DNA of 64,000 nt from Paucilactobacillus hokkaidonensis JCM 18461 (GTDB taxonomy: Bacteria; Bacillota; Bacilli; Lactobacillales; Lactobacillaceae), in contig NZ_AP014680.1 in the NCBI RefSeq assembly GCF_000829395.1, positions 620,001-684,000 of the forward strand, read 5' to 3'. Positions 1 through 64,000 of this stretch are shown piece after piece. A model generated the notes under the pieces. That model had not been told where the DNA came from, did no database searches, and saw only the letters and a program-made list of their open reading frames with translations. Every line of letters starts with the position of its first letter. Within the stretch, counting starts at the first letter, position 1. A program made the position numbers and the translations under genes.

Positions 1-531
1 GCGCTAAATGTTCCTAAGGATAAGATTGCCTCAAAGGGCATTAAATCAGTGCATAGTCGCGTCACTAATTTAAAGCCACACTTCAGACCTGAATTTCAAC
101 AACTAACAATTGAACAATTTCGTGACAAACTAGCGCAACAAATATTGGAATTATCAGATTTGAACGCGGCTAAGCGCTATCCAATTAATGATCAAGTTCA
201 ACAAGGAGTACAAGACTTACTCGATCAGTACTACCAAAATTGGGACTGGGTATATGGTAAGTCACCAGCATTTAGTCTCCAGCATCGAAATCACTTTCAA
301 GCTGGTACGGTTGATTATCGCCTGAATGTTGAAAATGGTAAAATTTCACAGATAAAAATTTATGGGGATTTCTTTGGTCAAGGAGCGATTCAAGACGTAG
401 AGCAAAAACTACTTGGTGTTCGGTTTGAAAAACAAGCGGTGACAGCAGTTTTTTCTACTTTTGATGTATCTTTTTATTTCGGTAAAATTAAGGCTGAAGA
501 ACTGGTCAATCTGTTGGTAGAGCAGGGCTAA
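1..531 (+). CDS. lplA: Lipoate-protein ligase A, 3' part (gene starts before the window)
   Basis: The reading frame is open from base 1, so the gene is truncated by the window edge; the first internal start (GTG at 49) is not the real one. The opening residues contain KDKIASKGIKSVHSRVTNL, which matches the conserved K-x-x-S-K-G-x-x-S-x-x-x-R-V-x-N-L block of LplA-type ligases, followed by the small C-terminal accessory domain (about residues 70-176), where VENGKI and IYGDFFG are typical. The family activates lipoate with ATP and attaches it to E2 or GcvH lysines in the cytoplasm. The catalytic N-terminal domain lies outside the window. It ends about 170 bases before cydA and is probably a separate transcription unit. 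Confidence 0.88.
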   Translation, partial: ALNVPKDKIASKGIKSVHSRVTNLKPHFRPEFQQLTIEQFRDKLAQQILELSDLNAAKRYPINDQVQQGVQDLLDQYYQNWDWVYGKSPAFSLQHRNHFQAGTVDYRLNVENGKISQIKIYGDFFGQGAIQDVEQKLLGVRFEKQAVTAVFSTFDVSFYFGKIKAEELVNLLVEQG

Positions 532-588
532 TTACGAGCCAAATTGATTTACATTTAAAAATAAAATTGATCAATTGTTAACTAGCTA

Positions 589-617
589 TTGTCAAATGAT
601 TTATCACTCGATATAAT
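589..617 (+). promoter_or_regulatory. cydA promoter (-35/-10)
   Basis: TTGTCA at 589-594 and TATAAT at 612-617 are separated by 17 bases, a near-consensus housekeeping promoter. The start would fall near 624, giving a leader of about 75 bases before cydA. Confidence 0.75.
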
Positions 618-628
618 GTAAGCGGATA

Positions 629-643
629 GATAAGTTACTTATC
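629..643. promoter_or_regulatory. Palindrome in the cydA leader, possible operator
   Basis: GATAAG-TTA-CTTATC is a perfect inverted repeat with 6-base arms just downstream of the predicted start of transcription. It does not resemble a Rex or cre site. It may be an operator or only a short hairpin. Confidence 0.3.
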
Positions 644-699
644 ATTGAATAGGTTATTTATTTTTGATAGGTTTGCTATTATTAAAGGAGGGGTATTAG

Positions 700-2142
700 A
701 TGTTGAACATCGGTATTAGTATTGTTTTTCTTGCGCGATGGCAATTTGCAATGACTACTATTTTTCATTTCTTTTTCGTGCCATTTTCAATCGGTCTAGG
801 TTTTGTCGTAGCTATTATGGAAACTCTTTACGTAATCAAAAAAGACGCCGTGTATAAACAGATGACAGTCTTTTGGGGAAAGATTTTTCTACTGAGTTTT
901 GCAGTCGGGGTTGTTACCGGACTAATTCAAGAGTTCCAGTTTGGAATGAACTGGTCCAATTATTCTCGGTTTATGGGTGATATTTTTGGAGCACCACTGG
1001 CCATTGAAGCGTTGGCAGCATTCTTTATGGAATCAACGTTTATTGGTTTATGGATTTTTACGTGGGATCGATTTCCCGCTTGGCTCCATTGCTTAATGAT
1101 TTGGCTAGTTTCATTTGGAACGATGCTATCTGCATTGTGGATTTTAGCTGCTAATAGTTTCATGCAAAATCCTGTTGGTTATATGATTGATCCAAAGACT
1201 GGTCGGGCCAACATGGTTAGCTTCTTTGATGTCATCAACAATTATCAGTTAAAGATGGAGTTCCCACATGTTATTTTTGGTGCGTGGGCTACTGCTGCGA
1301 TTGTGATTGCAGGGATGTCTGCCTGGGCATTAATTCGCAACAAAACTAAGTTTATTGATTTCTGGCGTAAGTCAATTAAAGTCAGCTTAATTGTTGGCTT
1401 AGTAGCTTCTATTGGAGTGATTGCCGCCGGTGATTTGCAAACCCGTTACGTTATGAATGAACAACCAATGAAATTTGCTGCGATGGAAGGGGTCTACAAG
1501 ACGACTGATAGTCCTGCCCCATGGTCCGCAATTGCTAGTTTGAATACAAAAGATCATAAAACTAACTGGTCATTGGATGTTCCATACGCACTGTCAATGT
1601 TGTCATATCATAAAACAACTGGTGCTGTTAAAGGAATGAATGAAGTAAATAAGACGTTACATGCTAAGTATGACAAGCAGTTTGGTAAGTCAATTAATTA
1701 TTATGTACCTACGAAGACGTTATTCTGGAGCTTCCGAGTAATGGCTTTATCGGGTGGCTGGTTTGCATTAGTTTCTATAGTTGGATTATGGATGAACCGG
1801 AAATCATCGCAATCCATTCTCAATCAACGGTGGTTCTTGTATGTATTAGGAATTACAATGTGGCTGCCATTTGCGGCTAACACAGCTGGGTGGATGATTA
1901 CTGAATTTGGTCGGAATCCATGGGTCGTCTATGGACTCTTTACTATTGCTGACGCGGTTTCGCCAAATGTTTCAGTGGCTTCCTTGTTGACTTCTAATAT
2001 TTTGTATTTTGCAGTTTTCTGTTGTTTAGGTCTCGTCATGATTTGGTTAGCACATCGTGAATTACGCAAAGGCCCAGACGATTTAGCCTCACTTGATCAG
2101 TCTGTTGTTGATCCATATGCTAAGGAGGCGTTTTCAAAATGA
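700..2142 (+). CDS. cydA: Cytochrome bd quinol oxidase subunit I
   Basis: Membrane subunit that binds quinol and hemes b558, b595 and d and reduces O2 to water. At 480 residues with about nine membrane segments it has the short Q-loop form typical of Gram-positives. Visible landmarks are H23 (heme b595 ligand position, in FHFFFVP), H190 (heme b558 ligand position, in EFPHVIFG), the EALAAFFMESTF block with acidic proton-path residues, and G404-R-N-P-W, a variant of the GRQPW quinol-site signature. The start is ATG 700 behind AAAGGAGGGG. It overlaps cydB by 4 bases (ATGA), so translation is coupled. Lactic acid bacteria usually need external heme for this enzyme. Confidence 0.97.
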   Translation: MLNIGISIVFLARWQFAMTTIFHFFFVPFSIGLGFVVAIMETLYVIKKDAVYKQMTVFWGKIFLLSFAVGVVTGLIQEFQFGMNWSNYSRFMGDIFGAPLAIEALAAFFMESTFIGLWIFTWDRFPAWLHCLMIWLVSFGTMLSALWILAANSFMQNPVGYMIDPKTGRANMVSFFDVINNYQLKMEFPHVIFGAWATAAIVIAGMSAWALIRNKTKFIDFWRKSIKVSLIVGLVASIGVIAAGDLQTRYVMNEQPMKFAAMEGVYKTTDSPAPWSAIASLNTKDHKTNWSLDVPYALSMLSYHKTTGAVKGMNEVNKTLHAKYDKQFGKSINYYVPTKTLFWSFRVMALSGGWFALVSIVGLWMNRKSSQSILNQRWFLYVLGITMWLPFAANTAGWMITEFGRNPWVVYGLFTIADAVSPNVSVASLLTSNILYFAVFCCLGLVMIWLAHRELRKGPDDLASLDQSVVDPYAKEAFSK

Positions 2143-3161
2143 GTTTGACACAAAACTTCTGGTTTTTAATTATCGGATTATTGTTTAGTATCTTCTTCTT
2201 TTTGGAGGGCTTTGATTTTGGTGTTGGAATGTCTATTAAGGGGCTCGCCAAAAATGAAGCTGAACGTGACATGTTGGTTAGTAGCATTGGCCCACACTGG
2301 GATGGTAATGAAGTTTGGCTGATCACAGCTGGTGGTGCCTTATTTGCCTCATTTCCAATGTGGTATGCTTCATTATTTTCAGGCTTTTATCTGATTTTAT
2401 TGTTTGTCTTAATTGCGTTGATCTTTCGAGGAGTTTCGTTTGAATTTCGTTCTCGAATGCACACTGACCAAGGACGCAATATTTGGGAATGGGCCTCTAC
2501 TATCGGTAGTTTTTGTGCTCCATTCTTATTAGGGATGCTCTTTACTGCCATGGTCAAGGGAATGCCGATTGACAAAGCTGGAGATATTTCTGCTAGTTTT
2601 ACCGACTATGTTAACTGGTTCTCAATTGTCGGTGGTGTTGCTGTTGCATTATTATGTCTCTTGCATGGCTTGAACTTTATTCGACTTAAAACGACTGGTG
2701 ATTTACGTAAACGAGCATTAGCTTATTCGAAACCACTATATTGGGTGTTATATGCTGGTGAAGTTGTTTTCGCAATTCTGGTATATGTTTACACGGACTT
2801 CTTTACTGCTAAACCACTATCAACATTGCTAATTTTGGTGGCAATTGTGGCTTTATCCGTGATTGCGCACGTTGGAACGTTACTGGACCATGAAAAGTTA
2901 TCGTTCTTCTCAACCGGCTTAACGTTAGTTGGAATTGTGGTGCTATTATTTAATGGACTCTATCCACGAGTAATGGTAGCTAATAATCCAAAATTCAGCA
3001 TTTTAGCAGCAGATGCGTCATCATCACCATATACACTGCATATTATGACTATTGTGACCCTATCAATTTTACCAATTGTTCTGGTATACTTTATCTGGAG
3101 CTATTGGGTGTTTAGAAAACGGATCCAAGCAAAACCCGTGACTACGAGTCACGCAGAATAG
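2139..3161 (+). CDS. cydB: Cytochrome bd quinol oxidase subunit II
   Basis: 340 residues with about eight or nine membrane helices; the N-terminus FFFLEGFDFGVGM and the following GPHWDGNEVWLITAGGALF are hallmarks of CydB. It pairs with CydA in the cytoplasmic membrane and stabilises the heme assembly. The start overlaps the cydA stop, with an AGGAG motif within the cydA 3' end as ribosome binding site. It is followed by a long hairpin before cydD, so the oxidase and transporter halves of the operon may differ in message stability. Confidence 0.97.
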   Translation: MSLTQNFWFLIIGLLFSIFFFLEGFDFGVGMSIKGLAKNEAERDMLVSSIGPHWDGNEVWLITAGGALFASFPMWYASLFSGFYLILLFVLIALIFRGVSFEFRSRMHTDQGRNIWEWASTIGSFCAPFLLGMLFTAMVKGMPIDKAGDISASFTDYVNWFSIVGGVAVALLCLLHGLNFIRLKTTGDLRKRALAYSKPLYWVLYAGEVVFAILVYVYTDFFTAKPLSTLLILVAIVALSVIAHVGTLLDHEKLSFFSTGLTLVGIVVLLFNGLYPRVMVANNPKFSILAADASSSPYTLHIMTIVTLSILPIVLVYFIWSYWVFRKRIQAKPVTTSHAE

Positions 3162-3171
3162 ATTTTCAAAA

Positions 3172-3226
3172 GATAGCCGCCAAACCATTATGATTAAAGT
3201 TAATCATATTTGGATTGGCGGCTATC
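3172..3226 (+). other. Long stem-loop between cydB and cydD
   Basis: Arms 3172-3196 and 3201-3226 are nearly complementary (GATAGCCGCCAAACC pairs with GGATTGGCGGCTATC) around an A/T-rich tip. No T-run follows, so a simple intrinsic terminator is unlikely; a processing or stability element is more likely. Its presence argues against the upstream ATG at 3190 as the cydD start. Confidence 0.7.
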
Positions 3227-3246
3227 TAATAAAAGGGGTGCAAGCT

Positions 3247-5004
3247 ATGATTGATCGTCGAATCTTCAATTTACCAGGAGCAAAAAAAATTGTTGGTATT
3301 TTGGGGTTATTAGTTTTTATTCAGGGATTTATGATCCTATTTCAAGGGAAATTTCTGGCTGAGAGTATCGTCGGTCTTTGGAAACGGCAGCCATTGACTA
3401 GCATCACGACGACCACAATTTTATTTGCGGTCGTTTTTTTGCTACGCCATATTCTAACATTGCTCAAAAATAGAGTAGTAGCACCATTTGTTAACAAAAC
3501 GGCGCAGTCTTTGCGGGCACAATTAATGGCGAAACTATTTAAAATTGGTCCCGCTGCGACAGCCGCAAAGGGAACTGGTAGTTTAGTTACAATGGCGGTT
3601 GACGGTGTCGACCAAATTCAAAATTACCTGCAATTAGTATTTATCAAAGTATTCGATATGATGGTGATTCCATGGATTTTATTGGTTTATTTGTTTTTTA
3701 TTCGGTGGCAAGAATCTGTGTTCCTGTTATTAATTTATCCAATCATCATTTTATTTATGATTATTTTGGGATTTGCTGCGCAGGCTAAAGCCGACCAACA
3801 ATATGCCGGGTACCAACGTTTATCCAATAATTTTGTGGATACCTTACGTGGATTGCCAACTTTAAAGCAACTAGGTTTATCAAAACAGTATTCCAAAAAT
3901 GTTTTTTCTGTTAGTGAGGATTATCGTAAACAGACACTATCTGTGTTAACGATTGCGGTTTTATCAACCTTTGCATTAGATTTTTTCACGACATTATCGA
4001 TTGCTGTTGTGGCCGTATTTTTAGGGCTAGGTTTGATTAAAGGGAGCATTGCATTGTTGCCTGCACTAATTATGTTGGTGCTGTCACCAGAATACTTTTT
4101 GCCAATCAGGAACTTTGCCAATGATTATCACGCTACTCTGGATGGTAAAAATGCAATGACAGCCATTTTTGAGGTATTAGATTTACCTGAAATTAAGGAT
4201 CAGGATCAATTGAAGAAGCTGCCAGCGGGCTGGCAAGCTGATGATGAATTAACGTTTGAACATGTGGATGTTTCGTATCAAGATGTTGACCGTGATCCAA
4301 ACCAATTAAGTGATGCGACACTGCATGACATTAGCTTTTCAGTAAAAGGCTATCAAAAAATTGGGCTAATCGGTAAATCTGGGTCTGGGAAAACAACCTT
4401 AATTGATACTTTAAGCGGGTTTTTAACGCCGCAAGTGGGATCCGGAACAATCAAGGTTAACCAACAAGTGCTATCGCATTTGGCACAAGATAGTTGGAAA
4501 CAAAATTTTCTGTATATTCCACAATCACCATATTTATTTCATGACACAATCGAAAACAATATTCGATTTTATACACCGACTGCCACGTCTGAACAGGTTC
4601 AGACGGCTGCTGGGCAAGCAGGCTTGAGTGATTGGTTGGCCAGCCTACCAACTGGATTACAAACGAAGATTGGTGAGGGTAACCGCGGTGTGAGTGGTGG
4701 TCAGGCACAACGGATTGCACTGGCTCGTGCATTTTTGGACCAGCAACGTAAAATTCTACTGTTTGATGAACCAACAGCGCATTTGGATATTGAAACTGAA
4801 GCTGAATTAAAGGAAGCCATGACTCCGATCTTTGCTAATCATTTAGTTTTCTTTGCAACTCACAGACTGCACTGGTTAAATCAAATGGACTACGTTTTAG
4901 TCTTAGACGAGGGAAAATTGGTCCAGCAGGGCACACCTGACGAACTAAGTAAACAACCGGGCGCCTATGCCCAACTAGTTAGTGATATGGGAGGTGGGCA
5001 ATAA
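3247..5004 (+). CDS. cydD: Thiol reductant ABC exporter subunit CydD
   Basis: One half of the heterodimeric ABC transporter that exports cysteine/glutathione (or acts in heme handling) and is needed for assembly of cytochrome bd. The first ~310 residues form a six-helix membrane domain; the nucleotide-binding domain shows Walker A GKSGSGKTT, signature VSGGQAQR and Walker B LLFDEP. A start at 3190 is possible in frame but lies inside the stem-loop; ATG 3247 sits behind AAAAGGGG with good spacing and gives 585 residues, so I choose it. It overlaps cydC by one base (TAATG), implying translational coupling. Confidence 0.93.
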   Translation: MIDRRIFNLPGAKKIVGILGLLVFIQGFMILFQGKFLAESIVGLWKRQPLTSITTTTILFAVVFLLRHILTLLKNRVVAPFVNKTAQSLRAQLMAKLFKIGPAATAAKGTGSLVTMAVDGVDQIQNYLQLVFIKVFDMMVIPWILLVYLFFIRWQESVFLLLIYPIIILFMIILGFAAQAKADQQYAGYQRLSNNFVDTLRGLPTLKQLGLSKQYSKNVFSVSEDYRKQTLSVLTIAVLSTFALDFFTTLSIAVVAVFLGLGLIKGSIALLPALIMLVLSPEYFLPIRNFANDYHATLDGKNAMTAIFEVLDLPEIKDQDQLKKLPAGWQADDELTFEHVDVSYQDVDRDPNQLSDATLHDISFSVKGYQKIGLIGKSGSGKTTLIDTLSGFLTPQVGSGTIKVNQQVLSHLAQDSWKQNFLYIPQSPYLFHDTIENNIRFYTPTATSEQVQTAAGQAGLSDWLASLPTGLQTKIGEGNRGVSGGQAQRIALARAFLDQQRKILLFDEPTAHLDIETEAELKEAMTPIFANHLVFFATHRLHWLNQMDYVLVLDEGKLVQQGTPDELSKQPGAYAQLVSDMGGGQ

Positions 5005-6737
5005 TGAACGTATTGAAAAATGATACGTGGGTCATGCCTTATTTACGTAAGTATAAAATGTTGTTGCTATTGGTACTTGCATTAGGTTTTTTAACGCTGT
5101 TTAGTGGTTCTGCCTTAATGTTTACTTCTGGTTATTTGATCAGCAAATGTGCGACGCATCCATTTAATATTTTATTAGTTTATCCGGCAATTGTACTGAC
5201 ACGGGCGTTTGGAATTGCGCGGCCTGTTTTCAGATATGCTGAACGACTTTCTGCGCATAATTGGGTTTTACGCATTGTTTCTAACTTTCGTAAAAAGTTG
5301 TATGATTCTGTCGAATCAACCGCAGTGGCAATTCGTCAAAAGCATCAGACTGGCAGTTTACTGACTTTGTTGGCTGACGACATTGAACACATCGAAAATT
5401 TGTATTTGACTACTGTTTTTCCAATTGTAACTGGTATTTTGGTATATGTTTTTGTGGTTGTTGGATTGGGTACCATTAACTGGCCTTTTGCCCTATTGAT
5501 GCTGTTATTGATTGGAATATTGATGTTTGTTATGCCATTAGTGTCGGTATTGGTTAATGGCGCCAATGAGTTCAAACAAAAGCAGATTCAAAAGGGACTT
5601 TATACTAAGTTAACCGATTCAGTTTTAGGGTTAAGTGATTGGTTAATCTCTGGCCGACAAGCAGATTTTATGCAAGAACATCTGGAGACTAGTAATCAAA
5701 TCTTTGGGCTGCGACGTCGGGACAAAAATTTTCAGTGGCTTCGTGATTTGTTAAGTCAAATTGTAATTGGAATTATCGCAATTGCAACCTTAATTTGGGC
5801 TGGAAAAACAATGACTGATAGTCAAAATGCTGCTAATTGGATTGCTGCATTTGTACTTTGTATCTTTCCATTAGATCAAACATTCATAAACATTGCTCAA
5901 GGAGTCAGTGAATGGCCAACTTATCGTGAATCGATTAAACGAGTTAATGCCTTACCGCAAGCCTCTGACGAGAATGCAGTAGAACAATCTAAGTTGCAGA
6001 CATCATTTGAGCGGTTGGCAATTAACAATGTTGATTTCCAGTACGCAGATGGTAATCAACTTGTGTTAAATCAGCTTAATTTACAAATAAAGGCGGGAGA
6101 AAAAATTGCGCTGCTGGGACCGAGTGGAACCGGGAAAAGTACGCTATTAAAATTAATTTTAGGGGATGAACTACCAACTAATGGTTCAATTCAAATCAAT
6201 GGTATCAGTATTGATCGACTTCAATCTGAACGAGCTAATTTATTTGGCGTTTTGGATCAACAGCCATACCTGTTTGATACATCAATTTTAAATAATATTC
6301 GGTTGGGAAATTTATCGGCAACTGAAGAACAAGTTCGTGCAGTATTAGAAGAGGTAGAATTGACCCCGTTGATTGATAGCTTGCCCGCTGGCTTGCATAC
6401 ACAAGTGCAAGAAGCAGGAACTCGGTTCTCTGGCGGGGAACAACAACGGCTAGCATTAGCCCGTATTTTGTTGCAAGATACACCAATTATTATTTTGGAT
6501 GAGCCAACTGTAGCGCTAGATCCGATTACTGAACAGCATCTGTTAAAAACGATTTTCAAGGTACTGGAAGATAAAACAGTTATCTGGGTTACACATCATT
6601 TGGTGGGAATTAACTATGTTGATCAGGTCCGCTTTATTGAGCATGGCCAATTTGATATGAGCGGCACACCGCAAGAGTTGTACGCTAATAGTGAGAGATT
6701 TAAGAGATTGTATGAAATGGATCGAGGAAGAGTGTGA
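5004..6737 (+). CDS. cydC: Thiol reductant ABC exporter subunit CydC
   Basis: 577 residues, partner of CydD. An N-terminal membrane domain (to about residue 310) is followed by an ATPase domain with Walker A GPSGTGKST, signature FSGGEQQRLALAR and Walker B IIILDEPT. The start ATG at 5004 shares a base with the cydD stop and is preceded by GGAGGTGGG. The last codons (Arg-Val-stop) lie inside a palindromic repeat that starts at 6731, so the repeat provides this gene's stop codon. Completes cydABDC. Confidence 0.95.
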   Translation: MNVLKNDTWVMPYLRKYKMLLLLVLALGFLTLFSGSALMFTSGYLISKCATHPFNILLVYPAIVLTRAFGIARPVFRYAERLSAHNWVLRIVSNFRKKLYDSVESTAVAIRQKHQTGSLLTLLADDIEHIENLYLTTVFPIVTGILVYVFVVVGLGTINWPFALLMLLLIGILMFVMPLVSVLVNGANEFKQKQIQKGLYTKLTDSVLGLSDWLISGRQADFMQEHLETSNQIFGLRRRDKNFQWLRDLLSQIVIGIIAIATLIWAGKTMTDSQNAANWIAAFVLCIFPLDQTFINIAQGVSEWPTYRESIKRVNALPQASDENAVEQSKLQTSFERLAINNVDFQYADGNQLVLNQLNLQIKAGEKIALLGPSGTGKSTLLKLILGDELPTNGSIQINGISIDRLQSERANLFGVLDQQPYLFDTSILNNIRLGNLSATEEQVRAVLEEVELTPLIDSLPAGLHTQVQEAGTRFSGGEQQRLALARILLQDTPIIILDEPTVALDPITEQHLLKTIFKVLEDKTVIWVTHHLVGINYVDQVRFIEHGQFDMSGTPQELYANSERFKRLYEMDRGRV

Positions 6738-6854
6738 GCAGGCCCGCTAAGGAGTCGTAGGCTAAGGCCAAGCCGAGCATTGATAAATCGGTCTTTGATT
6801 TATTGATGCTCGGCTTGGCCTTAGCCCTAGACCCCTGGGCCTGCGAACACGTTT
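6731..6854 (+). repeat. Palindromic element, copy A, overlapping the cydC stop
   Basis: Left arm AGTGTGAGCAGGCCC and right arm GGGCCTGCGAACACG enclose a second helix (TAGGCTAAGGCCAAGCC with GGCTTGGCCTTAGCC) and an A/T-rich tip; it ends in GTTT. In the outer stem, GA faces GA between GTGT/ACAC and GC/GC pairs; further in, GTA faces CTA. Probable terminator of the cyd operon and one member of a dispersed family. Confidence 0.85.
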
Positions 6855-6898
6855 AAAAAAACGTAAAGCACGGTCAAATAGGACGAACACGTAAAAAA

Positions 6899-6938
6899 AA
6901 CGAACCATCGCATTTTTTAAAAGCGATTGGTTCGTTTT
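6899..6938. terminator. Bidirectional intrinsic terminator between cydC and the prenyl synthase
   Basis: AACGAACCATCGC (6899-6911) pairs with GCGATTGGTTCGTT (6923-6936) and is flanked by A- and T-runs. It separates convergent genes and can serve both strands. Confidence 0.85.
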
Positions 6939-6953
6939 GCATTTAACAGTAAA

Positions 6954-7931
6954 TTATTGCTGTCGATGTAATAAATTTTGTGTGAGTTCAATGAGGGCCT
7001 CACGTGCAGGTACATCAGGTAACTCTTTGATCAGTTCTAATGACTCACTGGTGTATTGATCAGCAAGTGCAAAAGCTCGTTTAACCCCACCAACATTGAC
7101 CACAATCTGTTGTACTTGTTTAACTTCATCGTTGGTCATTTTTCCTTTTTTGTTTAATAAAGATTTCAATGCAGCACGGTTAGTTTCTAGTGCCAAAATC
7201 AATGGTAATGAATAGACCCCTTGACGAACGTCCTCCAAAGTTGGCTTTAGCGTATGTTTTTTTTGACCGGTATAATCTAAAATATCGTCTTGAATTTGAT
7301 AGGCTAATCCAATTTTTTTGCCAATTTGTTGAGCATGATCAATTATGACTTGGTCACAGCCACTTAAACGGGCACCTTGTGAACAAGCTAATTCAAACAA
7401 TTTCGCCGTTTTACCTTCAATTTCTGCCAAATACTGTGTTACAGTCGTTTTTTGATTATAGTTAAGCTGCATTTGGTTTAATTCACCATCTAATATAGCA
7501 TGCATAATATTAGCATTGGCGGAAACATCATCCATAACGTAAGCCGACTTAATGACTTGTTTGAAATAAAGTGTAAACAAAAAGTCGCCCGCATAGATGG
7601 CATTTCTTTGGCCATACATCGTGTGAATTGTGGTAATGTTACGACGCAATGGTGATTCATCAATCACATCGTCATGAATTAAGGTGGCTACATGCAGTAA
7701 TTCTAATGCAGCAGCACCGGCTTGTAATTTAACTAGATCTTGTTTTGGTCCCAGTGAACTGAATAAATAAAAATATCCTGGCCGCAAAAGCTTGCCACCA
7801 GCTCCAATAAGCTCTAAAATCTTTGTTTGTATAGGTTTATTTGTTAATGAGACCAAACTAAACATGTAGTTTTTTAAATCATCAAGTTTAACTGCTACAG
7901 TTGGAAAGTTTTGCCAGATTTTATGTGCCAT
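6954..7931 (-). CDS. Long-chain polyprenyl (heptaprenyl-type) diphosphate synthase
   Basis: 325-residue all-helical isoprenyl synthase that extends farnesyl or geranylgeranyl diphosphate with isopentenyl diphosphate. Both aspartate-rich motifs are present: D87-D-V-I-D91 in LIHDDVIDES and D215-D-I-L-D219 in QIQDDILDYTG, and GGKLLRPGYFYL is the usual K-x-x-R-P block. No small-subunit gene is nearby. Divergent from menA, which needs a polyprenyl diphosphate, so the product is most likely the menaquinone side chain. Exact chain length cannot be told from sequence. Confidence 0.9.
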   Translation of the reverse strand: MAHKIWQNFPTVAVKLDDLKNYMFSLVSLTNKPIQTKILELIGAGGKLLRPGYFYLFSSLGPKQDLVKLQAGAAALELLHVATLIHDDVIDESPLRRNITTIHTMYGQRNAIYAGDFLFTLYFKQVIKSAYVMDDVSANANIMHAILDGELNQMQLNYNQKTTVTQYLAEIEGKTAKLFELACSQGARLSGCDQVIIDHAQQIGKKIGLAYQIQDDILDYTGQKKHTLKPTLEDVRQGVYSLPLILALETNRAALKSLLNKKGKMTNDEVKQVQQIVVNVGGVKRAFALADQYTSESLELIKELPDVPAREALIELTQNLLHRQQ

Positions 7932-8021
7932 TTTGTTACCTCGAAGTGAGAATTTATATTCTAACGATACAAATAACTGTAAGCCTTGTCAATCTTATTT
8001 ATTATATGGAGGAACTTTATT

Positions 8022-8930
8022 TTGAAGCCCAAAGTGTTTTTAGAGTTCATTGAGATTACTTCTTTAATTGCGTCCGTTTTTCCATTTGTACTGGGAGTAA
8101 TGTATGCTTATTACAATTATCACACGATTAATGTGGTAAATACAATTTTATTTTTCATTGCAGCAAATTTACTGCAAATGGCTGTTAATGCGAATGATAA
8201 TTATCAAGATTTTATTCACTCAGATGATGATGAGGAGTTTAAGTCGCAAACTAACGTAGTCGGAGTTAATAATATTTCCATTACAACTGCGCGGACAATT
8301 ACGTATAGTTTAGCAGGAATAGTTGCTGTAATTGGACTATATTTGGTAACTAGAGTTGGATTACCATTATTATGGCTGGGTTTGTTTAGTTTTGCGGTCG
8401 GTTATTTTTATGCAGCTGGCCCTCGACCAATTTCAAATACGCCGTTTGGAGAAATATTTTCAGGTGTGACAATGGGATTTATTATTTTTTTGATCGCGGC
8501 GTTTGTGAATGTGTATAGTGTCGAATCATTAAATTTTAGCTTTTTGTGGCGGATTTTGTTAGCGTCTGGTATTGCTATTTTCGCCATTTCAAATATTATG
8601 TTAGCTAATAATATTTGTGATGAACAGGAAGACAAACGTAATAATCGTAGAACCGCTGTGTTTTATTTCGGGAAAAAGGTTATGTTGAGAGTATTTGCAT
8701 TGAGTTATGTTGCTGGTTATTTGTGCTTGATTGTTGCCATTTTAATTGGAGTTTTACCATGGTTGTCGATTTTAACACTGCTCAGTATTCCCTTTGTCTG
8801 GCATAACGTGCATGTTTTCTTTCAAAATCAAGTTAAACGTGAGACGTTTGTGCTGTCTGTTAAGAATTCGGTCACCATCACTATGTTTTTCACTATTGCA
8901 ATGGGTGCTGGTATTTGGCTGAATCTTTAA
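8022..8930 (+). CDS. menA: 1,4-dihydroxy-2-naphthoate polyprenyltransferase (UbiA family)
   Basis: Integral membrane prenyltransferase, 302 residues with about eight or nine helices. The two aspartate-rich motifs are NANDNYQDF followed by SDDDEE (near residues 55-70) and NNICDEQEDKRNNRRT (near residue 200). TTG 8022 lies 9 bases after GGAGG at 8008-8012 and is the best start; an upstream TTG at 7986 has no ribosome site. With the divergent prenyl synthase and the upstream cyd operon it would let the cell finish menaquinone from imported 1,4-dihydroxy-2-naphthoate; no other men gene is in the window. Other UbiA specificities cannot be fully excluded. Confidence 0.88.
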   Translation: MKPKVFLEFIEITSLIASVFPFVLGVMYAYYNYHTINVVNTILFFIAANLLQMAVNANDNYQDFIHSDDDEEFKSQTNVVGVNNISITTARTITYSLAGIVAVIGLYLVTRVGLPLLWLGLFSFAVGYFYAAGPRPISNTPFGEIFSGVTMGFIIFLIAAFVNVYSVESLNFSFLWRILLASGIAIFAISNIMLANNICDEQEDKRNNRRTAVFYFGKKVMLRVFALSYVAGYLCLIVAILIGVLPWLSILTLLSIPFVWHNVHVFFQNQVKRETFVLSVKNSVTITMFFTIAMGAGIWLNL

Positions 8931-9045
8931 GGAACCCTAAATTAATCCAAATGGTTCTCCATTGAATCGAATTTCAGTGTAGAATAACTTCTAATAGTGT
9001 TTGAACCAGTCAGTTTGTTGACCTACTTAGGAAGGTGAGATTTTT

Positions 9046-9687
9046 TTGGCGAAAAGAAGAAAACGTAAAACCAAATGGTCGAACTTTTTATTCAAGCGTG
9101 GCCGTATTCGTTGGCTCAATCTGGTAGTATTGGTTTTAATAATTGCGTTAGCAGGCTATGGTGTCGATCAACTGCACCAATTGCGGGAACGACAAATGAT
9201 TGTCCAAAAACAATCTAATTCAAAAAAATTATTCATCAAACAAATTGCGCCGGAGTCCCAAGTAATGATGAGAGAACATAACGTACCCGCATCAATCACG
9301 ATGGCCCAAGCTATTTTGGAATCAGATTGGGGCAGCTCGACATTAGCCGCCAAATATTATAATCTATTTGGTGTTAAAAGTTCATCAGTAACCAACAGCC
9401 AGGTACTTGATACAAAAGAATATGAAAATGGTAGTTGGATTGTGATTCATGGTCGATTCCAAGTTTATTCCAGTTGGTCCGCGTCGATTGATGCACATAC
9501 GATGTTGATGGTTAATGGAACGACTGATGATCAGTCCAAATATGCCAATGTCATCAAGGCAACTAATTACAAAGATGCAGCACAGGCATTGCAGCAAGCT
9601 GGTTATGCGACTGATCCTGATTATGCATCAAAATTAATTCAGGTTATTCAAACTTATCACTTAGATAAATATGATGAAAATAATTAG
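9046..9687 (+). CDS. Membrane-anchored N-acetylglucosaminidase (GH73)
   Basis: 213 residues: basic N-terminus (KRRKRKTK), one membrane segment at about residues 24-43, then a GH73 domain. PASITMAQAILESDWGSS carries the catalytic Glu, and YNLFGVKSS is the conserved Y-N-x-F-G-x-K motif. The family cleaves GlcNAc-MurNAc bonds of peptidoglycan outside the membrane. TTG 9046 follows AGGAAGGTGAG. It is 12 bases before xpt and probably co-transcribed, although the functions are unrelated. Confidence 0.9.
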   Translation: MAKRRKRKTKWSNFLFKRGRIRWLNLVVLVLIIALAGYGVDQLHQLRERQMIVQKQSNSKKLFIKQIAPESQVMMREHNVPASITMAQAILESDWGSSTLAAKYYNLFGVKSSSVTNSQVLDTKEYENGSWIVIHGRFQVYSSWSASIDAHTMLMVNGTTDDQSKYANVIKATNYKDAAQALQQAGYATDPDYASKLIQVIQTYHLDKYDENN

Positions 9688-9690
9688 TAG

Positions 9691-10278
<588 letters not shown>

Positions 10279-10316
10279 TTGTTGGTTAATAAGTTAGTTA
10301 GATGGGGTGAAGCATC

Positions 10317-11474
10317 GTGAGTGCACAAAATAATCATATTTTATATCCAGGAAAAACACTTGGTATTATTGGTAACGGATTTATTGCGACTAGGTTGACG
10401 CAAGATGCGCAACGATCTGGATTTAAAGTTGGAGTTTATGGTTCGCAAGCGTCTGATGCGGCCATGAAACAAGCAGATTTTGAAACTGTTGGAGCATTGA
10501 GTGATCGAGCTAAACTAAAAGAATTTTCACAAGAATGTGATGCAGTTACATACGTGGGTGCCAATGTTGATGCACAAGTGATTGAGTATATTAGTCAATA
10601 CACTTGGGTGCCCCAAGGAAAGGAAACACTGGAAGTCATTCAAGATCGACTGCTAGAGCGGGCATTTTTTGATCAGATTAACGTTAACATTGCACCTTAT
10701 GTGACGGTAATCGGATTGGACGATTTGTATCAATCCATTGATTCAATTGGCTATCCGGCGGTATTAAAGCCGATTCAACGTGGCCTAGGTGAACGATCGA
10801 TGATTATTAACAAGCAGTCTGATATCACAAAAGCTGCTGATTTTTTGGAGACTGGAACATATGTACTAGAATCATATATTCCTCATGATCATGAGTTTTC
10901 ATTGATGGTTGCAAAAGGGCAACAGGATACACAAGTCTTTCCGTTAATGGAACTTAAATTAAAACAAGAACAGTTAATTGAAGCTGCTGCACCAGCAAAG
11001 ATAAACGAAGATGTATTGGCTGAAATAATGCGAATTGGAACTGCAGTGGCACAGCAGTTGACATATGTGGGAGTCCTTGAGATTGGATTTTATTTGACCA
11101 AAACAGGTACATTGTACGTTAAAGGTGTCACTCCGGGACTGACAACGCAAGGAAATGTGTTTGATAAAGTCAGCGACGTTAGTCAATATGAAGAACATTT
11201 ACGGGCAATCATTGGTATTCCACTTCAACCAATTAAGCCGCTACAACCGTCAATCATGATGATGATTCAAAAAGATCAAATGGATGATATTCAAACCCAA
11301 TGGTTATTGAAAGATAACTGGCGGTTTACGTTCTATCAACAAACACCAGACTCACAGTCAACAATTGCTGGGCATGTTTTAGTTGCTGGTGATGAACTGG
11401 ATAAATTACAACTACAAGTTGATAATACGGAAGTTTGGAATAAACGGACTAGAACCAATAACAAAGAAGAATAA
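10317..11474 (+). CDS. ATP-grasp protein related to PurK (N5-CAIR synthase-like)
   Basis: 385 residues. It opens with a nucleotide-binding-like GIIGNGFIATRL segment and continues with an ATP-grasp fold (YPAVLKPIQRGLGERSM, then YVLESYIPHDHEFS), the arrangement of N5-carboxyaminoimidazole ribonucleotide synthase. It sits behind xpt rather than in a pur operon, and the N-terminal and C-terminal regions look diverged, so it may be a paralogue with another substrate. GTG 10317 follows GATGGGGTGA. Terminated by a clear hairpin at 11481. Confidence 0.65.
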   Translation: MSAQNNHILYPGKTLGIIGNGFIATRLTQDAQRSGFKVGVYGSQASDAAMKQADFETVGALSDRAKLKEFSQECDAVTYVGANVDAQVIEYISQYTWVPQGKETLEVIQDRLLERAFFDQINVNIAPYVTVIGLDDLYQSIDSIGYPAVLKPIQRGLGERSMIINKQSDITKAADFLETGTYVLESYIPHDHEFSLMVAKGQQDTQVFPLMELKLKQEQLIEAAAPAKINEDVLAEIMRIGTAVAQQLTYVGVLEIGFYLTKTGTLYVKGVTPGLTTQGNVFDKVSDVSQYEEHLRAIIGIPLQPIKPLQPSIMMMIQKDQMDDIQTQWLLKDNWRFTFYQQTPDSQSTIAGHVLVAGDELDKLQLQVDNTEVWNKRTRTNNKEE

Positions 11475-11480
11475 GTAATT

Positions 11481-11526
11481 AACCAATCATTATCTGGCCT
11501 AAACGGGCTAAATGGTGGTTGGTTTT
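11481..11526 (+). terminator. Intrinsic terminator of the xpt operon
   Basis: AACCAATCATTATCTGGCC pairs (with G-U pairs) with GGGCTAAATGGTGGTTGGTT and is followed by TTTT. Confidence 0.75.
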
Positions 11527-11584
11527 AATTATTTCAATTTTTAAAAATTATTGCCAGATGACTACATTCAGATGGTGGATTTGG

Positions 11585-11590
11585 TATAAT
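11585..11590 (+). promoter_or_regulatory. -10 box of the pcrA promoter
   Basis: TATAAT at 11585-11590, about 40 bases before pcrA; no good -35 box is seen at the normal distance. Confidence 0.45.
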
Positions 11591-11626
11591 GTTCATTGAC
11601 TGAAATTAGAGGGGATTGAATGCAGC

Positions 11627-13864
11627 GTGGCAAGCCAAGCATTATTAACAGGAATGAATGATAAACAACAAGAAGCCGTTTTGCATACCGAGGGGCCGCT
11701 ATTAGTGATGGCTGGTGCGGGCTCTGGTAAAACACGTGTGCTGACTCATCGAATTGCATATTTGATTGAGGAAAAAGACGTCAATCCATGGAATGTATTA
11801 GCAATTACATTTACCAATAAAGCAGCAAAAGAAATGCGGTTGCGGGTGGCAAAGTTATTGGATGAGGGAGCGCGTGACGTGTGGGTTTCAACTTTCCATG
11901 CGCTATGTGTCCGAATCCTACGACGTGATATTGAACAAATTGGTTATAACCGGGCGTTCACAATTGCTGATACGAGTGAACAGCGGACATTAATTAAACG
12001 TGTGTGCATTGATTTAAACGTGGATTCTAAAAAATATGATCCACGGGCCTTATTAGGCGCCATTTCTAACGCTAAAAACGAACTGAAAACACCAGCTGAC
12101 TACGCTAAATCAGCTAGCAGTCCGTTTGAAGAAGTCGTTGCTAAAGTTTATAAGGAATATCAAAAGGGCTTACGGTCAAATCAGGCCGTCGATTTTGATG
12201 ATCTAATCATGTTAACAATTGAGTTGTTTGAGCAAAGCCCAGAGACTCTCAGTTTTTATCAGAATAAGTTTCACTATATTCATGTGGATGAATATCAAGA
12301 TACCAATGATGCACAGTATAAATTGGTTAATTTATTGGCTAAGCAATTCCGAAATTTATGTGTTGTCGGGGATGCAGATCAAAGCATCTATGGCTGGCGT
12401 GGTGCTAACATGGATAACATTTTAAACTTCGAACATGATTATCCAGACGCCAAAACGGTGATGTTGGAGCAAAATTATCGTTCTACGCAAACCATTTTGG
12501 ACGCTGCCAATGAAGTGATTGAAAATAATATGTATCGTCGCAAGAAAAATTTGTGGACTCAAAATGGCGAAGGTGAACCGATTTCATATTATCGGGCGCA
12601 AAGCGAAAATGATGAGGCCCACTTTGTTGTGTCAAAAATTAACGAAGAAATCAAAGAACATAATTTAAATTACAATGATTTCGCTGTCCTTTACCGGACC
12701 AACGCCCAATCGCGTACCATTGAAGAAACATTTTTGAAAGCAAATGTGCCGTATACAATGGTCGGAGGACATAAATTTTACGATCGAAAAGAAATTCGTG
12801 ATGTTCTATCTTACCTGACGCTCCTAGTTAATCCGGACGATTCGATTAGTTTTGAACGAGTTGTTAATGAACCGAAACGTGGAATTGGAACTAGCAGTAT
12901 CGATAAATTACGAGCATTTGCACAAGAACATGATTGGTCATTGCTTGAAGCTGCGCGCAACGTTTCAATTAACAATGAATTAACGAGCCGTGCTCGAAAT
13001 AAAATTGAGGAGTTTGGTTTCCTGATTGGCGATTTAACTAAAATGGTTGAATTTTTATCAGTGACGGAATTAACTGAACAAATTTTAGAAAAATCAGGCT
13101 ATTTAACCGTTCTAAAGGCCAATAAAAATTTAGAATCACAATCGCGCCAAGAAAACTTGGAAGAATTTATGTCAGTAACCAAAGAGTACGACGATGCTCA
13201 CAAAGATGATGAAGTTGAATCAAATGCTAATAAGATTACGGACTTTTTGGCTGACTTAGCATTGGTTTCTGCGCAAGATGACGTTGACGAAGAAACTGCT
13301 GCGGTGACTTTAATGACATTGCATGCGGCTAAGGGATTGGAATTTCCAGTGGTCTTTTTGATGGGCCTAGAGGAGGGCATTTTCCCATTATCACGTGCAA
13401 TTATGGAAGATGATGAATTGGAAGAAGAACGACGCTTAGCTTACGTTGGAATTACGCGCGCTAAACGGAAACTTTATTTATCAAATGCCTATTCACGGAT
13501 GCTTTATGGGCGACGCCAAAATAATCAGGCTTCGCGCTTTGTTGAGGAAATTAATCCTGACTTAATCCACGTTGAAAACGAAAACGCAGCTGCCATTCCC
13601 CATACACGTCAAGTTCCATTTGCACATAAGAATGCGACTGCAACGACGTATAAGCGGCCCGCACAACCAGTCCAGCAAAATACTGGGACGGGTGCTGATA
13701 AGCAAAGCTGGAAGACCGGTGATAAAGTCGACCATAAAAAGTGGGGCCAAGGCACGGTAGTCAAAGTTACTGGTGCAGGTGAAAATATGGAACTAGATAT
13801 TGCCTTTCCAGAACAGGGAATCAAGCGACTGTTGGCCAGCTTTGCACCAATTACAAAGGCATAG
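11627..13864 (+). CDS. pcrA: ATP-dependent 3'-5' DNA helicase PcrA (UvrD family)
   Basis: 745-residue superfamily 1A helicase for repair and plasmid/rolling-circle replication. Walker A AGAGSGKTR (about residue 31), motif Ia TFTNKAAKEM, Walker B HVDEYQDTN, motif III VVGDADQSIYGWRGA, LEQNYRST and C-terminal LMTLHAAKGLEFPVVF and YVGITRAKR are all present, with the C-terminal PcrA tail (KWGQGTVV) that contacts RNA polymerase. Start GTG 11627 behind AGAGGGG; the ATG at 11620 is in another frame and stops early. First gene of the conserved pcrA-ligA-camS order; two palindromic elements separate it from ligA. Confidence 0.97.
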   Translation: MASQALLTGMNDKQQEAVLHTEGPLLVMAGAGSGKTRVLTHRIAYLIEEKDVNPWNVLAITFTNKAAKEMRLRVAKLLDEGARDVWVSTFHALCVRILRRDIEQIGYNRAFTIADTSEQRTLIKRVCIDLNVDSKKYDPRALLGAISNAKNELKTPADYAKSASSPFEEVVAKVYKEYQKGLRSNQAVDFDDLIMLTIELFEQSPETLSFYQNKFHYIHVDEYQDTNDAQYKLVNLLAKQFRNLCVVGDADQSIYGWRGANMDNILNFEHDYPDAKTVMLEQNYRSTQTILDAANEVIENNMYRRKKNLWTQNGEGEPISYYRAQSENDEAHFVVSKINEEIKEHNLNYNDFAVLYRTNAQSRTIEETFLKANVPYTMVGGHKFYDRKEIRDVLSYLTLLVNPDDSISFERVVNEPKRGIGTSSIDKLRAFAQEHDWSLLEAARNVSINNELTSRARNKIEEFGFLIGDLTKMVEFLSVTELTEQILEKSGYLTVLKANKNLESQSRQENLEEFMSVTKEYDDAHKDDEVESNANKITDFLADLALVSAQDDVDEETAAVTLMTLHAAKGLEFPVVFLMGLEEGIFPLSRAIMEDDELEEERRLAYVGITRAKRKLYLSNAYSRMLYGRRQNNQASRFVEEINPDLIHVENENAAAIPHTRQVPFAHKNATATTYKRPAQPVQQNTGTGADKQSWKTGDKVDHKKWGQGTVVKVTGAGENMELDIAFPEQGIKRLLASFAPITKA

Positions 13865-13980
13865 AGTGCGCAGCTAGCCGGTTAGCTTCCGTGGTGTAAG
13901 GCAATCATATTGATGGCTTGAATTTTAGCCATTGATATGATTGCCTTACACAATAGGAAGCTGGCTATCGGAGCACGTTT
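13865..13980 (+). repeat. Palindromic element, copy B, directly after pcrA
   Basis: Starts at the base after the pcrA stop. Outer arms GTGCGCAGCTAGCC / GGCTATCGGAGCAC, inner helix GTGTAAGGCAATCATAT / ATATGATTGCCTTACAC, then GTTT. Same architecture as the other copies with a different inner stem. Confidence 0.8.
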
Positions 13981-13988
13981 CAGCACAG

Positions 13989-14106
13989 AGTGTGTAGCTA
14001 GCCGTATAGTCTCCGTGGGATAAGACGGAATAATTGATGGCTCGGTTTTCGAGCCATGAATTATTTTGGCTTATCCGTTAGGAGACTGGTTAGCGGAGCA
14101 CGTTTT
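13989..14106 (+). repeat. Palindromic element, copy C, in front of ligA
   Basis: Outer arms GTGTGTAGCTAGCC / GGTTAGCGGAGCAC, inner helix GGATAAG / CTTATCC with an ATAATT-containing upper stem, ending in GTTTT. Shares outer sequence with copy B, so the two look like a tandem duplication that then diverged in the inner stem. Together they fill the 308-base pcrA-ligA gap. Confidence 0.8.
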
Positions 14107-14169
14107 AAAAATAGAACATAAAAGCACATTTCAACCAATTCAAAAACCACAATCAATCAGGTGAATTAA

Positions 14170-16203
<2,034 letters not shown>

Positions 16204-16205
16204 TC

Positions 16206-17327
16206 GTGAAGTGGAAAAAAATTAGAACTGCATTGTTACTAGTTGTCAGCACAGCGGTGTTGGCATCGTGTGGTAGCAGTTCGAGCTCAAGTAAATCGTC
16301 TAAATATACGACAACTGGTGATGCTACCAGTGGCACATACCAAGGTGTCATCAAAAATGGTAAGTACCAAACTAGCAAGTCGCGAGGTGTTAATGTTGCC
16401 CAAAATGATAATACATTTAATTTAAAGAGCTTCGAATCCGGTTTAGTGAATGTTTCTAAAAAAGTCTTTTCGACCAAGAGCTATATTTTTCAAGAAGGTC
16501 AATATCTAAATACGAGTACGGTGGAAAATTGGCTGGGCCGAGAGTCAAAGAGTAATAAGACGGGCTTGAATCCTAAAAAAGGTAAAACTGATGGCAAACG
16601 TAATCCGATTTATGTTCAGCAAATTGAAGAACAGGATTATATGAAACAAAGTGGCGATAATCTGAAGTTGCATGGTATTACAATTGGAATTGGCTTGAAT
16701 TCGGTTGATTATTACCAAAAGAAAACTGATGGACCAAAATATACACAGAAAATTAGTGATGCTGCTTTGAGAGCTTATGGGCAAGAGACAGCACAAAAAG
16801 TATTGAATCGAATGCGTCAGAAAAAAGGACTGAAAAACGTTCCAATTGTGATTGCATTGTATAAACAGGCTTCCAACGATAGTCTAGTTGGAGGAACGTT
16901 CTTTGAATACAGTTCCAACAGCGGTACTAAGTTATCAAGTTGGAAACAAATGAATATTAAGAACGCAGTTTATCCAAAGGCGTCAGATTCGACGACTTCA
17001 AATAGCAATGGTCAAACTGATAATAATACGTTCGATAATTTTAAGACCCAGGTCCAATCATTCTTCCCTAATTTAAGTGGGGTAACGGCCCAGGCGCAAT
17101 ATAAAGATGGTAACTTATCCGGGATGCATATTACGGTAACAACGCAGTTTTACAGTGAAACTGAAATTACCAGCTTTACACAATACATCGCTCAGGCAGC
17201 AGTAAAATATCTGCCAAGCGGAATACCAATTGATATTAAAATCCAATCAGCACAGGACATGCAGGCTTTTGTCTATAGAGATTCTGGTCAGAGTAAGTTC
17301 TCTAGTCATGTGTTTGATAGTTATTAG
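16206..17327 (+). CDS. camS: CamS-family lipoprotein (sex pheromone precursor family)
   Basis: 373 residues. GTG 16206 follows AAGGAGGATTCC, which overlaps the ligA end. A signal peptide with lipobox VLAS-C22 precedes a Ser-rich linker, so the mature protein is lipid-anchored outside the membrane. The CamS family is conserved next to ligA in Bacilli; in enterococci and staphylococci the signal peptide gives rise to peptide pheromones, but its role in lactobacilli is unclear. In relatives gatCAB normally follows at once; here two dehydrogenase genes intervene. Confidence 0.9.
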   Translation: MKWKKIRTALLLVVSTAVLASCGSSSSSSKSSKYTTTGDATSGTYQGVIKNGKYQTSKSRGVNVAQNDNTFNLKSFESGLVNVSKKVFSTKSYIFQEGQYLNTSTVENWLGRESKSNKTGLNPKKGKTDGKRNPIYVQQIEEQDYMKQSGDNLKLHGITIGIGLNSVDYYQKKTDGPKYTQKISDAALRAYGQETAQKVLNRMRQKKGLKNVPIVIALYKQASNDSLVGGTFFEYSSNSGTKLSSWKQMNIKNAVYPKASDSTTSNSNGQTDNNTFDNFKTQVQSFFPNLSGVTAQAQYKDGNLSGMHITVTTQFYSETEITSFTQYIAQAAVKYLPSGIPIDIKIQSAQDMQAFVYRDSGQSKFSSHVFDSY

Positions 17328-17450
17328 AGTGCAAACTACCGCGTATAGATGGTGTTGTGTAACACAGAAAATCCGGGTACGATTCGAAGTATGAATCGTA
17401 CCCGGATTTTCTGTGTTACACAATGACCATCTGCGGGAGTTTGCACGTTT
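17328..17450 (+). repeat. Palindromic element, copy D, directly after camS
   Basis: Begins at the first base after the camS TAG. Outer arms GTGCAAACTACCGC / GCGGGAGTTTGCAC; middle helix TTGTGTAACACAG / CTGTGTTACACAA; upper stem AAAATCCGGGTACGATTC and its complement; ends in GTTT. Outer arms are fully paired here. The rest of the 366-base gap (17451-17693) holds a cre site and the adh leader. Confidence 0.85.
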
Positions 17451-17560
17451 GATCAATAAAAAAAGGAAACGATTCGATCTATGAATGGTGCAGGAATCTT
17501 TTGTGATTTTTATCACTATATTACTTGAATTATCAAGAAAAAGAACTATCATAAAGGCGT

Positions 17561-17574
17561 AGAAAGCGTTTTCT
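17561..17574. promoter_or_regulatory. Catabolite-responsive element (cre) upstream of the alcohol dehydrogenase
   Basis: AGAAAGCGTTTTCT has the CcpA-site pattern of dyad arms around a central CG. It lies about 120 bases upstream of the adh start, consistent with carbon catabolite control of the adh-aldA pair. Confidence 0.7.
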
Positions 17575-17693
17575 AGTTTTATAGTCTTATATTGGGTTGT
17601 TAAGTTACTTTTAAATTGATTATTGTTTAAAAGTTATGTTATTAAACTTTGATCAATAATTAATTTGTATATATATTTTGGAGATGACTTGAA

Positions 17694-18815
17694 ATGCGAA
17701 TTAAAGCAGCTGTTGTACCAAAAGTTGGAGATCAATTTGTTATCAAGGATGATGTTGAATTGGCTCCGTTAGAACCGGATGAATTGCAAGTTCACATGGT
17801 TGCTAGTGGAATTTGTCACTCAGATGAAGCATTGCGAAAAGGTGATGCAGGTTGGACATATCCAACTATTTTAGGCCACGAAGGTTCTGGCATTGTAGAA
17901 AAAGTGGGTGCCAATGTAACTCAGTTTGTCCCGGGTGATCACATTGTGATGGCATTTTATTCTGACGGCACATGTGTTAACTGTATGCGTGGGATTCCAA
18001 CTCAGTGTTTGGATTACGCTAAATATAATTTAAGTGGTTTCAAGGCTGATGGCAAGGATCACTTTACAGAAGATGGTAACCATGTATCTGACATGTTTGC
18101 TCAATCGTCATTTACTACGACGACTACGGTGCGTGAACGAAATTGTGTCAAGGTTGATAAGAGTTTAGATTTACGTCGATTAGGACCATTGGGCTGTGGT
18201 TTTGAAACCGGTGCTGGTACAGTATTTAATACGTTAAAACCTGAAGCAGGAACTACGATTGCTGTCTACGGCACTGGTGCTGTGGGGATGGCCGCAATGA
18301 TGGCCGGTGCGATCGTTGGTTGTTCACGCGTGATTGCGATTGATGTTGTTGCAGATCGGTTAGCTTTAGCACAACAATGTGGTGCCACTGATATTATTAA
18401 TAGTAAAGAGCAGGATACTCAGGCTGAATTAAAGAAGATTACGAATGGTCTTGGGGTTGACTTTGCTGTTGATACCACTGGAATTAAATCAGTTATGCAA
18501 GGTTCGATTGATGGCTTGGCTATTGGTGGGACAGCTGCATTAATTGCTGTTACTCCACAGTTAATCGAGGTCAGTTCTTGGAATGATCTGTGTGTTGCAG
18601 ACAAAAAGGTGATTGGTGTTAATATGGGTGATTCAATTCCACAACGAGATGTTCCACGCTTAATTCGATACTTTGAGATGGGCAAATTCCCATTTGATAA
18701 GACGGAAAAATTTTATCAATTTGATGATATTAATCAAGCAAATGAAGATTCGGTTAACGGCAAGACAATCAAACCTATTTTAGTTATCGACAACGACTAT
18801 GTTCCTGGTAAATAG
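17694..18815 (+). CDS. Zinc-dependent NAD(P) alcohol dehydrogenase (MDR superfamily, aryl-alcohol type)
   Basis: 373 residues. GICHSDEALRKGD and ILGHEGSGIVEKVG give the catalytic zinc ligands Cys and His-Glu; the structural zinc lobe is reduced to TCVNCMRGIPTQC. The Rossmann motif is YGTGAVGMAA (about residue 195), and DVVADR shortly after it carries an Asp consistent with NAD preference. The gene is followed 73 bases later by an aldehyde dehydrogenase, so together they can oxidise an alcohol to an acid, or run in reverse for redox balance. ATG 17694 follows GGAGATGA. The pair interrupts a normally conserved camS-gatC neighbourhood. Confidence 0.85.
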   Translation: MRIKAAVVPKVGDQFVIKDDVELAPLEPDELQVHMVASGICHSDEALRKGDAGWTYPTILGHEGSGIVEKVGANVTQFVPGDHIVMAFYSDGTCVNCMRGIPTQCLDYAKYNLSGFKADGKDHFTEDGNHVSDMFAQSSFTTTTTVRERNCVKVDKSLDLRRLGPLGCGFETGAGTVFNTLKPEAGTTIAVYGTGAVGMAAMMAGAIVGCSRVIAIDVVADRLALAQQCGATDIINSKEQDTQAELKKITNGLGVDFAVDTTGIKSVMQGSIDGLAIGGTAALIAVTPQLIEVSSWNDLCVADKKVIGVNMGDSIPQRDVPRLIRYFEMGKFPFDKTEKFYQFDDINQANEDSVNGKTIKPILVIDNDYVPGK

Positions 18816-18888
18816 ACTCATTGTAGCCATAAAAGACTTATTTCTCCTGCCCCAAGCGACAGGTTCGCATTGAAAGGGAGAATAAAAA

Positions 18889-20352
18889 ATGGCTGAGTTA
18901 AAGCATTATCAAATGTATATTAATGGTAAATTTGTGGAATCATCGAATAAAAAAACATTAACGGTTTTAAATCCAGCGACCGGGGAGCCGATTTCGACGG
19001 TTCCTAGTGCATCACACGAGGATGTACAGGCAGCAATTGATGGGTCATTTAAAGCCCAAAAAGAATGGAAAAATGTTCCAGCACCTACTCGTGGGGCTTA
19101 TCTGCACAAGATTGCAGATCAGATTCGGATCAATGAAGATGACCTAATCCATGCCTTGCAAGAAGAACAAGGTAAAATTTATGATGCAGCAAAAGTTGAA
19201 ATTGAGTTTAGTGCCGATTATCTGGATTATATGGGATCGGCAGGGCGAACATACGAAGGTGAAATTCTCCAATCTGATAATCCAAATGAGAATATTATGA
19301 TTGCTAAACAGCCAATTGGTGTGACTGCAGGAATCTTACCGTGGAATTATCCATTCTTCCTGGTTGTTCGTAAACTAGGTCCAGCTTTGGTTACTGGTAA
19401 CACAGTGATTATCAAGCCGTCATCTGATACACCTAACATTGGATTGATGTTTGCCAAGTTGGTCGATCAAGTTGATTTGCCGGCTGGTGTAGCTCAGTTT
19501 GTGACCGGTCCTGGTTCGGTGGTTGGTGATGAATTATCCAAAAACCATAAAATTGGTGAAATCAGCTTAACGGGATCAGTTGCTGCTGGAACTCAAGTTA
19601 TGGCTGCTGCAGCTGGCCATTTAGCACGAGTATCATTAGAATTGGGTGGCGACGCTCCAGCAATTATTTGCAAGGATGCGGATATTGACGCTGCTGTGCA
19701 AGGAGTAATTGATTCACGTGTCGATAATAATGGGCAACTGTGCAACAATACGGAACGTGTGTATGTTCAAGAGTCAATTGCGGATGAATTTACTGATAAA
19801 TTAACTAAAAAAATGGCGGCTGTCACAGTTGGTGATCCATTAAAGGATAAATCAGTATTAATGGGTCCGTTGATTAATCAAGCTGCTGTTGATAAGGTTG
19901 ATAAAATGGTGCAACAGGCGGTTAAAGATGGTGGTGAAATTACTACTGGTGGGCACAAGCCAGAGGGATTAGCTGGTGGCTTTTACTATTTGCCAACGGT
20001 AATTAAAAACTGTCGTCAGGATATGCAAATCGTTAAAGAAGAAATCTTTGGTCCTGTTTTACCAATTGTGACCTTTAAGACGTTAAAAGAAGCCGTTGAA
20101 ATGGCTAATGATAGTGAGCTTGGCTTAACTTCTTCTATTTGGACACAAAGTGTTGAAAATGCACAATACGCTGCTAATCAACTTGAAGACGGGGAAACTT
20201 ACATTAACCGATTCAACTTTGAAGCAATGCAAGGATTCCATGCTGGCTGGAAAGAATCTGGTGTTGGTGGTTCTGATGGTCGTCATGGGATTGAAGAATA
20301 TTTGAATACTCATGTGATTTATCTACAAGGGCATCCAGATAAATTGCAGTAA
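18889..20352 (+). CDS. aldA: NAD(P)+-dependent aldehyde dehydrogenase, AldA (lactaldehyde/glycolaldehyde) type
   Basis: 487 residues. Catalytic Cys in NNGQLCNNTERVYVQ (AldA enzymes have a closely similar block), general-base Glu in SLELGGDAPAII, and the cofactor stretch PWNYPFFLVVRKLGPALVTG are visible. Substrate is inferred from resemblance to E. coli AldA and is not certain. Start ATG 18889 behind AAAGGGAG. Probably co-transcribed with the preceding alcohol dehydrogenase and closed by a terminator at 20374. Confidence 0.82.
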   Translation: MAELKHYQMYINGKFVESSNKKTLTVLNPATGEPISTVPSASHEDVQAAIDGSFKAQKEWKNVPAPTRGAYLHKIADQIRINEDDLIHALQEEQGKIYDAAKVEIEFSADYLDYMGSAGRTYEGEILQSDNPNENIMIAKQPIGVTAGILPWNYPFFLVVRKLGPALVTGNTVIIKPSSDTPNIGLMFAKLVDQVDLPAGVAQFVTGPGSVVGDELSKNHKIGEISLTGSVAAGTQVMAAAAGHLARVSLELGGDAPAIICKDADIDAAVQGVIDSRVDNNGQLCNNTERVYVQESIADEFTDKLTKKMAAVTVGDPLKDKSVLMGPLINQAAVDKVDKMVQQAVKDGGEITTGGHKPEGLAGGFYYLPTVIKNCRQDMQIVKEEIFGPVLPIVTFKTLKEAVEMANDSELGLTSSIWTQSVENAQYAANQLEDGETYINRFNFEAMQGFHAGWKESGVGGSDGRHGIEEYLNTHVIYLQGHPDKLQ

Positions 20353-20373
20353 AAGTAAATAGAATTAACTGTG

Positions 20374-20410
20374 AAAATGGATGATGACTTTGGTTGTCGT
20401 TCATTTTTAA
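20374..20410 (+). terminator. Terminator after aldA
   Basis: AAATGGATGATGAC can pair imperfectly with GGTTGTCGTTCATTT, followed by TT-rich sequence. Confidence 0.55.
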
Positions 20411-20468
20411 TTTAGATTAAAAAAGTTTGCTGACAGTATTAAAATCGTGCAAAAAACGTTGCTGCCTG

Positions 20469-20477
20469 TGCTACAAT
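20469..20477 (+). promoter_or_regulatory. Extended -10 promoter of gatCAB
   Basis: TGCTACAAT matches the TGnTAnAAT extended -10 form about 45 bases upstream of gatC; the -35 region is weak. Confidence 0.5.
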
Positions 20478-20520
20478 GTTAAGATGTAAGTACTGAACAA
20501 TTGGAAAAGGGGTTACGAGA

Positions 20521-20832
20521 ATGGCAAGCAAAATTGACGAAGAACAAGTTAAACATGTTGCTTCACTAGCCAAGCTTCAATTTGAAGATGATCAAGTAGG
20601 TAAATTTACCACACAATTAGAAAGTATTATAGATTTATTTGAAACACTTGATAAAGTTGATACGACAGGGGTTACACCCATGACATCACCAACCGACCAA
20701 GTTAATGCAATGCGTGAAGATATTGCGGTTAACAGCAATCAACGTGAAGCATTATTAGATAATGCACCGGATACTGAAGAAGGATACATCAAGGTACCTG
20801 CAATTATTGATGAAAGTGGGGATGGCGAGTAA
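20521..20832 (+). CDS. gatC: Asp-tRNA(Asn)/Glu-tRNA(Gln) amidotransferase subunit C
   Basis: 103 residues, the normal size. The small belt subunit links GatA and Gat[13 protein letters not shown] near the start and [19 protein letters not shown] are characteristic. ATG 20521 follows AAAAGGGG. The stop overlaps the gatA start by one base (TAATG). Confidence 0.95.
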
Positions 20833-22301
20833 TGGATTTTTATGATACCGATTTAACTAGTCTGCATGAAGATTTAGTTAACAAAAAAATTAGTTCAACC
20901 GAACTAACTAAAGCAACGTATGAAAATATTGCTGCCGATGACGACCAAGTCAAAGCTTTCCTGACACTTAACCAAGAACAAGCACTAAAAAAAGCGGCTG
21001 AAGTTGATAAACAAGGAGTTGCTGTTGATCAATTAGTTTCCGGGATTCCATTAGGAGTTAAGGACAACATTGTCACTAAAGATCTAAAGACAACTGCCGC
21101 TTCTAAAATTTTGAGTAATTTCACACCAGTATATGATGCAGCTGTGATAGAAAAATTGAAGGCACAAAACTTTATTGATGCTGGTAAATTAAACTTAGAC
21201 GAATTTGCAATGGGTGGTTCAACTGAAAATTCTGCTTTTCAAACAACCCACAATCCTTGGGACTTAACCCGTGTTCCCGGTGGATCTTCAGGTGGCTCGG
21301 CTGCTGCGGTGGCGGCTGGTGAAATATTAGCTGCTATGGGAACTGATACTGGTGGTTCAATTCGTTTGCCAGCCTCCTATAATGGAGTTGTTGGAATGAA
21401 ACCAACATATGGTCGTGTCTCACGCTGGGGTATTATTGCATTTGGTTCCAGTTTAGACCAGGTTGGCTGGTTGACTCGCAGCGTTAAGGACAATGCGCTA
21501 CTAACATCTTTGATCAGTGGTCATGACGACCGTGATTTAACTTCATCAACGAAAGAAGTCCCTAACTTTGCAGGTCAGTTAAATGACGATACCAATGTTA
21601 AGGGCCTTCGGATTGCCGTACCTAAAGAATATTTGGGTGAAGGTGTCGATGACAATGTTAAAGTAGTCATTCAGGCTGCCCTGAAGCACTATGAATCGCT
21701 GGGTGCAATCATTGACGAAGTATCACTGCCAAATACTCAATATGGTGTAGCCGCTTATTATATTATTTCATCATCAGAAGCTTCATCAAACTTACAACGG
21801 TTTGATGGTATTCGTTATGGTGTTCGGGCTACTGATGTTGAAAACCTTGAAGATGTTTATGTTCGTTCACGTTCAGAAGGATTTGGGGACGAAGTTAAAC
21901 GTCGGATTATGTTAGGTACATTTTCACTTTCAGCTGGTTTTTATGATGCTTACTTTATGAAGGCTAGTCAGATTAGAACATTAATCCGTCAAGATTTTGA
22001 AAAGGTATTTGAAGATCATGACTTAGTGATGGGGCCTGCTGGACCAACAGTGGCTTATAAGATTGGTTCTAACATTACTGATCCAAAAGCAATGTATATG
22101 AATGATGTCTTGACTGTTCCAGTTAACATGGCCGGTCTACCAGGGATGTCAATTCCAGCTGGATTTGCCGATAATATGCCAGTTGGGTTACAGATTATTG
22201 GTAAGCCATTTGACGAAGAAACAATGTACAAGGCTGCCTATACATTTGAACAATCAACTGATTTTCACAAACAAACACCTAAGTTAGGAGGTCAAAACTA
22301 A
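20832..22301 (+). CDS. gatA: Asp-tRNA(Asn)/Glu-tRNA(Gln) amidotransferase subunit A
   Basis: 489-residue amidase that releases ammonia from glutamine. The Ser-cisSer-Lys triad is carried by LGVKDNIVT and [15 protein letters not shown], with [12 protein letters not shown] as the oxyanion block. Shares one base with both gatC and gatB, so the three are translated as a unit. Its presence means Gln-tRNA (and possibly Asn-tRNA) is made by transamidation. Confidence 0.97.
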
Positions 22302-23728
22302 TGAATTTTGAAACAACTATTGGACTTGAAGTCCACGTTGAATTAAAAACTAACTCTAAAATTTTCAGTCCATCACCTGTTCAATTTGGTTCCAAACCAA
22401 ATGCTAATACAAACGTGATTGATTGGGGCTATCCTGGTGTTTTACCTTCTACGAACAAAGGTGTTGTGGAGAGTGGTATTAAGGCAGCACTGGCTTTACA
22501 TGCTGACATTGAGCACCATCCACATTTTGATCGTAAGAACTACTTTTATCCTGATAATCCAAAGGCTTACCAAATTTCACAATCCGAGACACCATTAGCT
22601 CATGATGGCTGGATTGAAATTGAAGTTGACGGTGAAACCAAAAAAATTGGAATTGCTGAAATGCATATTGAAGAAGATGCTGGGAAAAATACCCATAGTC
22701 CTAATGGCTATTCATTTGTCGATTTAAACCGTCAAGGAACACCATTAATCGAAATTGTGTCTAAACCAGAGATCGCTTCACCAGATGAAGCTTATGCATA
22801 TCTTGAAGCATTGCGCCAGCGAATCCAATTTACTGGGGTTTCTGATGTTAAGATGGAAGAAGGTTCCATGCGGGTTGATGTTAATATCTCAATTCGACCA
22901 ATTGGTTCTGATAAATATGGTACTAAAACAGAATTAAAGAACTTAAACTCATTTAACTATGTTCGTAAAGGGTTGGCCTTTGAAGAACAACGACAACAAC
23001 GAGTCTTGATGTCTGGTGGAACGATTGGACAAGAAACTCGTCGTTATGACGAAACCAGTGGTCAAACAATTTTAATGCGGGTTAAGGAAGGCTCAGACGA
23101 TTATCGTTATTTCCCAGAACCGGATCTACCAGTACTAGAAATTAGTGATGATTGGATTAATGGGATTAAAGCCCAGTTACCTGAAATGCCTAGTGCTCGT
23201 CGTGACCGTTATGTCAATAAGTTAGGTTTGAAGGAATATGATGCGATGGTGCTGACACAGACCAAGGAAATGTCAGATTTCTTTGAAGCCACTATTGGTA
23301 AGGGTGCAGATGCTAAGATGGCGGCTAACTATTTGATGGGCGATATTAATGCGTATCTAAATGATAACCACGTTGATTTACAGGATACAAAATTGACCCC
23401 AGATAATTTGGCTGGCATGATTAATTTAATTAATGATGGTACCATTTCGACTAAGATGGCTAAAAAGGTCTTCAAAGCAATTACGAATGGTGAAGAGCCG
23501 GCTGCCTATGTTAAAGAAAATGGGTTAGTTCAATTATCCGATCCAGCTCAACTACAACCAATTATTGATGAAGTGTTATCAAATAATGAACAATCAATTG
23601 AAGACTTCAAAAATGGTAAAGACCGTGCCGTTGGTTATCTGGTTGGTCAGATCATGAAACAGACACACGGCCAAGCTAACCCACAAGTGGTTAATCAATT
23701 ATTGATGAAGGCTCTGAAGGCTAAATAG
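22301..23728 (+). CDS. gatB: Asp-tRNA(Asn)/Glu-tRNA(Gln) amidotransferase subunit B
   Basis: 475-residue subunit that binds the mischarged tRNA and performs the kinase/transamidation step. [16 protein letters not shown] near the start, [13 protein letters not shown]-like [14 protein letters not shown], and [10 protein letters not shown] are signature stretches; the C-terminal YqeY-like tail domain is complete. Start ATG 22301 behind TTAGGAGGTC, overlapping the gatA stop. Confidence 0.97.
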
Positions 23729-23750
23729 GCGCAGATGGAGGAATTCAAGC

Positions 23751-24773
23751 ATGCGAGAACGGGCACGAATAATTTATAATCCGACATCAGGTCGAGAAGC
23801 CCTCAAAAATGACTTAGTTGATATTCTAGCGATTTATGAACAAGCTGGATATGAAACGAGTGCCTTTGCTACGACTGCAGAACCAAATTCCGCGCGAGAT
23901 GAAGCTAATCGAGCGGCTAAGGAAAAATTTGATTTAATCATTGCGGCCGGTGGTGATGGGACGATTAATGAAGTTGTTAATGGAATCGCTGGATTGCGTC
24001 ATCGGCCCAAAATGGCAATCATCCCAGCTGGGACGACTAACGATTATGCTCGTGCATTGCGAATACCACGAGAAGATCCCATTGGTGCTGCTAAAACCAT
24101 TCTAAAGAAACAATCAATCATGATGGATATTGGTAAAGCAGGCGAGAATTACTTTATCAATATTGCTGGTGGTGGATTGTTAACTGAACTCACATATGAT
24201 GTTCCGTCGGGGGTTAAGTCACTGTTTGGTTACCTTGCGTATATCGTTAAAGGGGCTGAATTATTACCACAAATTAAACCGATTCAAATGGACATTAAAT
24301 ATGACGGCGGTGAATTTAAAGGTAAAGCATCAATGTTTTTGCTGGCACTTACCAACTCAGTCGGTGGATTTGAGCAAATTGTACCGGATGCTTCGCTAGA
24401 TGATGGTAAATTTACAATGATTATCGTTAAAACTAGCAACATTGTTGAACTAATGCGATTAATGACGTTAGTTTTAAATGGTGGTAAACATGTCGAAGAT
24501 CCTAGGATTATTTATCGTAAGACGTCGAAGCTGGTTGCTAAACCAGTTGATGATCGGATGATGATTAATTTAGATGGTGAGTACGGCGGGGATGCCCCAA
24601 TGACGTTCGAAAATTTAGCACGGCATATCGAAATGGTGGCTAATTTGGATGCTATTCCAGACGATGCAGTCACTGGTATTTCACCGGAAGTTCGGCGAGC
24701 CGAGGACAGATTTGTTAAAGAAGTACAAAAATTACCTGACAATCAAACACCTTCAGATGATGATGAAAAGTAA
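23751..24773 (+). CDS. dgkB: Diacylglycerol kinase (DagK/DgkB, soluble type)
   Basis: 340 residues. Phosphorylates diacylglycerol released during lipoteichoic acid synthesis, returning it to phosphatidate. The diacylglycerol kinase motif AAGGDGTINEVVNG (about residue 65) and PAGTTNDYARAL are plain. ATG 23751 follows GATGGAGG, 22 bases after gatB, so it is in the gat operon. The C-terminal tail (after residue 310) is acidic and probably disordered. A strong terminator follows. Confidence 0.93.
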   Translation: MRERARIIYNPTSGREALKNDLVDILAIYEQAGYETSAFATTAEPNSARDEANRAAKEKFDLIIAAGGDGTINEVVNGIAGLRHRPKMAIIPAGTTNDYARALRIPREDPIGAAKTILKKQSIMMDIGKAGENYFINIAGGGLLTELTYDVPSGVKSLFGYLAYIVKGAELLPQIKPIQMDIKYDGGEFKGKASMFLLALTNSVGGFEQIVPDASLDDGKFTMIIVKTSNIVELMRLMTLVLNGGKHVEDPRIIYRKTSKLVAKPVDDRMMINLDGEYGGDAPMTFENLARHIEMVANLDAIPDDAVTGISPEVRRAEDRFVKEVQKLPDNQTPSDDDEK

Positions 24774-24788
24774 ATAGGTTAAAAAAAG

Positions 24789-24826
24789 AGCAGAATGTGG
24801 TAGAATTACTATTGTTCTGCTTTTTT
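24789..24826 (+). terminator. Intrinsic terminator of the gatCAB-dgkB operon
   Basis: AGCAGAA (24789-24795) pairs with TTCTGCT (24815-24821), an A-run precedes and TTTTTT follows. Confidence 0.8.
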
Positions 24827-24893
24827 AGACGAATTTAATAGATAATATTTTTAGAGTTAAACTATTTTGATTGGTTTTATCGTACTTTTGATT

Positions 24894-24960
24894 ACATGTG
24901 CTCGCTCGGTCAGATGTTTAGAGCTAAGCCAACAACATCTTAACGGCCTTGCTCACACTT
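24894..24960 (-). repeat. Shortened palindromic element, copy E'
   Basis: Read on the minus strand it keeps the outer arms (GTGTGAGCAAGGCC / GACCGAGCGAGCACA) and part of the inner arm (TTAGCTCTA) but lacks the left half of the inner helix. It looks like an internal deletion of a full copy and lies next to copy E. Confidence 0.65.
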
Positions 24961-24967
24961 TTTGATT

Positions 24968-25091
24968 ACACGTGCTCACAGAGGCTGACGCCTAGGGCCA
25001 AGCCAATAATGACCATCAATAAATCAAAGGACAATTTATTAATGGTCATTATTAACTTAGCCTACGGCGTCTATGCGCCTCTGGTCACACT
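24968..25091 (-). repeat. Palindromic element, copy E, in front of rlmCD
   Basis: Canonical orientation is minus: AGTGTGACCAGAGG at the right end, AGCACGTG at the left end. The GTAGGCTAA / TTGGCCCTAG inner pair with its GTA/CTA internal loop is kept. With E' it fills most of the 339-base dgkB-rlmCD gap; unlike most copies it does not follow a stop codon. Confidence 0.8.
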
Positions 25092-25112
25092 TTATATAAA
25101 TAAGGAGAAAAA

Positions 25113-26477
25113 ATGAAACTCAATACACCAGTTCACAAGAATGAATCACTTGAAGGTACCGTGATGGATTTAACTTATCAGGGGATGGGCGTTGTCAAAG
25201 TTGATAACTTTCCTGTCTTTATTCCTAATGCGCTCCCTGGCGAAGAAATTAGTTATGGCGTTACTAAAGTAACTAAAAATTTTGCCTTCGGTCGGGTCGT
25301 CGATTGGAAAAAGAAAAGTGAAGATCGCGTTGAGGTTAAAAATCAACAGTTCACCCAAACTGGAATTGCGCCTTTACAGCATTTAGCTTACCCAGCGCAA
25401 TTAAAGTTTAAGCAACATCAAATTTCAGAACTATTGCAAAAAACACATTTAGATATTGAAGTGTTGCCAACTTTAGGAATGGAAAAACCATATCATTATC
25501 GCAATAAGGCCCAAGTGCCGGCACGGATGATTCATGGTAAGGTCGAAACTGGATTTTACAAACGTGGTAGTCATCAATTAGTGCCAATTGAGGATTTCTT
25601 TATTCAGGATCCCAAAATTGATGCAGCCATTATTGTGGTTCGTGATTTACTAAGAAAATTCCATATTGAACCATACAACGAAGAGACCAATAAGGGTGTT
25701 ATTAAAACCGTGATGGTTCGTCGTGGTTATTATAGTCATGAAATGATGATTGTTTTAGTGACTAAAACAAAGAAATTACCAATGGTCCAAGAATTAATTG
25801 ATGGAATGACATCTCAATTACCAGAAGTGGTTAGTATTGTGCAAAATGTGAATTCGGCTAAGACCAACGTGTTATTGGGTGACAAAAACTTCACTATTTA
25901 TGGCAAGCCAACGATTGATGATCAGCTGATGGGGATTAACTTTACCATTTCACCAAACTCATTTTATCAAGTTAACCCACAACAAACTGAAAAACTGTAT
26001 CAACGTGCGATCGAGCAAGCTGAATTAACTGGTAATGAAACAGTGATCGATGCATATTGTGGGATCGGAACAATTTCACTAGCAGTTGCTCAGCACGCTG
26101 CTGAAGTGTACGGTGTTGAAATTGTTGAAGACGCTGTAGAAGATGCCAAGCACAATGCCAAGCGTAATAAGATTGCTAACGCTCACTTTGTAGTGGGTAA
26201 GGCTGAAGAACAGATGGCTAAGTGGCAAGAAGATGGGCTAGAACCTGACGTCATCATGGTTGATCCGCCACGTAAAGGATTGGCACCAGAATTTATTGAA
26301 GCAGCTGCTGAAATGCAACCTAAGAAGGTAGTGTATGTTAGCTGTAACCCAGCAACGTTAGTGCGGGATATCGAATTGTTTGCAACACAGGGGTATACCG
26401 TTAAACAACCAATTCAACCGGTTGATCAATTTCCGCAAACTACCCATATTGAAAGTATTACGGTGTTAAGTCGGTAA
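25113..26477 (+). CDS. rlmCD: 23S rRNA (uracil-5-)-methyltransferase RlmCD/RumA family
   Basis: 454 residues. An N-terminal TRAM domain (VMDLTYQGMGVVKV) is followed by a SAM-dependent methyltransferase core: DAYCGIGTISLAV (SAM site), VDPPRKG and the catalytic YVSCNPATLVRD cysteine motif. RumA-type four-Cys iron-sulfur cluster residues are not apparent in the N-terminal half, as in the Gram-positive RlmCD enzymes. ATG 25113 follows AAGGAGAA. It is the usual last member of the pcrA-to-rumA conserved locus. Confidence 0.9.
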   Translation: MKLNTPVHKNESLEGTVMDLTYQGMGVVKVDNFPVFIPNALPGEEISYGVTKVTKNFAFGRVVDWKKKSEDRVEVKNQQFTQTGIAPLQHLAYPAQLKFKQHQISELLQKTHLDIEVLPTLGMEKPYHYRNKAQVPARMIHGKVETGFYKRGSHQLVPIEDFFIQDPKIDAAIIVVRDLLRKFHIEPYNEETNKGVIKTVMVRRGYYSHEMMIVLVTKTKKLPMVQELIDGMTSQLPEVVSIVQNVNSAKTNVLLGDKNFTIYGKPTIDDQLMGINFTISPNSFYQVNPQQTEKLYQRAIEQAELTGNETVIDAYCGIGTISLAVAQHAAEVYGVEIVEDAVEDAKHNAKRNKIANAHFVVGKAEEQMAKWQEDGLEPDVIMVDPPRKGLAPEFIEAAAEMQPKKVVYVSCNPATLVRDIELFATQGYTVKQPIQPVDQFPQTTHIESITVLSR

Positions 26478-26511
26478 ATTTCGATTTACTTACATTATTA
26501 TATGATTGTAT

Positions 26512-26555
26512 AAAGTATCTTTCCCAGTCAACTCAATGGGGTGGGTGCTTTTTTA
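26512..26555 (+). terminator. Intrinsic terminator after rlmCD
   Basis: AAAGTATCTTTCCC can pair (with G-U pairs) with GGGGTGGGTGCTTTT, followed by a T-run. Confidence 0.6.
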
Positions 26556-26677
26556 GTCTATAAATGATGACAAATGTACTCCAATTTAAAAAATTAAAAT
26601 GGAGGGGTGCTATTATTTAGTATCAAAATTAATCAATTTAAGTTACAATTTACATAGTAGAGGAAGGGGTCAGTTGG

Positions 26678-26974
26678 TTGAACAATAGCGAGGCTCTAGC
26701 AAAACTTAAATATTTGACAGCTAAAAATCAATTTGTACTTGTAAATCGGCGTTTAAGTCGTGCGCAGGCTATTACTTCTTCCTTAGCTAAAGAGATTGTC
26801 AAACAATTAACTATCGCCGATTTTCAGAAATATGAAGCCGATCGTGACAGATTAAATGAATTTGTTTGGATTTATGAAACTGACTACGGGGCTGTGTACT
26901 ACATTAAATTTAAGTTTATTAATGATAATACTATGGTTAGATTCATTAGCTTTCACGTATCAAATTATTCCTAG
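26678..26974 (+). CDS. Putative MqsR-like toxin of a toxin-antitoxin pair
   Basis: 98 residues, the length of E. coli MqsR. The C-terminal half (LTIADFQKYEADRDRLNEF, then VWIYETDYGAVYYIKFKFI and FISFH) lines up by eye with MqsR's L-S-E-S-D-F, W-Q-D-V-Y, G-Q-V-Y-L-K and V-S-F stretches. MqsR is a RelE-fold mRNA interferase cutting at GCU. The start is TTG 26678, 8 bases after AGGAAGGGG. It precedes an HTH-Panacea gene by 13 bases, the arrangement of a type II module. Similarity is by reading only, so the family call is tentative; the toxin-antitoxin role rests mainly on context. Confidence 0.6.
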   Translation: MNNSEALAKLKYLTAKNQFVLVNRRLSRAQAITSSLAKEIVKQLTIADFQKYEADRDRLNEFVWIYETDYGAVYYIKFKFINDNTMVRFISFHVSNYS

Positions 26975-26987
26975 GAGGTAAGATGAT

Positions 26988-27917
26988 ATGAGAAATACGT
27001 ATATTAAAAATTACACAAATACGTTTATGATTCACGATCATGAATATGAAGTCACTGCACCGGCCCGATTTGATAGTGATACTGATGAATTGATTGATGA
27101 CAATGAGTTAGATGACCAAGCAGTTGAAATTGCTAATCAGATGTATCGCGATGATAAGGGATTGATTTCACCTAATGAAATAAAGAAATATCGCGCAAAG
27201 ATTGGCTTATCACAGCGGGAATTTGCCAAGCTACTTGGCTGGAGTCCCAATACAGTTGCTCTATATGAAACTGGAGCTTTTCCATCTGAGTCGAATAATA
27301 AATTATTAAAAGCATTGATGAAAGATGATCATTTTTTAAAAACGTTGGTTGAGAATGATATTGATAAATTACCGGAAATAGTTGTTAAAAAGGTAAATGA
27401 TTATTTGGATAAAAATAACGATGATGTGATCATGGCTACTGCTGGGGCTCCAAAGTTTACGGCTGTTCAATTGACTAACTGGTATCGAGTGACTAATTAT
27501 TTTCAAGCACAAGAAGATGAAAATATCGAAGAATTAACTCAAATGAAGGTTGTGAAACTATTGTATTTTGCATTTGGTAGGTACGCGGCCAAAACGCATG
27601 GAAAATTATTTGCATCTCGTATTTTGGCGATGCCATATGGACCAGTTGTAGAAGATGTTCATAAGGAGTTTAATGGGCATAAAGGAATCGTTTCGATCGG
27701 GTTAGATGACGTTGCGTTTGATGATTTTAGTAAGATTCAAGCGGATACTGAAATATCAAGTTTACTTGCCAATATTTTGAATGATTATGGTGAGAAGACC
27801 GCAGCAGGCTTAAGCAGAATTACACATCATCCGGGATCGCCATGGTCATTAACGGGGCAAGGTGTGATTAATCCAACTTTAATTGCTGAAACCTTTGCAC
27901 GCAATGTAGAACAATAA
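26988..27917 (+). CDS. HTH-Panacea (SocA/DUF4065) antitoxin-type protein
   Basis: 309 residues in three parts: an N-terminal ~65-residue segment (HDHEYEVTAPARFDSDTDEL), an XRE/MqsA-type helix-turn-helix at about 70-110 (RAKIGLSQREFAKLLGWS, TVALYETGAF), and a Panacea domain at about 165-300 (MKVVKLLYFAFGRYAAKT and ILAMPYGPVVEDVHKEF). The N-terminal segment resembles MqsA/YgiT proteins, but the zinc-binding Cys residues are absent. Panacea domains act as antitoxin modules against many unrelated toxins. ATG 26988 behind CTAGGAGGT. It probably neutralises the preceding protein and represses the pair. Confidence 0.78.
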   Translation: MRNTYIKNYTNTFMIHDHEYEVTAPARFDSDTDELIDDNELDDQAVEIANQMYRDDKGLISPNEIKKYRAKIGLSQREFAKLLGWSPNTVALYETGAFPSESNNKLLKALMKDDHFLKTLVENDIDKLPEIVVKKVNDYLDKNNDDVIMATAGAPKFTAVQLTNWYRVTNYFQAQEDENIEELTQMKVVKLLYFAFGRYAAKTHGKLFASRILAMPYGPVVEDVHKEFNGHKGIVSIGLDDVAFDDFSKIQADTEISSLLANILNDYGEKTAAGLSRITHHPGSPWSLTGQGVINPTLIAETFARNVEQ

Positions 27918-27955
27918 ATACTAATTGGTTAATCTAAAAATTAGGGTAGCCATTT

Positions 27956-28024
27956 TCTAATACAAAGAACTCCAATATCGGTAAAATCATTATCACTCAC
28001 GATCAAGAATATTACGTAATCTAA
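27956..28024 (+). other. Possible remnant of an antitoxin N-terminus
   Basis: This frame reads SNTKNSNIGKIIITHDQEYY followed by V-I-stop, which resembles the start of the preceding antitoxin (NTYIKNYTNTFMIHDHEYEV). No ribosome site or start codon is present. It could be what is left of a second HTH-Panacea copy. Short and weak evidence. Confidence 0.3.
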
Positions 28025-28033
28025 GCAAACAAT

Positions 28034-28081
28034 AAAAAAGTCGAGAATTGATTTAATTTTAAAATCAACTCTCGACTTTTC
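28034..28081. terminator. Bidirectional terminator
   Basis: AAAGTCGAGA-TTGATTT-type arms: AAAAAGTCGAGAATTGATTT pairs with AAATCAACTCTCGACTTTT across a short A/T loop. Separates the toxin-antitoxin pair (+) from the broken dehydrogenase (-). Confidence 0.88.
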
Positions 28082-28298
28082 TATTTGCTTATATGCTTCA
28101 TAATGGTTGAAAGTCCGGCTCGAAACATTTTTGGATGAGCTCGAGCAATGTGGACAACCATTCGATCACCAACTGAGTTGAAATAGCGTCGTTTTGGTTT
28201 AGAATCCGTCACTGCTGCATAGAAAACTTTAGCTAAATCAGCGGATGTGGCAGTATTTGTCGCTATATTAGAATTAAAGGCATTATCAAGCATATTTA
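28081..28298 (-). pseudogene. 3' fragment of the interrupted short-chain dehydrogenase
   Basis: Encodes the last ~71 residues (from MLDNAFNSN to MKHISK) of the dehydrogenase whose 5' part lies at 29856-30471. Removing the insertion sequence and one copy of the TATTTA duplication joins PFVN directly to MLDNAF in frame, giving a 275-residue protein of normal length. The fragment begins with an ATG by chance and has no ribosome site. On its own it carries no catalytic residue. Confidence 0.88.
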
Positions 28299-29855
28299 GT
28301 GGATGGTATCTTAGGCCACTAAATTTGATAGCCGATTAATCATTTTGTAATCTATTTGAAGCTTTACACCATCCATTTCGACGAATATAGAAATTGGTAC
28401 ACAAAAAAAGCTCAATACACGTTTAAGATTGGCCAATACAACTCCAGTGTCAACTGTTACGGCAATTGTTTCTGCAGTTTTGGCGGTCACTAAACCTAGC
28501 CCAAGTTTGCTCTTAATCAGTGAGAACTCGCGCTCTATTTCACCACGCCGATTTTCTGCATCTTGTTCTTCACGACGTTTAGCTGGATCTACGTGTTTAG
28601 GCCTTCGGCCAAGCTTAGGACCACTTAATTTAATTCCTAAGTCTTTGCACAACTTAATGTTGGCTCGTGTTCGATAAAGTGTATCTGCTAAGACCTCATC
28701 AGGATAGACTCCATGAACATCCTTATAGTGATCTATGGTTGAAGCGAAATCAGTACTTTCATTGAAGGAATCAAATGAGAATCGTTCAATGTTAACAACA
28801 CCATCTGTAATTGATAGATCAACCTTAGGTCCAAATTCTACTGGTTGTTTAGCTTTCCCTCGTACAATCGGCCTAATTTCAGGCTGAGTCAGGCTTACAA
28901 TACGGTCACTAACATGATGCGTATGATTACGGTACATATAATCCTGCTGTTCATAGACTTTACGTACTGTGCTCAAAACTTTCAAACGGCGTTCACTTAA
29001 CTGGCCTCCTTGCGCGAGTAGTTCATCAACGAAACGTAAATCGCGTCGAATATATTGAAGCTGGGCTTTAATTTGCTTATGAGTCTGTTTTCCCCAACGA
29101 TGTGGATGGCGAGAAAAAGCAACCCATTGTTTTTTAGCTTCACGCTTACGCGTGCGTGGCGGAGCTAACTTCAACTGATTAGACATTAGTTTGATATCTG
29201 CCTCTAACTTGAGCCGTGTTCCATTAAGCAGATGTGTATCCTGCGGATACGCAACATTAACTGGAAAAGCCGTAGCATCAGTGATTACCACTCTTTTATC
29301 TGGCAATGCTTCATTGAGTAGTTTTCCTGTGTATTTTGCCATGATATTAAGAATCTGGTCTGAAATTGGAGCAATCCGTTTACGAAAGTATACAAGTGTT
29401 ACATGATCGAAAGGTCGAACTGGTTGGTACTCTGAAAAGCCGAGAAAATATTGATAAGCTGGAGTATCCCGAATAGCATCAACTACTTCACGATCGGAAA
29501 GGCCTGTTCGTTGCTTGATTAGTTGGGCTCCATATAATTGTCTAAATGGTTTACCAGCACGACCCAAATTGGACGGAAAAGCCAATTGGTATACTTCGTC
29601 CCATTCACTCCAAGGTAATTGATTAGCTAATTGAACCCATTCATTATCTGCACTCAGCGGACATCCTAAAGCAGTTTCAAAAGAATTAATTGATAATTGT
29701 ACTGTCTTTTTACGGTAAACCATAGGTGACACCTCCGATAGTATTTATAAATGCACGAAAATTCTTGCTTATTCAGGAATATGTATACATTTATTTTACA
29801 ATATATCGGTCTTAATGCCCATACTTATTAATATTTTAAATTAAATACCATCCAC
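28299..29855 (-). mobile_element. Insertion sequence, 1557 bp, IS5/IS1182-like DDE type
   Basis: Bounded by the 11-base inverted repeats GTGGATGGTAT (28299-28309) and ATACCATCCAC (29845-29855) and flanked on both sides by TATTTA (28293-28298 and 29856-29861), a 6-base target duplication. It carries a single transposase gene and lies inside a short-chain dehydrogenase gene. The intact ends, duplication and open transposase frame suggest recent insertion. Confidence 0.92.
28311..29723 (-). CDS. Transposase (DUF772 N-terminal domain, DDE core)
   Basis: 470 residues from ATG 29723, which sits 6-7 bases behind GGAGGTG; a GTG three codons upstream overlaps that site and is less likely. The N-terminal DUF772 domain (LYGAQLIKQRTGLSDREVVD) is typical of IS5/IS1182-family enzymes. 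Candidate catalytic residues are D in VVITDATAF, D in VLADTLYRT and E in RRGEIEREF followed by SLIKSKLG. The frame is uninterrupted, so it may be active. I do not assign an IS name. Confidence 0.88.
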   Translation of the reverse strand: MVYRKKTVQLSINSFETALGCPLSADNEWVQLANQLPWSEWDEVYQLAFPSNLGRAGKPFRQLYGAQLIKQRTGLSDREVVDAIRDTPAYQYFLGFSEYQPVRPFDHVTLVYFRKRIAPISDQILNIMAKYTGKLLNEALPDKRVVITDATAFPVNVAYPQDTHLLNGTRLKLEADIKLMSNQLKLAPPRTRKREAKKQWVAFSRHPHRWGKQTHKQIKAQLQYIRRDLRFVDELLAQGGQLSERRLKVLSTVRKVYEQQDYMYRNHTHHVSDRIVSLTQPEIRPIVRGKAKQPVEFGPKVDLSITDGVVNIERFSFDSFNESTDFASTIDHYKDVHGVYPDEVLADTLYRTRANIKLCKDLGIKLSGPKLGRRPKHVDPAKRREEQDAENRRGEIEREFSLIKSKLGLGLVTAKTAETIAVTVDTGVVLANLKRVLSFFCVPISIFVEMDGVKLQIDYKMINRLSNLVA

Positions 29856-30471
29856 TATTTACGAAAGGTAAATATGCTGAATCTGGTTTGAGATTTTTAC
29901 GGACATTATCCATAGTAATTTTACTCCATGAAGATTGTGTTCCACCAGGTTGAACGATGACCGATCGAATACCAAATTGTTGTACTTCAGTGTCCAAAGC
30001 ATCACTCCACTGTTGTAGAGCGGCCTTTGAAGCATGATAGTAGGCATTTAATGGCATGTATAGGTCGCCACCGATTGACGAGATATTAACAATTCGTCCG
30101 ACATTTTGAGACCGCATTTTAGGCAGAATTAATTTAGTTAATTCAACAGCGCCAAAAAAGTTTGTTTCAAATTGTTTGCGAACCTTTTCTAAAGGAATTT
30201 CTTCCACAGGGCCACCCTCTCCATACCCGGCATTATTGATGAGGACGTCAATGTGTTGTTGTTCAGTTAAAAGCGTGTTGATGAAATGATGATTTGATTC
30301 TGAATCAGTTATATCCAATTTAATGGGGTGAATATTAGTCCCTGTGGGAATATTTTCCACACGACGTGCGCCACCATAAACTATCCATCCGCGTTGTGCA
30401 AATAATTGGAGTGCTGCTTTGCCCATTCCACTGCTAGCCCCGGTAATTGCAATTACTTTTGTTTTTGTCAT
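29836..30471 (-). pseudogene. 5' part of a short-chain dehydrogenase/reductase gene split by the IS
   Basis: Classical SDR: nucleotide loop ITGASSGMGKAA, NNAGYGEGG, and catalytic Y-x-x-x-K in YYHASKAAL, so this part holds cofactor site and catalytic residues. The gene-derived sequence ends at 29856; the last six codons (SGWYLI) are read from the IS end before a chance stop. Without the last 70 residues (substrate-binding lid and terminal helix) the product is probably inactive. Start ATG 30471 behind ATAGGAG. Divergent from the TetR gene, which is likely its regulator. Confidence 0.9.
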
Positions 30472-30502
30472 TATCTACTCCTATCTTTCTTTGTACTATA
30501 AG

Positions 30503-30518
30503 TGTTACACTTGTAACA
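30503..30518. promoter_or_regulatory. Candidate TetR operator in the SDR/TetR divergent region
   Basis: TGTTAC-ACTT-GTAACA is a perfect 6-base dyad in the 103-base region between two divergent genes. On the minus strand it overlaps a plausible TTGTTA -35 box of the dehydrogenase gene. Dyads of this form are typical TetR-family targets. Confidence 0.6.
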
Positions 30519-30574
30519 AGTTGAGAAGAGTATACCGTGGATATCAGTAAAGTACAATCCTTCGAGGTGAATAA

Positions 30575-31132
30575 GTGACAAAAGGGGAAAAATTGTCAAT
30601 GGCTAATCAATCAAGGACCAATGAAATTTACTTATTAGGAGCGCTGGAGCGGTTATTAAAAAAGAAATCATTCGATGAAATTTCAATCACTGAATTAGCA
30701 AAAGTAGCTGGTATTTCACGAATGACCTTTTATCGTCATTATCAAAATATTACTGATGTTTTAACAAGTGAAATGACGGCGATGATTGATGAATTAACAA
30801 CAAAACTCAATATTACAACAGTTGTTCGTCACGAAGAACTTGTTTTTAGCATGCAGTTTTTAAAGGATCATGGGGATTTTATTAAAATTTTAGTTCTGGC
30901 GCAACAACAAGATTTATTGCGTGATAATATTGCACAGGTTCTTGCTCGATTGTCGGCAAATAAGAAGCAATTGCAGGATTTGAATTCTCGTGAGTTTGAT
31001 TACTATGTTAGATACCATTCCACTGGATTGACTGGCGTTATCGTTGATTGGATTACTAAAAAACAACCAGAAACACCAGAGGAATTGGCTACTTTCTTAG
31101 AAAGAATTGGTGAAGGCACTCAGCATTCTTAA
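30575..31132 (+). CDS. TetR/AcrR-family transcriptional regulator
   Basis: 185 residues. The N-terminal helix-turn-helix is clear: DEISITELAKVAGISRMTFY followed by RHYQN. The C-terminal region (TGLTGVIVDWITKKQPETPE) is of the TetR_C_7/DhaS-like kind. Start GTG 30575 behind CGAGGTGA; an ATG at 30599 behind AAGGGG is an alternative. Its probable target, the divergent dehydrogenase, is disrupted, so the regulator may have lost its main role. Confidence 0.85.
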   Translation: MTKGEKLSMANQSRTNEIYLLGALERLLKKKSFDEISITELAKVAGISRMTFYRHYQNITDVLTSEMTAMIDELTTKLNITTVVRHEELVFSMQFLKDHGDFIKILVLAQQQDLLRDNIAQVLARLSANKKQLQDLNSREFDYYVRYHSTGLTGVIVDWITKKQPETPEELATFLERIGEGTQHS

Positions 31133-31235
31133 AAGACATTTGCTGTTAGTAGTTTGCAGACTGAGGTTAGCGATAGTGGTTCAATCATTTGTGCCAAAAT
31201 ATTCCAAATAAGAATAGATTGGGGAAAATAACATA

Positions 31236-32117
31236 ATGGATACTCGAAAATTAGCAACGTTTGTGGATCTTGCACAAACCAAAAATTATAGTAAGACCGC
31301 GGAACGTATTTTTTCAAATCAGGCAACAGTTTCAAAGCATATCTTGGCATTGGAAAAGGCATGGAATGTCCAACTATTTTCACGAGCACATCGAACAGTT
31401 ACTCTAACGCATGCAGGGGAAACGATTTTGCCAGCAGTGCTGGAACTATTAGAAAAAGAGCAGCAGCTAAACCGAGTGATTAAAAATCAAAGCAGTAAAG
31501 AAATAAAAGAACTGGTGATTAAGGGCATTCCGTCAATTTCACAATACCAAGCATTTAATGTTATTACTGATTTTGCCAAGCAATATCCGGATGTTAACCT
31601 TAAATTTAGTGAAGCGGAAACGGATACGTTGCTAGACACATTAGATGACGGCAATGCTGACATTGTTTTTACCCGTCTGTTTGGTAACAAACAGTTACAT
31701 CACGATATGTTGATAAACGATCAGGATTACTTTGTCGCGCTAATGCCCAAAATTCATCCACTAGCTGGCTACAAAAAATTAACGATGGAGTTATTAAAGA
31801 ACGAATCCTTTTTACTATTGGATTCATCGACTAATTTGTTTAAACCCATCATTTCATTACTTAAGGAAGCTGGTATTGAACCACGTATTACATATGAGGG
31901 ACGACGTATTGATCTAATTTTAGGTATGTTGGATCAAGGAATGGGTGTTTCAATCATGATGAACAAATCGTTTGATCTGACGGATTATCAAAATATAGTT
32001 GCCATTCCGATTGAACCTAAACAGTATAGTCGGCTGGCATTTATACGCCGTCACGGGAAGCATTCGGCTACCAGTGAATTGTTCTGGAAGTTTGCGCAGA
32101 AGCATGAAGGAAAGTAG
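31236..32117 (+). CDS. LysR-family transcriptional regulator
   Basis: 293 residues, normal LTTR length. N-terminal winged helix: NYSKTAERIFSNQATVSKHI; C-terminal periplasmic-binding-like effector domain from about residue 90. It lies upstream of lpdC on the same strand, separated by 313 bases. In Lactiplantibacillus plantarum a LysR regulator (TanR) controls gallate decarboxylase, so a similar role for lpdCBD is a reasonable inference. ATG 31236 has only a weak ribosome site (GGGGAA). Confidence 0.85.
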   Translation: MDTRKLATFVDLAQTKNYSKTAERIFSNQATVSKHILALEKAWNVQLFSRAHRTVTLTHAGETILPAVLELLEKEQQLNRVIKNQSSKEIKELVIKGIPSISQYQAFNVITDFAKQYPDVNLKFSEAETDTLLDTLDDGNADIVFTRLFGNKQLHHDMLINDQDYFVALMPKIHPLAGYKKLTMELLKNESFLLLDSSTNLFKPIISLLKEAGIEPRITYEGRRIDLILGMLDQGMGVSIMMNKSFDLTDYQNIVAIPIEPKQYSRLAFIRRHGKHSATSELFWKFAQKHEGK

Positions 32118-32225
32118 GCTAACTGAGATATTTTTAATAGGTATTCCATAGTGGAATAGTTTTGGTGCTAACTTGAATTGTTATGCGTATTGAATTGGAC
32201 GATAATGAAGCTTGTAGATTACTGA

Positions 32226-32290
32226 AGCGTGTTTTTTCAACCAGTCTTCTAGGGCTAAGTGTACTATTGGCTGAGTTAGCGCTTTGTTGC
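32226..32290 (-). repeat. Half palindromic element, copy F'
   Basis: GCGTGTTTTTTCAACCAGTC, CTTCTAGGGCTAAGT repeats one arm of the neighbouring copy F almost exactly, but the matching second arm is missing. A truncated copy. Confidence 0.65.
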
Positions 32291-32292
32291 TG

Positions 32293-32409
32293 AAACGTGT
32301 TTTTTCAACCAGCCTTCTAGGGCCAAGTAAATTATCTCCTGCTCGCAAAAAACGCGAACACGAGATAATTCACTTGGCCTACGAAACCTGAGCGGTTGAA
32401 AAAACACTC
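32293..32409 (-). repeat. Palindromic element, copy F, in front of lpdC
   Basis: Outer arms AACGTGTTTTTTCAACC / GGTTGAAAAAACACT; inner pair CTAGGGCCAAGT / ACTTGGCCTACG with the family's GTA/CTA internal loop (read on the minus strand); tip around GCGAAAAA. With F' it fills the lysR-lpdC gap. It ends only ~20 bases before the lpdC ribosome site, so it lies in or at the edge of the leader of that operon. Confidence 0.8.
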
Positions 32410-32430
32410 TATTATAATAGGAGGTTCAAC

Positions 32431-33906
32431 ATGACAGAACAACCATATGATTTAAGAAAAGTACTTGCAGAAATTAAAGATGACCCCATGCAATACCACG
32501 AAACAAATCGAGAAATCGATCCAAATGCAGATTTAGCTGGTGTCTATCGATATATTGGTGCGGGTGGAACCGTTAAGCGTCCCACCACTGAAGGGCCAAC
32601 AATGATGTTTAATAATGTTAAAGGATTTCCAGGTAGTCGGGTGCTGATTGGATTACAAGCCTCTCGTAAACGGGTTGGTAAGATCTTGCATCATGATTAC
32701 AAAACGTTGGGTCAAATGCTAAACGAGGCTGTTTCAAATCCTGTCAAACCAGTAGAAGTTAAAAGAGAAGATGCACCTGCTCAAGAAGTAGTACACCTAG
32801 CGTCAGATTCTAACTTTGATATTCGTAAATTACTAGCTGCGCCGACGAATACTCCTGAGGACGCAGGTCCATATATCACAATGGGGGTTGTGTATGGTCA
32901 TAGCGTGGATGGTAAGCAAAGTGATGTTACAATTCACCGAATGGTTTTAGAAGATAAAGATACAATCGGTATGTATATCATGCCAGGTGGCCGCCACATT
33001 GGTGCATTTTTAAAAGACTATGAGCAACAAAACAAGCCAATGCCGATCACAATTAATATTGGTTTAGATCCCGCAGTTACGATTGGGGCAACCTTTGAGC
33101 CACCGACGACACCACTGGGCTACAATGAGCTTCAGGTAGCTGGTGCATTGAGAAATGAGCCAGTACAAGTGGTTCCCGGAGTTGCAGTAAACGCGTTAGG
33201 TATTGCGCGCTCAGAATGGATTATTGAGGCTGAAATTCAACCTAATCAAACAATGCAAGAAGACATCAATACAAATACCGGTTACGCAATGCCTGAATTT
33301 CCTGGCTACAATGGAACCGCGAATCCAGCCGTTAATGTCGTTAAAATTAAGGCTGTGACGCACCGGAAAGATAATCCAATCGTCCAAACAACTATTGGGC
33401 CATCTGAAGAGCATGTTTCCATGGCTGGAATTCCAACTGAAGCTTCAATTTTAAGTTTAGTTGATCGTGCCATTCCGGGTAAAGTTTTGAATGTTTATAA
33501 CGCTCCCGCTGGTGGTGGTAAATTAATGACCATCATGCAAATCCATAAGGATAATGAAGCGGATGAAGGAATTCAACGACAAGCAGCATTATTAGCATTT
33601 TCAGCGTTTAAAGAATTAAAAACGGTCATTTTAGTTGACGAAGATGTTGATATTTTTGACTGGAACGATGTAATGTGGACGATCAATACGAGATTCCAAG
33701 CTGATCGTGACATTATGGTACTCGAGGGGATGCGGAATCATCCGCTTGACCCATCAGAACTGCCGGAATATGATCCTGCTCGAATCCGAGTGAAGGGAAT
33801 GAGTTCTAAATTAGTCCTTGATGGTACCTTCCCTTATGATATGCGTGACAAATTTAAACGGGCAGAATTTAAAGAAATTCCGGATTGGAAGAAATATTTG
33901 GATTAA
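32431..33906 (+). CDS. lpdC: UbiD-family hydroxybenzoate (gallate-type) decarboxylase, catalytic subunit
   Basis: 491 residues, prenylated-FMN-dependent decarboxylase. The UbiD active-site region is visible as IARSEWIIEAEIQPNQ followed by MPEFPGYNG, and VDEDVDIFDWNDVMWTINTR is the C-terminal family block. LpdC of L. plantarum decarboxylates gallate and protocatechuate to pyrogallol and catechol. The adjacent lpdB and lpdD support that role over general UbiD ubiquinone synthesis, which lactobacilli lack. ATG 32431 behind ATAGGAGG. Exact substrate is inferred. Confidence 0.88.
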   Translation: MTEQPYDLRKVLAEIKDDPMQYHETNREIDPNADLAGVYRYIGAGGTVKRPTTEGPTMMFNNVKGFPGSRVLIGLQASRKRVGKILHHDYKTLGQMLNEAVSNPVKPVEVKREDAPAQEVVHLASDSNFDIRKLLAAPTNTPEDAGPYITMGVVYGHSVDGKQSDVTIHRMVLEDKDTIGMYIMPGGRHIGAFLKDYEQQNKPMPITINIGLDPAVTIGATFEPPTTPLGYNELQVAGALRNEPVQVVPGVAVNALGIARSEWIIEAEIQPNQTMQEDINTNTGYAMPEFPGYNGTANPAVNVVKIKAVTHRKDNPIVQTTIGPSEEHVSMAGIPTEASILSLVDRAIPGKVLNVYNAPAGGGKLMTIMQIHKDNEADEGIQRQAALLAFSAFKELKTVILVDEDVDIFDWNDVMWTINTRFQADRDIMVLEGMRNHPLDPSELPEYDPARIRVKGMSSKLVLDGTFPYDMRDKFKRAEFKEIPDWKKYLD

Positions 33907-33920
33907 TTAAGGAGGGGCAA

Positions 33921-34517
33921 ATGAAAAAGGTTGTCGTTGGAATTACTGGTGCTAGTGGAACAATCTACGGGATTCGTTTATTAGAAGTTTTGCACGCAAT
34001 GCCAAATGTGGAGACACACCTAGTGATGAGTCAGTGGGCCAAGGAAAATTTAGCAGTAGAAGATACTGGTTATACGGAAACTCAAGTCAAAGCACTGGCT
34101 GATTTGACTTATTCTGAGCAAAATATGGGTGCCAAAATTGCTAGTGGCAGCTTTATTCATGATGGAATGGTTATTATTCCAGCTAGTATGAAGACTGTTG
34201 CATCGATTGCTACTGGTGTAGGAGAAAACTTAATTGCACGAGCAGCCGACGTGACTCTAAAAGAACAGCGACAATTGATCATTGTGCCTCGTGAGTCGCC
34301 GTTTAACCAAATTCATTTGGAGAATATGCTCAAACTTTCCAAAATGGGTGTGGGTATTATTCCACCAATTCCGGCATTTTATAATAATCCAAAAACGGTA
34401 GATGACATTATCAATCATTCCGTGATGAAGATCTTGGATCATTTACAGATTGAGAATTCTGTTAGTACACGATGGGAGGGATTGGCTCATGCCCGCAAAG
34501 ATGCCCAAAACAAATAA
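33921..34517 (+). CDS. lpdB: UbiX-type flavin prenyltransferase (gallate decarboxylase subunit B)
   Basis: 198 residues from ATG 33921, preceded by GGAGGGG; an earlier in-frame ATG at 33885 lies inside lpdC and lacks a ribosome site. It makes prenylated FMN for LpdC. GITGASGTIYGIRLLEVL is the FMN-binding start; the conserved VPRESPFNQIHLENMLKLS and IIPPIPAFYNNP stretches follow. 14 bases after lpdC and overlapping lpdD by 29 bases. Confidence 0.93.
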   Translation: MKKVVVGITGASGTIYGIRLLEVLHAMPNVETHLVMSQWAKENLAVEDTGYTETQVKALADLTYSEQNMGAKIASGSFIHDGMVIIPASMKTVASIATGVGENLIARAADVTLKEQRQLIIVPRESPFNQIHLENMLKLSKMGVGIIPPIPAFYNNPKTVDDIINHSVMKILDHLQIENSVSTRWEGLAHARKDAQNK

Positions 34518-34947
34518 CGAGATTCCGAACACTTTTAAAGTAGATGTAACAAAAAGTGGTTATACGATGGTTGCCATTTTGGAACGTCAAAATCAAGATG
34601 TGCTGATCCAATTAATTGGAGGCGATGTGCCGCACTACGGGGTTGTGATGTCGATTGATAATACAGGCAATACTGAGACAATTCGGTTGCCTAGCCGCCC
34701 AGGACATGTACATCAGGAAAAGATTCTGATTGAACAAGTTGCTGGCGCCATCAAACCAGTTTTGCAAAATAATGCGATCATTGTTTCTGGAATGCATGTC
34801 AATGATATCTCCACAGAACAGATGCATGCCGCTATTCCAATGGCGCAAAAGTTGGGCGCACGACTAGCAGTTTGGTTAAAACAAAATCCGGTTGATCCAT
34901 TACCGATGAGTTTCGCTAAGAAAAACAGTGTGAACAACCGCGTTTAG
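34489..34947 (+). CDS. lpdD: LpdD-like small protein of the gallate decarboxylase operon
   Basis: 152 residues from ATG 34489, 8 bases after GGGAGGG; the longer frame from 34450 has no ribosome site. It overlaps lpdB by 29 bases. The sequence matches what I recall of LpdD proteins (GGDVPHYGVV, then HVNDISTEQM and IPMAQKLGARLAVWL), which are required for or accompany LpdC but lack an assigned reaction. The final residues (about NSVNNRV) are encoded by the left arm of a palindromic repeat, so the C-terminus was set by that element. Confidence 0.75.
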   Translation: MPAKMPKTNNEIPNTFKVDVTKSGYTMVAILERQNQDVLIQLIGGDVPHYGVVMSIDNTGNTETIRLPSRPGHVHQEKILIEQVAGAIKPVLQNNAIIVSGMHVNDISTEQMHAAIPMAQKLGARLAVWLKQNPVDPLPMSFAKKNSVNNRV

Positions 34948-35030
34948 ATGGTGGAGTGTAACGGTAAAATACCGCTTATGAATGATCGAATTTTGATCAT
35001 TCATAAGTGGTATTTTGTTGGTCCTTTCAC
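34926..35030 (+). repeat. Palindromic element, copy G, overlapping the lpdD 3' end
   Basis: Left arm AGTGTGAACAACCGC and the inner helix GGTAAAATACCGCTTATG / CATAAGTGGTATTTTG are present, but the outer right arm is replaced by GGTCCTTTCACAAC, which pairs poorly. It contains the lpdD stop codon. The left half closely resembles copy L after map. Confidence 0.7.
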
Positions 35031-35047
35031 AACTACTGATTTTATTG

Positions 35048-35076
35048 TTTGAATTCATCTCAAAATTCGATATAAT
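35048..35076 (+). promoter_or_regulatory. gshA promoter
   Basis: TTTGAA (35048-35053) and TATAAT (35071-35076) with a 17-base spacer. Confidence 0.65.
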
Positions 35077-35102
35077 AGTCGTCAATTACGTGAGGTGACT
35101 AC

Positions 35103-36599
35103 ATGCCAAAGAGACTAAGAGAACAAATTAAACAACCAGAATCGATATCCAAATTATTTCAAGGATTATTTGGAATTGAACTGGAGGAACACCGAATATT
35201 GACGGATGGTCGGTTGAGTCGTTATCCATATCCGAGTGAATATGCAAGCCGTAAAACACATCCATATCTGCAATCTGATTTTACTGATAGTATGCTGGAA
35301 TTAGTTACAGAGCCGACTAAGGGTGGACTACAAGCAGTTAAAAATTTAAAAATACTGCAACAAATCAGTCAAGAACATCTAAAAAAGGATGAACGGATTT
35401 GGCCCTTTAGCATGCCACCAAAATTAGTTGATGACGACTTAGAATTTGCCCATGGCAACTTTAGTCGAACATGGTATCAGGAATATCGGGATTACTTGGA
35501 AAGTAAATATGGGATTGAACATGAAATTATCTGTGGCGTTCATGTTAACTATAGTCTCAACGAAGATCTTATCTATAACCTGTATCGGTCAGGCTTTGAC
35601 AAAAAATATGATACGCCAGCCGCTTTTAAAAACGCGATTTATTTCAAAATGGCACAAAGCTTTGTGTTAAATCGGTGGTTCTTTACGTATCTATTTGGGG
35701 CTTCACCATTATCAGAAAATAAGTATCAAAAGCTTCCTGCGGACTTAACAATGCCGGTTCGCAGTTTACGTAGCAGTAGCTTGGGATATAGTAATACGAA
35801 CAAAGAGGCGATCACGTATGAATCCTTGACTGCGCAGGTTGAACAGATGGAACGCTATGTGGCAGATGGAACGTTTTACTCAATTGACGAATTTTATGGT
35901 CCTGTTCGTTTGAAGGGCAAGTCTGACGATTTACGCGAGATCCTTGATCAAGGAGTCGATTATTTAGAATTTCGGGCATTTGATTTAGATCCATTGTCCC
36001 GCGCTGGTGTTAGCGATGATACGTTAGACTTAATGGAATTGTTCTTGACCTATAGTCTTGTTGCTGATGAACCGGATGATATGTATGACTCCTTGCAGAT
36101 TGCTTTAGCGCGCAACGAAGAAGTTGCTCTTAGTGATCCGAAGCAACAGCCCAAATGGTTACCGGAAGCGGCGAAAAATGTAATAGATAAACTGACTAAA
36201 TTTGCTCATGAGTTTGAAGCACCAAAAAGATATTTAATGGCAGTCGAAATTGCCAATAAACGTGTAAATGATGTTGGACTGACAATCGGATCGCAGTTAG
36301 CCAGTAAAATTGAAGATCAAAGTTTAGCGACGTATGGTCTGAAACTTGCTAACGATCATTATGCGAAATGGTTGAATGAGCAGCGGCCATTAGTAGCAAT
36401 CGACAAGGAATACTCAAAAACTGCTCAGTCGATAATTAAGGCAGCAATTATTATGGGAATTCACGTCCAATTGCATCATGGCTTTAAGCTAACAGTAGGC
36501 AAGCATCATGAGTGGTTTGAAGCACAAACTAAGATTGAACTACCACATGGAGTAGAGAGCTATTTAAAAGTAATTTTTCCTGAATTAACAACAGAATAG
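35103..36599 (+). CDS. gshA: Glutamate-cysteine ligase
   Basis: 498 residues. Forms gamma-glutamylcysteine, the first step of glutathione synthesis. The N-terminal FGIELEEHRIL and the later CGVHVNYSL are active-site stretches of the GshA fold. The protein stops where GshAB fusions would continue with an ATP-grasp glutathione synthetase domain, and no gshB is nearby; it may make only gamma-glutamylcysteine or rely on a distant gene. ATG 35103 behind GTGAGGTGA. Possibly useful with the oxygen-using cyd block in the same region. Confidence 0.88.
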   Translation: MPKRLREQIKQPESISKLFQGLFGIELEEHRILTDGRLSRYPYPSEYASRKTHPYLQSDFTDSMLELVTEPTKGGLQAVKNLKILQQISQEHLKKDERIWPFSMPPKLVDDDLEFAHGNFSRTWYQEYRDYLESKYGIEHEIICGVHVNYSLNEDLIYNLYRSGFDKKYDTPAAFKNAIYFKMAQSFVLNRWFFTYLFGASPLSENKYQKLPADLTMPVRSLRSSSLGYSNTNKEAITYESLTAQVEQMERYVADGTFYSIDEFYGPVRLKGKSDDLREILDQGVDYLEFRAFDLDPLSRAGVSDDTLDLMELFLTYSLVADEPDDMYDSLQIALARNEEVALSDPKQQPKWLPEAAKNVIDKLTKFAHEFEAPKRYLMAVEIANKRVNDVGLTIGSQLASKIEDQSLATYGLKLANDHYAKWLNEQRPLVAIDKEYSKTAQSIIKAAIIMGIHVQLHHGFKLTVGKHHEWFEAQTKIELPHGVESYLKVIFPELTTE

Positions 36600-36601
36600 T
36601 C

Positions 36602-36640
36602 AAAAATGGAATCCGGCCGAATGGGCCAGATTACATTTTT
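36602..36640. terminator. Bidirectional terminator between gshA and gntP
   Basis: AAAAATGGAATCCGGCC pairs with GGCCAGATTACATTTTT across GAATG; T-runs on both strands. Confidence 0.85.
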
Positions 36641-36656
36641 AATGTATAACCTAACG

Positions 36657-38012
36657 CTAGTTAAAAATCAGGTTTAATAACAACACCATTAGTAGTCCAA
36701 CCACAGAAATAATTGTTTCTAAGACTGTCCAAATTGATAATGTTTGTTTAACAGTTAAATCGAAGTATTCACGGAACATCCAGAATCCAGCATCGTTAAC
36801 ATGTGATGCAGCTAATGATCCGGCTCCAATTGAAAGCACCATCAACGCTGGATCAACGCCAGCTTGAGTCATTAATGGCATTACTAATCCAGCAGCGGTT
36901 AGAGCTGCGACGGTTGCAGATCCTAGTGCAATCCGCAAAACAACCGCGATTAACCAGCCGAGAATTAATGGGGAAATACTTGAGTGAATGAACAGCTTGG
37001 CCACTTCATTACCAACACCACCATCAATTAAGACTTGTTTGAAAGCAGCACCACCACCAATTACCAATAGCAACATGGCAATTGATTTAATTGCATCTTC
37101 AAGTGATTGCATAATATCGGTCACTTTACGTTTCTGCAGTACTCCCATTGACCACATTGCAAATACTAATGAGATTAACATAGCAATACTTGGTGATCCA
37201 ATGAAAGCAATAAAGTTATCCATTCCATTGGGATTTTTTGGGAAGGAGCCGTTGGTGAAGACGAGTTGGTAAATGGTCGTAATGGCCATTAAGATAACCG
37301 GGAAGAGGGATGTTAAAACGGACATTCCAAAGCTTGGGGCTTCGTCATCAGTGAACTTTTTGATTTCACCAAATGAGGATAAATTACCTTTTTGTTCAAA
37401 GGCACTGGGAGCAAATTTTTGTGCCAGTTTAGTAAAAACAGGGCCTGCAATAATTGCAGATGGCAAGGCAACAATAATACCATAAACAAGCACTTTACCA
37501 GTATTAGCATGCAAGGCTGCTGAGATTGCTACTGGAGCAGGATGAGGAGGTAAGAACCCATGGGTTACAGAAAGTGCGGCGGCCATTGAAATACCTAAGT
37601 AAAGAATTGGTACTCCAGCTTCAATTGCAATTGCGGCCACGATTGGAATTAATAGCACCATTCCAACTTCGAAGAATAACGCAATTCCAATGATAAAACT
37701 GGCAATCATAACGGCAGCTTGTAACCATTTACGACCGAATTTATTGATTAATGTCGTGGCAATTTTGTAAGCACCACCAGCATCGGCAACTAACCGACCA
37801 AGCATTGCTCCGAAACCAAAGACTAGTGACAGTTCACCTAATGAACCACCAATTCCGGTTTGAATACTTTCGGCAATTTTAGCCGGATCCATTCCTAAAC
37901 CAAGTGCGACCACGACAGATGTAATAATTAACGCCACGAACGTGTTGAGCTTAAATTTAATGATTAAAAATAACAGTAAAATGATACCTAACAACAAAAC
38001 TAATAGTTCCAT
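36657..38012 (-). CDS. gntP: Gluconate:H+ symporter (GntP family)
   Basis: 451 residues, about 12-14 membrane helices. Family marks include GSATVAALTAAGLV and HGFLPPHPAPVAISAALHAN. Imports gluconate with protons. The reverse-strand ATG at 38012 is preceded by GAAAGGGG. It is 719 bases downstream of gntK in the same direction, separated by four tandem palindromic elements and a long hairpin with a T-run in front of gntP. Confidence 0.94.
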   Translation of the reverse strand: MELLVLLLGIILLLFLIIKFKLNTFVALIITSVVVALGLGMDPAKIAESIQTGIGGSLGELSLVFGFGAMLGRLVADAGGAYKIATTLINKFGRKWLQAAVMIASFIIGIALFFEVGMVLLIPIVAAIAIEAGVPILYLGISMAAALSVTHGFLPPHPAPVAISAALHANTGKVLVYGIIVALPSAIIAGPVFTKLAQKFAPSAFEQKGNLSSFGEIKKFTDDEAPSFGMSVLTSLFPVILMAITTIYQLVFTNGSFPKNPNGMDNFIAFIGSPSIAMLISLVFAMWSMGVLQKRKVTDIMQSLEDAIKSIAMLLLVIGGGAAFKQVLIDGGVGNEVAKLFIHSSISPLILGWLIAVVLRIALGSATVAALTAAGLVMPLMTQAGVDPALMVLSIGAGSLAASHVNDAGFWMFREYFDLTVKQTLSIWTVLETIISVVGLLMVLLLNLIFN

Positions 38013-38040
38013 GATGAAACCCCTTTCAAGATGAGAGAAT

Positions 38041-38141
38041 AAAAAAGTGAGGCAAAAGATTGGATTGAATAATCCATTCCTTGGCAGTCTTACAGGTTCG
38101 AAAACCGGATCTATAAATGATTGTCAAAACTTTTGTCTCAC
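38041..38141 (-). terminator. Branched terminator-like hairpin in front of gntP
   Basis: On the minus strand GTGAGACAAAAG (38141-38130) pairs with CTTTTGCCTCAC (38058-38047) with one mismatch, followed by TTTTTT. The enclosed ~70 bases can form two smaller hairpins (GGTTTTCGAACC and GGATTATTCAATCC), making a three-way junction. It lies 29 bases ahead of gntP. It could stop read-through from gntK or act as an attenuator; GTGRGACAAAAG repeats are common in lactobacilli. Confidence 0.65.
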
Positions 38142-38212
38142 TTTATAACTTAGATAGTTTACCAAATTTACTTACTTAATACTAGTTAAAATGCTTGAGG
38201 ATTTTTTGTAGT

Positions 38213-38731
38213 CGTGTTCGCTCGGAGCAGATGCCCAGGGCTAAAGCACAAACAACAATCAATAAATCAAAGCCCGATTTATTAATCGTTGTTTGTATTT
38301 TAGCCTACGGCATCTAAACGCTCCGGTGAACACTGTTTTACTAGTCGTGTTCGTTCGGCCAGATGTCTAGGGCTAAGCCATAATCATCAATCAATAAATC
38401 AAAACCCGATTCATTAATCGGTGATTATAACTTAGCCTACGACACCTTAACGGCCTTGTTCACACTGTTTTTTTAGTCGTGTTCGCTCGGCCAGGTGTCT
38501 AGGGCTAAGCCATAATCACCAATCAATAAATCAAAACCCGATTCATTAATCGGTGATTATAACTTAGCCTACGACACCTTAACGGCCTTGTTCACACTGT
38601 TTTTTTAGTCGTGTTCGCTCGGCCAGGTGTCTAGGGCTAAGCCATAATCACCAATCAATAAATCAAAGTCCAATTTATTAATCGGTGATTCTAACTTAGC
38701 CTACGACACCTTGACGGCCTCGCTCACACTG
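38213..38731 (-). repeat. Four tandem palindromic elements, copies H1-H4, downstream of gntK
   Basis: Copies at 38213-38335, 38346-38466, 38478-38599 and 38610-38731, period 132-133 bases. H4 abuts the gntK stop codon. All keep outer arms of the CAGTGTGAACAAGGCC / GGCCGAGCGAACACG type and the inner GTAGGCTAAG / CTTAGCCCTA (read on the minus strand). H2-H4 are nearly identical, H1 more diverged, indicating stepwise tandem duplication. The region contains no gene. Confidence 0.9.
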
Positions 38732-40273
38732 TTATTTTGTTGAACCGTGTTTTCTCTGGAATGCTGCAATATTAGCATATTCAGTTTGTAATTGGCGGCT
38801 CAAACGGATGTAGATTGGTACTAGTTCACGATAGACTTCGTAGTTTTCTGGATTTGGTTGGTAAGTATTGGTTTCACCAATGAAATTCTTAATATCAGAT
38901 AAGTCATCGATCGTACCCAAACTCTTCATTCCCATAACTACAGCAGCTAATGCACCACTTTCAAATGACTTGGGAATTGTAACTGGACTTTCAAAAATAT
39001 CAGCTAGCATTTGACGCCATAGTTCAGACCGGGCAAAGCCACCAGTCGCCATAATTTCTTTTGGCTTACCAACAACTTCCTCTAAGGCCAACATAACTGT
39101 GTATAAGTTGTAAACAATTCCTTCAAGAGCAGCACGAACCATGTGTGCGCGAGTATGTTTACGAGTCAGACCGAAGAATGATCCACGAGCGTTAGCATCC
39201 CAAATTGGAGCGCGTTCACCTCCAAGGAATGGATGGAAGAGTAGGCCATCTGATCCTGCAGGAACTTCGCTAGCAATTTGAGTTAACATGTCATAGGAAT
39301 CTATGTTCATCATGTCAGCTGTAATCTTTTCAGGTGCAAATAATTGATCACGAACCCAACGGAAGACGATTCCACCATTATTGACCGGTCCGCCGACGAC
39401 CCATTTGTCTTTGGTTAATGCGTAACAAAAGACACGACCCTTAGGATCAATAGTTGGTTTGTCAGTAACTACACGAACGGCACCAGATGTACCAATTGTG
39501 ACAGCAACAACGCCCGGATCAATAGCATTGACACCGAGGTTAGACAATGTGCCATCAGACGCACCCATAATAAATGGAGTATCAGTGGGAATACCAATTA
39601 CCTTAGCATATTCTGCATGCATGCCAGAAACTTGTTCGAATGGATCGACCAATTCAGGAAGTTGGTCACGACTGACACCGGTAAGCTCTAATGCTTGCTC
39701 GTCCCAATCAAGGTTAAAAATATTGAACAGTCCAGTTGCAGATGCAATTGAATACTCTTCCTTCAAAACGCCGAATAAACGGTAGAAAATGTATTCTTTA
39801 ATTCCAATCCAGTAAGCGGCATTGTCGTAAATATCTTTATGTTCATTTTTAAGCCAGATTAATTTATATAATGGTGACATCGGATGAGTAGGGGTACCTG
39901 TTTTTTTGTATAACTCAAATCCAATTCCATTTTTTTTATATTCATCGGCATATTTTGCAGCACGGTTGTCGGCCCATGTGATAACACGAGTGATCGGATT
40001 GTGATCTTTATCCAATCCAATCAAACTGTGCATTGCGGCTGAAAATGAAACTCCGCGCAGGGTACCAGTAGTTAAATCAGCTTTACGTAATACTTCAGTC
40101 AATGCATCAACGACTGCATCGAAAATTTCATTTGGATCTTCTTCAGCCATGTCAGGTTGATCTTGGTAAAGTGGATATAATTTATTGGCATACCCAAGCA
40201 CGTTGCATTGATCATCATACAAAACGGCCTTGGTGCTGGTAGTACCTAAATCCACACCGATCATATAGTCCAT
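38732..40273 (-). CDS. gntK: Gluconokinase (FGGY family)
   Basis: 513 residues from ATG 40273, preceded by AAAGGAAG; a TTG six codons upstream overlaps that site. FGGY carbohydrate kinase: IGVDLGTTSTKAVLYD (phosphate 1), MAEEDPNEIF, VTIGTSGAVRVV and a C-terminal ATGGFARSELWRQMLADIF. Phosphorylates gluconate to 6-phosphogluconate feeding the pentose phosphate/phosphoketolase route. Divergent from an RpiR regulator; the promoter carries a cre site inside its spacer and the leader contains palindromic element I. Confidence 0.92.
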   Translation of the reverse strand: MDYMIGVDLGTTSTKAVLYDDQCNVLGYANKLYPLYQDQPDMAEEDPNEIFDAVVDALTEVLRKADLTTGTLRGVSFSAAMHSLIGLDKDHNPITRVITWADNRAAKYADEYKKNGIGFELYKKTGTPTHPMSPLYKLIWLKNEHKDIYDNAAYWIGIKEYIFYRLFGVLKEEYSIASATGLFNIFNLDWDEQALELTGVSRDQLPELVDPFEQVSGMHAEYAKVIGIPTDTPFIMGASDGTLSNLGVNAIDPGVVAVTIGTSGAVRVVTDKPTIDPKGRVFCYALTKDKWVVGGPVNNGGIVFRWVRDQLFAPEKITADMMNIDSYDMLTQIASEVPAGSDGLLFHPFLGGERAPIWDANARGSFFGLTRKHTRAHMVRAALEGIVYNLYTVMLALEEVVGKPKEIMATGGFARSELWRQMLADIFESPVTIPKSFESGALAAVVMGMKSLGTIDDLSDIKNFIGETNTYQPNPENYEVYRELVPIYIRLSRQLQTEYANIAAFQRKHGSTK

Positions 40274-40297
40274 TAGTAAACTTCCTTTCAAAATTAG

Positions 40298-40413
40298 AGT
40301 GTGAATGCAACCGAGTAAGTTTCGTAGGCTAAATTCACTTTGCTTTGAGCGCGTTCTAGGCGCTCGGAGCTAAGTGGGTTTAGCCCTAGAAACTTGGTTG
40401 CATTCACACGTTT
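40298..40413 (+). repeat. Palindromic element, copy I, inside the gntK leader
   Basis: Fully paired outer arms GTGTGAATGCAACC / GGTTGCATTCACAC, then AAGTTTCGTAGGCTAA / TTAGCCCTAGAAACTT with the GTA/CTA loop, and a GCGCGTTCTAGGCGC-rich tip. It lies between the gntK promoter (40444-40472) and the gntK start, so it is transcribed as antisense-oriented leader RNA, unlike copies that follow stop codons. Confidence 0.8.
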
Positions 40414-40443
40414 CAACTTAAGTTCAAATTAACAACGAACTCC

Positions 40444-40472
40444 ATTATATGAAAAACGCTTTCACAATTCAA
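40444..40472 (-). promoter_or_regulatory. gntK promoter with a cre site in the spacer
   Basis: On the minus strand TTGAAT and TATAAT are spaced by 17 bases, and the spacer reads TGTGAAAGCGTTTTTCA, a good CcpA operator. CcpA binding here would block RNA polymerase, giving glucose repression of gluconate use. Confidence 0.82.
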
Positions 40473-40480
40473 GTGATTTG

Positions 40481-40497
40481 TTGTAAAATATTTACAA
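40481..40497. promoter_or_regulatory. Candidate RpiR-family operator
   Basis: TTGTAAAATATTTACAA is a perfect dyad with 7-base arms. It lies between the gntK promoter and the rpiR gene and overlaps the likely rpiR promoter, so it could serve autoregulation and gntK control. Confidence 0.55.
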
Positions 40498-40528
40498 AGA
40501 ATAAAATTAACTATTTTGGGGTGACGTA

Positions 40529-41365
40529 ATGGTAGAAGACAGCCTGGTTAGTATCAAGGCTTATTATAATGGTTTTAGTGACAATGAAAAGAAGATTGCG
40601 TCGTACGTAGTCAAGCATGCAGCGATAATTCAAGAATTGACAATTAGTGATTTGGCCAAAAAATGTCAAACATCAACCGCTTCAATTTCACGATTTGTTA
40701 AACATATTGGGTATCTTAATTATCGTGAATTTCTAATGGAAATGCCAAAAAGTACGTATGGTGATGTTTTTAGTGAAATCGAAGAAGATGATTCGGATAC
40801 CCAAATCACGGAAAAAACTTTTAATGGAGCCATTAATGCGTTAAAGGCAACTAAAAAAATGCTTGATAAAAATAAAGTCAAACAGGCCGCCAAATTTTTA
40901 CAGCATACAAATAAATTGAGCTTTTTTGGGCTGGGAGGTTCATCAATTGTCGCATTGGATGGATTCCATAAATTTATTCGAACGAGTTTAGAATGTGAAT
41001 ACCATCCAGATTTTGATATTCAGCTCATGCAGGCAGTTAAATTAACAAAAGATGACTGTGCGATTGTAGTATCACACTCGGGTAGGAATCAACAAACTAT
41101 GCTGGTGGCTAAAGAACTGAAAAAAAGGCATGTCCCGATTATTGCAATAACAAGTTACCCAACTAGTGAACTAGCACAAATTGCAGATGTAGCATTAATT
41201 GCGGTAGCTGAAGAGGTTAACTTCAGATCAGAAAGTATGTCATCATTAATGGCACAATTGACGATTATGGATAGTTTATTCATGATGACTGCAATTTATC
41301 ATACGGATAAGACGGAAAATATCTTGAGAGATGTAAGGGGCATTATGCAAAAGACAAGAGCGTGA
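40529..41365 (+). CDS. MurR/RpiR-family regulator, probable gluconate regulator
   Basis: 278 residues. N-terminal RpiR helix-turn-helix (LTISDLAKKCQTSTASISRF, then VKHIGY) and a C-terminal SIS sugar-phosphate-binding domain (about 110-250; FFGLGGSSIVALDGFHKF and IVVSHSGRNQQTMLVA). Divergent from gntK, hence probably senses a gluconate-derived sugar phosphate. ATG 40529 follows TTGGGGTGA. The last codons, Arg-Ala-stop, fall within palindromic element J. Confidence 0.88.
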   Translation: MVEDSLVSIKAYYNGFSDNEKKIASYVVKHAAIIQELTISDLAKKCQTSTASISRFVKHIGYLNYREFLMEMPKSTYGDVFSEIEEDDSDTQITEKTFNGAINALKATKKMLDKNKVKQAAKFLQHTNKLSFFGLGGSSIVALDGFHKFIRTSLECEYHPDFDIQLMQAVKLTKDDCAIVVSHSGRNQQTMLVAKELKKRHVPIIAITSYPTSELAQIADVALIAVAEEVNFRSESMSSLMAQLTIMDSLFMMTAIYHTDKTENILRDVRGIMQKTRA

Positions 41366-41484
41366 GCACCCGCGAACAAGCGACGTAGGATAAGAGCAAC
41401 CCGGCCATTAGTTAATTTGGACTTTAAATTGACTGATGGCCGGGTTGCTCTTATCCCTAGTCACTTGTGGCTGCGAACGCGTTT
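41359..41484 (+). repeat. Palindromic element, copy J, overlapping the rpiR stop
   Basis: Outer arms AGCGTGAGC / GCGAACGCG (note GCGT/ACGC instead of GTGT/ACAC, a compensated change), middle GACGTAGGATAAGAGC / GCTCTTATCCCTAGTC (again compensated), upper stem AACCCGGCCATTAGT and its complement; ends in GTTT. The remainder of the gap to 41666 shows no gene; the sequence near 41630-41660 is A/T-rich with an AAGGAGG ribosome site. Confidence 0.85.
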
Positions 41485-41666
41485 ACTCCATAAACCAGGG
41501 GGAGAAAGTACGTTCTATCATTAAAAGACATGCTCATTTAATGAAAAATAATGATCAACAAACCTATCCGCAAAAAAAGTAACGATTCCCCAAACAACGA
41601 TCACGGCACCTATCATCAAACCTATAATTCTGGTAAAATATATACCATTACCAAGGAGGACGGCTG

Positions 41667-42446
41667 ATGGCTAAACGTAAAATTGAACCGATTTATGATA
41701 ATACGTTTCGACGCAGCAATCGGCATAATTATAAAAAACATCCGTGGATAATACTGGTAATCGTGCTATTGGTTCTAGGTGGTGCTGGGGGGTTAATCTG
41801 GCATAATCACCACCAATCAGCGTTGAATTCATACGCAGTTCGTGGGGTTAGTGTAAATCAGGCTGATGGCTATGTTGACTTTCATCAATTGCAAAGTCAG
41901 AAAATAAAATTTGCATATTTGAAGGCAACTTCTGGGGCTAGTTATCTAGATGACGATTTCATTGATAATTATCAGCGGATTTCCGGCAGTAACTTGCAAG
42001 TTGGAATTTATCAACAGTTTAGTTTTACATCGAGTGCTAAAAGTCAATTTCGGTATTTAGTTAGTCAGGTTCAACAGCAGTCTGGTAACTTACCGATTGC
42101 GATTCAAGTAACATATTACGGTAAGTATGCGGACACGCCGCCGAATGCAAAAAAGCAGGGGCAAAAGTTAGCCGAACTGGCAGAATTGTTGTCAGAACAT
42201 TATGGACAGGGATGTATTATCTGGGCAACGCCAGCTGTTCAGCGAGATATTGTGGATTCTTATTTACCACAAAATAAAAAATGGTCGGTACCCACAAAAC
42301 TTAAACGGCAAGGTAAAGACGTAATGTTTATCCAGTATACGGGGCATCAAAAATTAGAAGTTGACGGAGTTAGAACAGATTTAACCCAGTCAGTCTTTAA
42401 TGGCAGCTTGAAACAATGGAACGAACAATTTGGTAGTAATGAGTAG
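41667..42446 (+). CDS. Membrane-anchored GH25-like protein, probably lacking catalytic residues
   Basis: 259 residues: basic N-terminus, one membrane segment at about 28-44, then a GH25 muramidase-like fold (YVDFHQLQSQKIKFAYLKAT; later IIWATPAVQR and FIQYTG). In active GH25 enzymes the first strand has G-I-D-V-S, the middle Y-H-F, and the catalytic strand D-x-E; here the corresponding places read GVSVNQ, YQQFSF and IAIQVTYYG, so Asp and Glu appear replaced. A binding or structural role in the wall is more likely than lysis. ATG 41667 behind AAGGAGG. Confidence 0.72.
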   Translation: MAKRKIEPIYDNTFRRSNRHNYKKHPWIILVIVLLVLGGAGGLIWHNHHQSALNSYAVRGVSVNQADGYVDFHQLQSQKIKFAYLKATSGASYLDDDFIDNYQRISGSNLQVGIYQQFSFTSSAKSQFRYLVSQVQQQSGNLPIAIQVTYYGKYADTPPNAKKQGQKLAELAELLSEHYGQGCIIWATPAVQRDIVDSYLPQNKKWSVPTKLKRQGKDVMFIQYTGHQKLEVDGVRTDLTQSVFNGSLKQWNEQFGSNE

Positions 42447-42451
42447 AAAAA

Positions 42452-42482
42452 AGCTAAGCCAAAAATTAATTTCAGCTTAGCT
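42452..42482. terminator. Terminator between convergent genes
   Basis: AGCTAAGC (42452-42459) pairs with GCTTAGCT (42475-42482), preceded by an A-run, so it best serves the minus-strand gene; the loop is A/T-rich. Confidence 0.6.
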
Positions 42483-42494
42483 CCTAGAATGTAA

Positions 42495-42857
42495 TTATTG
42501 CTCAGGCACCGTAATGGTATATGTTTGATCATCCGCATCGTCAATAAGCTTGACGGGACGCTGCTCATTGGCTTGGATGGTAATATGATAGCCAAATTTA
42601 TCAATATAGATTAAATGATGGTCATCGATTAACTCCACGGTTGTGGTGATATCATGATTATCGATCGATAATTTTAAATCTGGTGTAATTTCTAACTGAT
42701 GGGTTCGGTTGCGTTCGGGATCATAATATTCCCACGTTCCGGCATAAAAAATGGGTAACGAGGTTGTATGTGCAGATTTGGAACGACCTAGTCCCAGTGT
42801 ACTGGATAGTCCGGCAATTAATCCTGCACCGAATAATAAAATGTTATGTCGTTTCAT
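42495..42857 (-). CDS. DUF4828 protein
   Basis: 120 residues. N-terminal MKRHNILLFGAGLIAGLSST is a signal-like hydrophobic segment; the rest is a small beta-rich domain with GTWEYYDPERNRTHQLEI, a pattern of the lactobacillar DUF4828 family. No function is known. ATG at 42857; AGGCTC-type upstream sequence gives only a weak ribosome site (GGGGAGGC). It stands alone between two plus-strand genes. Confidence 0.75.
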   Translation of the reverse strand: MKRHNILLFGAGLIAGLSSTLGLGRSKSAHTTSLPIFYAGTWEYYDPERNRTHQLEITPDLKLSIDNHDITTTVELIDDHHLIYIDKFGYHITIQANEQRPVKLIDDADDQTYTITVPEQ

Positions 42858-43014
42858 TTTGATTGAGCCTCCCCATTTGATTAAAATAAATTGACCCCGT
42901 CATCAATTGCTTTACTCTATTATACAATAATGTGAACAAATATTCTTTTACATTTATGTAAAATTCGTTGATAAACTGATAAAATAGAATTATAACTAAA
43001 ATAGGAGGCCAAAC

Positions 43015-44016
43015 ATGCTTAAACTAGGGATTATTGGTACTAATTGGATTACGGATCAATTTATAGAAGCGGCAAATGTTACAAAGAGATGGCAATTGAC
43101 AACGGTTTTCTCACGGACAACGCAGCGAGCACAGGAATATAGCTCAAAGTTTCACGCACAAGAATTTTTTACGGATATCAATGAATTTTTTAGTAATGGC
43201 GTGTTTGATGCTGTGTATATTGCCTCACCAAATAGTTTGCATTACCAATATGCTCGACAGGCGATTGAAAATGATAAGCATGTCATCGTGGAAAAACCGG
43301 CATTTACTAACCCGGACGAATTTTCCCAAATAGAAGCATTGTTGCAGGCCCATCCCAAAGTCCGGTTAGTGGAAGCTGCTAGGCATGTGCACACACCATT
43401 GTTTGCACAGGTCAAGCAACAAGTTAATGATATGGATCAGGTTCAGGGGGCTACCTTAACATATATGAAGTATTCTTCACGTTACGATCAAGTGCTGGCC
43501 GGTAAAACCCCCAATGTATTTTCATTGGAATTTGCTGGTGGTGCATTACAAGATTTAGGAGTTTATCCGGTCTATAGTGCCGTGGCATTGTTTGGCGAAC
43601 CAAATAGTGTCGTCTATTTTCCGACATTAATTGCTACTAAGGCAGACGGTAAGGGTGTCGCGATTTTACGATACGATGATTTTGAAGTCACGCTTAATTT
43701 TGGTAAAACGTCCAATTCGCATCTAGTTTCTGAGATTTATGGTTTGAAAGATACGTTGGTAATGGATAACCCGGCTGATCTAACTGATGCAGTATATTAC
43801 GATGCAGATCAGCAGGCCCACAAATTAAGCGCGCCGGTAGAAGCAAATGACATGGTGCCTGAATTACGGGATTTTGCGGCATTATTGGAACAACCTAACG
43901 ATAAAGAACAATTAAAAAAGTATCAAGAGTGGTTTGATTTAAGCCGCCAAGTAAATTCATTGTTGGATACGTTGCGTCAATCAGCGGGAATTGAGTTTCC
44001 GTCAGATAATCGATAG
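43015..44016 (+). CDS. Gfo/Idh/MocA-family oxidoreductase
   Basis: 333 residues. Rossmann start LGIIGTNWITDQF, then VYIASPNSLHYQYA and VIVEKPAFTNPDEF, where EKP supplies the family's catalytic-site lysine; a C-terminal alpha/beta substrate domain follows (AGGALQDLGVYPVY). The substrate is unknown; relatives reduce or oxidise sugars and inositols. ATG 43015 behind ATAGGAGG. The helicase gene begins 13 bases later. Confidence 0.87.
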   Translation: MLKLGIIGTNWITDQFIEAANVTKRWQLTTVFSRTTQRAQEYSSKFHAQEFFTDINEFFSNGVFDAVYIASPNSLHYQYARQAIENDKHVIVEKPAFTNPDEFSQIEALLQAHPKVRLVEAARHVHTPLFAQVKQQVNDMDQVQGATLTYMKYSSRYDQVLAGKTPNVFSLEFAGGALQDLGVYPVYSAVALFGEPNSVVYFPTLIATKADGKGVAILRYDDFEVTLNFGKTSNSHLVSEIYGLKDTLVMDNPADLTDAVYYDADQQAHKLSAPVEANDMVPELRDFAALLEQPNDKEQLKKYQEWFDLSRQVNSLLDTLRQSAGIEFPSDNR

Positions 44017-44029
44017 GGTGTGTAAAAAG

Positions 44030-45364
44030 ATGATTGAAATTTTTCAGCAACATTTTAAAGAACGAGGATTTAAAGAACCAACGGCCATCCAAACAGCTGT
44101 AAATGATGCGATGGCCAATGATAAGTCGGTACTGGGGATTGCTCCAACCGGTTCTGGTAAAACGATTGCGTTTACGCTGCCAATTTTACCTAAAGTAATG
44201 GCTGGTCAAGGAACGCAAGTCTTGGTGCTATCACCGTCACAAGAATTAGCTGTACAAACGACTAAGGTAATGCGGGAATGGGCGCAATTATTAGATTTAA
44301 AGGTAATGTCATTAACTGGTGGCGCCAATATGAAGCGCCAGGTTGAGAAATTAAAAAGCCATCCAGAAATTTTAGTGGGGACACCAGGGCGAGTATTACA
44401 TTTACTAGAATCAAAGCATTTAAAATTGGGCCATTTGCAAACGATGATCATCGATGAAGCTGATGATATGTTGCAAGATAGTACATTGGCTGTGATTGAA
44501 GACATTGAACGGGCAACGCCACTGTCAACTCAATTAGGATTTTTTTCGGCAACTAAAACAGAAGTACTAGATGGACTTAATTATATGTTTGGTCGGGATA
44601 TTATTGAGTATGATGTTCGTGATGAAGATCATTCGCAAGGGATTGTCCGGCATGGGCAAATGGAGATTGCTGGCAAGCAACGTGGCGAAATGTTACGGCG
44701 TTTCAGTCACATTAAAGATTTTCGAGCACTAGTATTTTTCAATCAAACTAAAACAATGATGCATGTGGCCAGCCAGCTTGAACATGAGCATGTATCTGCG
44801 ATGGTATTAGGCGGGCAACAGCGAAATACTGACCGTGAAAAGGCATTGCGGATGTTCCGTAATCGCCAATTAAAATTTTTGCTAACGACGGATGTGGCTG
44901 CAAGAGGACTGGACATTGTTAAGTTACCAGCTGTAATTAATTTTGATTTGCCAACTGAGGCGGTGACGTATGTCCATCGTGTTGGTCGAACAGGCCGGCA
45001 GGGAGAACCTGGTTTGGTAGTTAACTTTGGTAATGATCACGATTTACGGGACTTGAAAAAATTATTGGCGGATGAAAAATATGATCTAAAGCCAATCTAT
45101 TTTGCGCATAATCAGCTAGTTGATGAGCGACCCCAGCATGGTGAAAAACCAGCGCATACCGAAAATGTGCAAGAAAAAGCTCACCGCGCAGTCCGTAAAG
45201 CGCAACTGAGCGATGAGCATGTGAATGTTGGTAAGAGCATTAATCGAACAATTGATGTGGCTAAGGATCAGCCCACCAAAGCAAAACGACACAAGAAAAA
45301 GCGACACGACAAGAATAAAGGCATTCGATTAAAGCGTCGACGTCAAGCTGAAGAAAAAAAGTAG
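44030..45364 (+). CDS. DEAD-box ATP-dependent RNA helicase
   Basis: 444 residues from ATG 44030; a longer frame from 43991 overlaps the previous gene. Motifs: Q motif (GFKEPTAIQ), Walker A APTGSGKT, IIDEADDML, FFSATKT (SAT), LLTTDVAARGLD and HRVGRTGRQG. The C-terminal ~70 residues are very basic (RHKKKRHDKNKGIRLKRRRQ), an RNA-binding tail as in CshA/CshB-type cold-shock helicases. Ribosome site GGGTG is weak. Confidence 0.92.
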   Translation: MIEIFQQHFKERGFKEPTAIQTAVNDAMANDKSVLGIAPTGSGKTIAFTLPILPKVMAGQGTQVLVLSPSQELAVQTTKVMREWAQLLDLKVMSLTGGANMKRQVEKLKSHPEILVGTPGRVLHLLESKHLKLGHLQTMIIDEADDMLQDSTLAVIEDIERATPLSTQLGFFSATKTEVLDGLNYMFGRDIIEYDVRDEDHSQGIVRHGQMEIAGKQRGEMLRRFSHIKDFRALVFFNQTKTMMHVASQLEHEHVSAMVLGGQQRNTDREKALRMFRNRQLKFLLTTDVAARGLDIVKLPAVINFDLPTEAVTYVHRVGRTGRQGEPGLVVNFGNDHDLRDLKKLLADEKYDLKPIYFAHNQLVDERPQHGEKPAHTENVQEKAHRAVRKAQLSDEHVNVGKSINRTIDVAKDQPTKAKRHKKKRHDKNKGIRLKRRRQAEEKK

Positions 45365-45423
45365 AGTTTATTACACTTGTTCTTTACAGGAAATTAGTTT
45401 CGTGAGAAAATAATTTCTGTTAC

Positions 45424-45496
45424 GTTCCTATAGCATAATTGGATAGTGCGTCCGCCTCCTAAGCGGTTGATCCCGGTTCGAATCCGGGTGGGAACA
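45424..45496 (+). tRNA. tRNA-Arg (anticodon CCT)
   Basis: Acceptor arms GTTCCTA (45424-45430) and TGGGAAC (45489-45495) pair; D-arm AGCATAATTGGATAGTGC; anticodon stem-loop CCGCCTCCTAAGCGG with CCT; T-arm CCCGGTTCGAATCCGGG. The CCA end is not encoded. No integrase or att duplication is seen beside it. Confidence 0.95.
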
Positions 45497-45597
45497 TCAA
45501 AAAAGCAGTTTTTAAATCGAGTGTGCAATGTGATAGTTATCCATAAATTATCATAAACAGCTTTGTACTAGTTATTTTTACAATAAAGATCAAACGA

Positions 45598-45990
45598 TTA
45601 CACGCCCAACTTTTCCCGTAATGCATCTGATAATGTAGCTGAAAAATTAATCCCTTGTGCTTGTGCCTGCTCTGCTAAATCGGCTGGCACTGTTACGTTT
45701 TTACGAATAGTTACTTCTTTAACCTGAGATTTTACGATGTTTAGATCAACAGATACAATGACAATAGTTTGGTTATCATTTTTTTGTATGTCATCAATGA
45801 TTGTCGCCTCTGGTAGTGTCTTACGACCATACAAGGCCAATCCTAAGGCCTCCTGACCATGAACGACGGCATCATTGATCGAATTTCCAAATGATAGTGC
45901 TTCTGGTACGTCAACGAATTCAATATCGAATGTGTTATTTTCGTCTGGTGTTAAAAGTGCTGGATAAGTTACTAAATTTATATTTTTCAT
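45598..45990 (-). CDS. hicB: HicB-family antitoxin
   Basis: 130 residues from ATG 45990 behind GAAGGGA; an in-frame start 10 codons upstream overlaps that site. N-terminal HicB fold (YPALLTPDENNTFDIEFVDV, PEALSFGNSINDAV) degenerate RNase H type, and a C-terminal DNA-binding ribbon-helix-helix/HTH-like part (VTVPADLAEQAQAQGINFSA). Downstream of the toxin gene by 37 bases, the toxin-first order of HicAB. Confidence 0.9.
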   Translation of the reverse strand: MKNINLVTYPALLTPDENNTFDIEFVDVPEALSFGNSINDAVVHGQEALGLALYGRKTLPEATIIDDIQKNDNQTIVIVSVDLNIVKSQVKEVTIRKNVTVPADLAEQAQAQGINFSATLSDALREKLGV

Positions 45991-46027
45991 AATGTTTTCC
46001 CTTCTATATGAGCGTGACAAACAAGAT

Positions 46028-46216
46028 TTACCTCAGACCTGCCTGTTTCATCATCTTATTTAGAATTCCCTTTGGAATCTCACGAGAATGGATAGGAACG
46101 ACCAACTGCTTGTGTGTATCTGGATTGTAGTAGGTTTTATGAGATCCAGCCTGTCGCAGAGCTTTGAAACCATGTTGTTTTAATAACTTTTCAAAGTCTC
46201 TAGTTTTCATGGGCAA
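46028..46216 (-). CDS. hicA: HicA-family toxin (mRNA interferase)
   Basis: 62 residues from TTG 46216, 8 bases after GGAAG; ATG 46210 is also possible. The dsRNA-binding-like HicA fold is plain: KLLKQHGFKALRQAGSHKTY with the catalytic His in GSH, then VVPIHSREIPKGILNKMMKQ. Cleaves mRNA during translation-independent interference in the family. Preceded by a promoter and a palindrome that the antitoxin probably binds. Confidence 0.93.
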   Translation of the reverse strand: MPMKTRDFEKLLKQHGFKALRQAGSHKTYYNPDTHKQLVVPIHSREIPKGILNKMMKQAGLR

Positions 46217-46241
46217 ATTGATCACTTCCTTCATAGACATT

Positions 46242-46286
46242 ATAATACACCTAGTACGTATTACGGTCAATACATCTTGTATGTAT
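46242..46286 (-). promoter_or_regulatory. hicAB promoter and candidate HicB operator
   Basis: On the minus strand TTGACC (46270-46265) and TATTAT (46247-46242) are 17 bases apart. The dyad ATACAT-CTTGT-ATGTAT at 46270-46286 touches the -35 box, as expected for autoregulation. Confidence 0.65.
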
Positions 46287-46321
46287 TGATATTATTAAGC
46301 TAAATAAATACAGCAACATTT

Positions 46322-46367
46322 AAAACGGACAATTCAAGTGGCATAGGATTGTCCGTTTTGTTTTTTT
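46322..46367 (+). terminator. Perfect 12-bp hairpin with T-run
   Basis: AAAACGGACAAT (46322-46333) and ATTGTCCGTTTT (46348-46359) pair perfectly, then GTTTTTTTTG. It points along the plus strand although both neighbouring genes are minus, so it may block antisense transcription or end an unseen transcript. Confidence 0.75.
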
Positions 46368-46647
46368 TGTATAAATGGCATTTGACATATTAGATGTTTT
46401 CTTACAGTAGGTATTCATATTAGCAAAGCAATTTTTTACAGTTATCAGGTAGCCTAATTATCGAGTTAACGAGAGTTGAACTCGCTTCAAACATTTTTAT
46501 TATGTTTAGTTGCCGAATTTCTGTAACTCATTATTTTAAATAATAGCAGGTCAATATTAAGAGTTTATGCTGATTCATTTAAAAATAGTTTAAGAAAGCG
46601 TATTCATAATGTCGATTGACATTGTTTGTTCTAAACAGTGAACAAAT

Positions 46648-46670
46648 AAAAAAGCCGGCTTGCCGACTTT
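46648..46670 (-). terminator. Terminator of the DUF805 gene
   Basis: On the minus strand AAAGTCGGC and GCCGGCTTT form a short-loop stem followed by TTTTATTTG. Confidence 0.75.
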
Positions 46671-46683
46671 CATTTGCCCACTG

Positions 46684-47055
46684 TTATTTATTTTGCCATC
46701 TGTTATATTTTGTAGGTAGTATCATCAAAATAAAGAACCAAATACCACCAATTAGTGGAATAATTTGAATGAAAACCCACCAGCCAGAACGATCAGTGTC
46801 ATGCAAGCGCCGAACAGAAACTGATAGCGTTGCAAGCCAGACGATTAGGACAACAATATTTCTTATGGAAGCAATGCCTAAATCGTGCCAAGTGTATATT
46901 TGGGTGAGGGGATGACCCATGATTCCTTGCAAGATAGCAATAATAATACCACCTAGTATCCAGTTAATGATTGCAGGCCACCAATAATCTGGTCGGTTAG
47001 ATGTACCGGAAAAATTAAGAATATTGTTCCAAAACTTTTTATATGAATCAATCAT
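46684..47055 (-). CDS. DUF805 membrane protein
   Basis: 123 residues with three or four membrane helices. The N-terminal MIDSYKKFWNNILNFSGTSN, then RPDYWW, and the later SVSVRRLHDTDRSGWWVFIQ are hallmarks of the DUF805 (YhaH-like) family. Role unknown. ATG 47055 behind TTAGGAGTG. Single-gene unit. Confidence 0.88.
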   Translation of the reverse strand: MIDSYKKFWNNILNFSGTSNRPDYWWPAIINWILGGIIIAILQGIMGHPLTQIYTWHDLGIASIRNIVVLIVWLATLSVSVRRLHDTDRSGWWVFIQIIPLIGGIWFFILMILPTKYNRWQNK

Positions 47056-47361
47056 TTAAAATCACTCCTAACTTAATTAATAATTTAAATTTAGTTGCTG
47101 GTTGTTTCAGGCCAGTGAATTGGTAACAGTCTCTTCTGCAAATCATCAATTGTTATAAATAAGTTTACCATCAAATAATAACAAAATATAATAATTAGCT
47201 CTACCTTGGCTTATCAATAATTTGAAGCGTATGTAAATGAATACTTTTGTACATAACAGCTTATTTTTTAAGCAAGTGTGATTTCATATATGGTGCTAAT
47301 TTACTGGTAAAGTAGTAAAATAATGTTAAGAAAGTATTAAGAAATAAAGAGGTGAAATCGC
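47056..47361. other. Gene-free interval upstream of wecB
   Basis: A/T-rich intergenic region of 306 bases between divergent genes; it must hold both promoters. I see no RNA gene or repeat in it. Confidence 0.6.
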
Positions 47362-48486
47362 ATGTCAGTACCACGTAAAATTATGACTATTTTTGGAACG
47401 CGTCCCGGTGCTATTAAGATGGCGCCAATTATCACCGCCATGCGGTCGATGCCCGATCAATTTGAGCCAGTGGTTGTCGTGACTGCGCAACATCGACAGT
47501 TACTTGATCAAGTTCTGAATTTTTTTGCGATTGAACCAGATTTTGATCTAAATACGATGCAACCGCGCGATAGTCTAAGTGAACGTACTAGCAAGATGTT
47601 GCATCATTTAGATAACGTCATTAATGCTGCGCAACCGGATATGATTTTGGTTGTGGGGGATGCCTCGACAACTTTGGCTGCCGGGTTAGCGGCTTTCTAT
47701 CATAAAATCCCAGTTGGTCACGTGGAAGCGGGATTACGGACATATGATAAATATGCGCCATTTCCAGAAGAAATGAATCGACATTTAACGGATGTGTTGA
47801 GCGATTTATATTTTGCACCAACCACTCTGAGTCGCGATAATCTAATTGCTGAGAATCATTCTGTTGATAATGTTTTCATCACTGGCAATACATCAATTGA
47901 TGCACTTAAATATACAGTGCGAGCTGATTATCATCATCCCACGTTGGATGCAATTCCAGCTAATCACCGGATATTGTTGATGACAATGCAGCGGCGTGAA
48001 AATTTAGGGACGCCGATGAAACGTGTTTTTCATGCCATCAGGGATGTTGTTGAAACGAACCCAGATGTTGAGTTGATTTATCCAGTTCATCCAAATCCAG
48101 ACGTAATGGCGATAGCTGACGATTTGTTGGGCGGTCGCGAACGAATCCATCTGGTTGAACCATTAGATTTGTTGGATTTTCATAATTTTGCGGCTCGCAG
48201 TTATTTGATTTTGACAGATTCAGGCGGCATTCAAGAGGAGGCGCCAGCACTGGATAAGCCGGTGTTAGTATTGCGCACCAAAACTGAGCGGCCAGAAGGA
48301 GTCACGGCTGGAACGGTAAGGTTGGTTGGTACATTTCCAGAAGAAATTCAGCGCGCAGCGTTTGAACTGTTACATGATAGTAAGGAATATAAAAAAATGG
48401 CGCACGCACCCAATCCATTTGGGGATGGAAACGCAGCTACGAGAATATTAAAAGTTATCAAGGATTATTTTAATAACGAACAATGA
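47362..48486 (+). CDS. wecB: UDP-N-acetylglucosamine 2-epimerase (non-hydrolysing)
   Basis: 374 residues, normal length. Interconverts UDP-GlcNAc and UDP-ManNAc for wall teichoic acid linkage or polysaccharide. MTIFGTRPGAIKMAPII, VEAGLRTYDKYAPFPEEMNR and LTDSGGIQEEAPALDKPVLV are the conserved stretches, with the catalytic Asp, two Glu and His region of the family. ATG 47362 behind AGAGGTGA. Monocistronic, ending at a strong hairpin. Confidence 0.95.
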   Translation: MSVPRKIMTIFGTRPGAIKMAPIITAMRSMPDQFEPVVVVTAQHRQLLDQVLNFFAIEPDFDLNTMQPRDSLSERTSKMLHHLDNVINAAQPDMILVVGDASTTLAAGLAAFYHKIPVGHVEAGLRTYDKYAPFPEEMNRHLTDVLSDLYFAPTTLSRDNLIAENHSVDNVFITGNTSIDALKYTVRADYHHPTLDAIPANHRILLMTMQRRENLGTPMKRVFHAIRDVVETNPDVELIYPVHPNPDVMAIADDLLGGRERIHLVEPLDLLDFHNFAARSYLILTDSGGIQEEAPALDKPVLVLRTKTERPEGVTAGTVRLVGTFPEEIQRAAFELLHDSKEYKKMAHAPNPFGDGNAATRILKVIKDYFNNEQ

Positions 48487-48502
48487 AATTATACGAGCCA
48501 GA

Positions 48503-48550
48503 GAAAAGCGGTTAGCAGAGTCAGAATATAGACTTTGTTAACCGCTTTTC
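48503..48550 (+). terminator. Intrinsic terminator after wecB
   Basis: AAAAGCGGTTA pairs with TAACCGCTTTT; the inner GAGTC / GACTT also pair. Confidence 0.85.
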
Positions 48551-48636
48551 AATTATTCCAAAATTAAAAAAGTATTTGTTATCGTGATTATTGTAATTAT
48601 TGACGTATTTAATTAGTGAAAACAGTTTTAAATAAA

Positions 48637-48668
48637 TTGACAAATGACAGTGCTGACACTATCATTTG
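48637..48668 (+). promoter_or_regulatory. higBA promoter with overlapping operator
   Basis: TTGACA (48637-48642) and TATCAT (48660-48665) are 17 bases apart. The dyad CAAATGACAGTG (48641-48652) / CACTATCATTTG (48657-48668) has 12-base arms with one mismatch and covers spacer and -10 box, a clear autorepression site. Confidence 0.82.
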
Positions 48669-48682
48669 GATAGGAGTTAATT

Positions 48683-49048
48683 TTGCTTAAATACGTTTAT
48701 TATCAGTCTGATCGTGGTGATCAGCCTGTAATGGAGTTTATCTATGGCCTGCCCCTCAGAGATCGAAAAAAATTGATTTTAACTATGGTAATGATCCAGA
48801 AATTGGGTATTCATAGGTCGCTTAAAAATCAATTTGTTAAAAAGATTCGTGGGAAAAATATTTTTGAAATTAGAAGCAGGTTAGGAAATAATATTCAAAG
48901 GATTTTATATTTCACGGTTGATGGTGAACTTTTAGTGTTAACAAATAGATTTACTAAAAAAACACAAAAGACGCCGATTGACCAGATTAAATTGGCTGAA
49001 AAAAGACGCAGGGTATTTTTAGAAAGTTGGAGGGACCAAAATGATTAA
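48683..49048 (+). CDS. higB: RelE/HigB-type toxin (phage Gp49-like)
   Basis: 121 residues. TTG 48683 behind TAGGAG. YQSDRGDQPVMEFIYGLP, IRGKNIFEIRSRLGNNIQRI and LTNRFTKKTQKTPIDQIKLA match Gp49-like/HigB-type RelE toxins, ribosome-dependent mRNA interferases. Its 3' end overlaps the antitoxin gene by 8 bases. Toxin-first order as in higBA. Confidence 0.87.
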   Translation: MLKYVYYQSDRGDQPVMEFIYGLPLRDRKKLILTMVMIQKLGIHRSLKNQFVKKIRGKNIFEIRSRLGNNIQRILYFTVDGELLVLTNRFTKKTQKTPIDQIKLAEKRRRVFLESWRDQND

Positions 49049-49331
49049 GGCCAAAACACATGATGAATTTTTAGATTTATTAAAAAGTGAAGACCCAGAA
49101 TTAGAATATAGCATCAAGGTGCAAGAAAGAAGAGCAGATTTATCCGTACAGTTAATGGATTTACGTAAACAACGTGGAATGTCACAGCGAAAACTAGCTG
49201 GTAAAAGTGGTGTGGCGCAGTCTACAATTGCCCACATTGAACGAGGAGATGTCGATGCCACTAGTAAAACGTTAGACTTGTTGATGATTGCGTTAAATAG
49301 TAAGTATAGGACCCAGTTGAGTTTAAATTGA
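49041..49331 (+). CDS. higA: XRE-family antitoxin (HigA-like)
   Basis: 96 residues with an XRE helix-turn-helix in the C-terminal half: LRKQRGMSQRKLAGKSGVAQ, STIAHIERGDVDATSKTLDL. ATG 49041 behind GGAGGGACC, inside the toxin's 3' end, giving coupled translation. Expected to neutralise the toxin and bind the dyad in front of the operon. Confidence 0.88.
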   Translation: MIKAKTHDEFLDLLKSEDPELEYSIKVQERRADLSVQLMDLRKQRGMSQRKLAGKSGVAQSTIAHIERGDVDATSKTLDLLMIALNSKYRTQLSLN

Positions 49332-49377
49332 GTTTTAACTATGTTTAGAACTATTAAATCTAAATAAGTAGACGGAC

Positions 49378-49425
49378 AAAAATAATCCTACAAGATTAAA
49401 GGATATAATCTTGTGGGATTATTTT
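49378..49425. terminator. Bidirectional terminator between higA and the GtrA gene
   Basis: AAAATAATCC-TA-CAAGATTA pairs with TAATCTTG-TG-GGATTATTTT; works for both convergent genes. Confidence 0.85.
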
Positions 49426-49429
49426 AGTA

Positions 49430-49831
49430 TCACACTTTTTTAAAGATATACCACTTAGAAAATACGTAGTTAACAATAATGACAATCACGTTATCAATCA
49501 CTTTAACTAAAATGGCATTCCACCCGAGCATTGAAATACCAATATACATAATTATCACGTCAATAATTAAAGTTAAAGCACGGAAAAAATAAAACTCCAC
49601 AAATTCAATGATGAATGCCTTAAAAGTCGTGTAGTGAGACGAAAAGACCCACACTTTATTAGTCAGGTAAGCCACCAGCACTGATAGGAACCATGCAATT
49701 ACGTTAGCCAACTGATAATTCCAGTTCATCTTATCTAAGACTGCAAATACGCCGATATTAACCAGGGTAGTAACGCCACCAAAGAAGATGTAGGCGATCA
49801 TTGATTGATACTTTTTAAATAGAGCAAGCAA
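49430..49831 (-). CDS. GtrA-family membrane protein
   Basis: 133 residues, four membrane helices. YIFFGGVTTLVNIGVFAVLD and YLTNKVWVFSSH are characteristic of GtrA/PF04138, small proteins that flip or assist polyprenyl-phosphate-linked sugars, often with a GtrB-type glycosyltransferase. TTG 49831 behind GGAGGTC, 15 bases after the flavodoxin stop, so probably co-transcribed. A GtrB-like gene starts at 63719 but is far away. Confidence 0.9.
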   Translation of the reverse strand: MLALFKKYQSMIAYIFFGGVTTLVNIGVFAVLDKMNWNYQLANVIAWFLSVLVAYLTNKVWVFSSHYTTFKAFIIEFVEFYFFRALTLIIDVIIMYIGISMLGWNAILVKVIDNVIVIIVNYVFSKWYIFKKV

Positions 49832-49846
49832 AATATGACCTCCGTA

Positions 49847-50302
49847 TTAGTCTGCATTATTAGCTTTAGCGACTAATGCTTCCACGAAAGTCGTCAAGGT
49901 CTTAATATCATCCGTATCAGGTTCCAAATCGATTTTGACGGGTTCGGCACCACGAGTAGCACCGGATTTATCGAATGCTGCCGCAAACTTATCGACGGCC
50001 ACGTTGAAATCATCTAAATAAAACGTGTCACCAGAACCGGCAACCCCGTAAACTTTGCCCGCGAGATCCATTTCCTGCAGGTCTTCATAAAAGTCTAGGC
50101 CTTCTTCAGGCAGGGCCCCCTCATCGTAAGTATAGGGGCAGACCACACAAATATCGACGTTTTCAAAATCACTCGGATCAGCTTGAGTGATTTCGACTTC
50201 TTCAACATCTACATTGAGATCTTCAAATGCTTCCGTGACGATGTCCGCCACGTCTTCGTTATTTCCAGTAATGGTCGCAAAGACTACTAATGCGCTGGCC
50301 AT
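49847..50302 (-). CDS. Flavodoxin
   Basis: 151 residues from ATG 50302 behind AAGGAATG. The FMN phosphate loop is ATITGNNEDVAD near the start, and YTYDEGALPEEGLDFYEDLQ and GVAGSGDTFYLDDF form the isoalloxazine-binding loops. Very acidic, as flavodoxins are. Cytoplasmic one-electron carrier; partner enzymes cannot be read from the context. Confidence 0.92.
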   Translation of the reverse strand: MASALVVFATITGNNEDVADIVTEAFEDLNVDVEEVEITQADPSDFENVDICVVCPYTYDEGALPEEGLDFYEDLQEMDLAGKVYGVAGSGDTFYLDDFNVAVDKFAAAFDKSGATRGAEPVKIDLEPDTDDIKTLTTFVEALVAKANNAD

Positions 50303-50426
50303 AATCATTCCTTCTTCCGTTTCAAATTCAACTCATTCAGTATACCAGATACGTGCCAGAAAAGAAGCGGGACAAAAAACTACGTTTTTGTTGAAGCTTT
50401 TTCTGTGTTTACGAACTTTATTGCTA

Positions 50427-50542
50427 AAACGTGGAAAATAAGGCAGATTCTTCCGCTTAGCTACGATTAGCAAACGATCCAAAGTATGGATCATTCGTTA
50501 ATCTAGGCTATGCTTAGAATCTAAGCGCCTTATTTTCCACTC
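50427..50542 (-). repeat. Palindromic element, copy K, after the lipoprotein gene
   Basis: On the minus strand it starts about 12 bases after the lipoprotein stop: AGTGGAAAATAAGGC with GCCTTATTTTCCACG, then CTTAGATTCTAAGCATAGCC and its imperfect partner, ending CGTTTT. Adjacent to it (about 50366-50395) is another short inverted repeat of the GCGGGACAAAAAA type. Confidence 0.72.
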
Positions 50543-50554
50543 TCATGAATGTAT

Positions 50555-51073
50555 TTAGTTCATGCCACAAGCATTTGGATTATTATTGACCTTGTTATTA
50601 TAACTATCGTTCGGATTATTTTGCATCATGTTTTTGCCCGATTCGTAAATGGCACTGCTGCTTGAATTTCCAGCGTGCGGATCGTTATTAACTTTATTGT
50701 TATAGCTGTCGTGTGGGTCGTTTTGCATCATATTCTTGCCTGACTCATACATTGCACTACTACTGGAATCATTGTTAACTTTATTGTTGTAGCTGTCACT
50801 GGGGTCATTTTGCATCATGTTTTTTGCTGGTTCATAAATTACTGAGCTGCTATTTTTACTGTAACTTGGTTCCGTGGCCGTTGAACTAGAACTAGATTTC
50901 ACCGTCGCATTGCTAGTACTTAATGATGAGCTAGTACTAGGTGTTTTGGTTACCTGAGCACTAGAAATTTGTGATGACGAAGAATTTTCCGATGATTTAG
51001 TATTAACACTAGCGCAACCGGTTAATGCTAACGTCAAAGCAAACAAGGTAGTGAATCCCATAATCTTTTTCAT
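50555..51073 (-). CDS. Ser-rich lipoprotein with three NMMQN-DSYNNKVNN repeats
   Basis: 172 residues from ATG 51073 behind GGAAGGAG. Signal peptide with lipobox LTG-C20, a Ser/Thr-rich linker (about 25-75), then three copies of a ~30-residue unit containing NMMQNDPSDSYNNKVNND or close variants, separated by SSS-x-Y-E-S-G-K stretches. The same motif occurs once in the lipoprotein at 61000-61332. No known domain is recognised; surface-exposed and lipid-anchored by inference. Followed by palindromic element K. Confidence 0.8.
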   Translation of the reverse strand: MKKIMGFTTLFALTLALTGCASVNTKSSENSSSSQISSAQVTKTPSTSSSLSTSNATVKSSSSSTATEPSYSKNSSSVIYEPAKNMMQNDPSDSYNNKVNNDSSSSAMYESGKNMMQNDPHDSYNNKVNNDPHAGNSSSSAIYESGKNMMQNNPNDSYNNKVNNNPNACGMN

Positions 51074-51286
51074 GATAAGCACTCCTTCCATCAGAAATGT
51101 AATATTCCTGTAACATTTCCTTCACCCTTATTATAATTCATCGTCACAGAAATACCACATAATTAGGCTTACGTTTTGGTAAAGATAATTTAAGATCATT
51201 ACCCAAAGCCCAGTGAAATGAACAAAATTTATTCTAGTAGTATAATGGTCTAGTACAGAAATTCAGTTGAAGGAGTTCCATATTAA

Positions 51287-52072
51287 ATGATTAGTTTGAA
51301 GTCACCACGAGAAATTGAAGCAATGAAAAAATCAGGTGCTGTTTTAGCCGGTATGCACATTGGTTTACGTGACATTATTAAACCTGGTATTTCTAGCTGG
51401 GAAATTGAAGAATTCGGTCGTCACTACATTGAAAGTCATGGTGGGGTCGCAGAACAGATTGGTTTTGAGGGTTACAAGTATGCTACCTGTGTTAGTATCA
51501 ATGATGAAATTTGTCATGGCTTTCCCCGCAAGGGATTGATCCTTAAAAATGGCGACTTGGTCAAAGTTGATACAGTGGTCAGTCTTGACGGTGCCTTTAG
51601 CGATTCATGCTGGAGCTATGCCGTTGGCGAAGCTAGTCCTGAAGTTAAAAAATTGATGGATGTGACGCACAAAGCGTTGTATTTGGGAATTGATCAGTGC
51701 GTCATTGGAAATCGGATTGGTGATATTGGTTCTGTAATTCAAGACTATGTTGAAAACCAAAATGGTTATGGGGATGTTCGTGAGTTTATCGGCCATGGTA
51801 TTGGACCCACAATGCACGAAGAACCCAATGTTCCTCATTATGGTGAAGCAGGACACGGGATTCGCCTCAGAGAGGGCATGACAATCACGGTTGAGCCAAT
51901 GGTGAATGTTGGTACTTGGAAAGCTGATACGAGTGATCCAAATGGTTGGCTGGCTAAAACCGCTGATGGCAGCTTGAGTTGCCAGTATGAACATACGTTA
52001 GCAATTACCAAAAAGGGACCACAGATTTTGACATCACAAGATCCTGGGTTTGATGCTAAATACTTGTTTTAA
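51287..52072 (+). CDS. map: Methionine aminopeptidase, type I
   Basis: 261 residues. Removes the initiator Met after deformylation. Metal ligands can be seen in VKVDTVVSLDGAFSDSCWSY (Asp pair), FIGHGIGPTMHEEPNVPHYG (His, then Glu/His region), TVEPMV (Glu) and SCQYEHTLAI (Glu). The Asp-x-x-Asp spacing with DGAFSDS is as in other lactobacillar forms. ATG 51287 behind AAGGAG; TATAAT at 51241 is the likely -10 box. Monocistronic, followed by element L. Confidence 0.95.
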   Translation: MISLKSPREIEAMKKSGAVLAGMHIGLRDIIKPGISSWEIEEFGRHYIESHGGVAEQIGFEGYKYATCVSINDEICHGFPRKGLILKNGDLVKVDTVVSLDGAFSDSCWSYAVGEASPEVKKLMDVTHKALYLGIDQCVIGNRIGDIGSVIQDYVENQNGYGDVREFIGHGIGPTMHEEPNVPHYGEAGHGIRLREGMTITVEPMVNVGTWKADTSDPNGWLAKTADGSLSCQYEHTLAITKKGPQILTSQDPGFDAKYLF

Positions 52073-52080
52073 AGTTAGAG

Positions 52081-52206
52081 AGTGTGAACAACCGCGCATA
52101 GATGGCGGAGTGTAACGGTAAAATAACGTTTATGATGGTCGAATTTTGACCATCATGAACGTTATTTTGTTGTTACACGTAGCCATCTGCGGTTGAGAAC
52201 ACATTT
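52081..52206 (+). repeat. Palindromic element, copy L, after map
   Basis: Outer arms GTGTGAACAACCGC / GCGGTTGAGAACAC (GA facing GA inside), then GATGGCGGAGTGTAACG / CGTTACACGTAGCCATC with a GGA/GTA 3x3 loop, upper stem AATAACGTTTATGATGGTC; ends ATTTT. Its left half is nearly the same as copy G. Confidence 0.85.
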
Positions 52207-52233
52207 TAACAATTAAAAATAAGAAGCGTTAGT

Positions 52234-52356
52234 CGAACTTTGACCATCATGAACGTTATTTTGTTGTTACACGTAGTCATCTACGACTTGTACTTGCCGG
52301 TTTCAGCATAGTACAATCGACATCGTAGTGAAGTGAGTGCGGCTGTGAGCACGTTT
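52234..52356 (+). repeat. Partial palindromic element, copy L', in front of the YihY gene
   Basis: The right half of copy L (GACCATCATGAACGTTATTT, TGTTGTTACACGTAGTCATC) is repeated, followed by unrelated sequence that ends in GGCTGTGAGCACGTTTT, again an element-like end. With copy L and the YihY promoter this accounts for the 429-base gap. Confidence 0.65.
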
Positions 52357-52428
52357 TATAAATACCGGGGAAATATATAAAAAAGTAACAAAAACGTAGT
52401 TTTTGCTTAGATTCTTTCATTACCAAAA

Positions 52429-52458
52429 TTGGTGTCGATTCTATCCTTCGTGTATAAT
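52429..52458 (+). promoter_or_regulatory. Promoter of the YihY-family gene
   Basis: TTGGTG (52429-52434), 18-base spacer, TGTATAAT with TATAAT at 52453-52458 (extended -10). Confidence 0.7.
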
Positions 52459-52501
52459 CAAAAAGTAGCAACAAAACGTTGTAACTTGAAAGGAACAATT
52501 C

Positions 52502-53398
52502 ATGAGGCAGTCTGCATTTAATAAAGTGAGCATTTTCTTTAAAATGTTCTTCAGACATTATGGTATGGCAGAAGTATCGTCATCGGCGATTGTACTGGCG
52601 TACTATTCCTTATTATCAATTTTTCCAGCTGTCATCATGATAGGTAATATTTTGCCACTGGTGGGTCTAAGTGCAGATACGGTCCTGAATTATCTGTCCA
52701 CGGCGATTCCAAGCACTGTTTATAACTTTATCAAGCCACTGATTTCAGACTTTCTCCGTAATGGAAGTGGAGGCTTGTTGTCAATTGGTGCGGTTGTGAC
52801 ATTATGGTCAACTAGCCAAGCTGTGGCTGCTTTTCAGCGCAGTGTAAATCGTGCATACGGAGTCGCACAGGATCAAAACGCCATTGTTAACCGGATAGTG
52901 TCATTTGTCTGGATGGTGGTGGTGGTTGCCATTATGGCCGTTATTATTGTCTTCTTTAGTATTGGTCAACTAATATTGGAACAGTTGCAGCCGATTATTC
53001 ACATTGATATGAGTTTAATTAGATTTATTGCCTCGATTAAGTGGCCGGTCACCTTTTTAGTGTTGTTTATTGCACTTTCCTTGTTGTACTATTTTGTGCC
53101 TAATGCTCGGATCAAATTTAGATATGTATTGGCAGGGTCGTTACTGTCTACTTTTCTATGGATGATGTTATCACAAGTATTTTCGATTTATACGCATTTG
53201 TTTGCGCGAACTGTGACTTCTTATAAGACAGTTGGGGTGTTCATTGTGTTGATGATCTGGTTAGATTTATCGGGGATGATTGTCATGATTGGAGCGACGT
53301 TAAACGCAACTGTACAGGAGTTGTTAGAAGGTAAAATTGATGAGAAGGCACGACCGTTGGAACACGTAATTAGCAGAATTAAACGGCATAATAAATAA
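52502..53398 (+). CDS. YihY/virulence-factor BrkB family membrane protein
   Basis: 298 residues, six membrane helices. VLAYYSLLSIFPAVIMIGNI near the start, LWSTSQAVAAFQRSVNRAYG and LLYYFVPNARIKFRYVLAGS, LLSTFLW are the family's conserved blocks. Once thought to be RNase BN; the actual role is unknown, possibly transport of lipids or envelope material. ATG 52502 behind AAAGGAACAA. Ends at a strong terminator. Confidence 0.92.
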   Translation: MRQSAFNKVSIFFKMFFRHYGMAEVSSSAIVLAYYSLLSIFPAVIMIGNILPLVGLSADTVLNYLSTAIPSTVYNFIKPLISDFLRNGSGGLLSIGAVVTLWSTSQAVAAFQRSVNRAYGVAQDQNAIVNRIVSFVWMVVVVAIMAVIIVFFSIGQLILEQLQPIIHIDMSLIRFIASIKWPVTFLVLFIALSLLYYFVPNARIKFRYVLAGSLLSTFLWMMLSQVFSIYTHLFARTVTSYKTVGVFIVLMIWLDLSGMIVMIGATLNATVQELLEGKIDEKARPLEHVISRIKRHNK

Positions 53399-53400
53399 AA

Positions 53401-53424
53401 CCCCACTTCGATTAGGAAGCGGGG
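53401..53424. terminator. Bidirectional terminator
   Basis: CCCCACTTC pairs with GAAGCGGGG (one A-C mismatch) around GATTAG; separates the YihY gene (+) from DUF2922 (-). Confidence 0.8.
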
Positions 53425-53432
53425 CGTGTTAG

Positions 53433-53675
53433 TTAAACAGCAGGAACTGGTTCTTCAGTAGCTGTGTAAACTGGTGTAGTAGTTGTTTCAACGTACTTAG
53501 CAGAAACAGGTTGAGCGTAAATTTTTTCGCCGTTAGCAACAAACAAGTCGAGTGCAGCCAACTGGTCCATGGTGTTTTTAACGGTCTTGGCGTCTAAATT
53601 ATCGTTGGCGTATCCTAATTTTAAGGTGTGCGCTTTACCAAGTGAGCCTTTAAAAGTTAAATTAAGTGATTTCAT
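53433..53675 (-). CDS. DUF2922 protein
   Basis: 80 residues. MKSLNLTFKGSLGKAHTLKL and VKNTMDQLAALDLF are typical of DUF2922, with a Thr/Pro/Val-rich tail instead of the usual short end (VETTTTPVYTATEEPVPAV). Function unknown; it nearly always accompanies a DUF1659 gene as here, 27 bases downstream. Ribosome site AAAGGATG. Confidence 0.88.
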   Translation of the reverse strand: MKSLNLTFKGSLGKAHTLKLGYANDNLDAKTVKNTMDQLAALDLFVANGEKIYAQPVSAKYVETTTTPVYTATEEPVPAV

Positions 53676-53702
53676 ATTTTATTCATCCTTTCAAGTGTGT
53701 GA

Positions 53703-53909
53703 TTACTTAGGGTCTAGTTGATGTGAAACAGTAACAATGGCATTATCAAATTTGTCAGCAGAAATTGTTTCCAGTAAGGAACCAAGTGTTTGAATTTGTT
53801 CATCCTTAGCGTCCTCAGGCAAGTGACTGAATGTGCGGGCAATCCCCTTTTCGTGATCTTCTCCCACCATCATCAATTGCACTTTAGCGTTGGTAAATGT
53901 CCGAATCAT
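53703..53909 (-). CDS. DUF1659 protein
   Basis: 68 residues. AKVQLMMVGEDHEKGIARTF, then SHLPEDAKDEQIQTLGSLLE and IVTVSHQLDP match the YvlD/DUF1659 type. It is the first gene of a two-gene unit with DUF2922. No function is known. ATG 53909 behind AAAGGAG. Confidence 0.85.
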   Translation of the reverse strand: MIRTFTNAKVQLMMVGEDHEKGIARTFSHLPEDAKDEQIQTLGSLLETISADKFDNAIVTVSHQLDPK

Positions 53910-54070
53910 ATTAAAAACTCCTTTTAGTTTATTTTGGTAAGTTGCGGCCGCGCCTTACATCCTTAATAACGAAATAGGGATGGAAAAGTAAACCAGAATT
54001 AAATAACTATTTTAAAATTAGTTTCACTGACTTATAATCATGATTGATGTATCAGTACTTTAAGGAGTAA

Positions 54071-54868
54071 ATGATGACCAAAAAAATTACCAAAATTGGA
54101 ATGCAAAAACGACCTGGACGATATAATATCTTTTTGGATGAGAAATATGCTTTTTCAGTTAGTGAAAGTGTACTAATCAATTTTCGGTTGGCTAAGGACA
54201 TGGAGATTGATGGTCAGCTAGAAAAATTAATTCTAGCAGATGATGATGTTGCCAAAGCTTACTCAAAGGCTTTGAACTACTTAGCACATCAGTTAAGGGC
54301 TGAGAGTGAAGTGATTACCAAACTAAAGGAGCTTGAACTAGATGACAATGTAATTGATGAAGTAATGCAAAAATTACGGGAACAAAATCTGATTGATGAC
54401 CAAAACTACGCCGATAGTTATGTTCGAACAATTATGCTGACGTCTGACAAGGGGCCAAGTGTAATTAGACAGAATTTACGCCAAAAAAAGATCGGTGAAA
54501 ATTTGATTGATCAGGCTTTACAACAGTATCCAGAAGATGCATTGCTAGAGAATGGCACTAAGCTGGCAGAAAAGCAGCTGAAACATTACCATCATTTTCC
54601 AGTGAAAGTGCGGCTGCAAAAGGTCCGGCAATCAATGATGATTAAAGGATTTAAGGGTGATTTAATCACTCAAATTTTGAATAACATTACCATTAAAGAG
54701 GATCCCGATGAAGAGTGGGAAAATATGAAAGCACAAGCACAGAAATTATGGCAACGTAATCGTAAATATGCTTTTAGAGAACGCATACTGCGGACAAAGA
54801 GGAGTTTATTTGGTAAAGGGTATTCAACGGAATTTATTAATCGATGGATTGAAGAGCAAAAAATATAA
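54071..54868 (+). CDS. recX: Regulatory protein RecX
   Basis: 265 residues. Modulates RecA filament extension. The long Firmicute form is made of repeated three-helix units: ALNYLAHQLRAESEVITKLK, REQNLIDDQNYADSYVRTIM, KGPSVIRQNLRQKKIGENLI, with a C-terminal KRSLFGKGYSTEFINRW. The N-terminal 60-residue extension (KIGMQKRPGRYNIFLDEKYA) is normal for Gram-positive RecX. ATG 54071 or 54074, behind TAAGGAG. Monocistronic. Confidence 0.93.
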   Translation: MMTKKITKIGMQKRPGRYNIFLDEKYAFSVSESVLINFRLAKDMEIDGQLEKLILADDDVAKAYSKALNYLAHQLRAESEVITKLKELELDDNVIDEVMQKLREQNLIDDQNYADSYVRTIMLTSDKGPSVIRQNLRQKKIGENLIDQALQQYPEDALLENGTKLAEKQLKHYHHFPVKVRLQKVRQSMMIKGFKGDLITQILNNITIKEDPDEEWENMKAQAQKLWQRNRKYAFRERILRTKRSLFGKGYSTEFINRWIEEQKI

Positions 54869-54981
54869 TTTTTATTGTGTCATTTATTAATAGTTTATAA
54901 AAAATTGATAATAAAAATGAAAGTGATATAATTTTAAACTAGTTAATTGTGTTAAATAATTTCTTTGGAGGAGAGATATAT

Positions 54982-56460
54982 TTGAAAGCAAATATTGGTA
55001 AAAGGAAAGATATTACACTAAAGGCGTGGTCATTTGCGGGTTTTGTATTAGCGGCGGTTAGTATTGGTTTAACGACTCCGCTGAGTGTACATGCAGCGAC
55101 TACAGATACAACTGAAAATAGCAGTATTGAAGTGGATGCTGCTAGTGGAGCAAGTTCAAGTGCGTCAGCTAATTCGGTGAATTCGAGCAGTGCAGTTGCA
55201 CAGCCCGCAGTAAGTAATTCTGCCAGTGCTAGTGAAGTTTCAGGGGTAGCTGCTAATTCTTCTTCAGTTGCCGGCAGTACGAGTTCAGTAGCAAGTAGTC
55301 AGAGTGATACGACTACTGTGGATAATAGTGCGGTAGCAACCACAAATTCTGCTGCAAGTGATGCTAAGCAAGTAAAAACTGACTCAGCAACTATCATTCC
55401 AACAACCGGCTATAGCGCCGATTCTAGTGGTGACGCAGTATATTACTCAAATGGTGAGTTAGCTAACGGTTATATTAATGACGGTAATAATTGGTATCTA
55501 TTTAAGGATGGTGTCAAGCAATCCGATGTTCAAGCGTGGGCTGGCACATATTATTATTTTGACCATACCACCTACTTAAGGTCTGACAATGTTTATGCGA
55601 AGTCTAACTGGGGTGATTACTATTTATTTGGTAATGACGGTAGAATTGCAACGGATGTCCAAGCATGGGCCGGTACTTATTATTATTTTGATCATTCAAC
55701 ATATTTACGGGTTGATAATAATTATGCTAAGTCTAATTGGGGTGATTATTATCTATTCGGAAATGATGGTAAAATTGCAACGGATGTCCAAGCATGGGCT
55801 GGCACATATTATTATTTTGATCACCATACGTATTTACGGGTTGATAATAAATATGTTAGATCAAACTGGGGTGACTGGTACATGTTTGGTGCCAATGGGA
55901 GAATAGTTTCCGGTTTTGCTAATTGGCTTAATCGGACATACTATTTTAATGCATCTACCTATTTGAAGGTTATTAATAGCTATGTAAAAAATGGTAATAA
56001 TACTTATTGGCTTGATGATACCGGTGTTATGAGAACTCAAACTTGGCAAATTGAAAAGGCCATTGAAGTTGGTATGGCCTTGGTTGGTAAATCACCTTAC
56101 GATTGGGGCGGCGGGAGAACATCGGCTTCAATCGCAAATAAATCCTTTGATTGTTCATCATTTATTCACTATATCTTTGCAGCTGTGGGTATCAATCTTG
56201 GTAATTACACGTCAGCTACTACTTATACCGAGATAAAATTAGGCACTGCAGTATCTTGGAGTGATATGAAACGTGGAGATATTTTCTTCATGGATAATTG
56301 TGGTCACGTCGGTATATATCTAGGAAATGGGTTATTCTTACATGATTCACCAAATTCATCTACTGGTGGAGTTGGAATTAATAGCTTATCGGATATGAAT
56401 AAAGAGATGGGTAAGACCTGGGCACAGATTGCGGATGGTTCTGTTAGAAGAATTATTTAA
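54982..56460 (+). CDS. Secreted NlpC/P60 peptidase with 43-residue wall-binding-type repeats
   Basis: 492 residues from TTG 54982, which lies 7-8 bases after GGAGGAGAG. Signal peptide cleaved near SVHA-A, a Ser/Ala/Val-rich linker (about 45-150), three 43-residue repeats (VQAWAGTYYYFD, then TYLR-x-D-N and SNWGDYYLFGNDGRIATD), a degenerate repeat, and a C-terminal NlpC/P60 domain (about 365-492): catalytic Cys in FDCSSFIHYIF and His in CGHVGIYLGNG. NlpC/P60 enzymes cut gamma-D-Glu/diamino acid bonds in peptidoglycan. The repeats resemble choline/glucan-binding modules. Same architecture as its two neighbours. Confidence 0.88.
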   Translation: MKANIGKRKDITLKAWSFAGFVLAAVSIGLTTPLSVHAATTDTTENSSIEVDAASGASSSASANSVNSSSAVAQPAVSNSASASEVSGVAANSSSVAGSTSSVASSQSDTTTVDNSAVATTNSAASDAKQVKTDSATIIPTTGYSADSSGDAVYYSNGELANGYINDGNNWYLFKDGVKQSDVQAWAGTYYYFDHTTYLRSDNVYAKSNWGDYYLFGNDGRIATDVQAWAGTYYYFDHSTYLRVDNNYAKSNWGDYYLFGNDGKIATDVQAWAGTYYYFDHHTYLRVDNKYVRSNWGDWYMFGANGRIVSGFANWLNRTYYFNASTYLKVINSYVKNGNNTYWLDDTGVMRTQTWQIEKAIEVGMALVGKSPYDWGGGRTSASIANKSFDCSSFIHYIFAAVGINLGNYTSATTYTEIKLGTAVSWSDMKRGDIFFMDNCGHVGIYLGNGLFLHDSPNSSTGGVGINSLSDMNKEMGKTWAQIADGSVRRII

Positions 56461-56528
56461 TGATTTGCGAATTCTAAAATAAACTGTATAAATATTATTG
56501 ATTGTATATTGTACGGATTCAAAAAAAT

Positions 56529-56556
56529 GTCTGCACGTACCGTGTAGACTTTTTTT
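56529..56556 (+). terminator. Intrinsic terminator after the NlpC/P60 gene
   Basis: GTCTGCACG pairs with CGTGTAGAC around TAC, then TTTTTTT. Confidence 0.88.
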
Positions 56557-56622
56557 ATATTTATTATTAGCTGATATTATGATAGTATATAACAGTGATG
56601 TTAATTAACATTGCACAATAAG

Positions 56623-56653
56623 GGCATCCTTCTCTTTGCTGCGGATGCCTTTT
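56623..56653 (+). terminator. Second hairpin in the same gap, terminator-like
   Basis: GGCATCC (56623-56629) and GGATGCC (56643-56649) followed by TTTT. It precedes the SGNH gene and might be a small leader terminator. Confidence 0.6.
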
Positions 56654-56724
56654 GTTGTATAAAATTTGTGTTAGGTAGTCCTTAATTGGTTTGAAGTTTT
56701 AATTTTTTGGAGTGGGGGATTAGT

Positions 56725-58914
56725 ATGAATAATGATATTAAGGTTCGTTTTAAAATGTACAAAAAAGGCTGTCAGTGGTTAACATGTATTTTAACCTTGG
56801 CAGGTGTAACTATGTTCTCAGTTGCAACGGGTAATGCGGATACGATGGATCAAGCCAATGATAGTAATAATATAGGCGTACAAAAAAATATTAATAGTAG
56901 CAGTGTAAATTTAGAAAACGCAGGATCAGATAGTGCAAATTATGTAAGCAGTGCACCTACACAAACGAAAGCTGCTACTGTAAATAATACTAGTACTGCT
57001 TTAGCGGATTCAACTGATAAGGCGAGCAGCCCAGCCGTGGCTAATGATCAAAATAAAAGCCAAGATGATTTTACACAAGATAATTATGTTGCAATGGGTG
57101 ATTCGATCACACAAGGTTGGGATGGACAGGAGACGGTTGCTACACCCTATCCTGAAAAGGTAAGCCAGATTCTGTCTTTTAATTCGGTTAATGGCTCGAG
57201 CTACGCAATTGGTGGTGCGCATATAGACGGAAATGCATCAAGTGATTTTACACAACGGGTGAATGATTTAATTACAGATCCTGAACTTAATTCATATGAT
57301 ATTGTCAGTATTGACTATGGTATTAATGATTTAAATTATGGAAACAATAGTTTAATTGATATTCAAAATGCAATGATTGACGGAATTAATAAAATTATTA
57401 GTGCAAACGGGAATATAAAAATTTACGGAATTTTACCGATTGCGTCATATAAACTGGGAGGTCAGGATAATATTGGAGCGGGTGGGTTTTCGGAAAATGA
57501 CTTATTAAATGCTGAAGCTGAAGTTTATCAAAGCTTTAGAATCCCGTACCTGGACTGGCGAAGTGATCCGATTGTTACTAACGATAACTATAAGCAGATG
57601 CTTGGAACGGATGTGAGGGATTATACGCATCCAACGCAATCAACCTATAACATAATTGCTCAACGTGTTGCCGATTTTTTTAAAAATAATTTACCTAGTA
57701 CTTTGACTGAACATAAATCAACATTGGTTCCATCAGCTAAATTTACTGGTTTGGTACATGAAAGTTCTACAGACAGTTGGTACTATTATAATGACACTGG
57801 GAGTAAGGTGATTGGGTTTGAACTGATTAACAGTTCTGGATATACTGAATTTAACGCCAAAAATGGATCTGCAAATTTTGTTTCAGCAAATATGAATGGT
57901 GAGATGTATTTTAATACTATTACTGGTCAAGGCATTAAAAACCAGTTGATTAATATAAATAATGGTTTGTATTATTTTGATAACAATGGATATGCGGTAT
58001 CTGGTCTGCAAACAATCGATGGTAATCAATATTATTTTAATAATCAGACATATCAAGCTGCTACAAACACTATTATAACTGTAAATGGAAAAAACTTATT
58101 TTTTGATAATAATGGTCAACATCAATCTGGCGGATATTATGTTAAAAATGGTAATGCTTATTATCTTGATCCGAATACTGGCCAAAATGTTAAAAATAAG
58201 TATTTACAAACTCCGGTTGGATGGTTGATGTTTGGTAAAGACAACAATGGAGCAGCAGTTAGTGGTGTATATCAATGGGCCGGAAGTTATTATTATTTTG
58301 ATTCCAAGACACATTTGAAAGTTACTAATTCAATTGAACAAGCTAGTTGGGGTGATTGGTATGGCTTTGGTAATGATGGAAGAATATTAACCGGTGTTAA
58401 TAAAATTGGTAATACTTATTATGATTTCAATGCTAAAACTTACACTATGATTGTTAACAACTACGCAAAATCACAGTGGGGTAGTTGGTACTTGTTTGGT
58501 AGTGATGGCAAGATATTGACTGGTGTTCAAAGATGGGCTGGTTCATATTATTATTTTGATCCGGTTACTTATTTGAAAAGAACTAATGCTTATTTGAAAG
58601 CACAGTGGGGTAGCTGGTATTTATTTGGCAGTGACGGAAGAATTTTAACTGGCGTCCAAAAATGGGCCGGAACTTATTACTATTTCGACTCTCAAACATT
58701 TCTGAAAGTAACGAATGCATATGTTCGTTCACAATGGGGCAGTTGGTATTTGTTTGCTAACGATGGAAAAATTGTTTCTGGATGGACAGATTGGATGGGA
58801 TCTACTTACTATTTTGACCAGCAAACGTATCTTAAATTCACTGGAGTACATGTAATTAATGGTCAAACATATAATTTCGATAAAAATGGAATGTTGGATA
58901 AAACTAGTAAATGA
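56725..58914 (+). CDS. Secreted SGNH/GDSL hydrolase with repeat domain and KxYKxGxxW-type signal
   Basis: 729 residues from ATG 56725. Near the N-terminus K-M-Y-K-K-G-C-Q-W fits the KxYKxGKxW signal type except for one Lys, followed by a hydrophobic stretch to about residue 38; such signals belong to Ser-rich surface adhesins. After an Asn/Ser-rich linker, an SGNH hydrolase spans about 120-330: GDSITQGWDG (Ser), VSIDYGINDLNY (Gly/Asn blocks) and VRDYTHPTQ (Asp-x-x-His). The C-terminal 350 residues hold about nine repeats like its neighbours. Likely O-deacetylates or esterolyses a wall or capsule polymer. Confidence 0.85.
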   Translation: MNNDIKVRFKMYKKGCQWLTCILTLAGVTMFSVATGNADTMDQANDSNNIGVQKNINSSSVNLENAGSDSANYVSSAPTQTKAATVNNTSTALADSTDKASSPAVANDQNKSQDDFTQDNYVAMGDSITQGWDGQETVATPYPEKVSQILSFNSVNGSSYAIGGAHIDGNASSDFTQRVNDLITDPELNSYDIVSIDYGINDLNYGNNSLIDIQNAMIDGINKIISANGNIKIYGILPIASYKLGGQDNIGAGGFSENDLLNAEAEVYQSFRIPYLDWRSDPIVTNDNYKQMLGTDVRDYTHPTQSTYNIIAQRVADFFKNNLPSTLTEHKSTLVPSAKFTGLVHESSTDSWYYYNDTGSKVIGFELINSSGYTEFNAKNGSANFVSANMNGEMYFNTITGQGIKNQLININNGLYYFDNNGYAVSGLQTIDGNQYYFNNQTYQAATNTIITVNGKNLFFDNNGQHQSGGYYVKNGNAYYLDPNTGQNVKNKYLQTPVGWLMFGKDNNGAAVSGVYQWAGSYYYFDSKTHLKVTNSIEQASWGDWYGFGNDGRILTGVNKIGNTYYDFNAKTYTMIVNNYAKSQWGSWYLFGSDGKILTGVQRWAGSYYYFDPVTYLKRTNAYLKAQWGSWYLFGSDGRILTGVQKWAGTYYYFDSQTFLKVTNAYVRSQWGSWYLFANDGKIVSGWTDWMGSTYYFDQQTYLKFTGVHVINGQTYNFDKNGMLDKTSK

Positions 58915-58998
58915 AATAAATCTGTAACTCAAGTTACTATTATCTTGTGATAATATAAAGAGAAAGATTTCATGACAATTGATACAGGAGGATTTAAC

Positions 58999-60857
58999 TT
59001 GAAGAGGAACATAATTTTAAGGAAGTAAAAAAAGGTTTAAGCTGGTCATCAACTGCATTAGCTGTATTAGCATTTGGGATTAGTTTAACTGTGGCAACGA
59101 GTGTCAGTGCAGATGTTAACGATGGTTCCCAAACTTCAGCAAGCACTGTCTCTGCTGATAACACAATTTCATCGTCCAGCGCAGTGACTTTGAGTAGTAG
59201 CTCTTCAGAAAATTCTGGAGTTGGTACTGTCGATAGTTCGTCATCCAGTAATATTACTAATGCTAATAATAGTGATACTGATGTGGCAAACAGTTCTAGT
59301 GCAACTACCGGTACTAACATGGTTAGTTCAGTTTCAGATGTTAAAAGTAGTTCCAATTCTGTTGCTACATCAGATTTAGGCAACGTTAGTGATGAGCAAG
59401 CCTCAACAGCTAAGGCATATGCAGCAAGTGCATATGCAGCATCTGGAGCTGATCAAGTAATAACCAGGGTTGATGCAACTGCAACTGTTGATAATGGTTG
59501 GACGACGGAATCCGGCGTTCAATATTATTATCAAAATGGCCAAAAAGCCAATGGTTATATAAATGATGGCAGTAATTGGTATTTGTTCAAAGATGGTGTT
59601 CGGCAAAGTGACGTCCAGGAGTGGGCCGGCACATATTACTATTTTGATCACAACACATATTTACGAGTTGATAATGCATATATGAAATCAAATTGGGGTG
59701 ATTATTATCTTTTTGGTTCTGATGGGCGCGTTGCAACAGATGTTCAAAAATGGGCCGGCACATATTATTATTTTGATCACAATACATTTTTGCGAGTTGA
59801 TAATGCTTATATGAAGTCAAATTGGGGTAGTTATTATCTCTTTGGTCCAAATGGTAGCATTCAAACAGAAGTCCAAAAATGGGCTGGTACGTACTATTAC
59901 TTTGATAGATACACCTATCTTAGGCGAACTAACGCGTACTTAAAGTCACAGTGGGGTGATTATTACTTGTTTGGATCAGATGGGCGTATTGCAACAGATG
60001 TTCAAAAATGGGCTGGCACATATTATTATTTTGATCACCATACGTATTTACGGGTTGATAATAAATATGTTAAGTCAAACTGGGGTAACTGGTATTTATT
60101 TAAATCAGATGGTAGAATTGCGTCGGGTTGGTACACATATGGGTATTCGAGTTATTACTTTAATCCAAACACATATTTGTTAGAAAAAGTAGTGTCTAGC
60201 AAAGCAAGTGGTGAAGTTGACGGATGGACTATTGGTGATCCAATGAGGCCACAAGTAGCGGCAGTGGATATTTCTTCGTATCAATCGGGATTAACCCAAG
60301 CAAATTACAATACGTTAAAATCTTTAGGTGTGAAAACTGTGATTGTAAAGTTAACGGAAGGAACTACGTATAATAATCCATACGCGGCAAATCAAATTAA
60401 ACAAGCTGAAGCCGCTGGATTGAATGTTGCTGTTTATGATTATGCTAAGTTTAATTCTATGAGTACCGCAGCAAGTGAGGCTAATTATATGGTTGCTTAT
60501 CTTGAAAAGTATGGTATTTCTAAGAGTACAACGATCATTGCTGATATGGAAGATACATCAACATACAGTAGCACTGTTGCCCAAGACCTAAACCAGTTTT
60601 GGTCAACATTGAATGTGAGTGGCTATACGGCACATGTTGTTTACACATATGTTTCTTACAAATATCGTGATGCTGTGGTATCAACTGTGGGTCAAAATAA
60701 TACCTGGATTGCCCAGTATCCATACTCACCATTGGTTAATACAACATGGAATAGTTCTTATGGTGCATGGCAAGTTAGTTCACAGGCTTATATACCAGGA
60801 TATAGCGGGAATGTTGATGTCTCGGTAGATTATAATGGATTACTAGCAAATATGTAA
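58999..60857 (+). CDS. Secreted GH25 lysozyme with repeats; frameshift between start codon and signal peptide
   Basis: The best initiation site is TTG 58999, 7 bases after AGGAGG, but its frame stops at 59026-59028. The signal peptide (KKGLSWSSTALAVLAFGISL, cut near SVSA-D) and everything downstream are in another frame, with only a GTG at 59091 inside the signal region. One missing base near the A7 tract at 59027-59033 would join them. Downstream: Ser-rich linker, five 43-residue repeats, and an intact GH25 domain (VAAVDISSYQSG, IADMED with Asp and Glu). Could be a phase-variable gene, a fresh mutation or a sequencing error. Confidence 0.85.
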
Positions 60858-60863
60858 GTTTAA

Positions 60864-60897
60864 GGCGATGGTGCTTTACAATAGGCCATCGTCTTTT
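60864..60897 (+). terminator. Intrinsic terminator after the GH25 gene
   Basis: GGCGATGG pairs with CCATCGTC (one G-U) followed by TTTT. Confidence 0.78.
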
Positions 60898-60999
60898 GTA
60901 GTATTACTAAATAGTTAAGTAGTATTGACTTGACATACAGATGTAAAAAAAATCAAGTTATTAGACTGGTAATAATAATTTGATCTGCCCTACTGGAAT

Positions 61000-61332
61000 T
61001 TATTTATCAGCATTTGGATTGTTATTAACTTTATTATTATAACTATCACTTGGGCTATTCTGCATCATATTTTGACTAGAAGAAGATGTTGAGTTTGTAA
61101 CTGAACTTGACTGCTTTTTTGAGCTTGCACTGGAACTGTTGACAGCAGTGCTGATGGAATTATTGTTTGACAAACTATTTGAGTACGAGCTTGTTACAGA
61201 ACTTGAAGATACTTTTTTACTGGCCTTATTAGAATAATTATTTGAACCTTTATTTGAATTGGACGCATTGGAACATGCCGTCACTGTCAGCAGTAGAATT
61301 CCTGTTGTAAGTAGTAATAATATTTTTTTCAT
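61000..61332 (-). CDS. Small Ser-rich lipoprotein sharing the DSYNNKVNN motif
   Basis: 110 residues, lipobox VTA-C20, Ser/Asn-rich linker, and one C-terminal copy of NMMQNSPSDSYNNKVNNNPN, the unit found three times in the lipoprotein at 50555-51073. ATG 61332 behind AAAGGAG. No known domain. Lipid-anchored and surface-exposed by inference. Shares position with the secreted-enzyme cluster. Confidence 0.8.
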   Translation of the reverse strand: MKKILLLLTTGILLLTVTACSNASNSNKGSNNYSNKASKKVSSSSVTSSYSNSLSNNNSISTAVNSSSASSKKQSSSVTNSTSSSSQNMMQNSPSDSYNNKVNNNPNADK

Positions 61333-61767
61333 TGCCTATGGTGCTCCTTTTCTATATTAGATATTATATATATTACATGACTTATACAAAAATTGATATT
61401 ACTAAGACTAAATCAACGTAAACTACATTAATGTAAAAGCGATTTTATTTAATTGGCGCACGTGTGAACTTATTTCATTTTGTTATGAAAGCCATGTAAG
61501 AGTTAATGACTAAGTTATTTTAAAGTGATAAAATTGTAAATGCTCTTTTGAGAAATTATGGATGGTTTATTAAAGCACGATAGTAATCTTAAATAATTCA
61601 AAAAGAGTTAATTCAAAATGATTTCATTATCAAATGCTATGGTAAAATGCTTTTTTTAATTAATAGGAATGGACAACAAGGATTTGTTCGGTAAAATATG
61701 TTAATGCAACTGACTAATCACTTTAAGCGAATAAAAAGAATATATTAATCAAATAGGAGAATGTCCT
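61333..61767. other. Gene-free A/T-rich region upstream of the membrane glycosyltransferase-like gene
   Basis: 435 bases of A/T-rich sequence between divergent genes. I find no convincing open frame, RNA gene or palindromic element; it must hold the promoters for both flanking genes. Confidence 0.6.
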
Positions 61768-63528
61768 TTGAAAAAAATGAACTCATTTTTGCAGCAAAAA
61801 AATATTGATGTGGTTATTGTTTTAGCTGCAGTATCTATTATTATTATGCTACCTCAAATTTATGAACATGCTATAATTGTAAGTGGAGACTCGCTTTTTC
61901 ATTTAAACAGATTTTATGAAACATACAAACAAATAAAAACTGGTAATTATAGTTATTTTCAAACATTATATGGTTTTAATGGGTCCGCAAGAATTGTTAA
62001 TGCTTTATATGGTCCCTATCTGGCCTATTTAATGGGTTTCTTTTTATTAATATTAAAAAGTTGGTTTAAATTTCAGTTAGTGACTGGCTTCTTGTTACTT
62101 TTTATCTCTGGATATTCAATGTATTTTCTTGCTAGGAAAATATCAATTAAAAAAGCTATTGCGGTTGGTTTAGCAATTATGTATATGTGTACACCCTGGG
62201 TGGCAAGTGAATCATTTACAGCAGTGGGTGCTGCCTTGTTTCCACTGGTTTTTGTTGCTGGGGCCTCTATGGTCAATGTACCAAAACCCGTCTCAATATT
62301 AAAGCTTTCGCTGTTAATGTCTGTATTAATCGAGGTTCATGTATTTACAAGTGTGTTGGCAGTTGTAGTTTTAATACCGTTTTTTGTAGTTGGCATGATT
62401 AAAAATGAAAACAAAGGCAAATTATTATTACATACTATTCTGTCAGCACTAATTACGTTTTGTCTTACAAGCAATGTCTGGATTGCGTTAGTAGAAGTAA
62501 TGGGAAGCAATAAAGTATTGACTGTATTTCCTAGTGAAATGACTAGGTCTACAATGGGCTTTTCTGATGTTCAGTTCAGTTTATTGAGCTATGGAATTAT
62601 ATATTCTGTTGTATTTATGTTTGTTTTAGTAAGAACAATTGTTATGTGGCGAAAAATTGGTTTTTTTGAAAAATTAATAGACTTAATAGGAATATTTTTT
62701 TTATTAATATCAACTGGATTATTTCCGTGGCGGGTTGTTGAACATCGTTTTGTATTTTTACGCACGTTTGTACAATTTCCACAAAGATTTTCTGTGGTCG
62801 CTTTTGTGGCCATTATTCTTGGTTTAGGAATTTTTCTTAACGATTATCCGGCTTTAAAATCGATTCAGTTAAAAAATATTGGAAAGATATTTTATCTGGT
62901 TTTGCTATCATTACTAATAATAAATGCAAATTCAATGTTTAAAGTAGTGACACAGTCCTGGAACACAAGTAGTCCTTATGCAGCTACTACTTTACCTTTA
63001 ACGAAGGATGCAAATAAAATTAGAGAATCGTTTAAAAATTCTAATAATCTGGGTGAACCTTTTGAATATTTAGCAAAAGTCAATCCCGATTATTTACCAA
63101 CTCAGAAAAATTTCACAGGTACGGTAGATGCATATAGTAAATTAAATCCGTATAATTTGTATTATCAGCAAATAAGTTTGAATAAGGTGAAACTGAAACA
63201 TCGTGTCGAAAGAAAAGGTACTATCGAGGTATCTTGGATCAATAGTGGTTTAGATAGCAGATTCATGCAACTGCCATTGGTTGAATATGCTCATAGTTCA
63301 ATATATATTAACGGCCATAAAGCAACAAAACGGAATTCTAAAGTTTCAAAGATTGGAGTTATTTCTGTGTATTCAGACGTTGGAAAAAATACATTAACAA
63401 TTGAATATATTCCAAGCCAAACTACTAGGAAAATTTTGATTGCAAATTGGATTTGTTGGATGTTTTTTTTGCTAGTAATTGGTTTGAGCTTTTTAAGGAA
63501 AAAATTATTTTTGGATCGTATAGATTAA
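61768..63528 (+). CDS. Large integral membrane protein, GT-C-like (YfhO/6-PTP-synthase-related type)
   Basis: 586 residues with about 10-11 membrane helices and a soluble C-terminal ~130 residues before a last helix. An acidic residue pair in the first loop (VSGDSLFHLNRFYE) is reminiscent of GT-C glycosyltransferases; VEHRFVFLRTFVQFPQRFSV resembles 6-pyruvoyl-tetrahydropterin-synthase-related membrane proteins. Likely handles sugars at the outer membrane face, but substrate unknown. TTG 61768 behind TAGGAG. Followed by a GT2 gene. Confidence 0.7.
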   Translation: MKKMNSFLQQKNIDVVIVLAAVSIIIMLPQIYEHAIIVSGDSLFHLNRFYETYKQIKTGNYSYFQTLYGFNGSARIVNALYGPYLAYLMGFFLLILKSWFKFQLVTGFLLLFISGYSMYFLARKISIKKAIAVGLAIMYMCTPWVASESFTAVGAALFPLVFVAGASMVNVPKPVSILKLSLLMSVLIEVHVFTSVLAVVVLIPFFVVGMIKNENKGKLLLHTILSALITFCLTSNVWIALVEVMGSNKVLTVFPSEMTRSTMGFSDVQFSLLSYGIIYSVVFMFVLVRTIVMWRKIGFFEKLIDLIGIFFLLISTGLFPWRVVEHRFVFLRTFVQFPQRFSVVAFVAIILGLGIFLNDYPALKSIQLKNIGKIFYLVLLSLLIINANSMFKVVTQSWNTSSPYAATTLPLTKDANKIRESFKNSNNLGEPFEYLAKVNPDYLPTQKNFTGTVDAYSKLNPYNLYYQQISLNKVKLKHRVERKGTIEVSWINSGLDSRFMQLPLVEYAHSSIYINGHKATKRNSKVSKIGVISVYSDVGKNTLTIEYIPSQTTRKILIANWICWMFFLLVIGLSFLRKKLFLDRID

Positions 63529-63718
63529 AAGGTTGTTTTAATAAAATATAAAGGTAGCAAAAACAGTTATAAGACGTGCGAACAAACATTTATTTATTTT
63601 TTAACTGAACTTTAATTTTGTTTCAAGATTTCATATTTCCAACAAAAATTAGCTTTTGAATTGTTTGATTAACTGGTATTATGGTAAACAGGTGTTTAAA
63701 TTGAAAGGTTTAATTGAA

Positions 63719-64000
63719 ATGAAGAGATTGTCTATTATTGTGCCATGTTTCAATGAAGAAGATACTATTCCAATTTTTTTTAAAGTAATCGAAAAAATTG
63801 TTAAAAGCATGAAAAATATAAATACTGAGTATTGGTTTATCGATGATGGTTCTAGCGATCATACACTAACCGCCATTCATAAACTTAACGCCGATTATCC
63901 AGACGTGGTGCATTTTATTTCATTTTCTCGAAATTTTGGTAAAGAATCTGCATTGTATGCCGGCCTAAAGGCAGCAACTGGCGACTATGTGGTGGTGATG
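63719..64000 (+). CDS. Family 2 glycosyltransferase, 5' part (runs off the window)
   Basis: 94 residues visible from ATG 63719, behind GAAAGG. LSIIVPCFNEEDTIPIFFKV, FIDDGSSDHT (nucleotide-sugar Asp motif) and SFSRNFGKESALYAGL are typical of DPM1/GtrB-type transferases that load a sugar on polyprenyl phosphate. Together with the GT-C-like gene before it this suggests wall or polysaccharide glycosylation. The remainder of the gene is outside the window. Confidence 0.9.
   Translation, partial: MKRLSIIVPCFNEEDTIPIFFKVIEKIVKSMKNINTEYWFIDDGSSDHTLTAIHKLNADYPDVVHFISFSRNFGKESALYAGLKAATGDYVVVM

Follow-up and report, generated by a model that had tools for sequence, protein, structure and literature searches.

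Dispersed two-tier palindromes lying mostly at gene ends in Paucilactobacillus hokkaidonensis and other Lactobacillaceae

The window analysed, a stretch of 64,000 nucleotides from the genome of Paucilactobacillus hokkaidonensis JCM 18461 (NZ_AP014680.1, positions 620,001 to 684,000), contains a palindrome that recurs mostly behind stop codons, and the question raised is whether it is a terminator, a mobile palindrome or a functional RNA. All 15 places listed in a sequence-only reading of the window hold the element, as 14 full copies and one degenerate copy; a shortened 68-nt derivative (24894-24961) was found besides. The explanation given here about an even chance is that of a Lactobacillaceae-wide, non-autonomous dispersed element acting as a co-transcribed 3'-end hairpin.

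A covariance model built from eight window copies (R1) recovered 13 of the 14 full copies at 76-135 bits, five of them outside its training set, and also scored 34925-35049, the degenerate copy, at 36.5 bits, as well as the 68-nt derivative. Model R2 recovered all 14, including three (13863, 13987 and 50427) absent from its training alignment. The copies are as follows.

6729..6854, plus strand: full copy; element bases 7-9 are the TGA stop codon of ORF 5004-6737 (ABC transporter, cydC-like) (R1, 135.2 bits; Pfam)
13863..13980, plus strand: full copy; gives the AG of the pcrA stop TAG, which ends at base 2 (R2, 89.7 bits)
13987..14105, plus strand: full copy, tandem to the copy 13863..13980 (R2, 83.8 bits)
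17326..17450, plus strand: full copy; gives the AG of the camS stop TAG, which ends at base 2 (R1, 110.2 bits)
24894..24961, minus strand: 68-nt short derivative without most of the inner stem (R1, 48.7 bits)
24968..25093, minus strand: full copy; the divergent methyltransferase gene 25113-26477 begins 19 nt from its left end (R1, 123.1 bits)
32293..32410, minus strand: full copy; the divergent UbiD gene 32431-33906 begins 20 nt from its left end, which adjoins the RBS of that gene (R1, 83.7 bits)
34925..35049, plus strand: degenerate copy with decayed right arm; the stop of ORF 34450-34947 forms element bases 21-23 (R1, 36.5 bits)
38210..38336, minus strand: array copy 4, most distant from the gene (R1, 117.9 bits)
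38343..38468, minus strand: array copy 3 (R1, 117.4 bits)
38475..38600, minus strand: array copy 2 (R1, 126.1 bits)
38607..38732, minus strand: array copy 1, whose base 1 is the end of the FGGY kinase stop codon (gene 38732-40291, minus) (R1, 125.2 bits; Pfam)
40296..40413, plus strand: full copy; the divergent kinase gene has its RBS next to the left end (R1, 83.6 bits)
41357..41484, plus strand: full copy; element bases 7-9 are the TGA that ends the RpiR-family gene 40529-41365 (R1, 121.5 bits)
50427..50543, minus strand: divergent full copy, 11 nt past the stop of ORF 50555-51091 (minus) (R2, 70.1 bits, not in training set; no R1 match)
52079..52206, plus strand: full copy, 6 nt past the stop codon of map, the M24 peptidase gene; a partial tip/right-arm copy comes next (R1, 117.2 bits)

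Eight of these sites follow a same-strand stop, as had been proposed: 6729, 13863, 17326, 34925, 38732 (minus), 41357, 50543 (minus) and 52079. Three others (24968, 32293 and 40296) adjoin a divergent gene start instead. The labels ABC-transporter (cydC-like), PcrA, CamS, RpiR and M24 peptidase (map) were backed by Pfam; the ORF labelled lpdD is a PAC_bac match, that labelled gntK is an FGGY kinase, and the 178-aa ORF labelled a lipoprotein had no Pfam match at E 1e-5.

The repeat unit is 117-131 bp long (about 124 bp), non-coding, dispersed and intergenic. Read in its own orientation, it runs from the AGAGTGTGA end through an outer stem, bulged by 4 nt on its 5' side, to a GTA/CTA internal loop, and from there through an inner stem of about 30 bp and a small tip to the CACGTTT end. 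This conserved two-tier plan, already proposed, was confirmed by folding of the oriented copies and by covariation; the left end was redrawn, the full end being (T)AGAGTGTGA, two bases farther out than first described. The feet are AGAGTG and CACGTTT, the left flank is A-rich, and a CAGCAATAAAA-like box is frequent just past the right end. Orientation from the ends alone agreed in 160/160 copies. Covariation was found at 47 of 49 base pairs, and 96.8% of 6907 cells were paired; the share fell to 64.7% after shuffling and to 35-41% when the partners were slid. The alignment was itself fitted to structure. Stem sequence is variable and the unpaired motifs are kept: the first bulge base, the G and A of the internal loop, the TA opposite, and the G and T of the tip are near-invariant, and non-stem sequence and asymmetric interruptions are shared across genera. 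Copies have been duplicated locally, and tandem arrays have a fixed period.

At least 166 full copies are present in the P. hokkaidonensis genome. R2 matched the element in 156/301 Lactobacillaceae genomes, its own included (11 candidates scored per genome), as against 1/120 genomes from elsewhere in the class, with a weak top score of 57.3 bits. In the family, about half of the sampled species thus carry it. Within Paucilactobacillus, with at most 85 candidates scored, copy number is patchy: four genomes gave at least 80, 72, 77 and 39 matches, the remaining three 7, 2 and 0. Nine of 160 copies lie within called ORFs, seven of those nine in one array. Plasmids of three genera carry copies; a single copy used as query gave no match in phages. 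With Rfam 15 at gathering score, only a tRNA was found in the window, and permissive scans (3.4 kb and 66 kb) placed mostly microRNA models on the elements, far below cut-off, so that no Rfam family matches the element. Dispersed small repeats of the ERIC, BOX or MITE-like kind are already known; no description of this repeat was found in a search of titles and abstract openings, most subscription journals being outside its coverage.

Mapping against stop codons placed the left end next to the stop of a sense ORF (at least 60 codons) in 94/129 genomic clusters, in 90 with the stop ending at -10 to +23. With a cut-off of at least 100 codons the count was 87/129, compared with 4.2% of 4000 random positions. 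The stop is often supplied by the element itself: TAG at base 2, to which the element contributes AG, in 33 clusters, TGA at base 9 in 7 and TAG at base 23 in 10. The left foot thereby carries a stop in all three frames (T+AG, TGA, TAG). The right foot, reversed, could give T+AA; none of the 12 antisense ORFs ending nearby stops there, so stop supply is claimed for the left foot only. Two of the four distinct tRNA genes in 54 sources, tRNA-Leu and tRNA-Asp, are followed by a copy at 5 nt, and in relatives copies also sit after strong terminator T-runs. A terminator immediately upstream as a general rule was rejected (5/94 and 4/35 clusters, mostly weak). Against a 3'-end reading, 15 of the 35 clusters away from ORF ends are in antisense, 13-58 nt ahead of a divergent start, and plasmid copies lie reversed within a PTS operon or in sense directly upstream of an RBS, neither being a 3' end.

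Termination, the simplest role suggested beforehand, appears plausible for part of the copies. With a home-made scan, a terminator-like hairpin plus T-run was found in the first copy of 54/94 gene-end clusters; 40/94 showed none. The same scan fired antisense on 38/94 clusters, where the whole cluster was scanned rather than the first copy only, and found a terminator within 200 nt at 45/101 control gene ends. The T-run of the element is internal, not at the foot. The total stem of about 50 pairs is well beyond what termination needs, which counts against the 3'-end reading. Decayed sites in one relative retain a hairpin with T-run, as judged by eye.

Isolated mismatches in the inner stem, read on the element's own strand in 138 non-redundant copies, were G·T in 124 cases and A·C in 23. 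By replication orientation, with the terminus assumed half-way, G·T:A·C was 67:13 in head-on and 57:10 in co-directional copies. Replication strand as the cause was ruled out by the same bias in head-on copies; the bias follows the element, and its independence of replication orientation points to selection on the sense-strand fold. Strand-biased mutation could be an added source of the G·T excess, and the outer stems show little bias (33:23), which counts against the favoured explanation. Together with covariation and stop-codon placement, the wobble bias supports the functional RNA suggested earlier. Paired changes have also occurred in place. Between orthologous copies (pairs below 0.73 identity left out, the 95% point of random pairs being 0.71), two-sided changes included 37 transversions and 39 transitions, next to 35 one-sided changes. 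With transversions about as frequent as transitions, templating of one arm on the other fits better than RNA selection acting step by step, a further point against the favoured explanation.

Patchy copy number and a single clean filled/empty plasmid site suggest that the element has been mobile. At that site, of a multicopper oxidase, neither a target duplication nor a TA was seen; other sites compared, too diverged or scarred, showed no evident target-site duplication. Two further plasmid sites were rejected as pre-insertion states: the right foot persists in a 99.5%-identical plasmid and both feet persist in a 97%-identical one, so these sites are deletions. In the chromosomes of relatives, 39 "empty" sites had no model match. 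Twenty-two were viewed by eye (gap at most 8, identity at least 74%, at least 150 nt), of which about 13 were decayed remnants and about 9 seemingly clean, without clear duplication. The moving enzyme suggested earlier, of RAYT/Y1 type, was not found: PF01797 (Y1/HUH) had no match in the own genome or in three other element-rich Paucilactobacillus genomes, one of them 76% complete.

In the favoured explanation, the sense strand would fold into one long, specifically interrupted hairpin, and most copies, at a 3' gene boundary, would presumably be transcribed together with the gene. The hairpin may then end or cap the transcript, by termination where there is an internal T-run and by 3'-end protection or processing in other copies. 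Expression and spread by some enzyme are presumed. As the left foot stops all three frames, insertion at a gene end would be harmless.

A purely selfish element, mobile as single-stranded DNA, would have no host function; an enzyme, whether recombinase or transposase, would recognise one folded DNA strand by its bulge, loop and tip. We consider this rather unlikely. It accounts for near-invariant unpaired bases beside variable stems, as expected for a structure-reading enzyme, for G·T tolerated on one fixed strand, for the patchy copy number and plasmid carriage, and for the clean filled/empty site. Against it stand the missing PF01797 match in four element-rich genomes and the two deletion scars, which show that a site lacking the element need not predate insertion; nor would such an element need to sit within about 10-20 nt of stop codons. 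Less probable still is a classical MITE with terminal inverted repeats, moved by the DDE transposase of an IS element, whose structure and placement would reflect target preference and selection against harmful insertions. The size (below 200 bp), imperfect palindrome, A-rich left flank, intergenic placement and three-frame stops fit bacterial MITEs as outlined in PMC2229807, and terminal inverted repeats are present, the GTGT/ACAC foot being paired in 96.0% of cells and imperfect farther in. The ends AGAGTGTGA and GAACACGTTT are, however, imperfect inverted repeats, the clean site lacks a target-site duplication, with none evident elsewhere, and a TA-type target leaves both the 94/129 left ends at ORF ends and the wobble bias unexplained.

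That the copies are ordinary intrinsic terminators, alike by convergence, is very improbable. Gene-end placement and the 54/94 clusters with hairpin and T-run would fit, and low-GC Firmicutes are described as having A-run/stem/T-run terminators close to stops (PMC1590033). As a full account, convergence is refuted by the shared unpaired motifs, with their asymmetric interruptions across genera; termination could still be the role of some copies. Fixed-period arrays and the near absence from 120 other genomes of the class also argue against it.

Among known systems, integron attC sites, marked by an integron integrase and R/L boxes, come into consideration through the 3' position and the extrahelical bases. 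ERIC/IRU sequences of enterobacteria are intergenic repeats of about 127 bp, with reported co-transcription with neighbours and an orientation-dependent change of upstream mRNA stability (PMC2229807). They are similar in length and intergenic position but, by description, belong to another lineage; here, stems are nearly fully variable yet covarying, stop codons are adjacent and right halves are repeated. BOX elements of Streptococcus pneumoniae are small modular interspersed repeats with an end-to-end fold and a tandemly repeatable internal module, modelled, by description, as conserved sequences (PMC3049150); the tip/right-arm module here is likewise repeatable, whereas ends, bulge, loop and tip are kept and the stem is free. 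REPs measure 20-40 bp and are tagged at one end by GTAG or CGTC (PMC3733652). The present element shares with REP/BIME the dispersed palindromes with conserved unpaired bases and differs from REP/RAYT in its length, its feet and the lack of a Y1 transposase match in the genome. According to PMC3049150, SPRITEs of S. pneumoniae resemble terminators and are enriched close to 3' ends that converge; they and Firmicute terminators resemble the element in 3' placement and in the hairpin with T-run of about half of the gene-end copies, and differ in that its stem has about 50 pairs, a fixed bulge and internal loop, and an internal T-run.

A broader and speculative reading, held with low confidence, is that of a mobile hairpin lineage that has spread across an entire bacterial family and targets transcription-unit ends. 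It would bring a stop in every frame, have the bulge, loop and tip of its folded sense strand read by a factor of the host or specific to the element, insert without target duplication, and let its arms rewrite each other while the fold stays, making it a new structure-defined class of insertion elements doubling as a 3'-end RNA module. If right, many gene 3' ends of lactobacilli, food and starter species included, would carry a common module absent from Rfam. The copies would then serve, within species and across them, as hundreds of natural replicates for the effect of a 3' hairpin on termination and mRNA stability, and the family would offer a system for studying the self-rewriting of palindrome arms and the finding of gene ends by a non-coding element that has no visible enzyme. 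As a minor observation, an echo of the tip occurs in the flank downstream of some full copies; a pseudoknot was considered and dropped, the echo being a repeat of the tip/right-arm unit.

The 15 places described in the sequence-only reading as two-tier palindromes were folded and compared, and one oriented plan proved common to them. Read 5′ to 3′ on the sense strand, from AGAGTG, the window copies of this ~124-bp element have a foot in which GTGT pairs with ACAC, then about eight outer pairs and a bulge of 4 nt confined to the 5′ side, the first base of which is G at 1.00 in the rounded frequency table. Seven more pairs follow the bulge, then a 3 × 3 internal loop (usually GTA versus CTA), an inner stem of ~30 bp and a small tip in which one G and one T are near-invariant. 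The right foot is CACGTTT, often with a CAGCAATAAAA-like box directly beyond it. Covariance models, the check that had been proposed, were built from 8 window copies (R1) and from 150 copies taken from this genome and its relatives (R2). The window copies were recovered, the one at 50427 by R2 only, and further copies were found genome-wide and in other Lactobacillaceae.

The chromosome carrying the window measures 2,277,985 bp. R1 gave at least 140 matches at E ≤ 1 on the whole genome, with 150 of 1474 candidates scored. In 622,013 bases, comprising the window and 53 stretches picked for containing matches, 180 distinct matches were obtained, 160 of them at ≥55 bits. Full copies number at least 166, including the one at 50427, which was missed by R1. 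Their map along the chromosome is strongly uneven: in 400,000 bases sampled where matches are sparse (1-140 kb and 880-1500 kb) there were 6, five of which exceeded 60 bits. One match was seen in the 140 kb near the origin and five in 260 kb sampled from the ~630-kb part opposite it. The genome paper on Lactobacillus hokkaidonensis LOOC260T, in the part available, names insertion sequences, prophages and an ICE, and not this element (PMC4377027). The better of two SbcD-like matches in the chromosome (G000:C1:897620-897976) scored 56.5 bits, below the family cut-off of 77.65; a weak or divergent palindrome nuclease of this kind might help to explain the tolerance of so many long palindromes.

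Copies were grouped in 129 clusters, 22 of which hold more than one full copy (maximum 7). One array (G000:C1:1640885-1641800; L068 2501-3416) repeats every 132 bp and comprises seven full copies that resemble one another. Mapping relative to stop codons bore out the proposed location: a sense ORF (≥60 codons) ends at the left boundary (−29 to +37) in 94/129 clusters, and between −10 and +23 in 90 of these. With ORFs of ≥100 codons the count was 87/129, versus 4.2% of 4000 random positions. Where the element itself supplies the stop codon, it does so as TAG at base 2 in 33 cases, TGA at base 9 in 7 and TAG at base 23 in 10; another two ORFs end with TAA at base 2. Antisense ORFs (≥60 codons) end near the right boundary in 12/129 clusters, at scattered offsets. 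Among the 35 clusters not at an ORF end, 15 are located upstream of a divergent start bearing an RBS-like motif, at a distance of 13-58 nt, two lie 5 nt after tRNA-Leu and tRNA-Asp, and four have a terminator-like T-run upstream (strong only at 226345; two of the four are also RBS cases). Of 50 copies from 17 other family genomes, two of these copies being from the own genus, 29 stand after the end of a sense ORF. In L218 (10786-11317) the element is immediately preceded by the gene for RNase P RNA with its terminator T-run.

Constraint on the fold was examined in the alignment A4, where 96.8% of 6907 cells pair and both-side changes occur in 47/49 pairs versus a shuffle mean of 43.2 (2085 versus 563 such cells; slid controls were also below), figures that are inflated since A4 was fitted to the structure. 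In a fit-free test, the left arm was aligned to the reverse complement of the right arm with all mismatches penalised equally. Among 138 non-redundant copies, isolated inner-stem mismatches were G·T in 124 cases versus A·C in 23, and 43 versus 7 after thinning to 45 copies. A G·T mismatch on one strand reads as A·C on its complement, so the bias identifies the fold of the sense strand as the one that counts. The ratio was 67:13 in copies head-on with replication and 57:10 in co-directional ones, assuming a terminus half-way round; it was weaker (25:7) in 50 copies from other family genomes, and outer stems showed little bias (33:23).

In an in-house scan that also responded to the antisense strand of 38/94 clusters, an internal hairpin with T-run was detected in 54/94 gene-end clusters. 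Together with selection on the sense fold and position at gene and tRNA ends, this favours a co-transcribed 3′-end module. Some copies occupy 5′ leaders and some lie within an operon, so the 3′ end is not the element's only place. Conservation of unpaired bases suggests that the structure is read by something.

For comparison with relatives, 40 stretches were used, 35 from P. kaifaensis and 5 from P. wasatchensis. They allowed mapping of 82/129 upstream flanks, two relative sites being mapped twice; 43/82 have a same-strand element within −60 to +120 nt and 39/82 lack a model match. Orthologous pairs above 0.73 identity numbered 11. In their stems, both partners of 76 base pairs had changed (39 transitions, 37 transversions), a single partner had changed in 35 that still pair, and 26 were broken. 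The abundance of two-sided transversions and the scarcity of intermediates suggest that one arm serves as template for the other; such templating would come in addition to whatever selection acts, as both can operate together.

R2 matches were found in at least 156 of 301 Lactobacillaceae genomes and 22 of 40 genera, with 11 candidates scored per genome, and in 2 of 121 genomes of a class-wide sample, one being the own genome. Copy number is patchy within the genus; in another of its genomes (G002) R1 matched no copy and R2 matched 3. Relatives of one Lactobacillaceae copy (L214) occur in 16 plasmid records, which belong to Pediococcus, Lactiplantibacillus and Lacticaseibacillus. In a mannose/fructose PTS operon of L. 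paracasei pMGB0245-2 (L236 2479-2629), IIB and IIC are separated by the element in reversed orientation, and the right foot falls at the stop codon of IIB. It is gone except for the right foot from a 99.5%-identical L. plantarum plasmid, another copy on a Pediococcus plasmid lacks its middle, and no trace was seen in an 81%-identical PTS operon. A site upstream of a multicopper-oxidase gene is filled in two L. plantarum plasmids and holds a decayed copy in an L. fermentum plasmid; in P. pentosaceus, L. sakei and L. kefiri plasmids the flanks are joined, with no trace of the feet and no target duplication. This is the clearest gain, insertion being likelier than exact loss, and such a clean site speaks for mobility equally under several readings. 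Here (L238 ~2500-2625 and L250) the right end directly adjoins the RBS of the multicopper-oxidase gene in sense, forming a leader rather than a 3′ end. The suggested link to a RAYT-type Y1 transposase was not supported: Y1 transposases had no match in the own genome and are present in genomes with few or no elements, and the search for them yielded no mobilising enzyme. Two diverged tandem relatives in Limosilactobacillus equigenerosi (L153 276-527), with other end sequences and a similar plan, are perhaps a sister subfamily.

With recognised full neighbours excluded, a downstream repeat of the same element was detected at 27/160 copies, one of which (473132) was a missed full copy. The other 26 start around the left side of the tip (position 43-67) in 24 cases and in the right arm in two; 22 begin 16-38 nt after the element, beyond a locus-specific spacer. 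The same score was reached in 10/160 when elements were paired at random with flanks of other copies, and in 19/160 with own upstream flanks. In the two examples compared (226345, 488517), the first right arm pairs perfectly with the left arm and the second no longer does. Judged by eye, several of the relatives' sites without an element hold decayed copies in which the hairpin and T-run are retained.

By the available parts of PMC2229807, PMC3733652, PMC1590033 and PMC3049150, ERIC and BOX elements are the nearest known kinds. Pneumococcal BOX elements are reported there in composite with T-boxes (PMC3049150). Four T-box-like leaders lie 24-58 nt from an element; they score 35-72 bits, and none reaches the gathering score of 93:

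T-box-like leaders near an element
L214 14582-14910, T-box-like leader
L216 4804-5168, T-box-like leader
L216 19399-19700, T-box-like leader
L222 3406-3751, T-box-like leader

Two further T-boxes (L219, L089) are not near an element.
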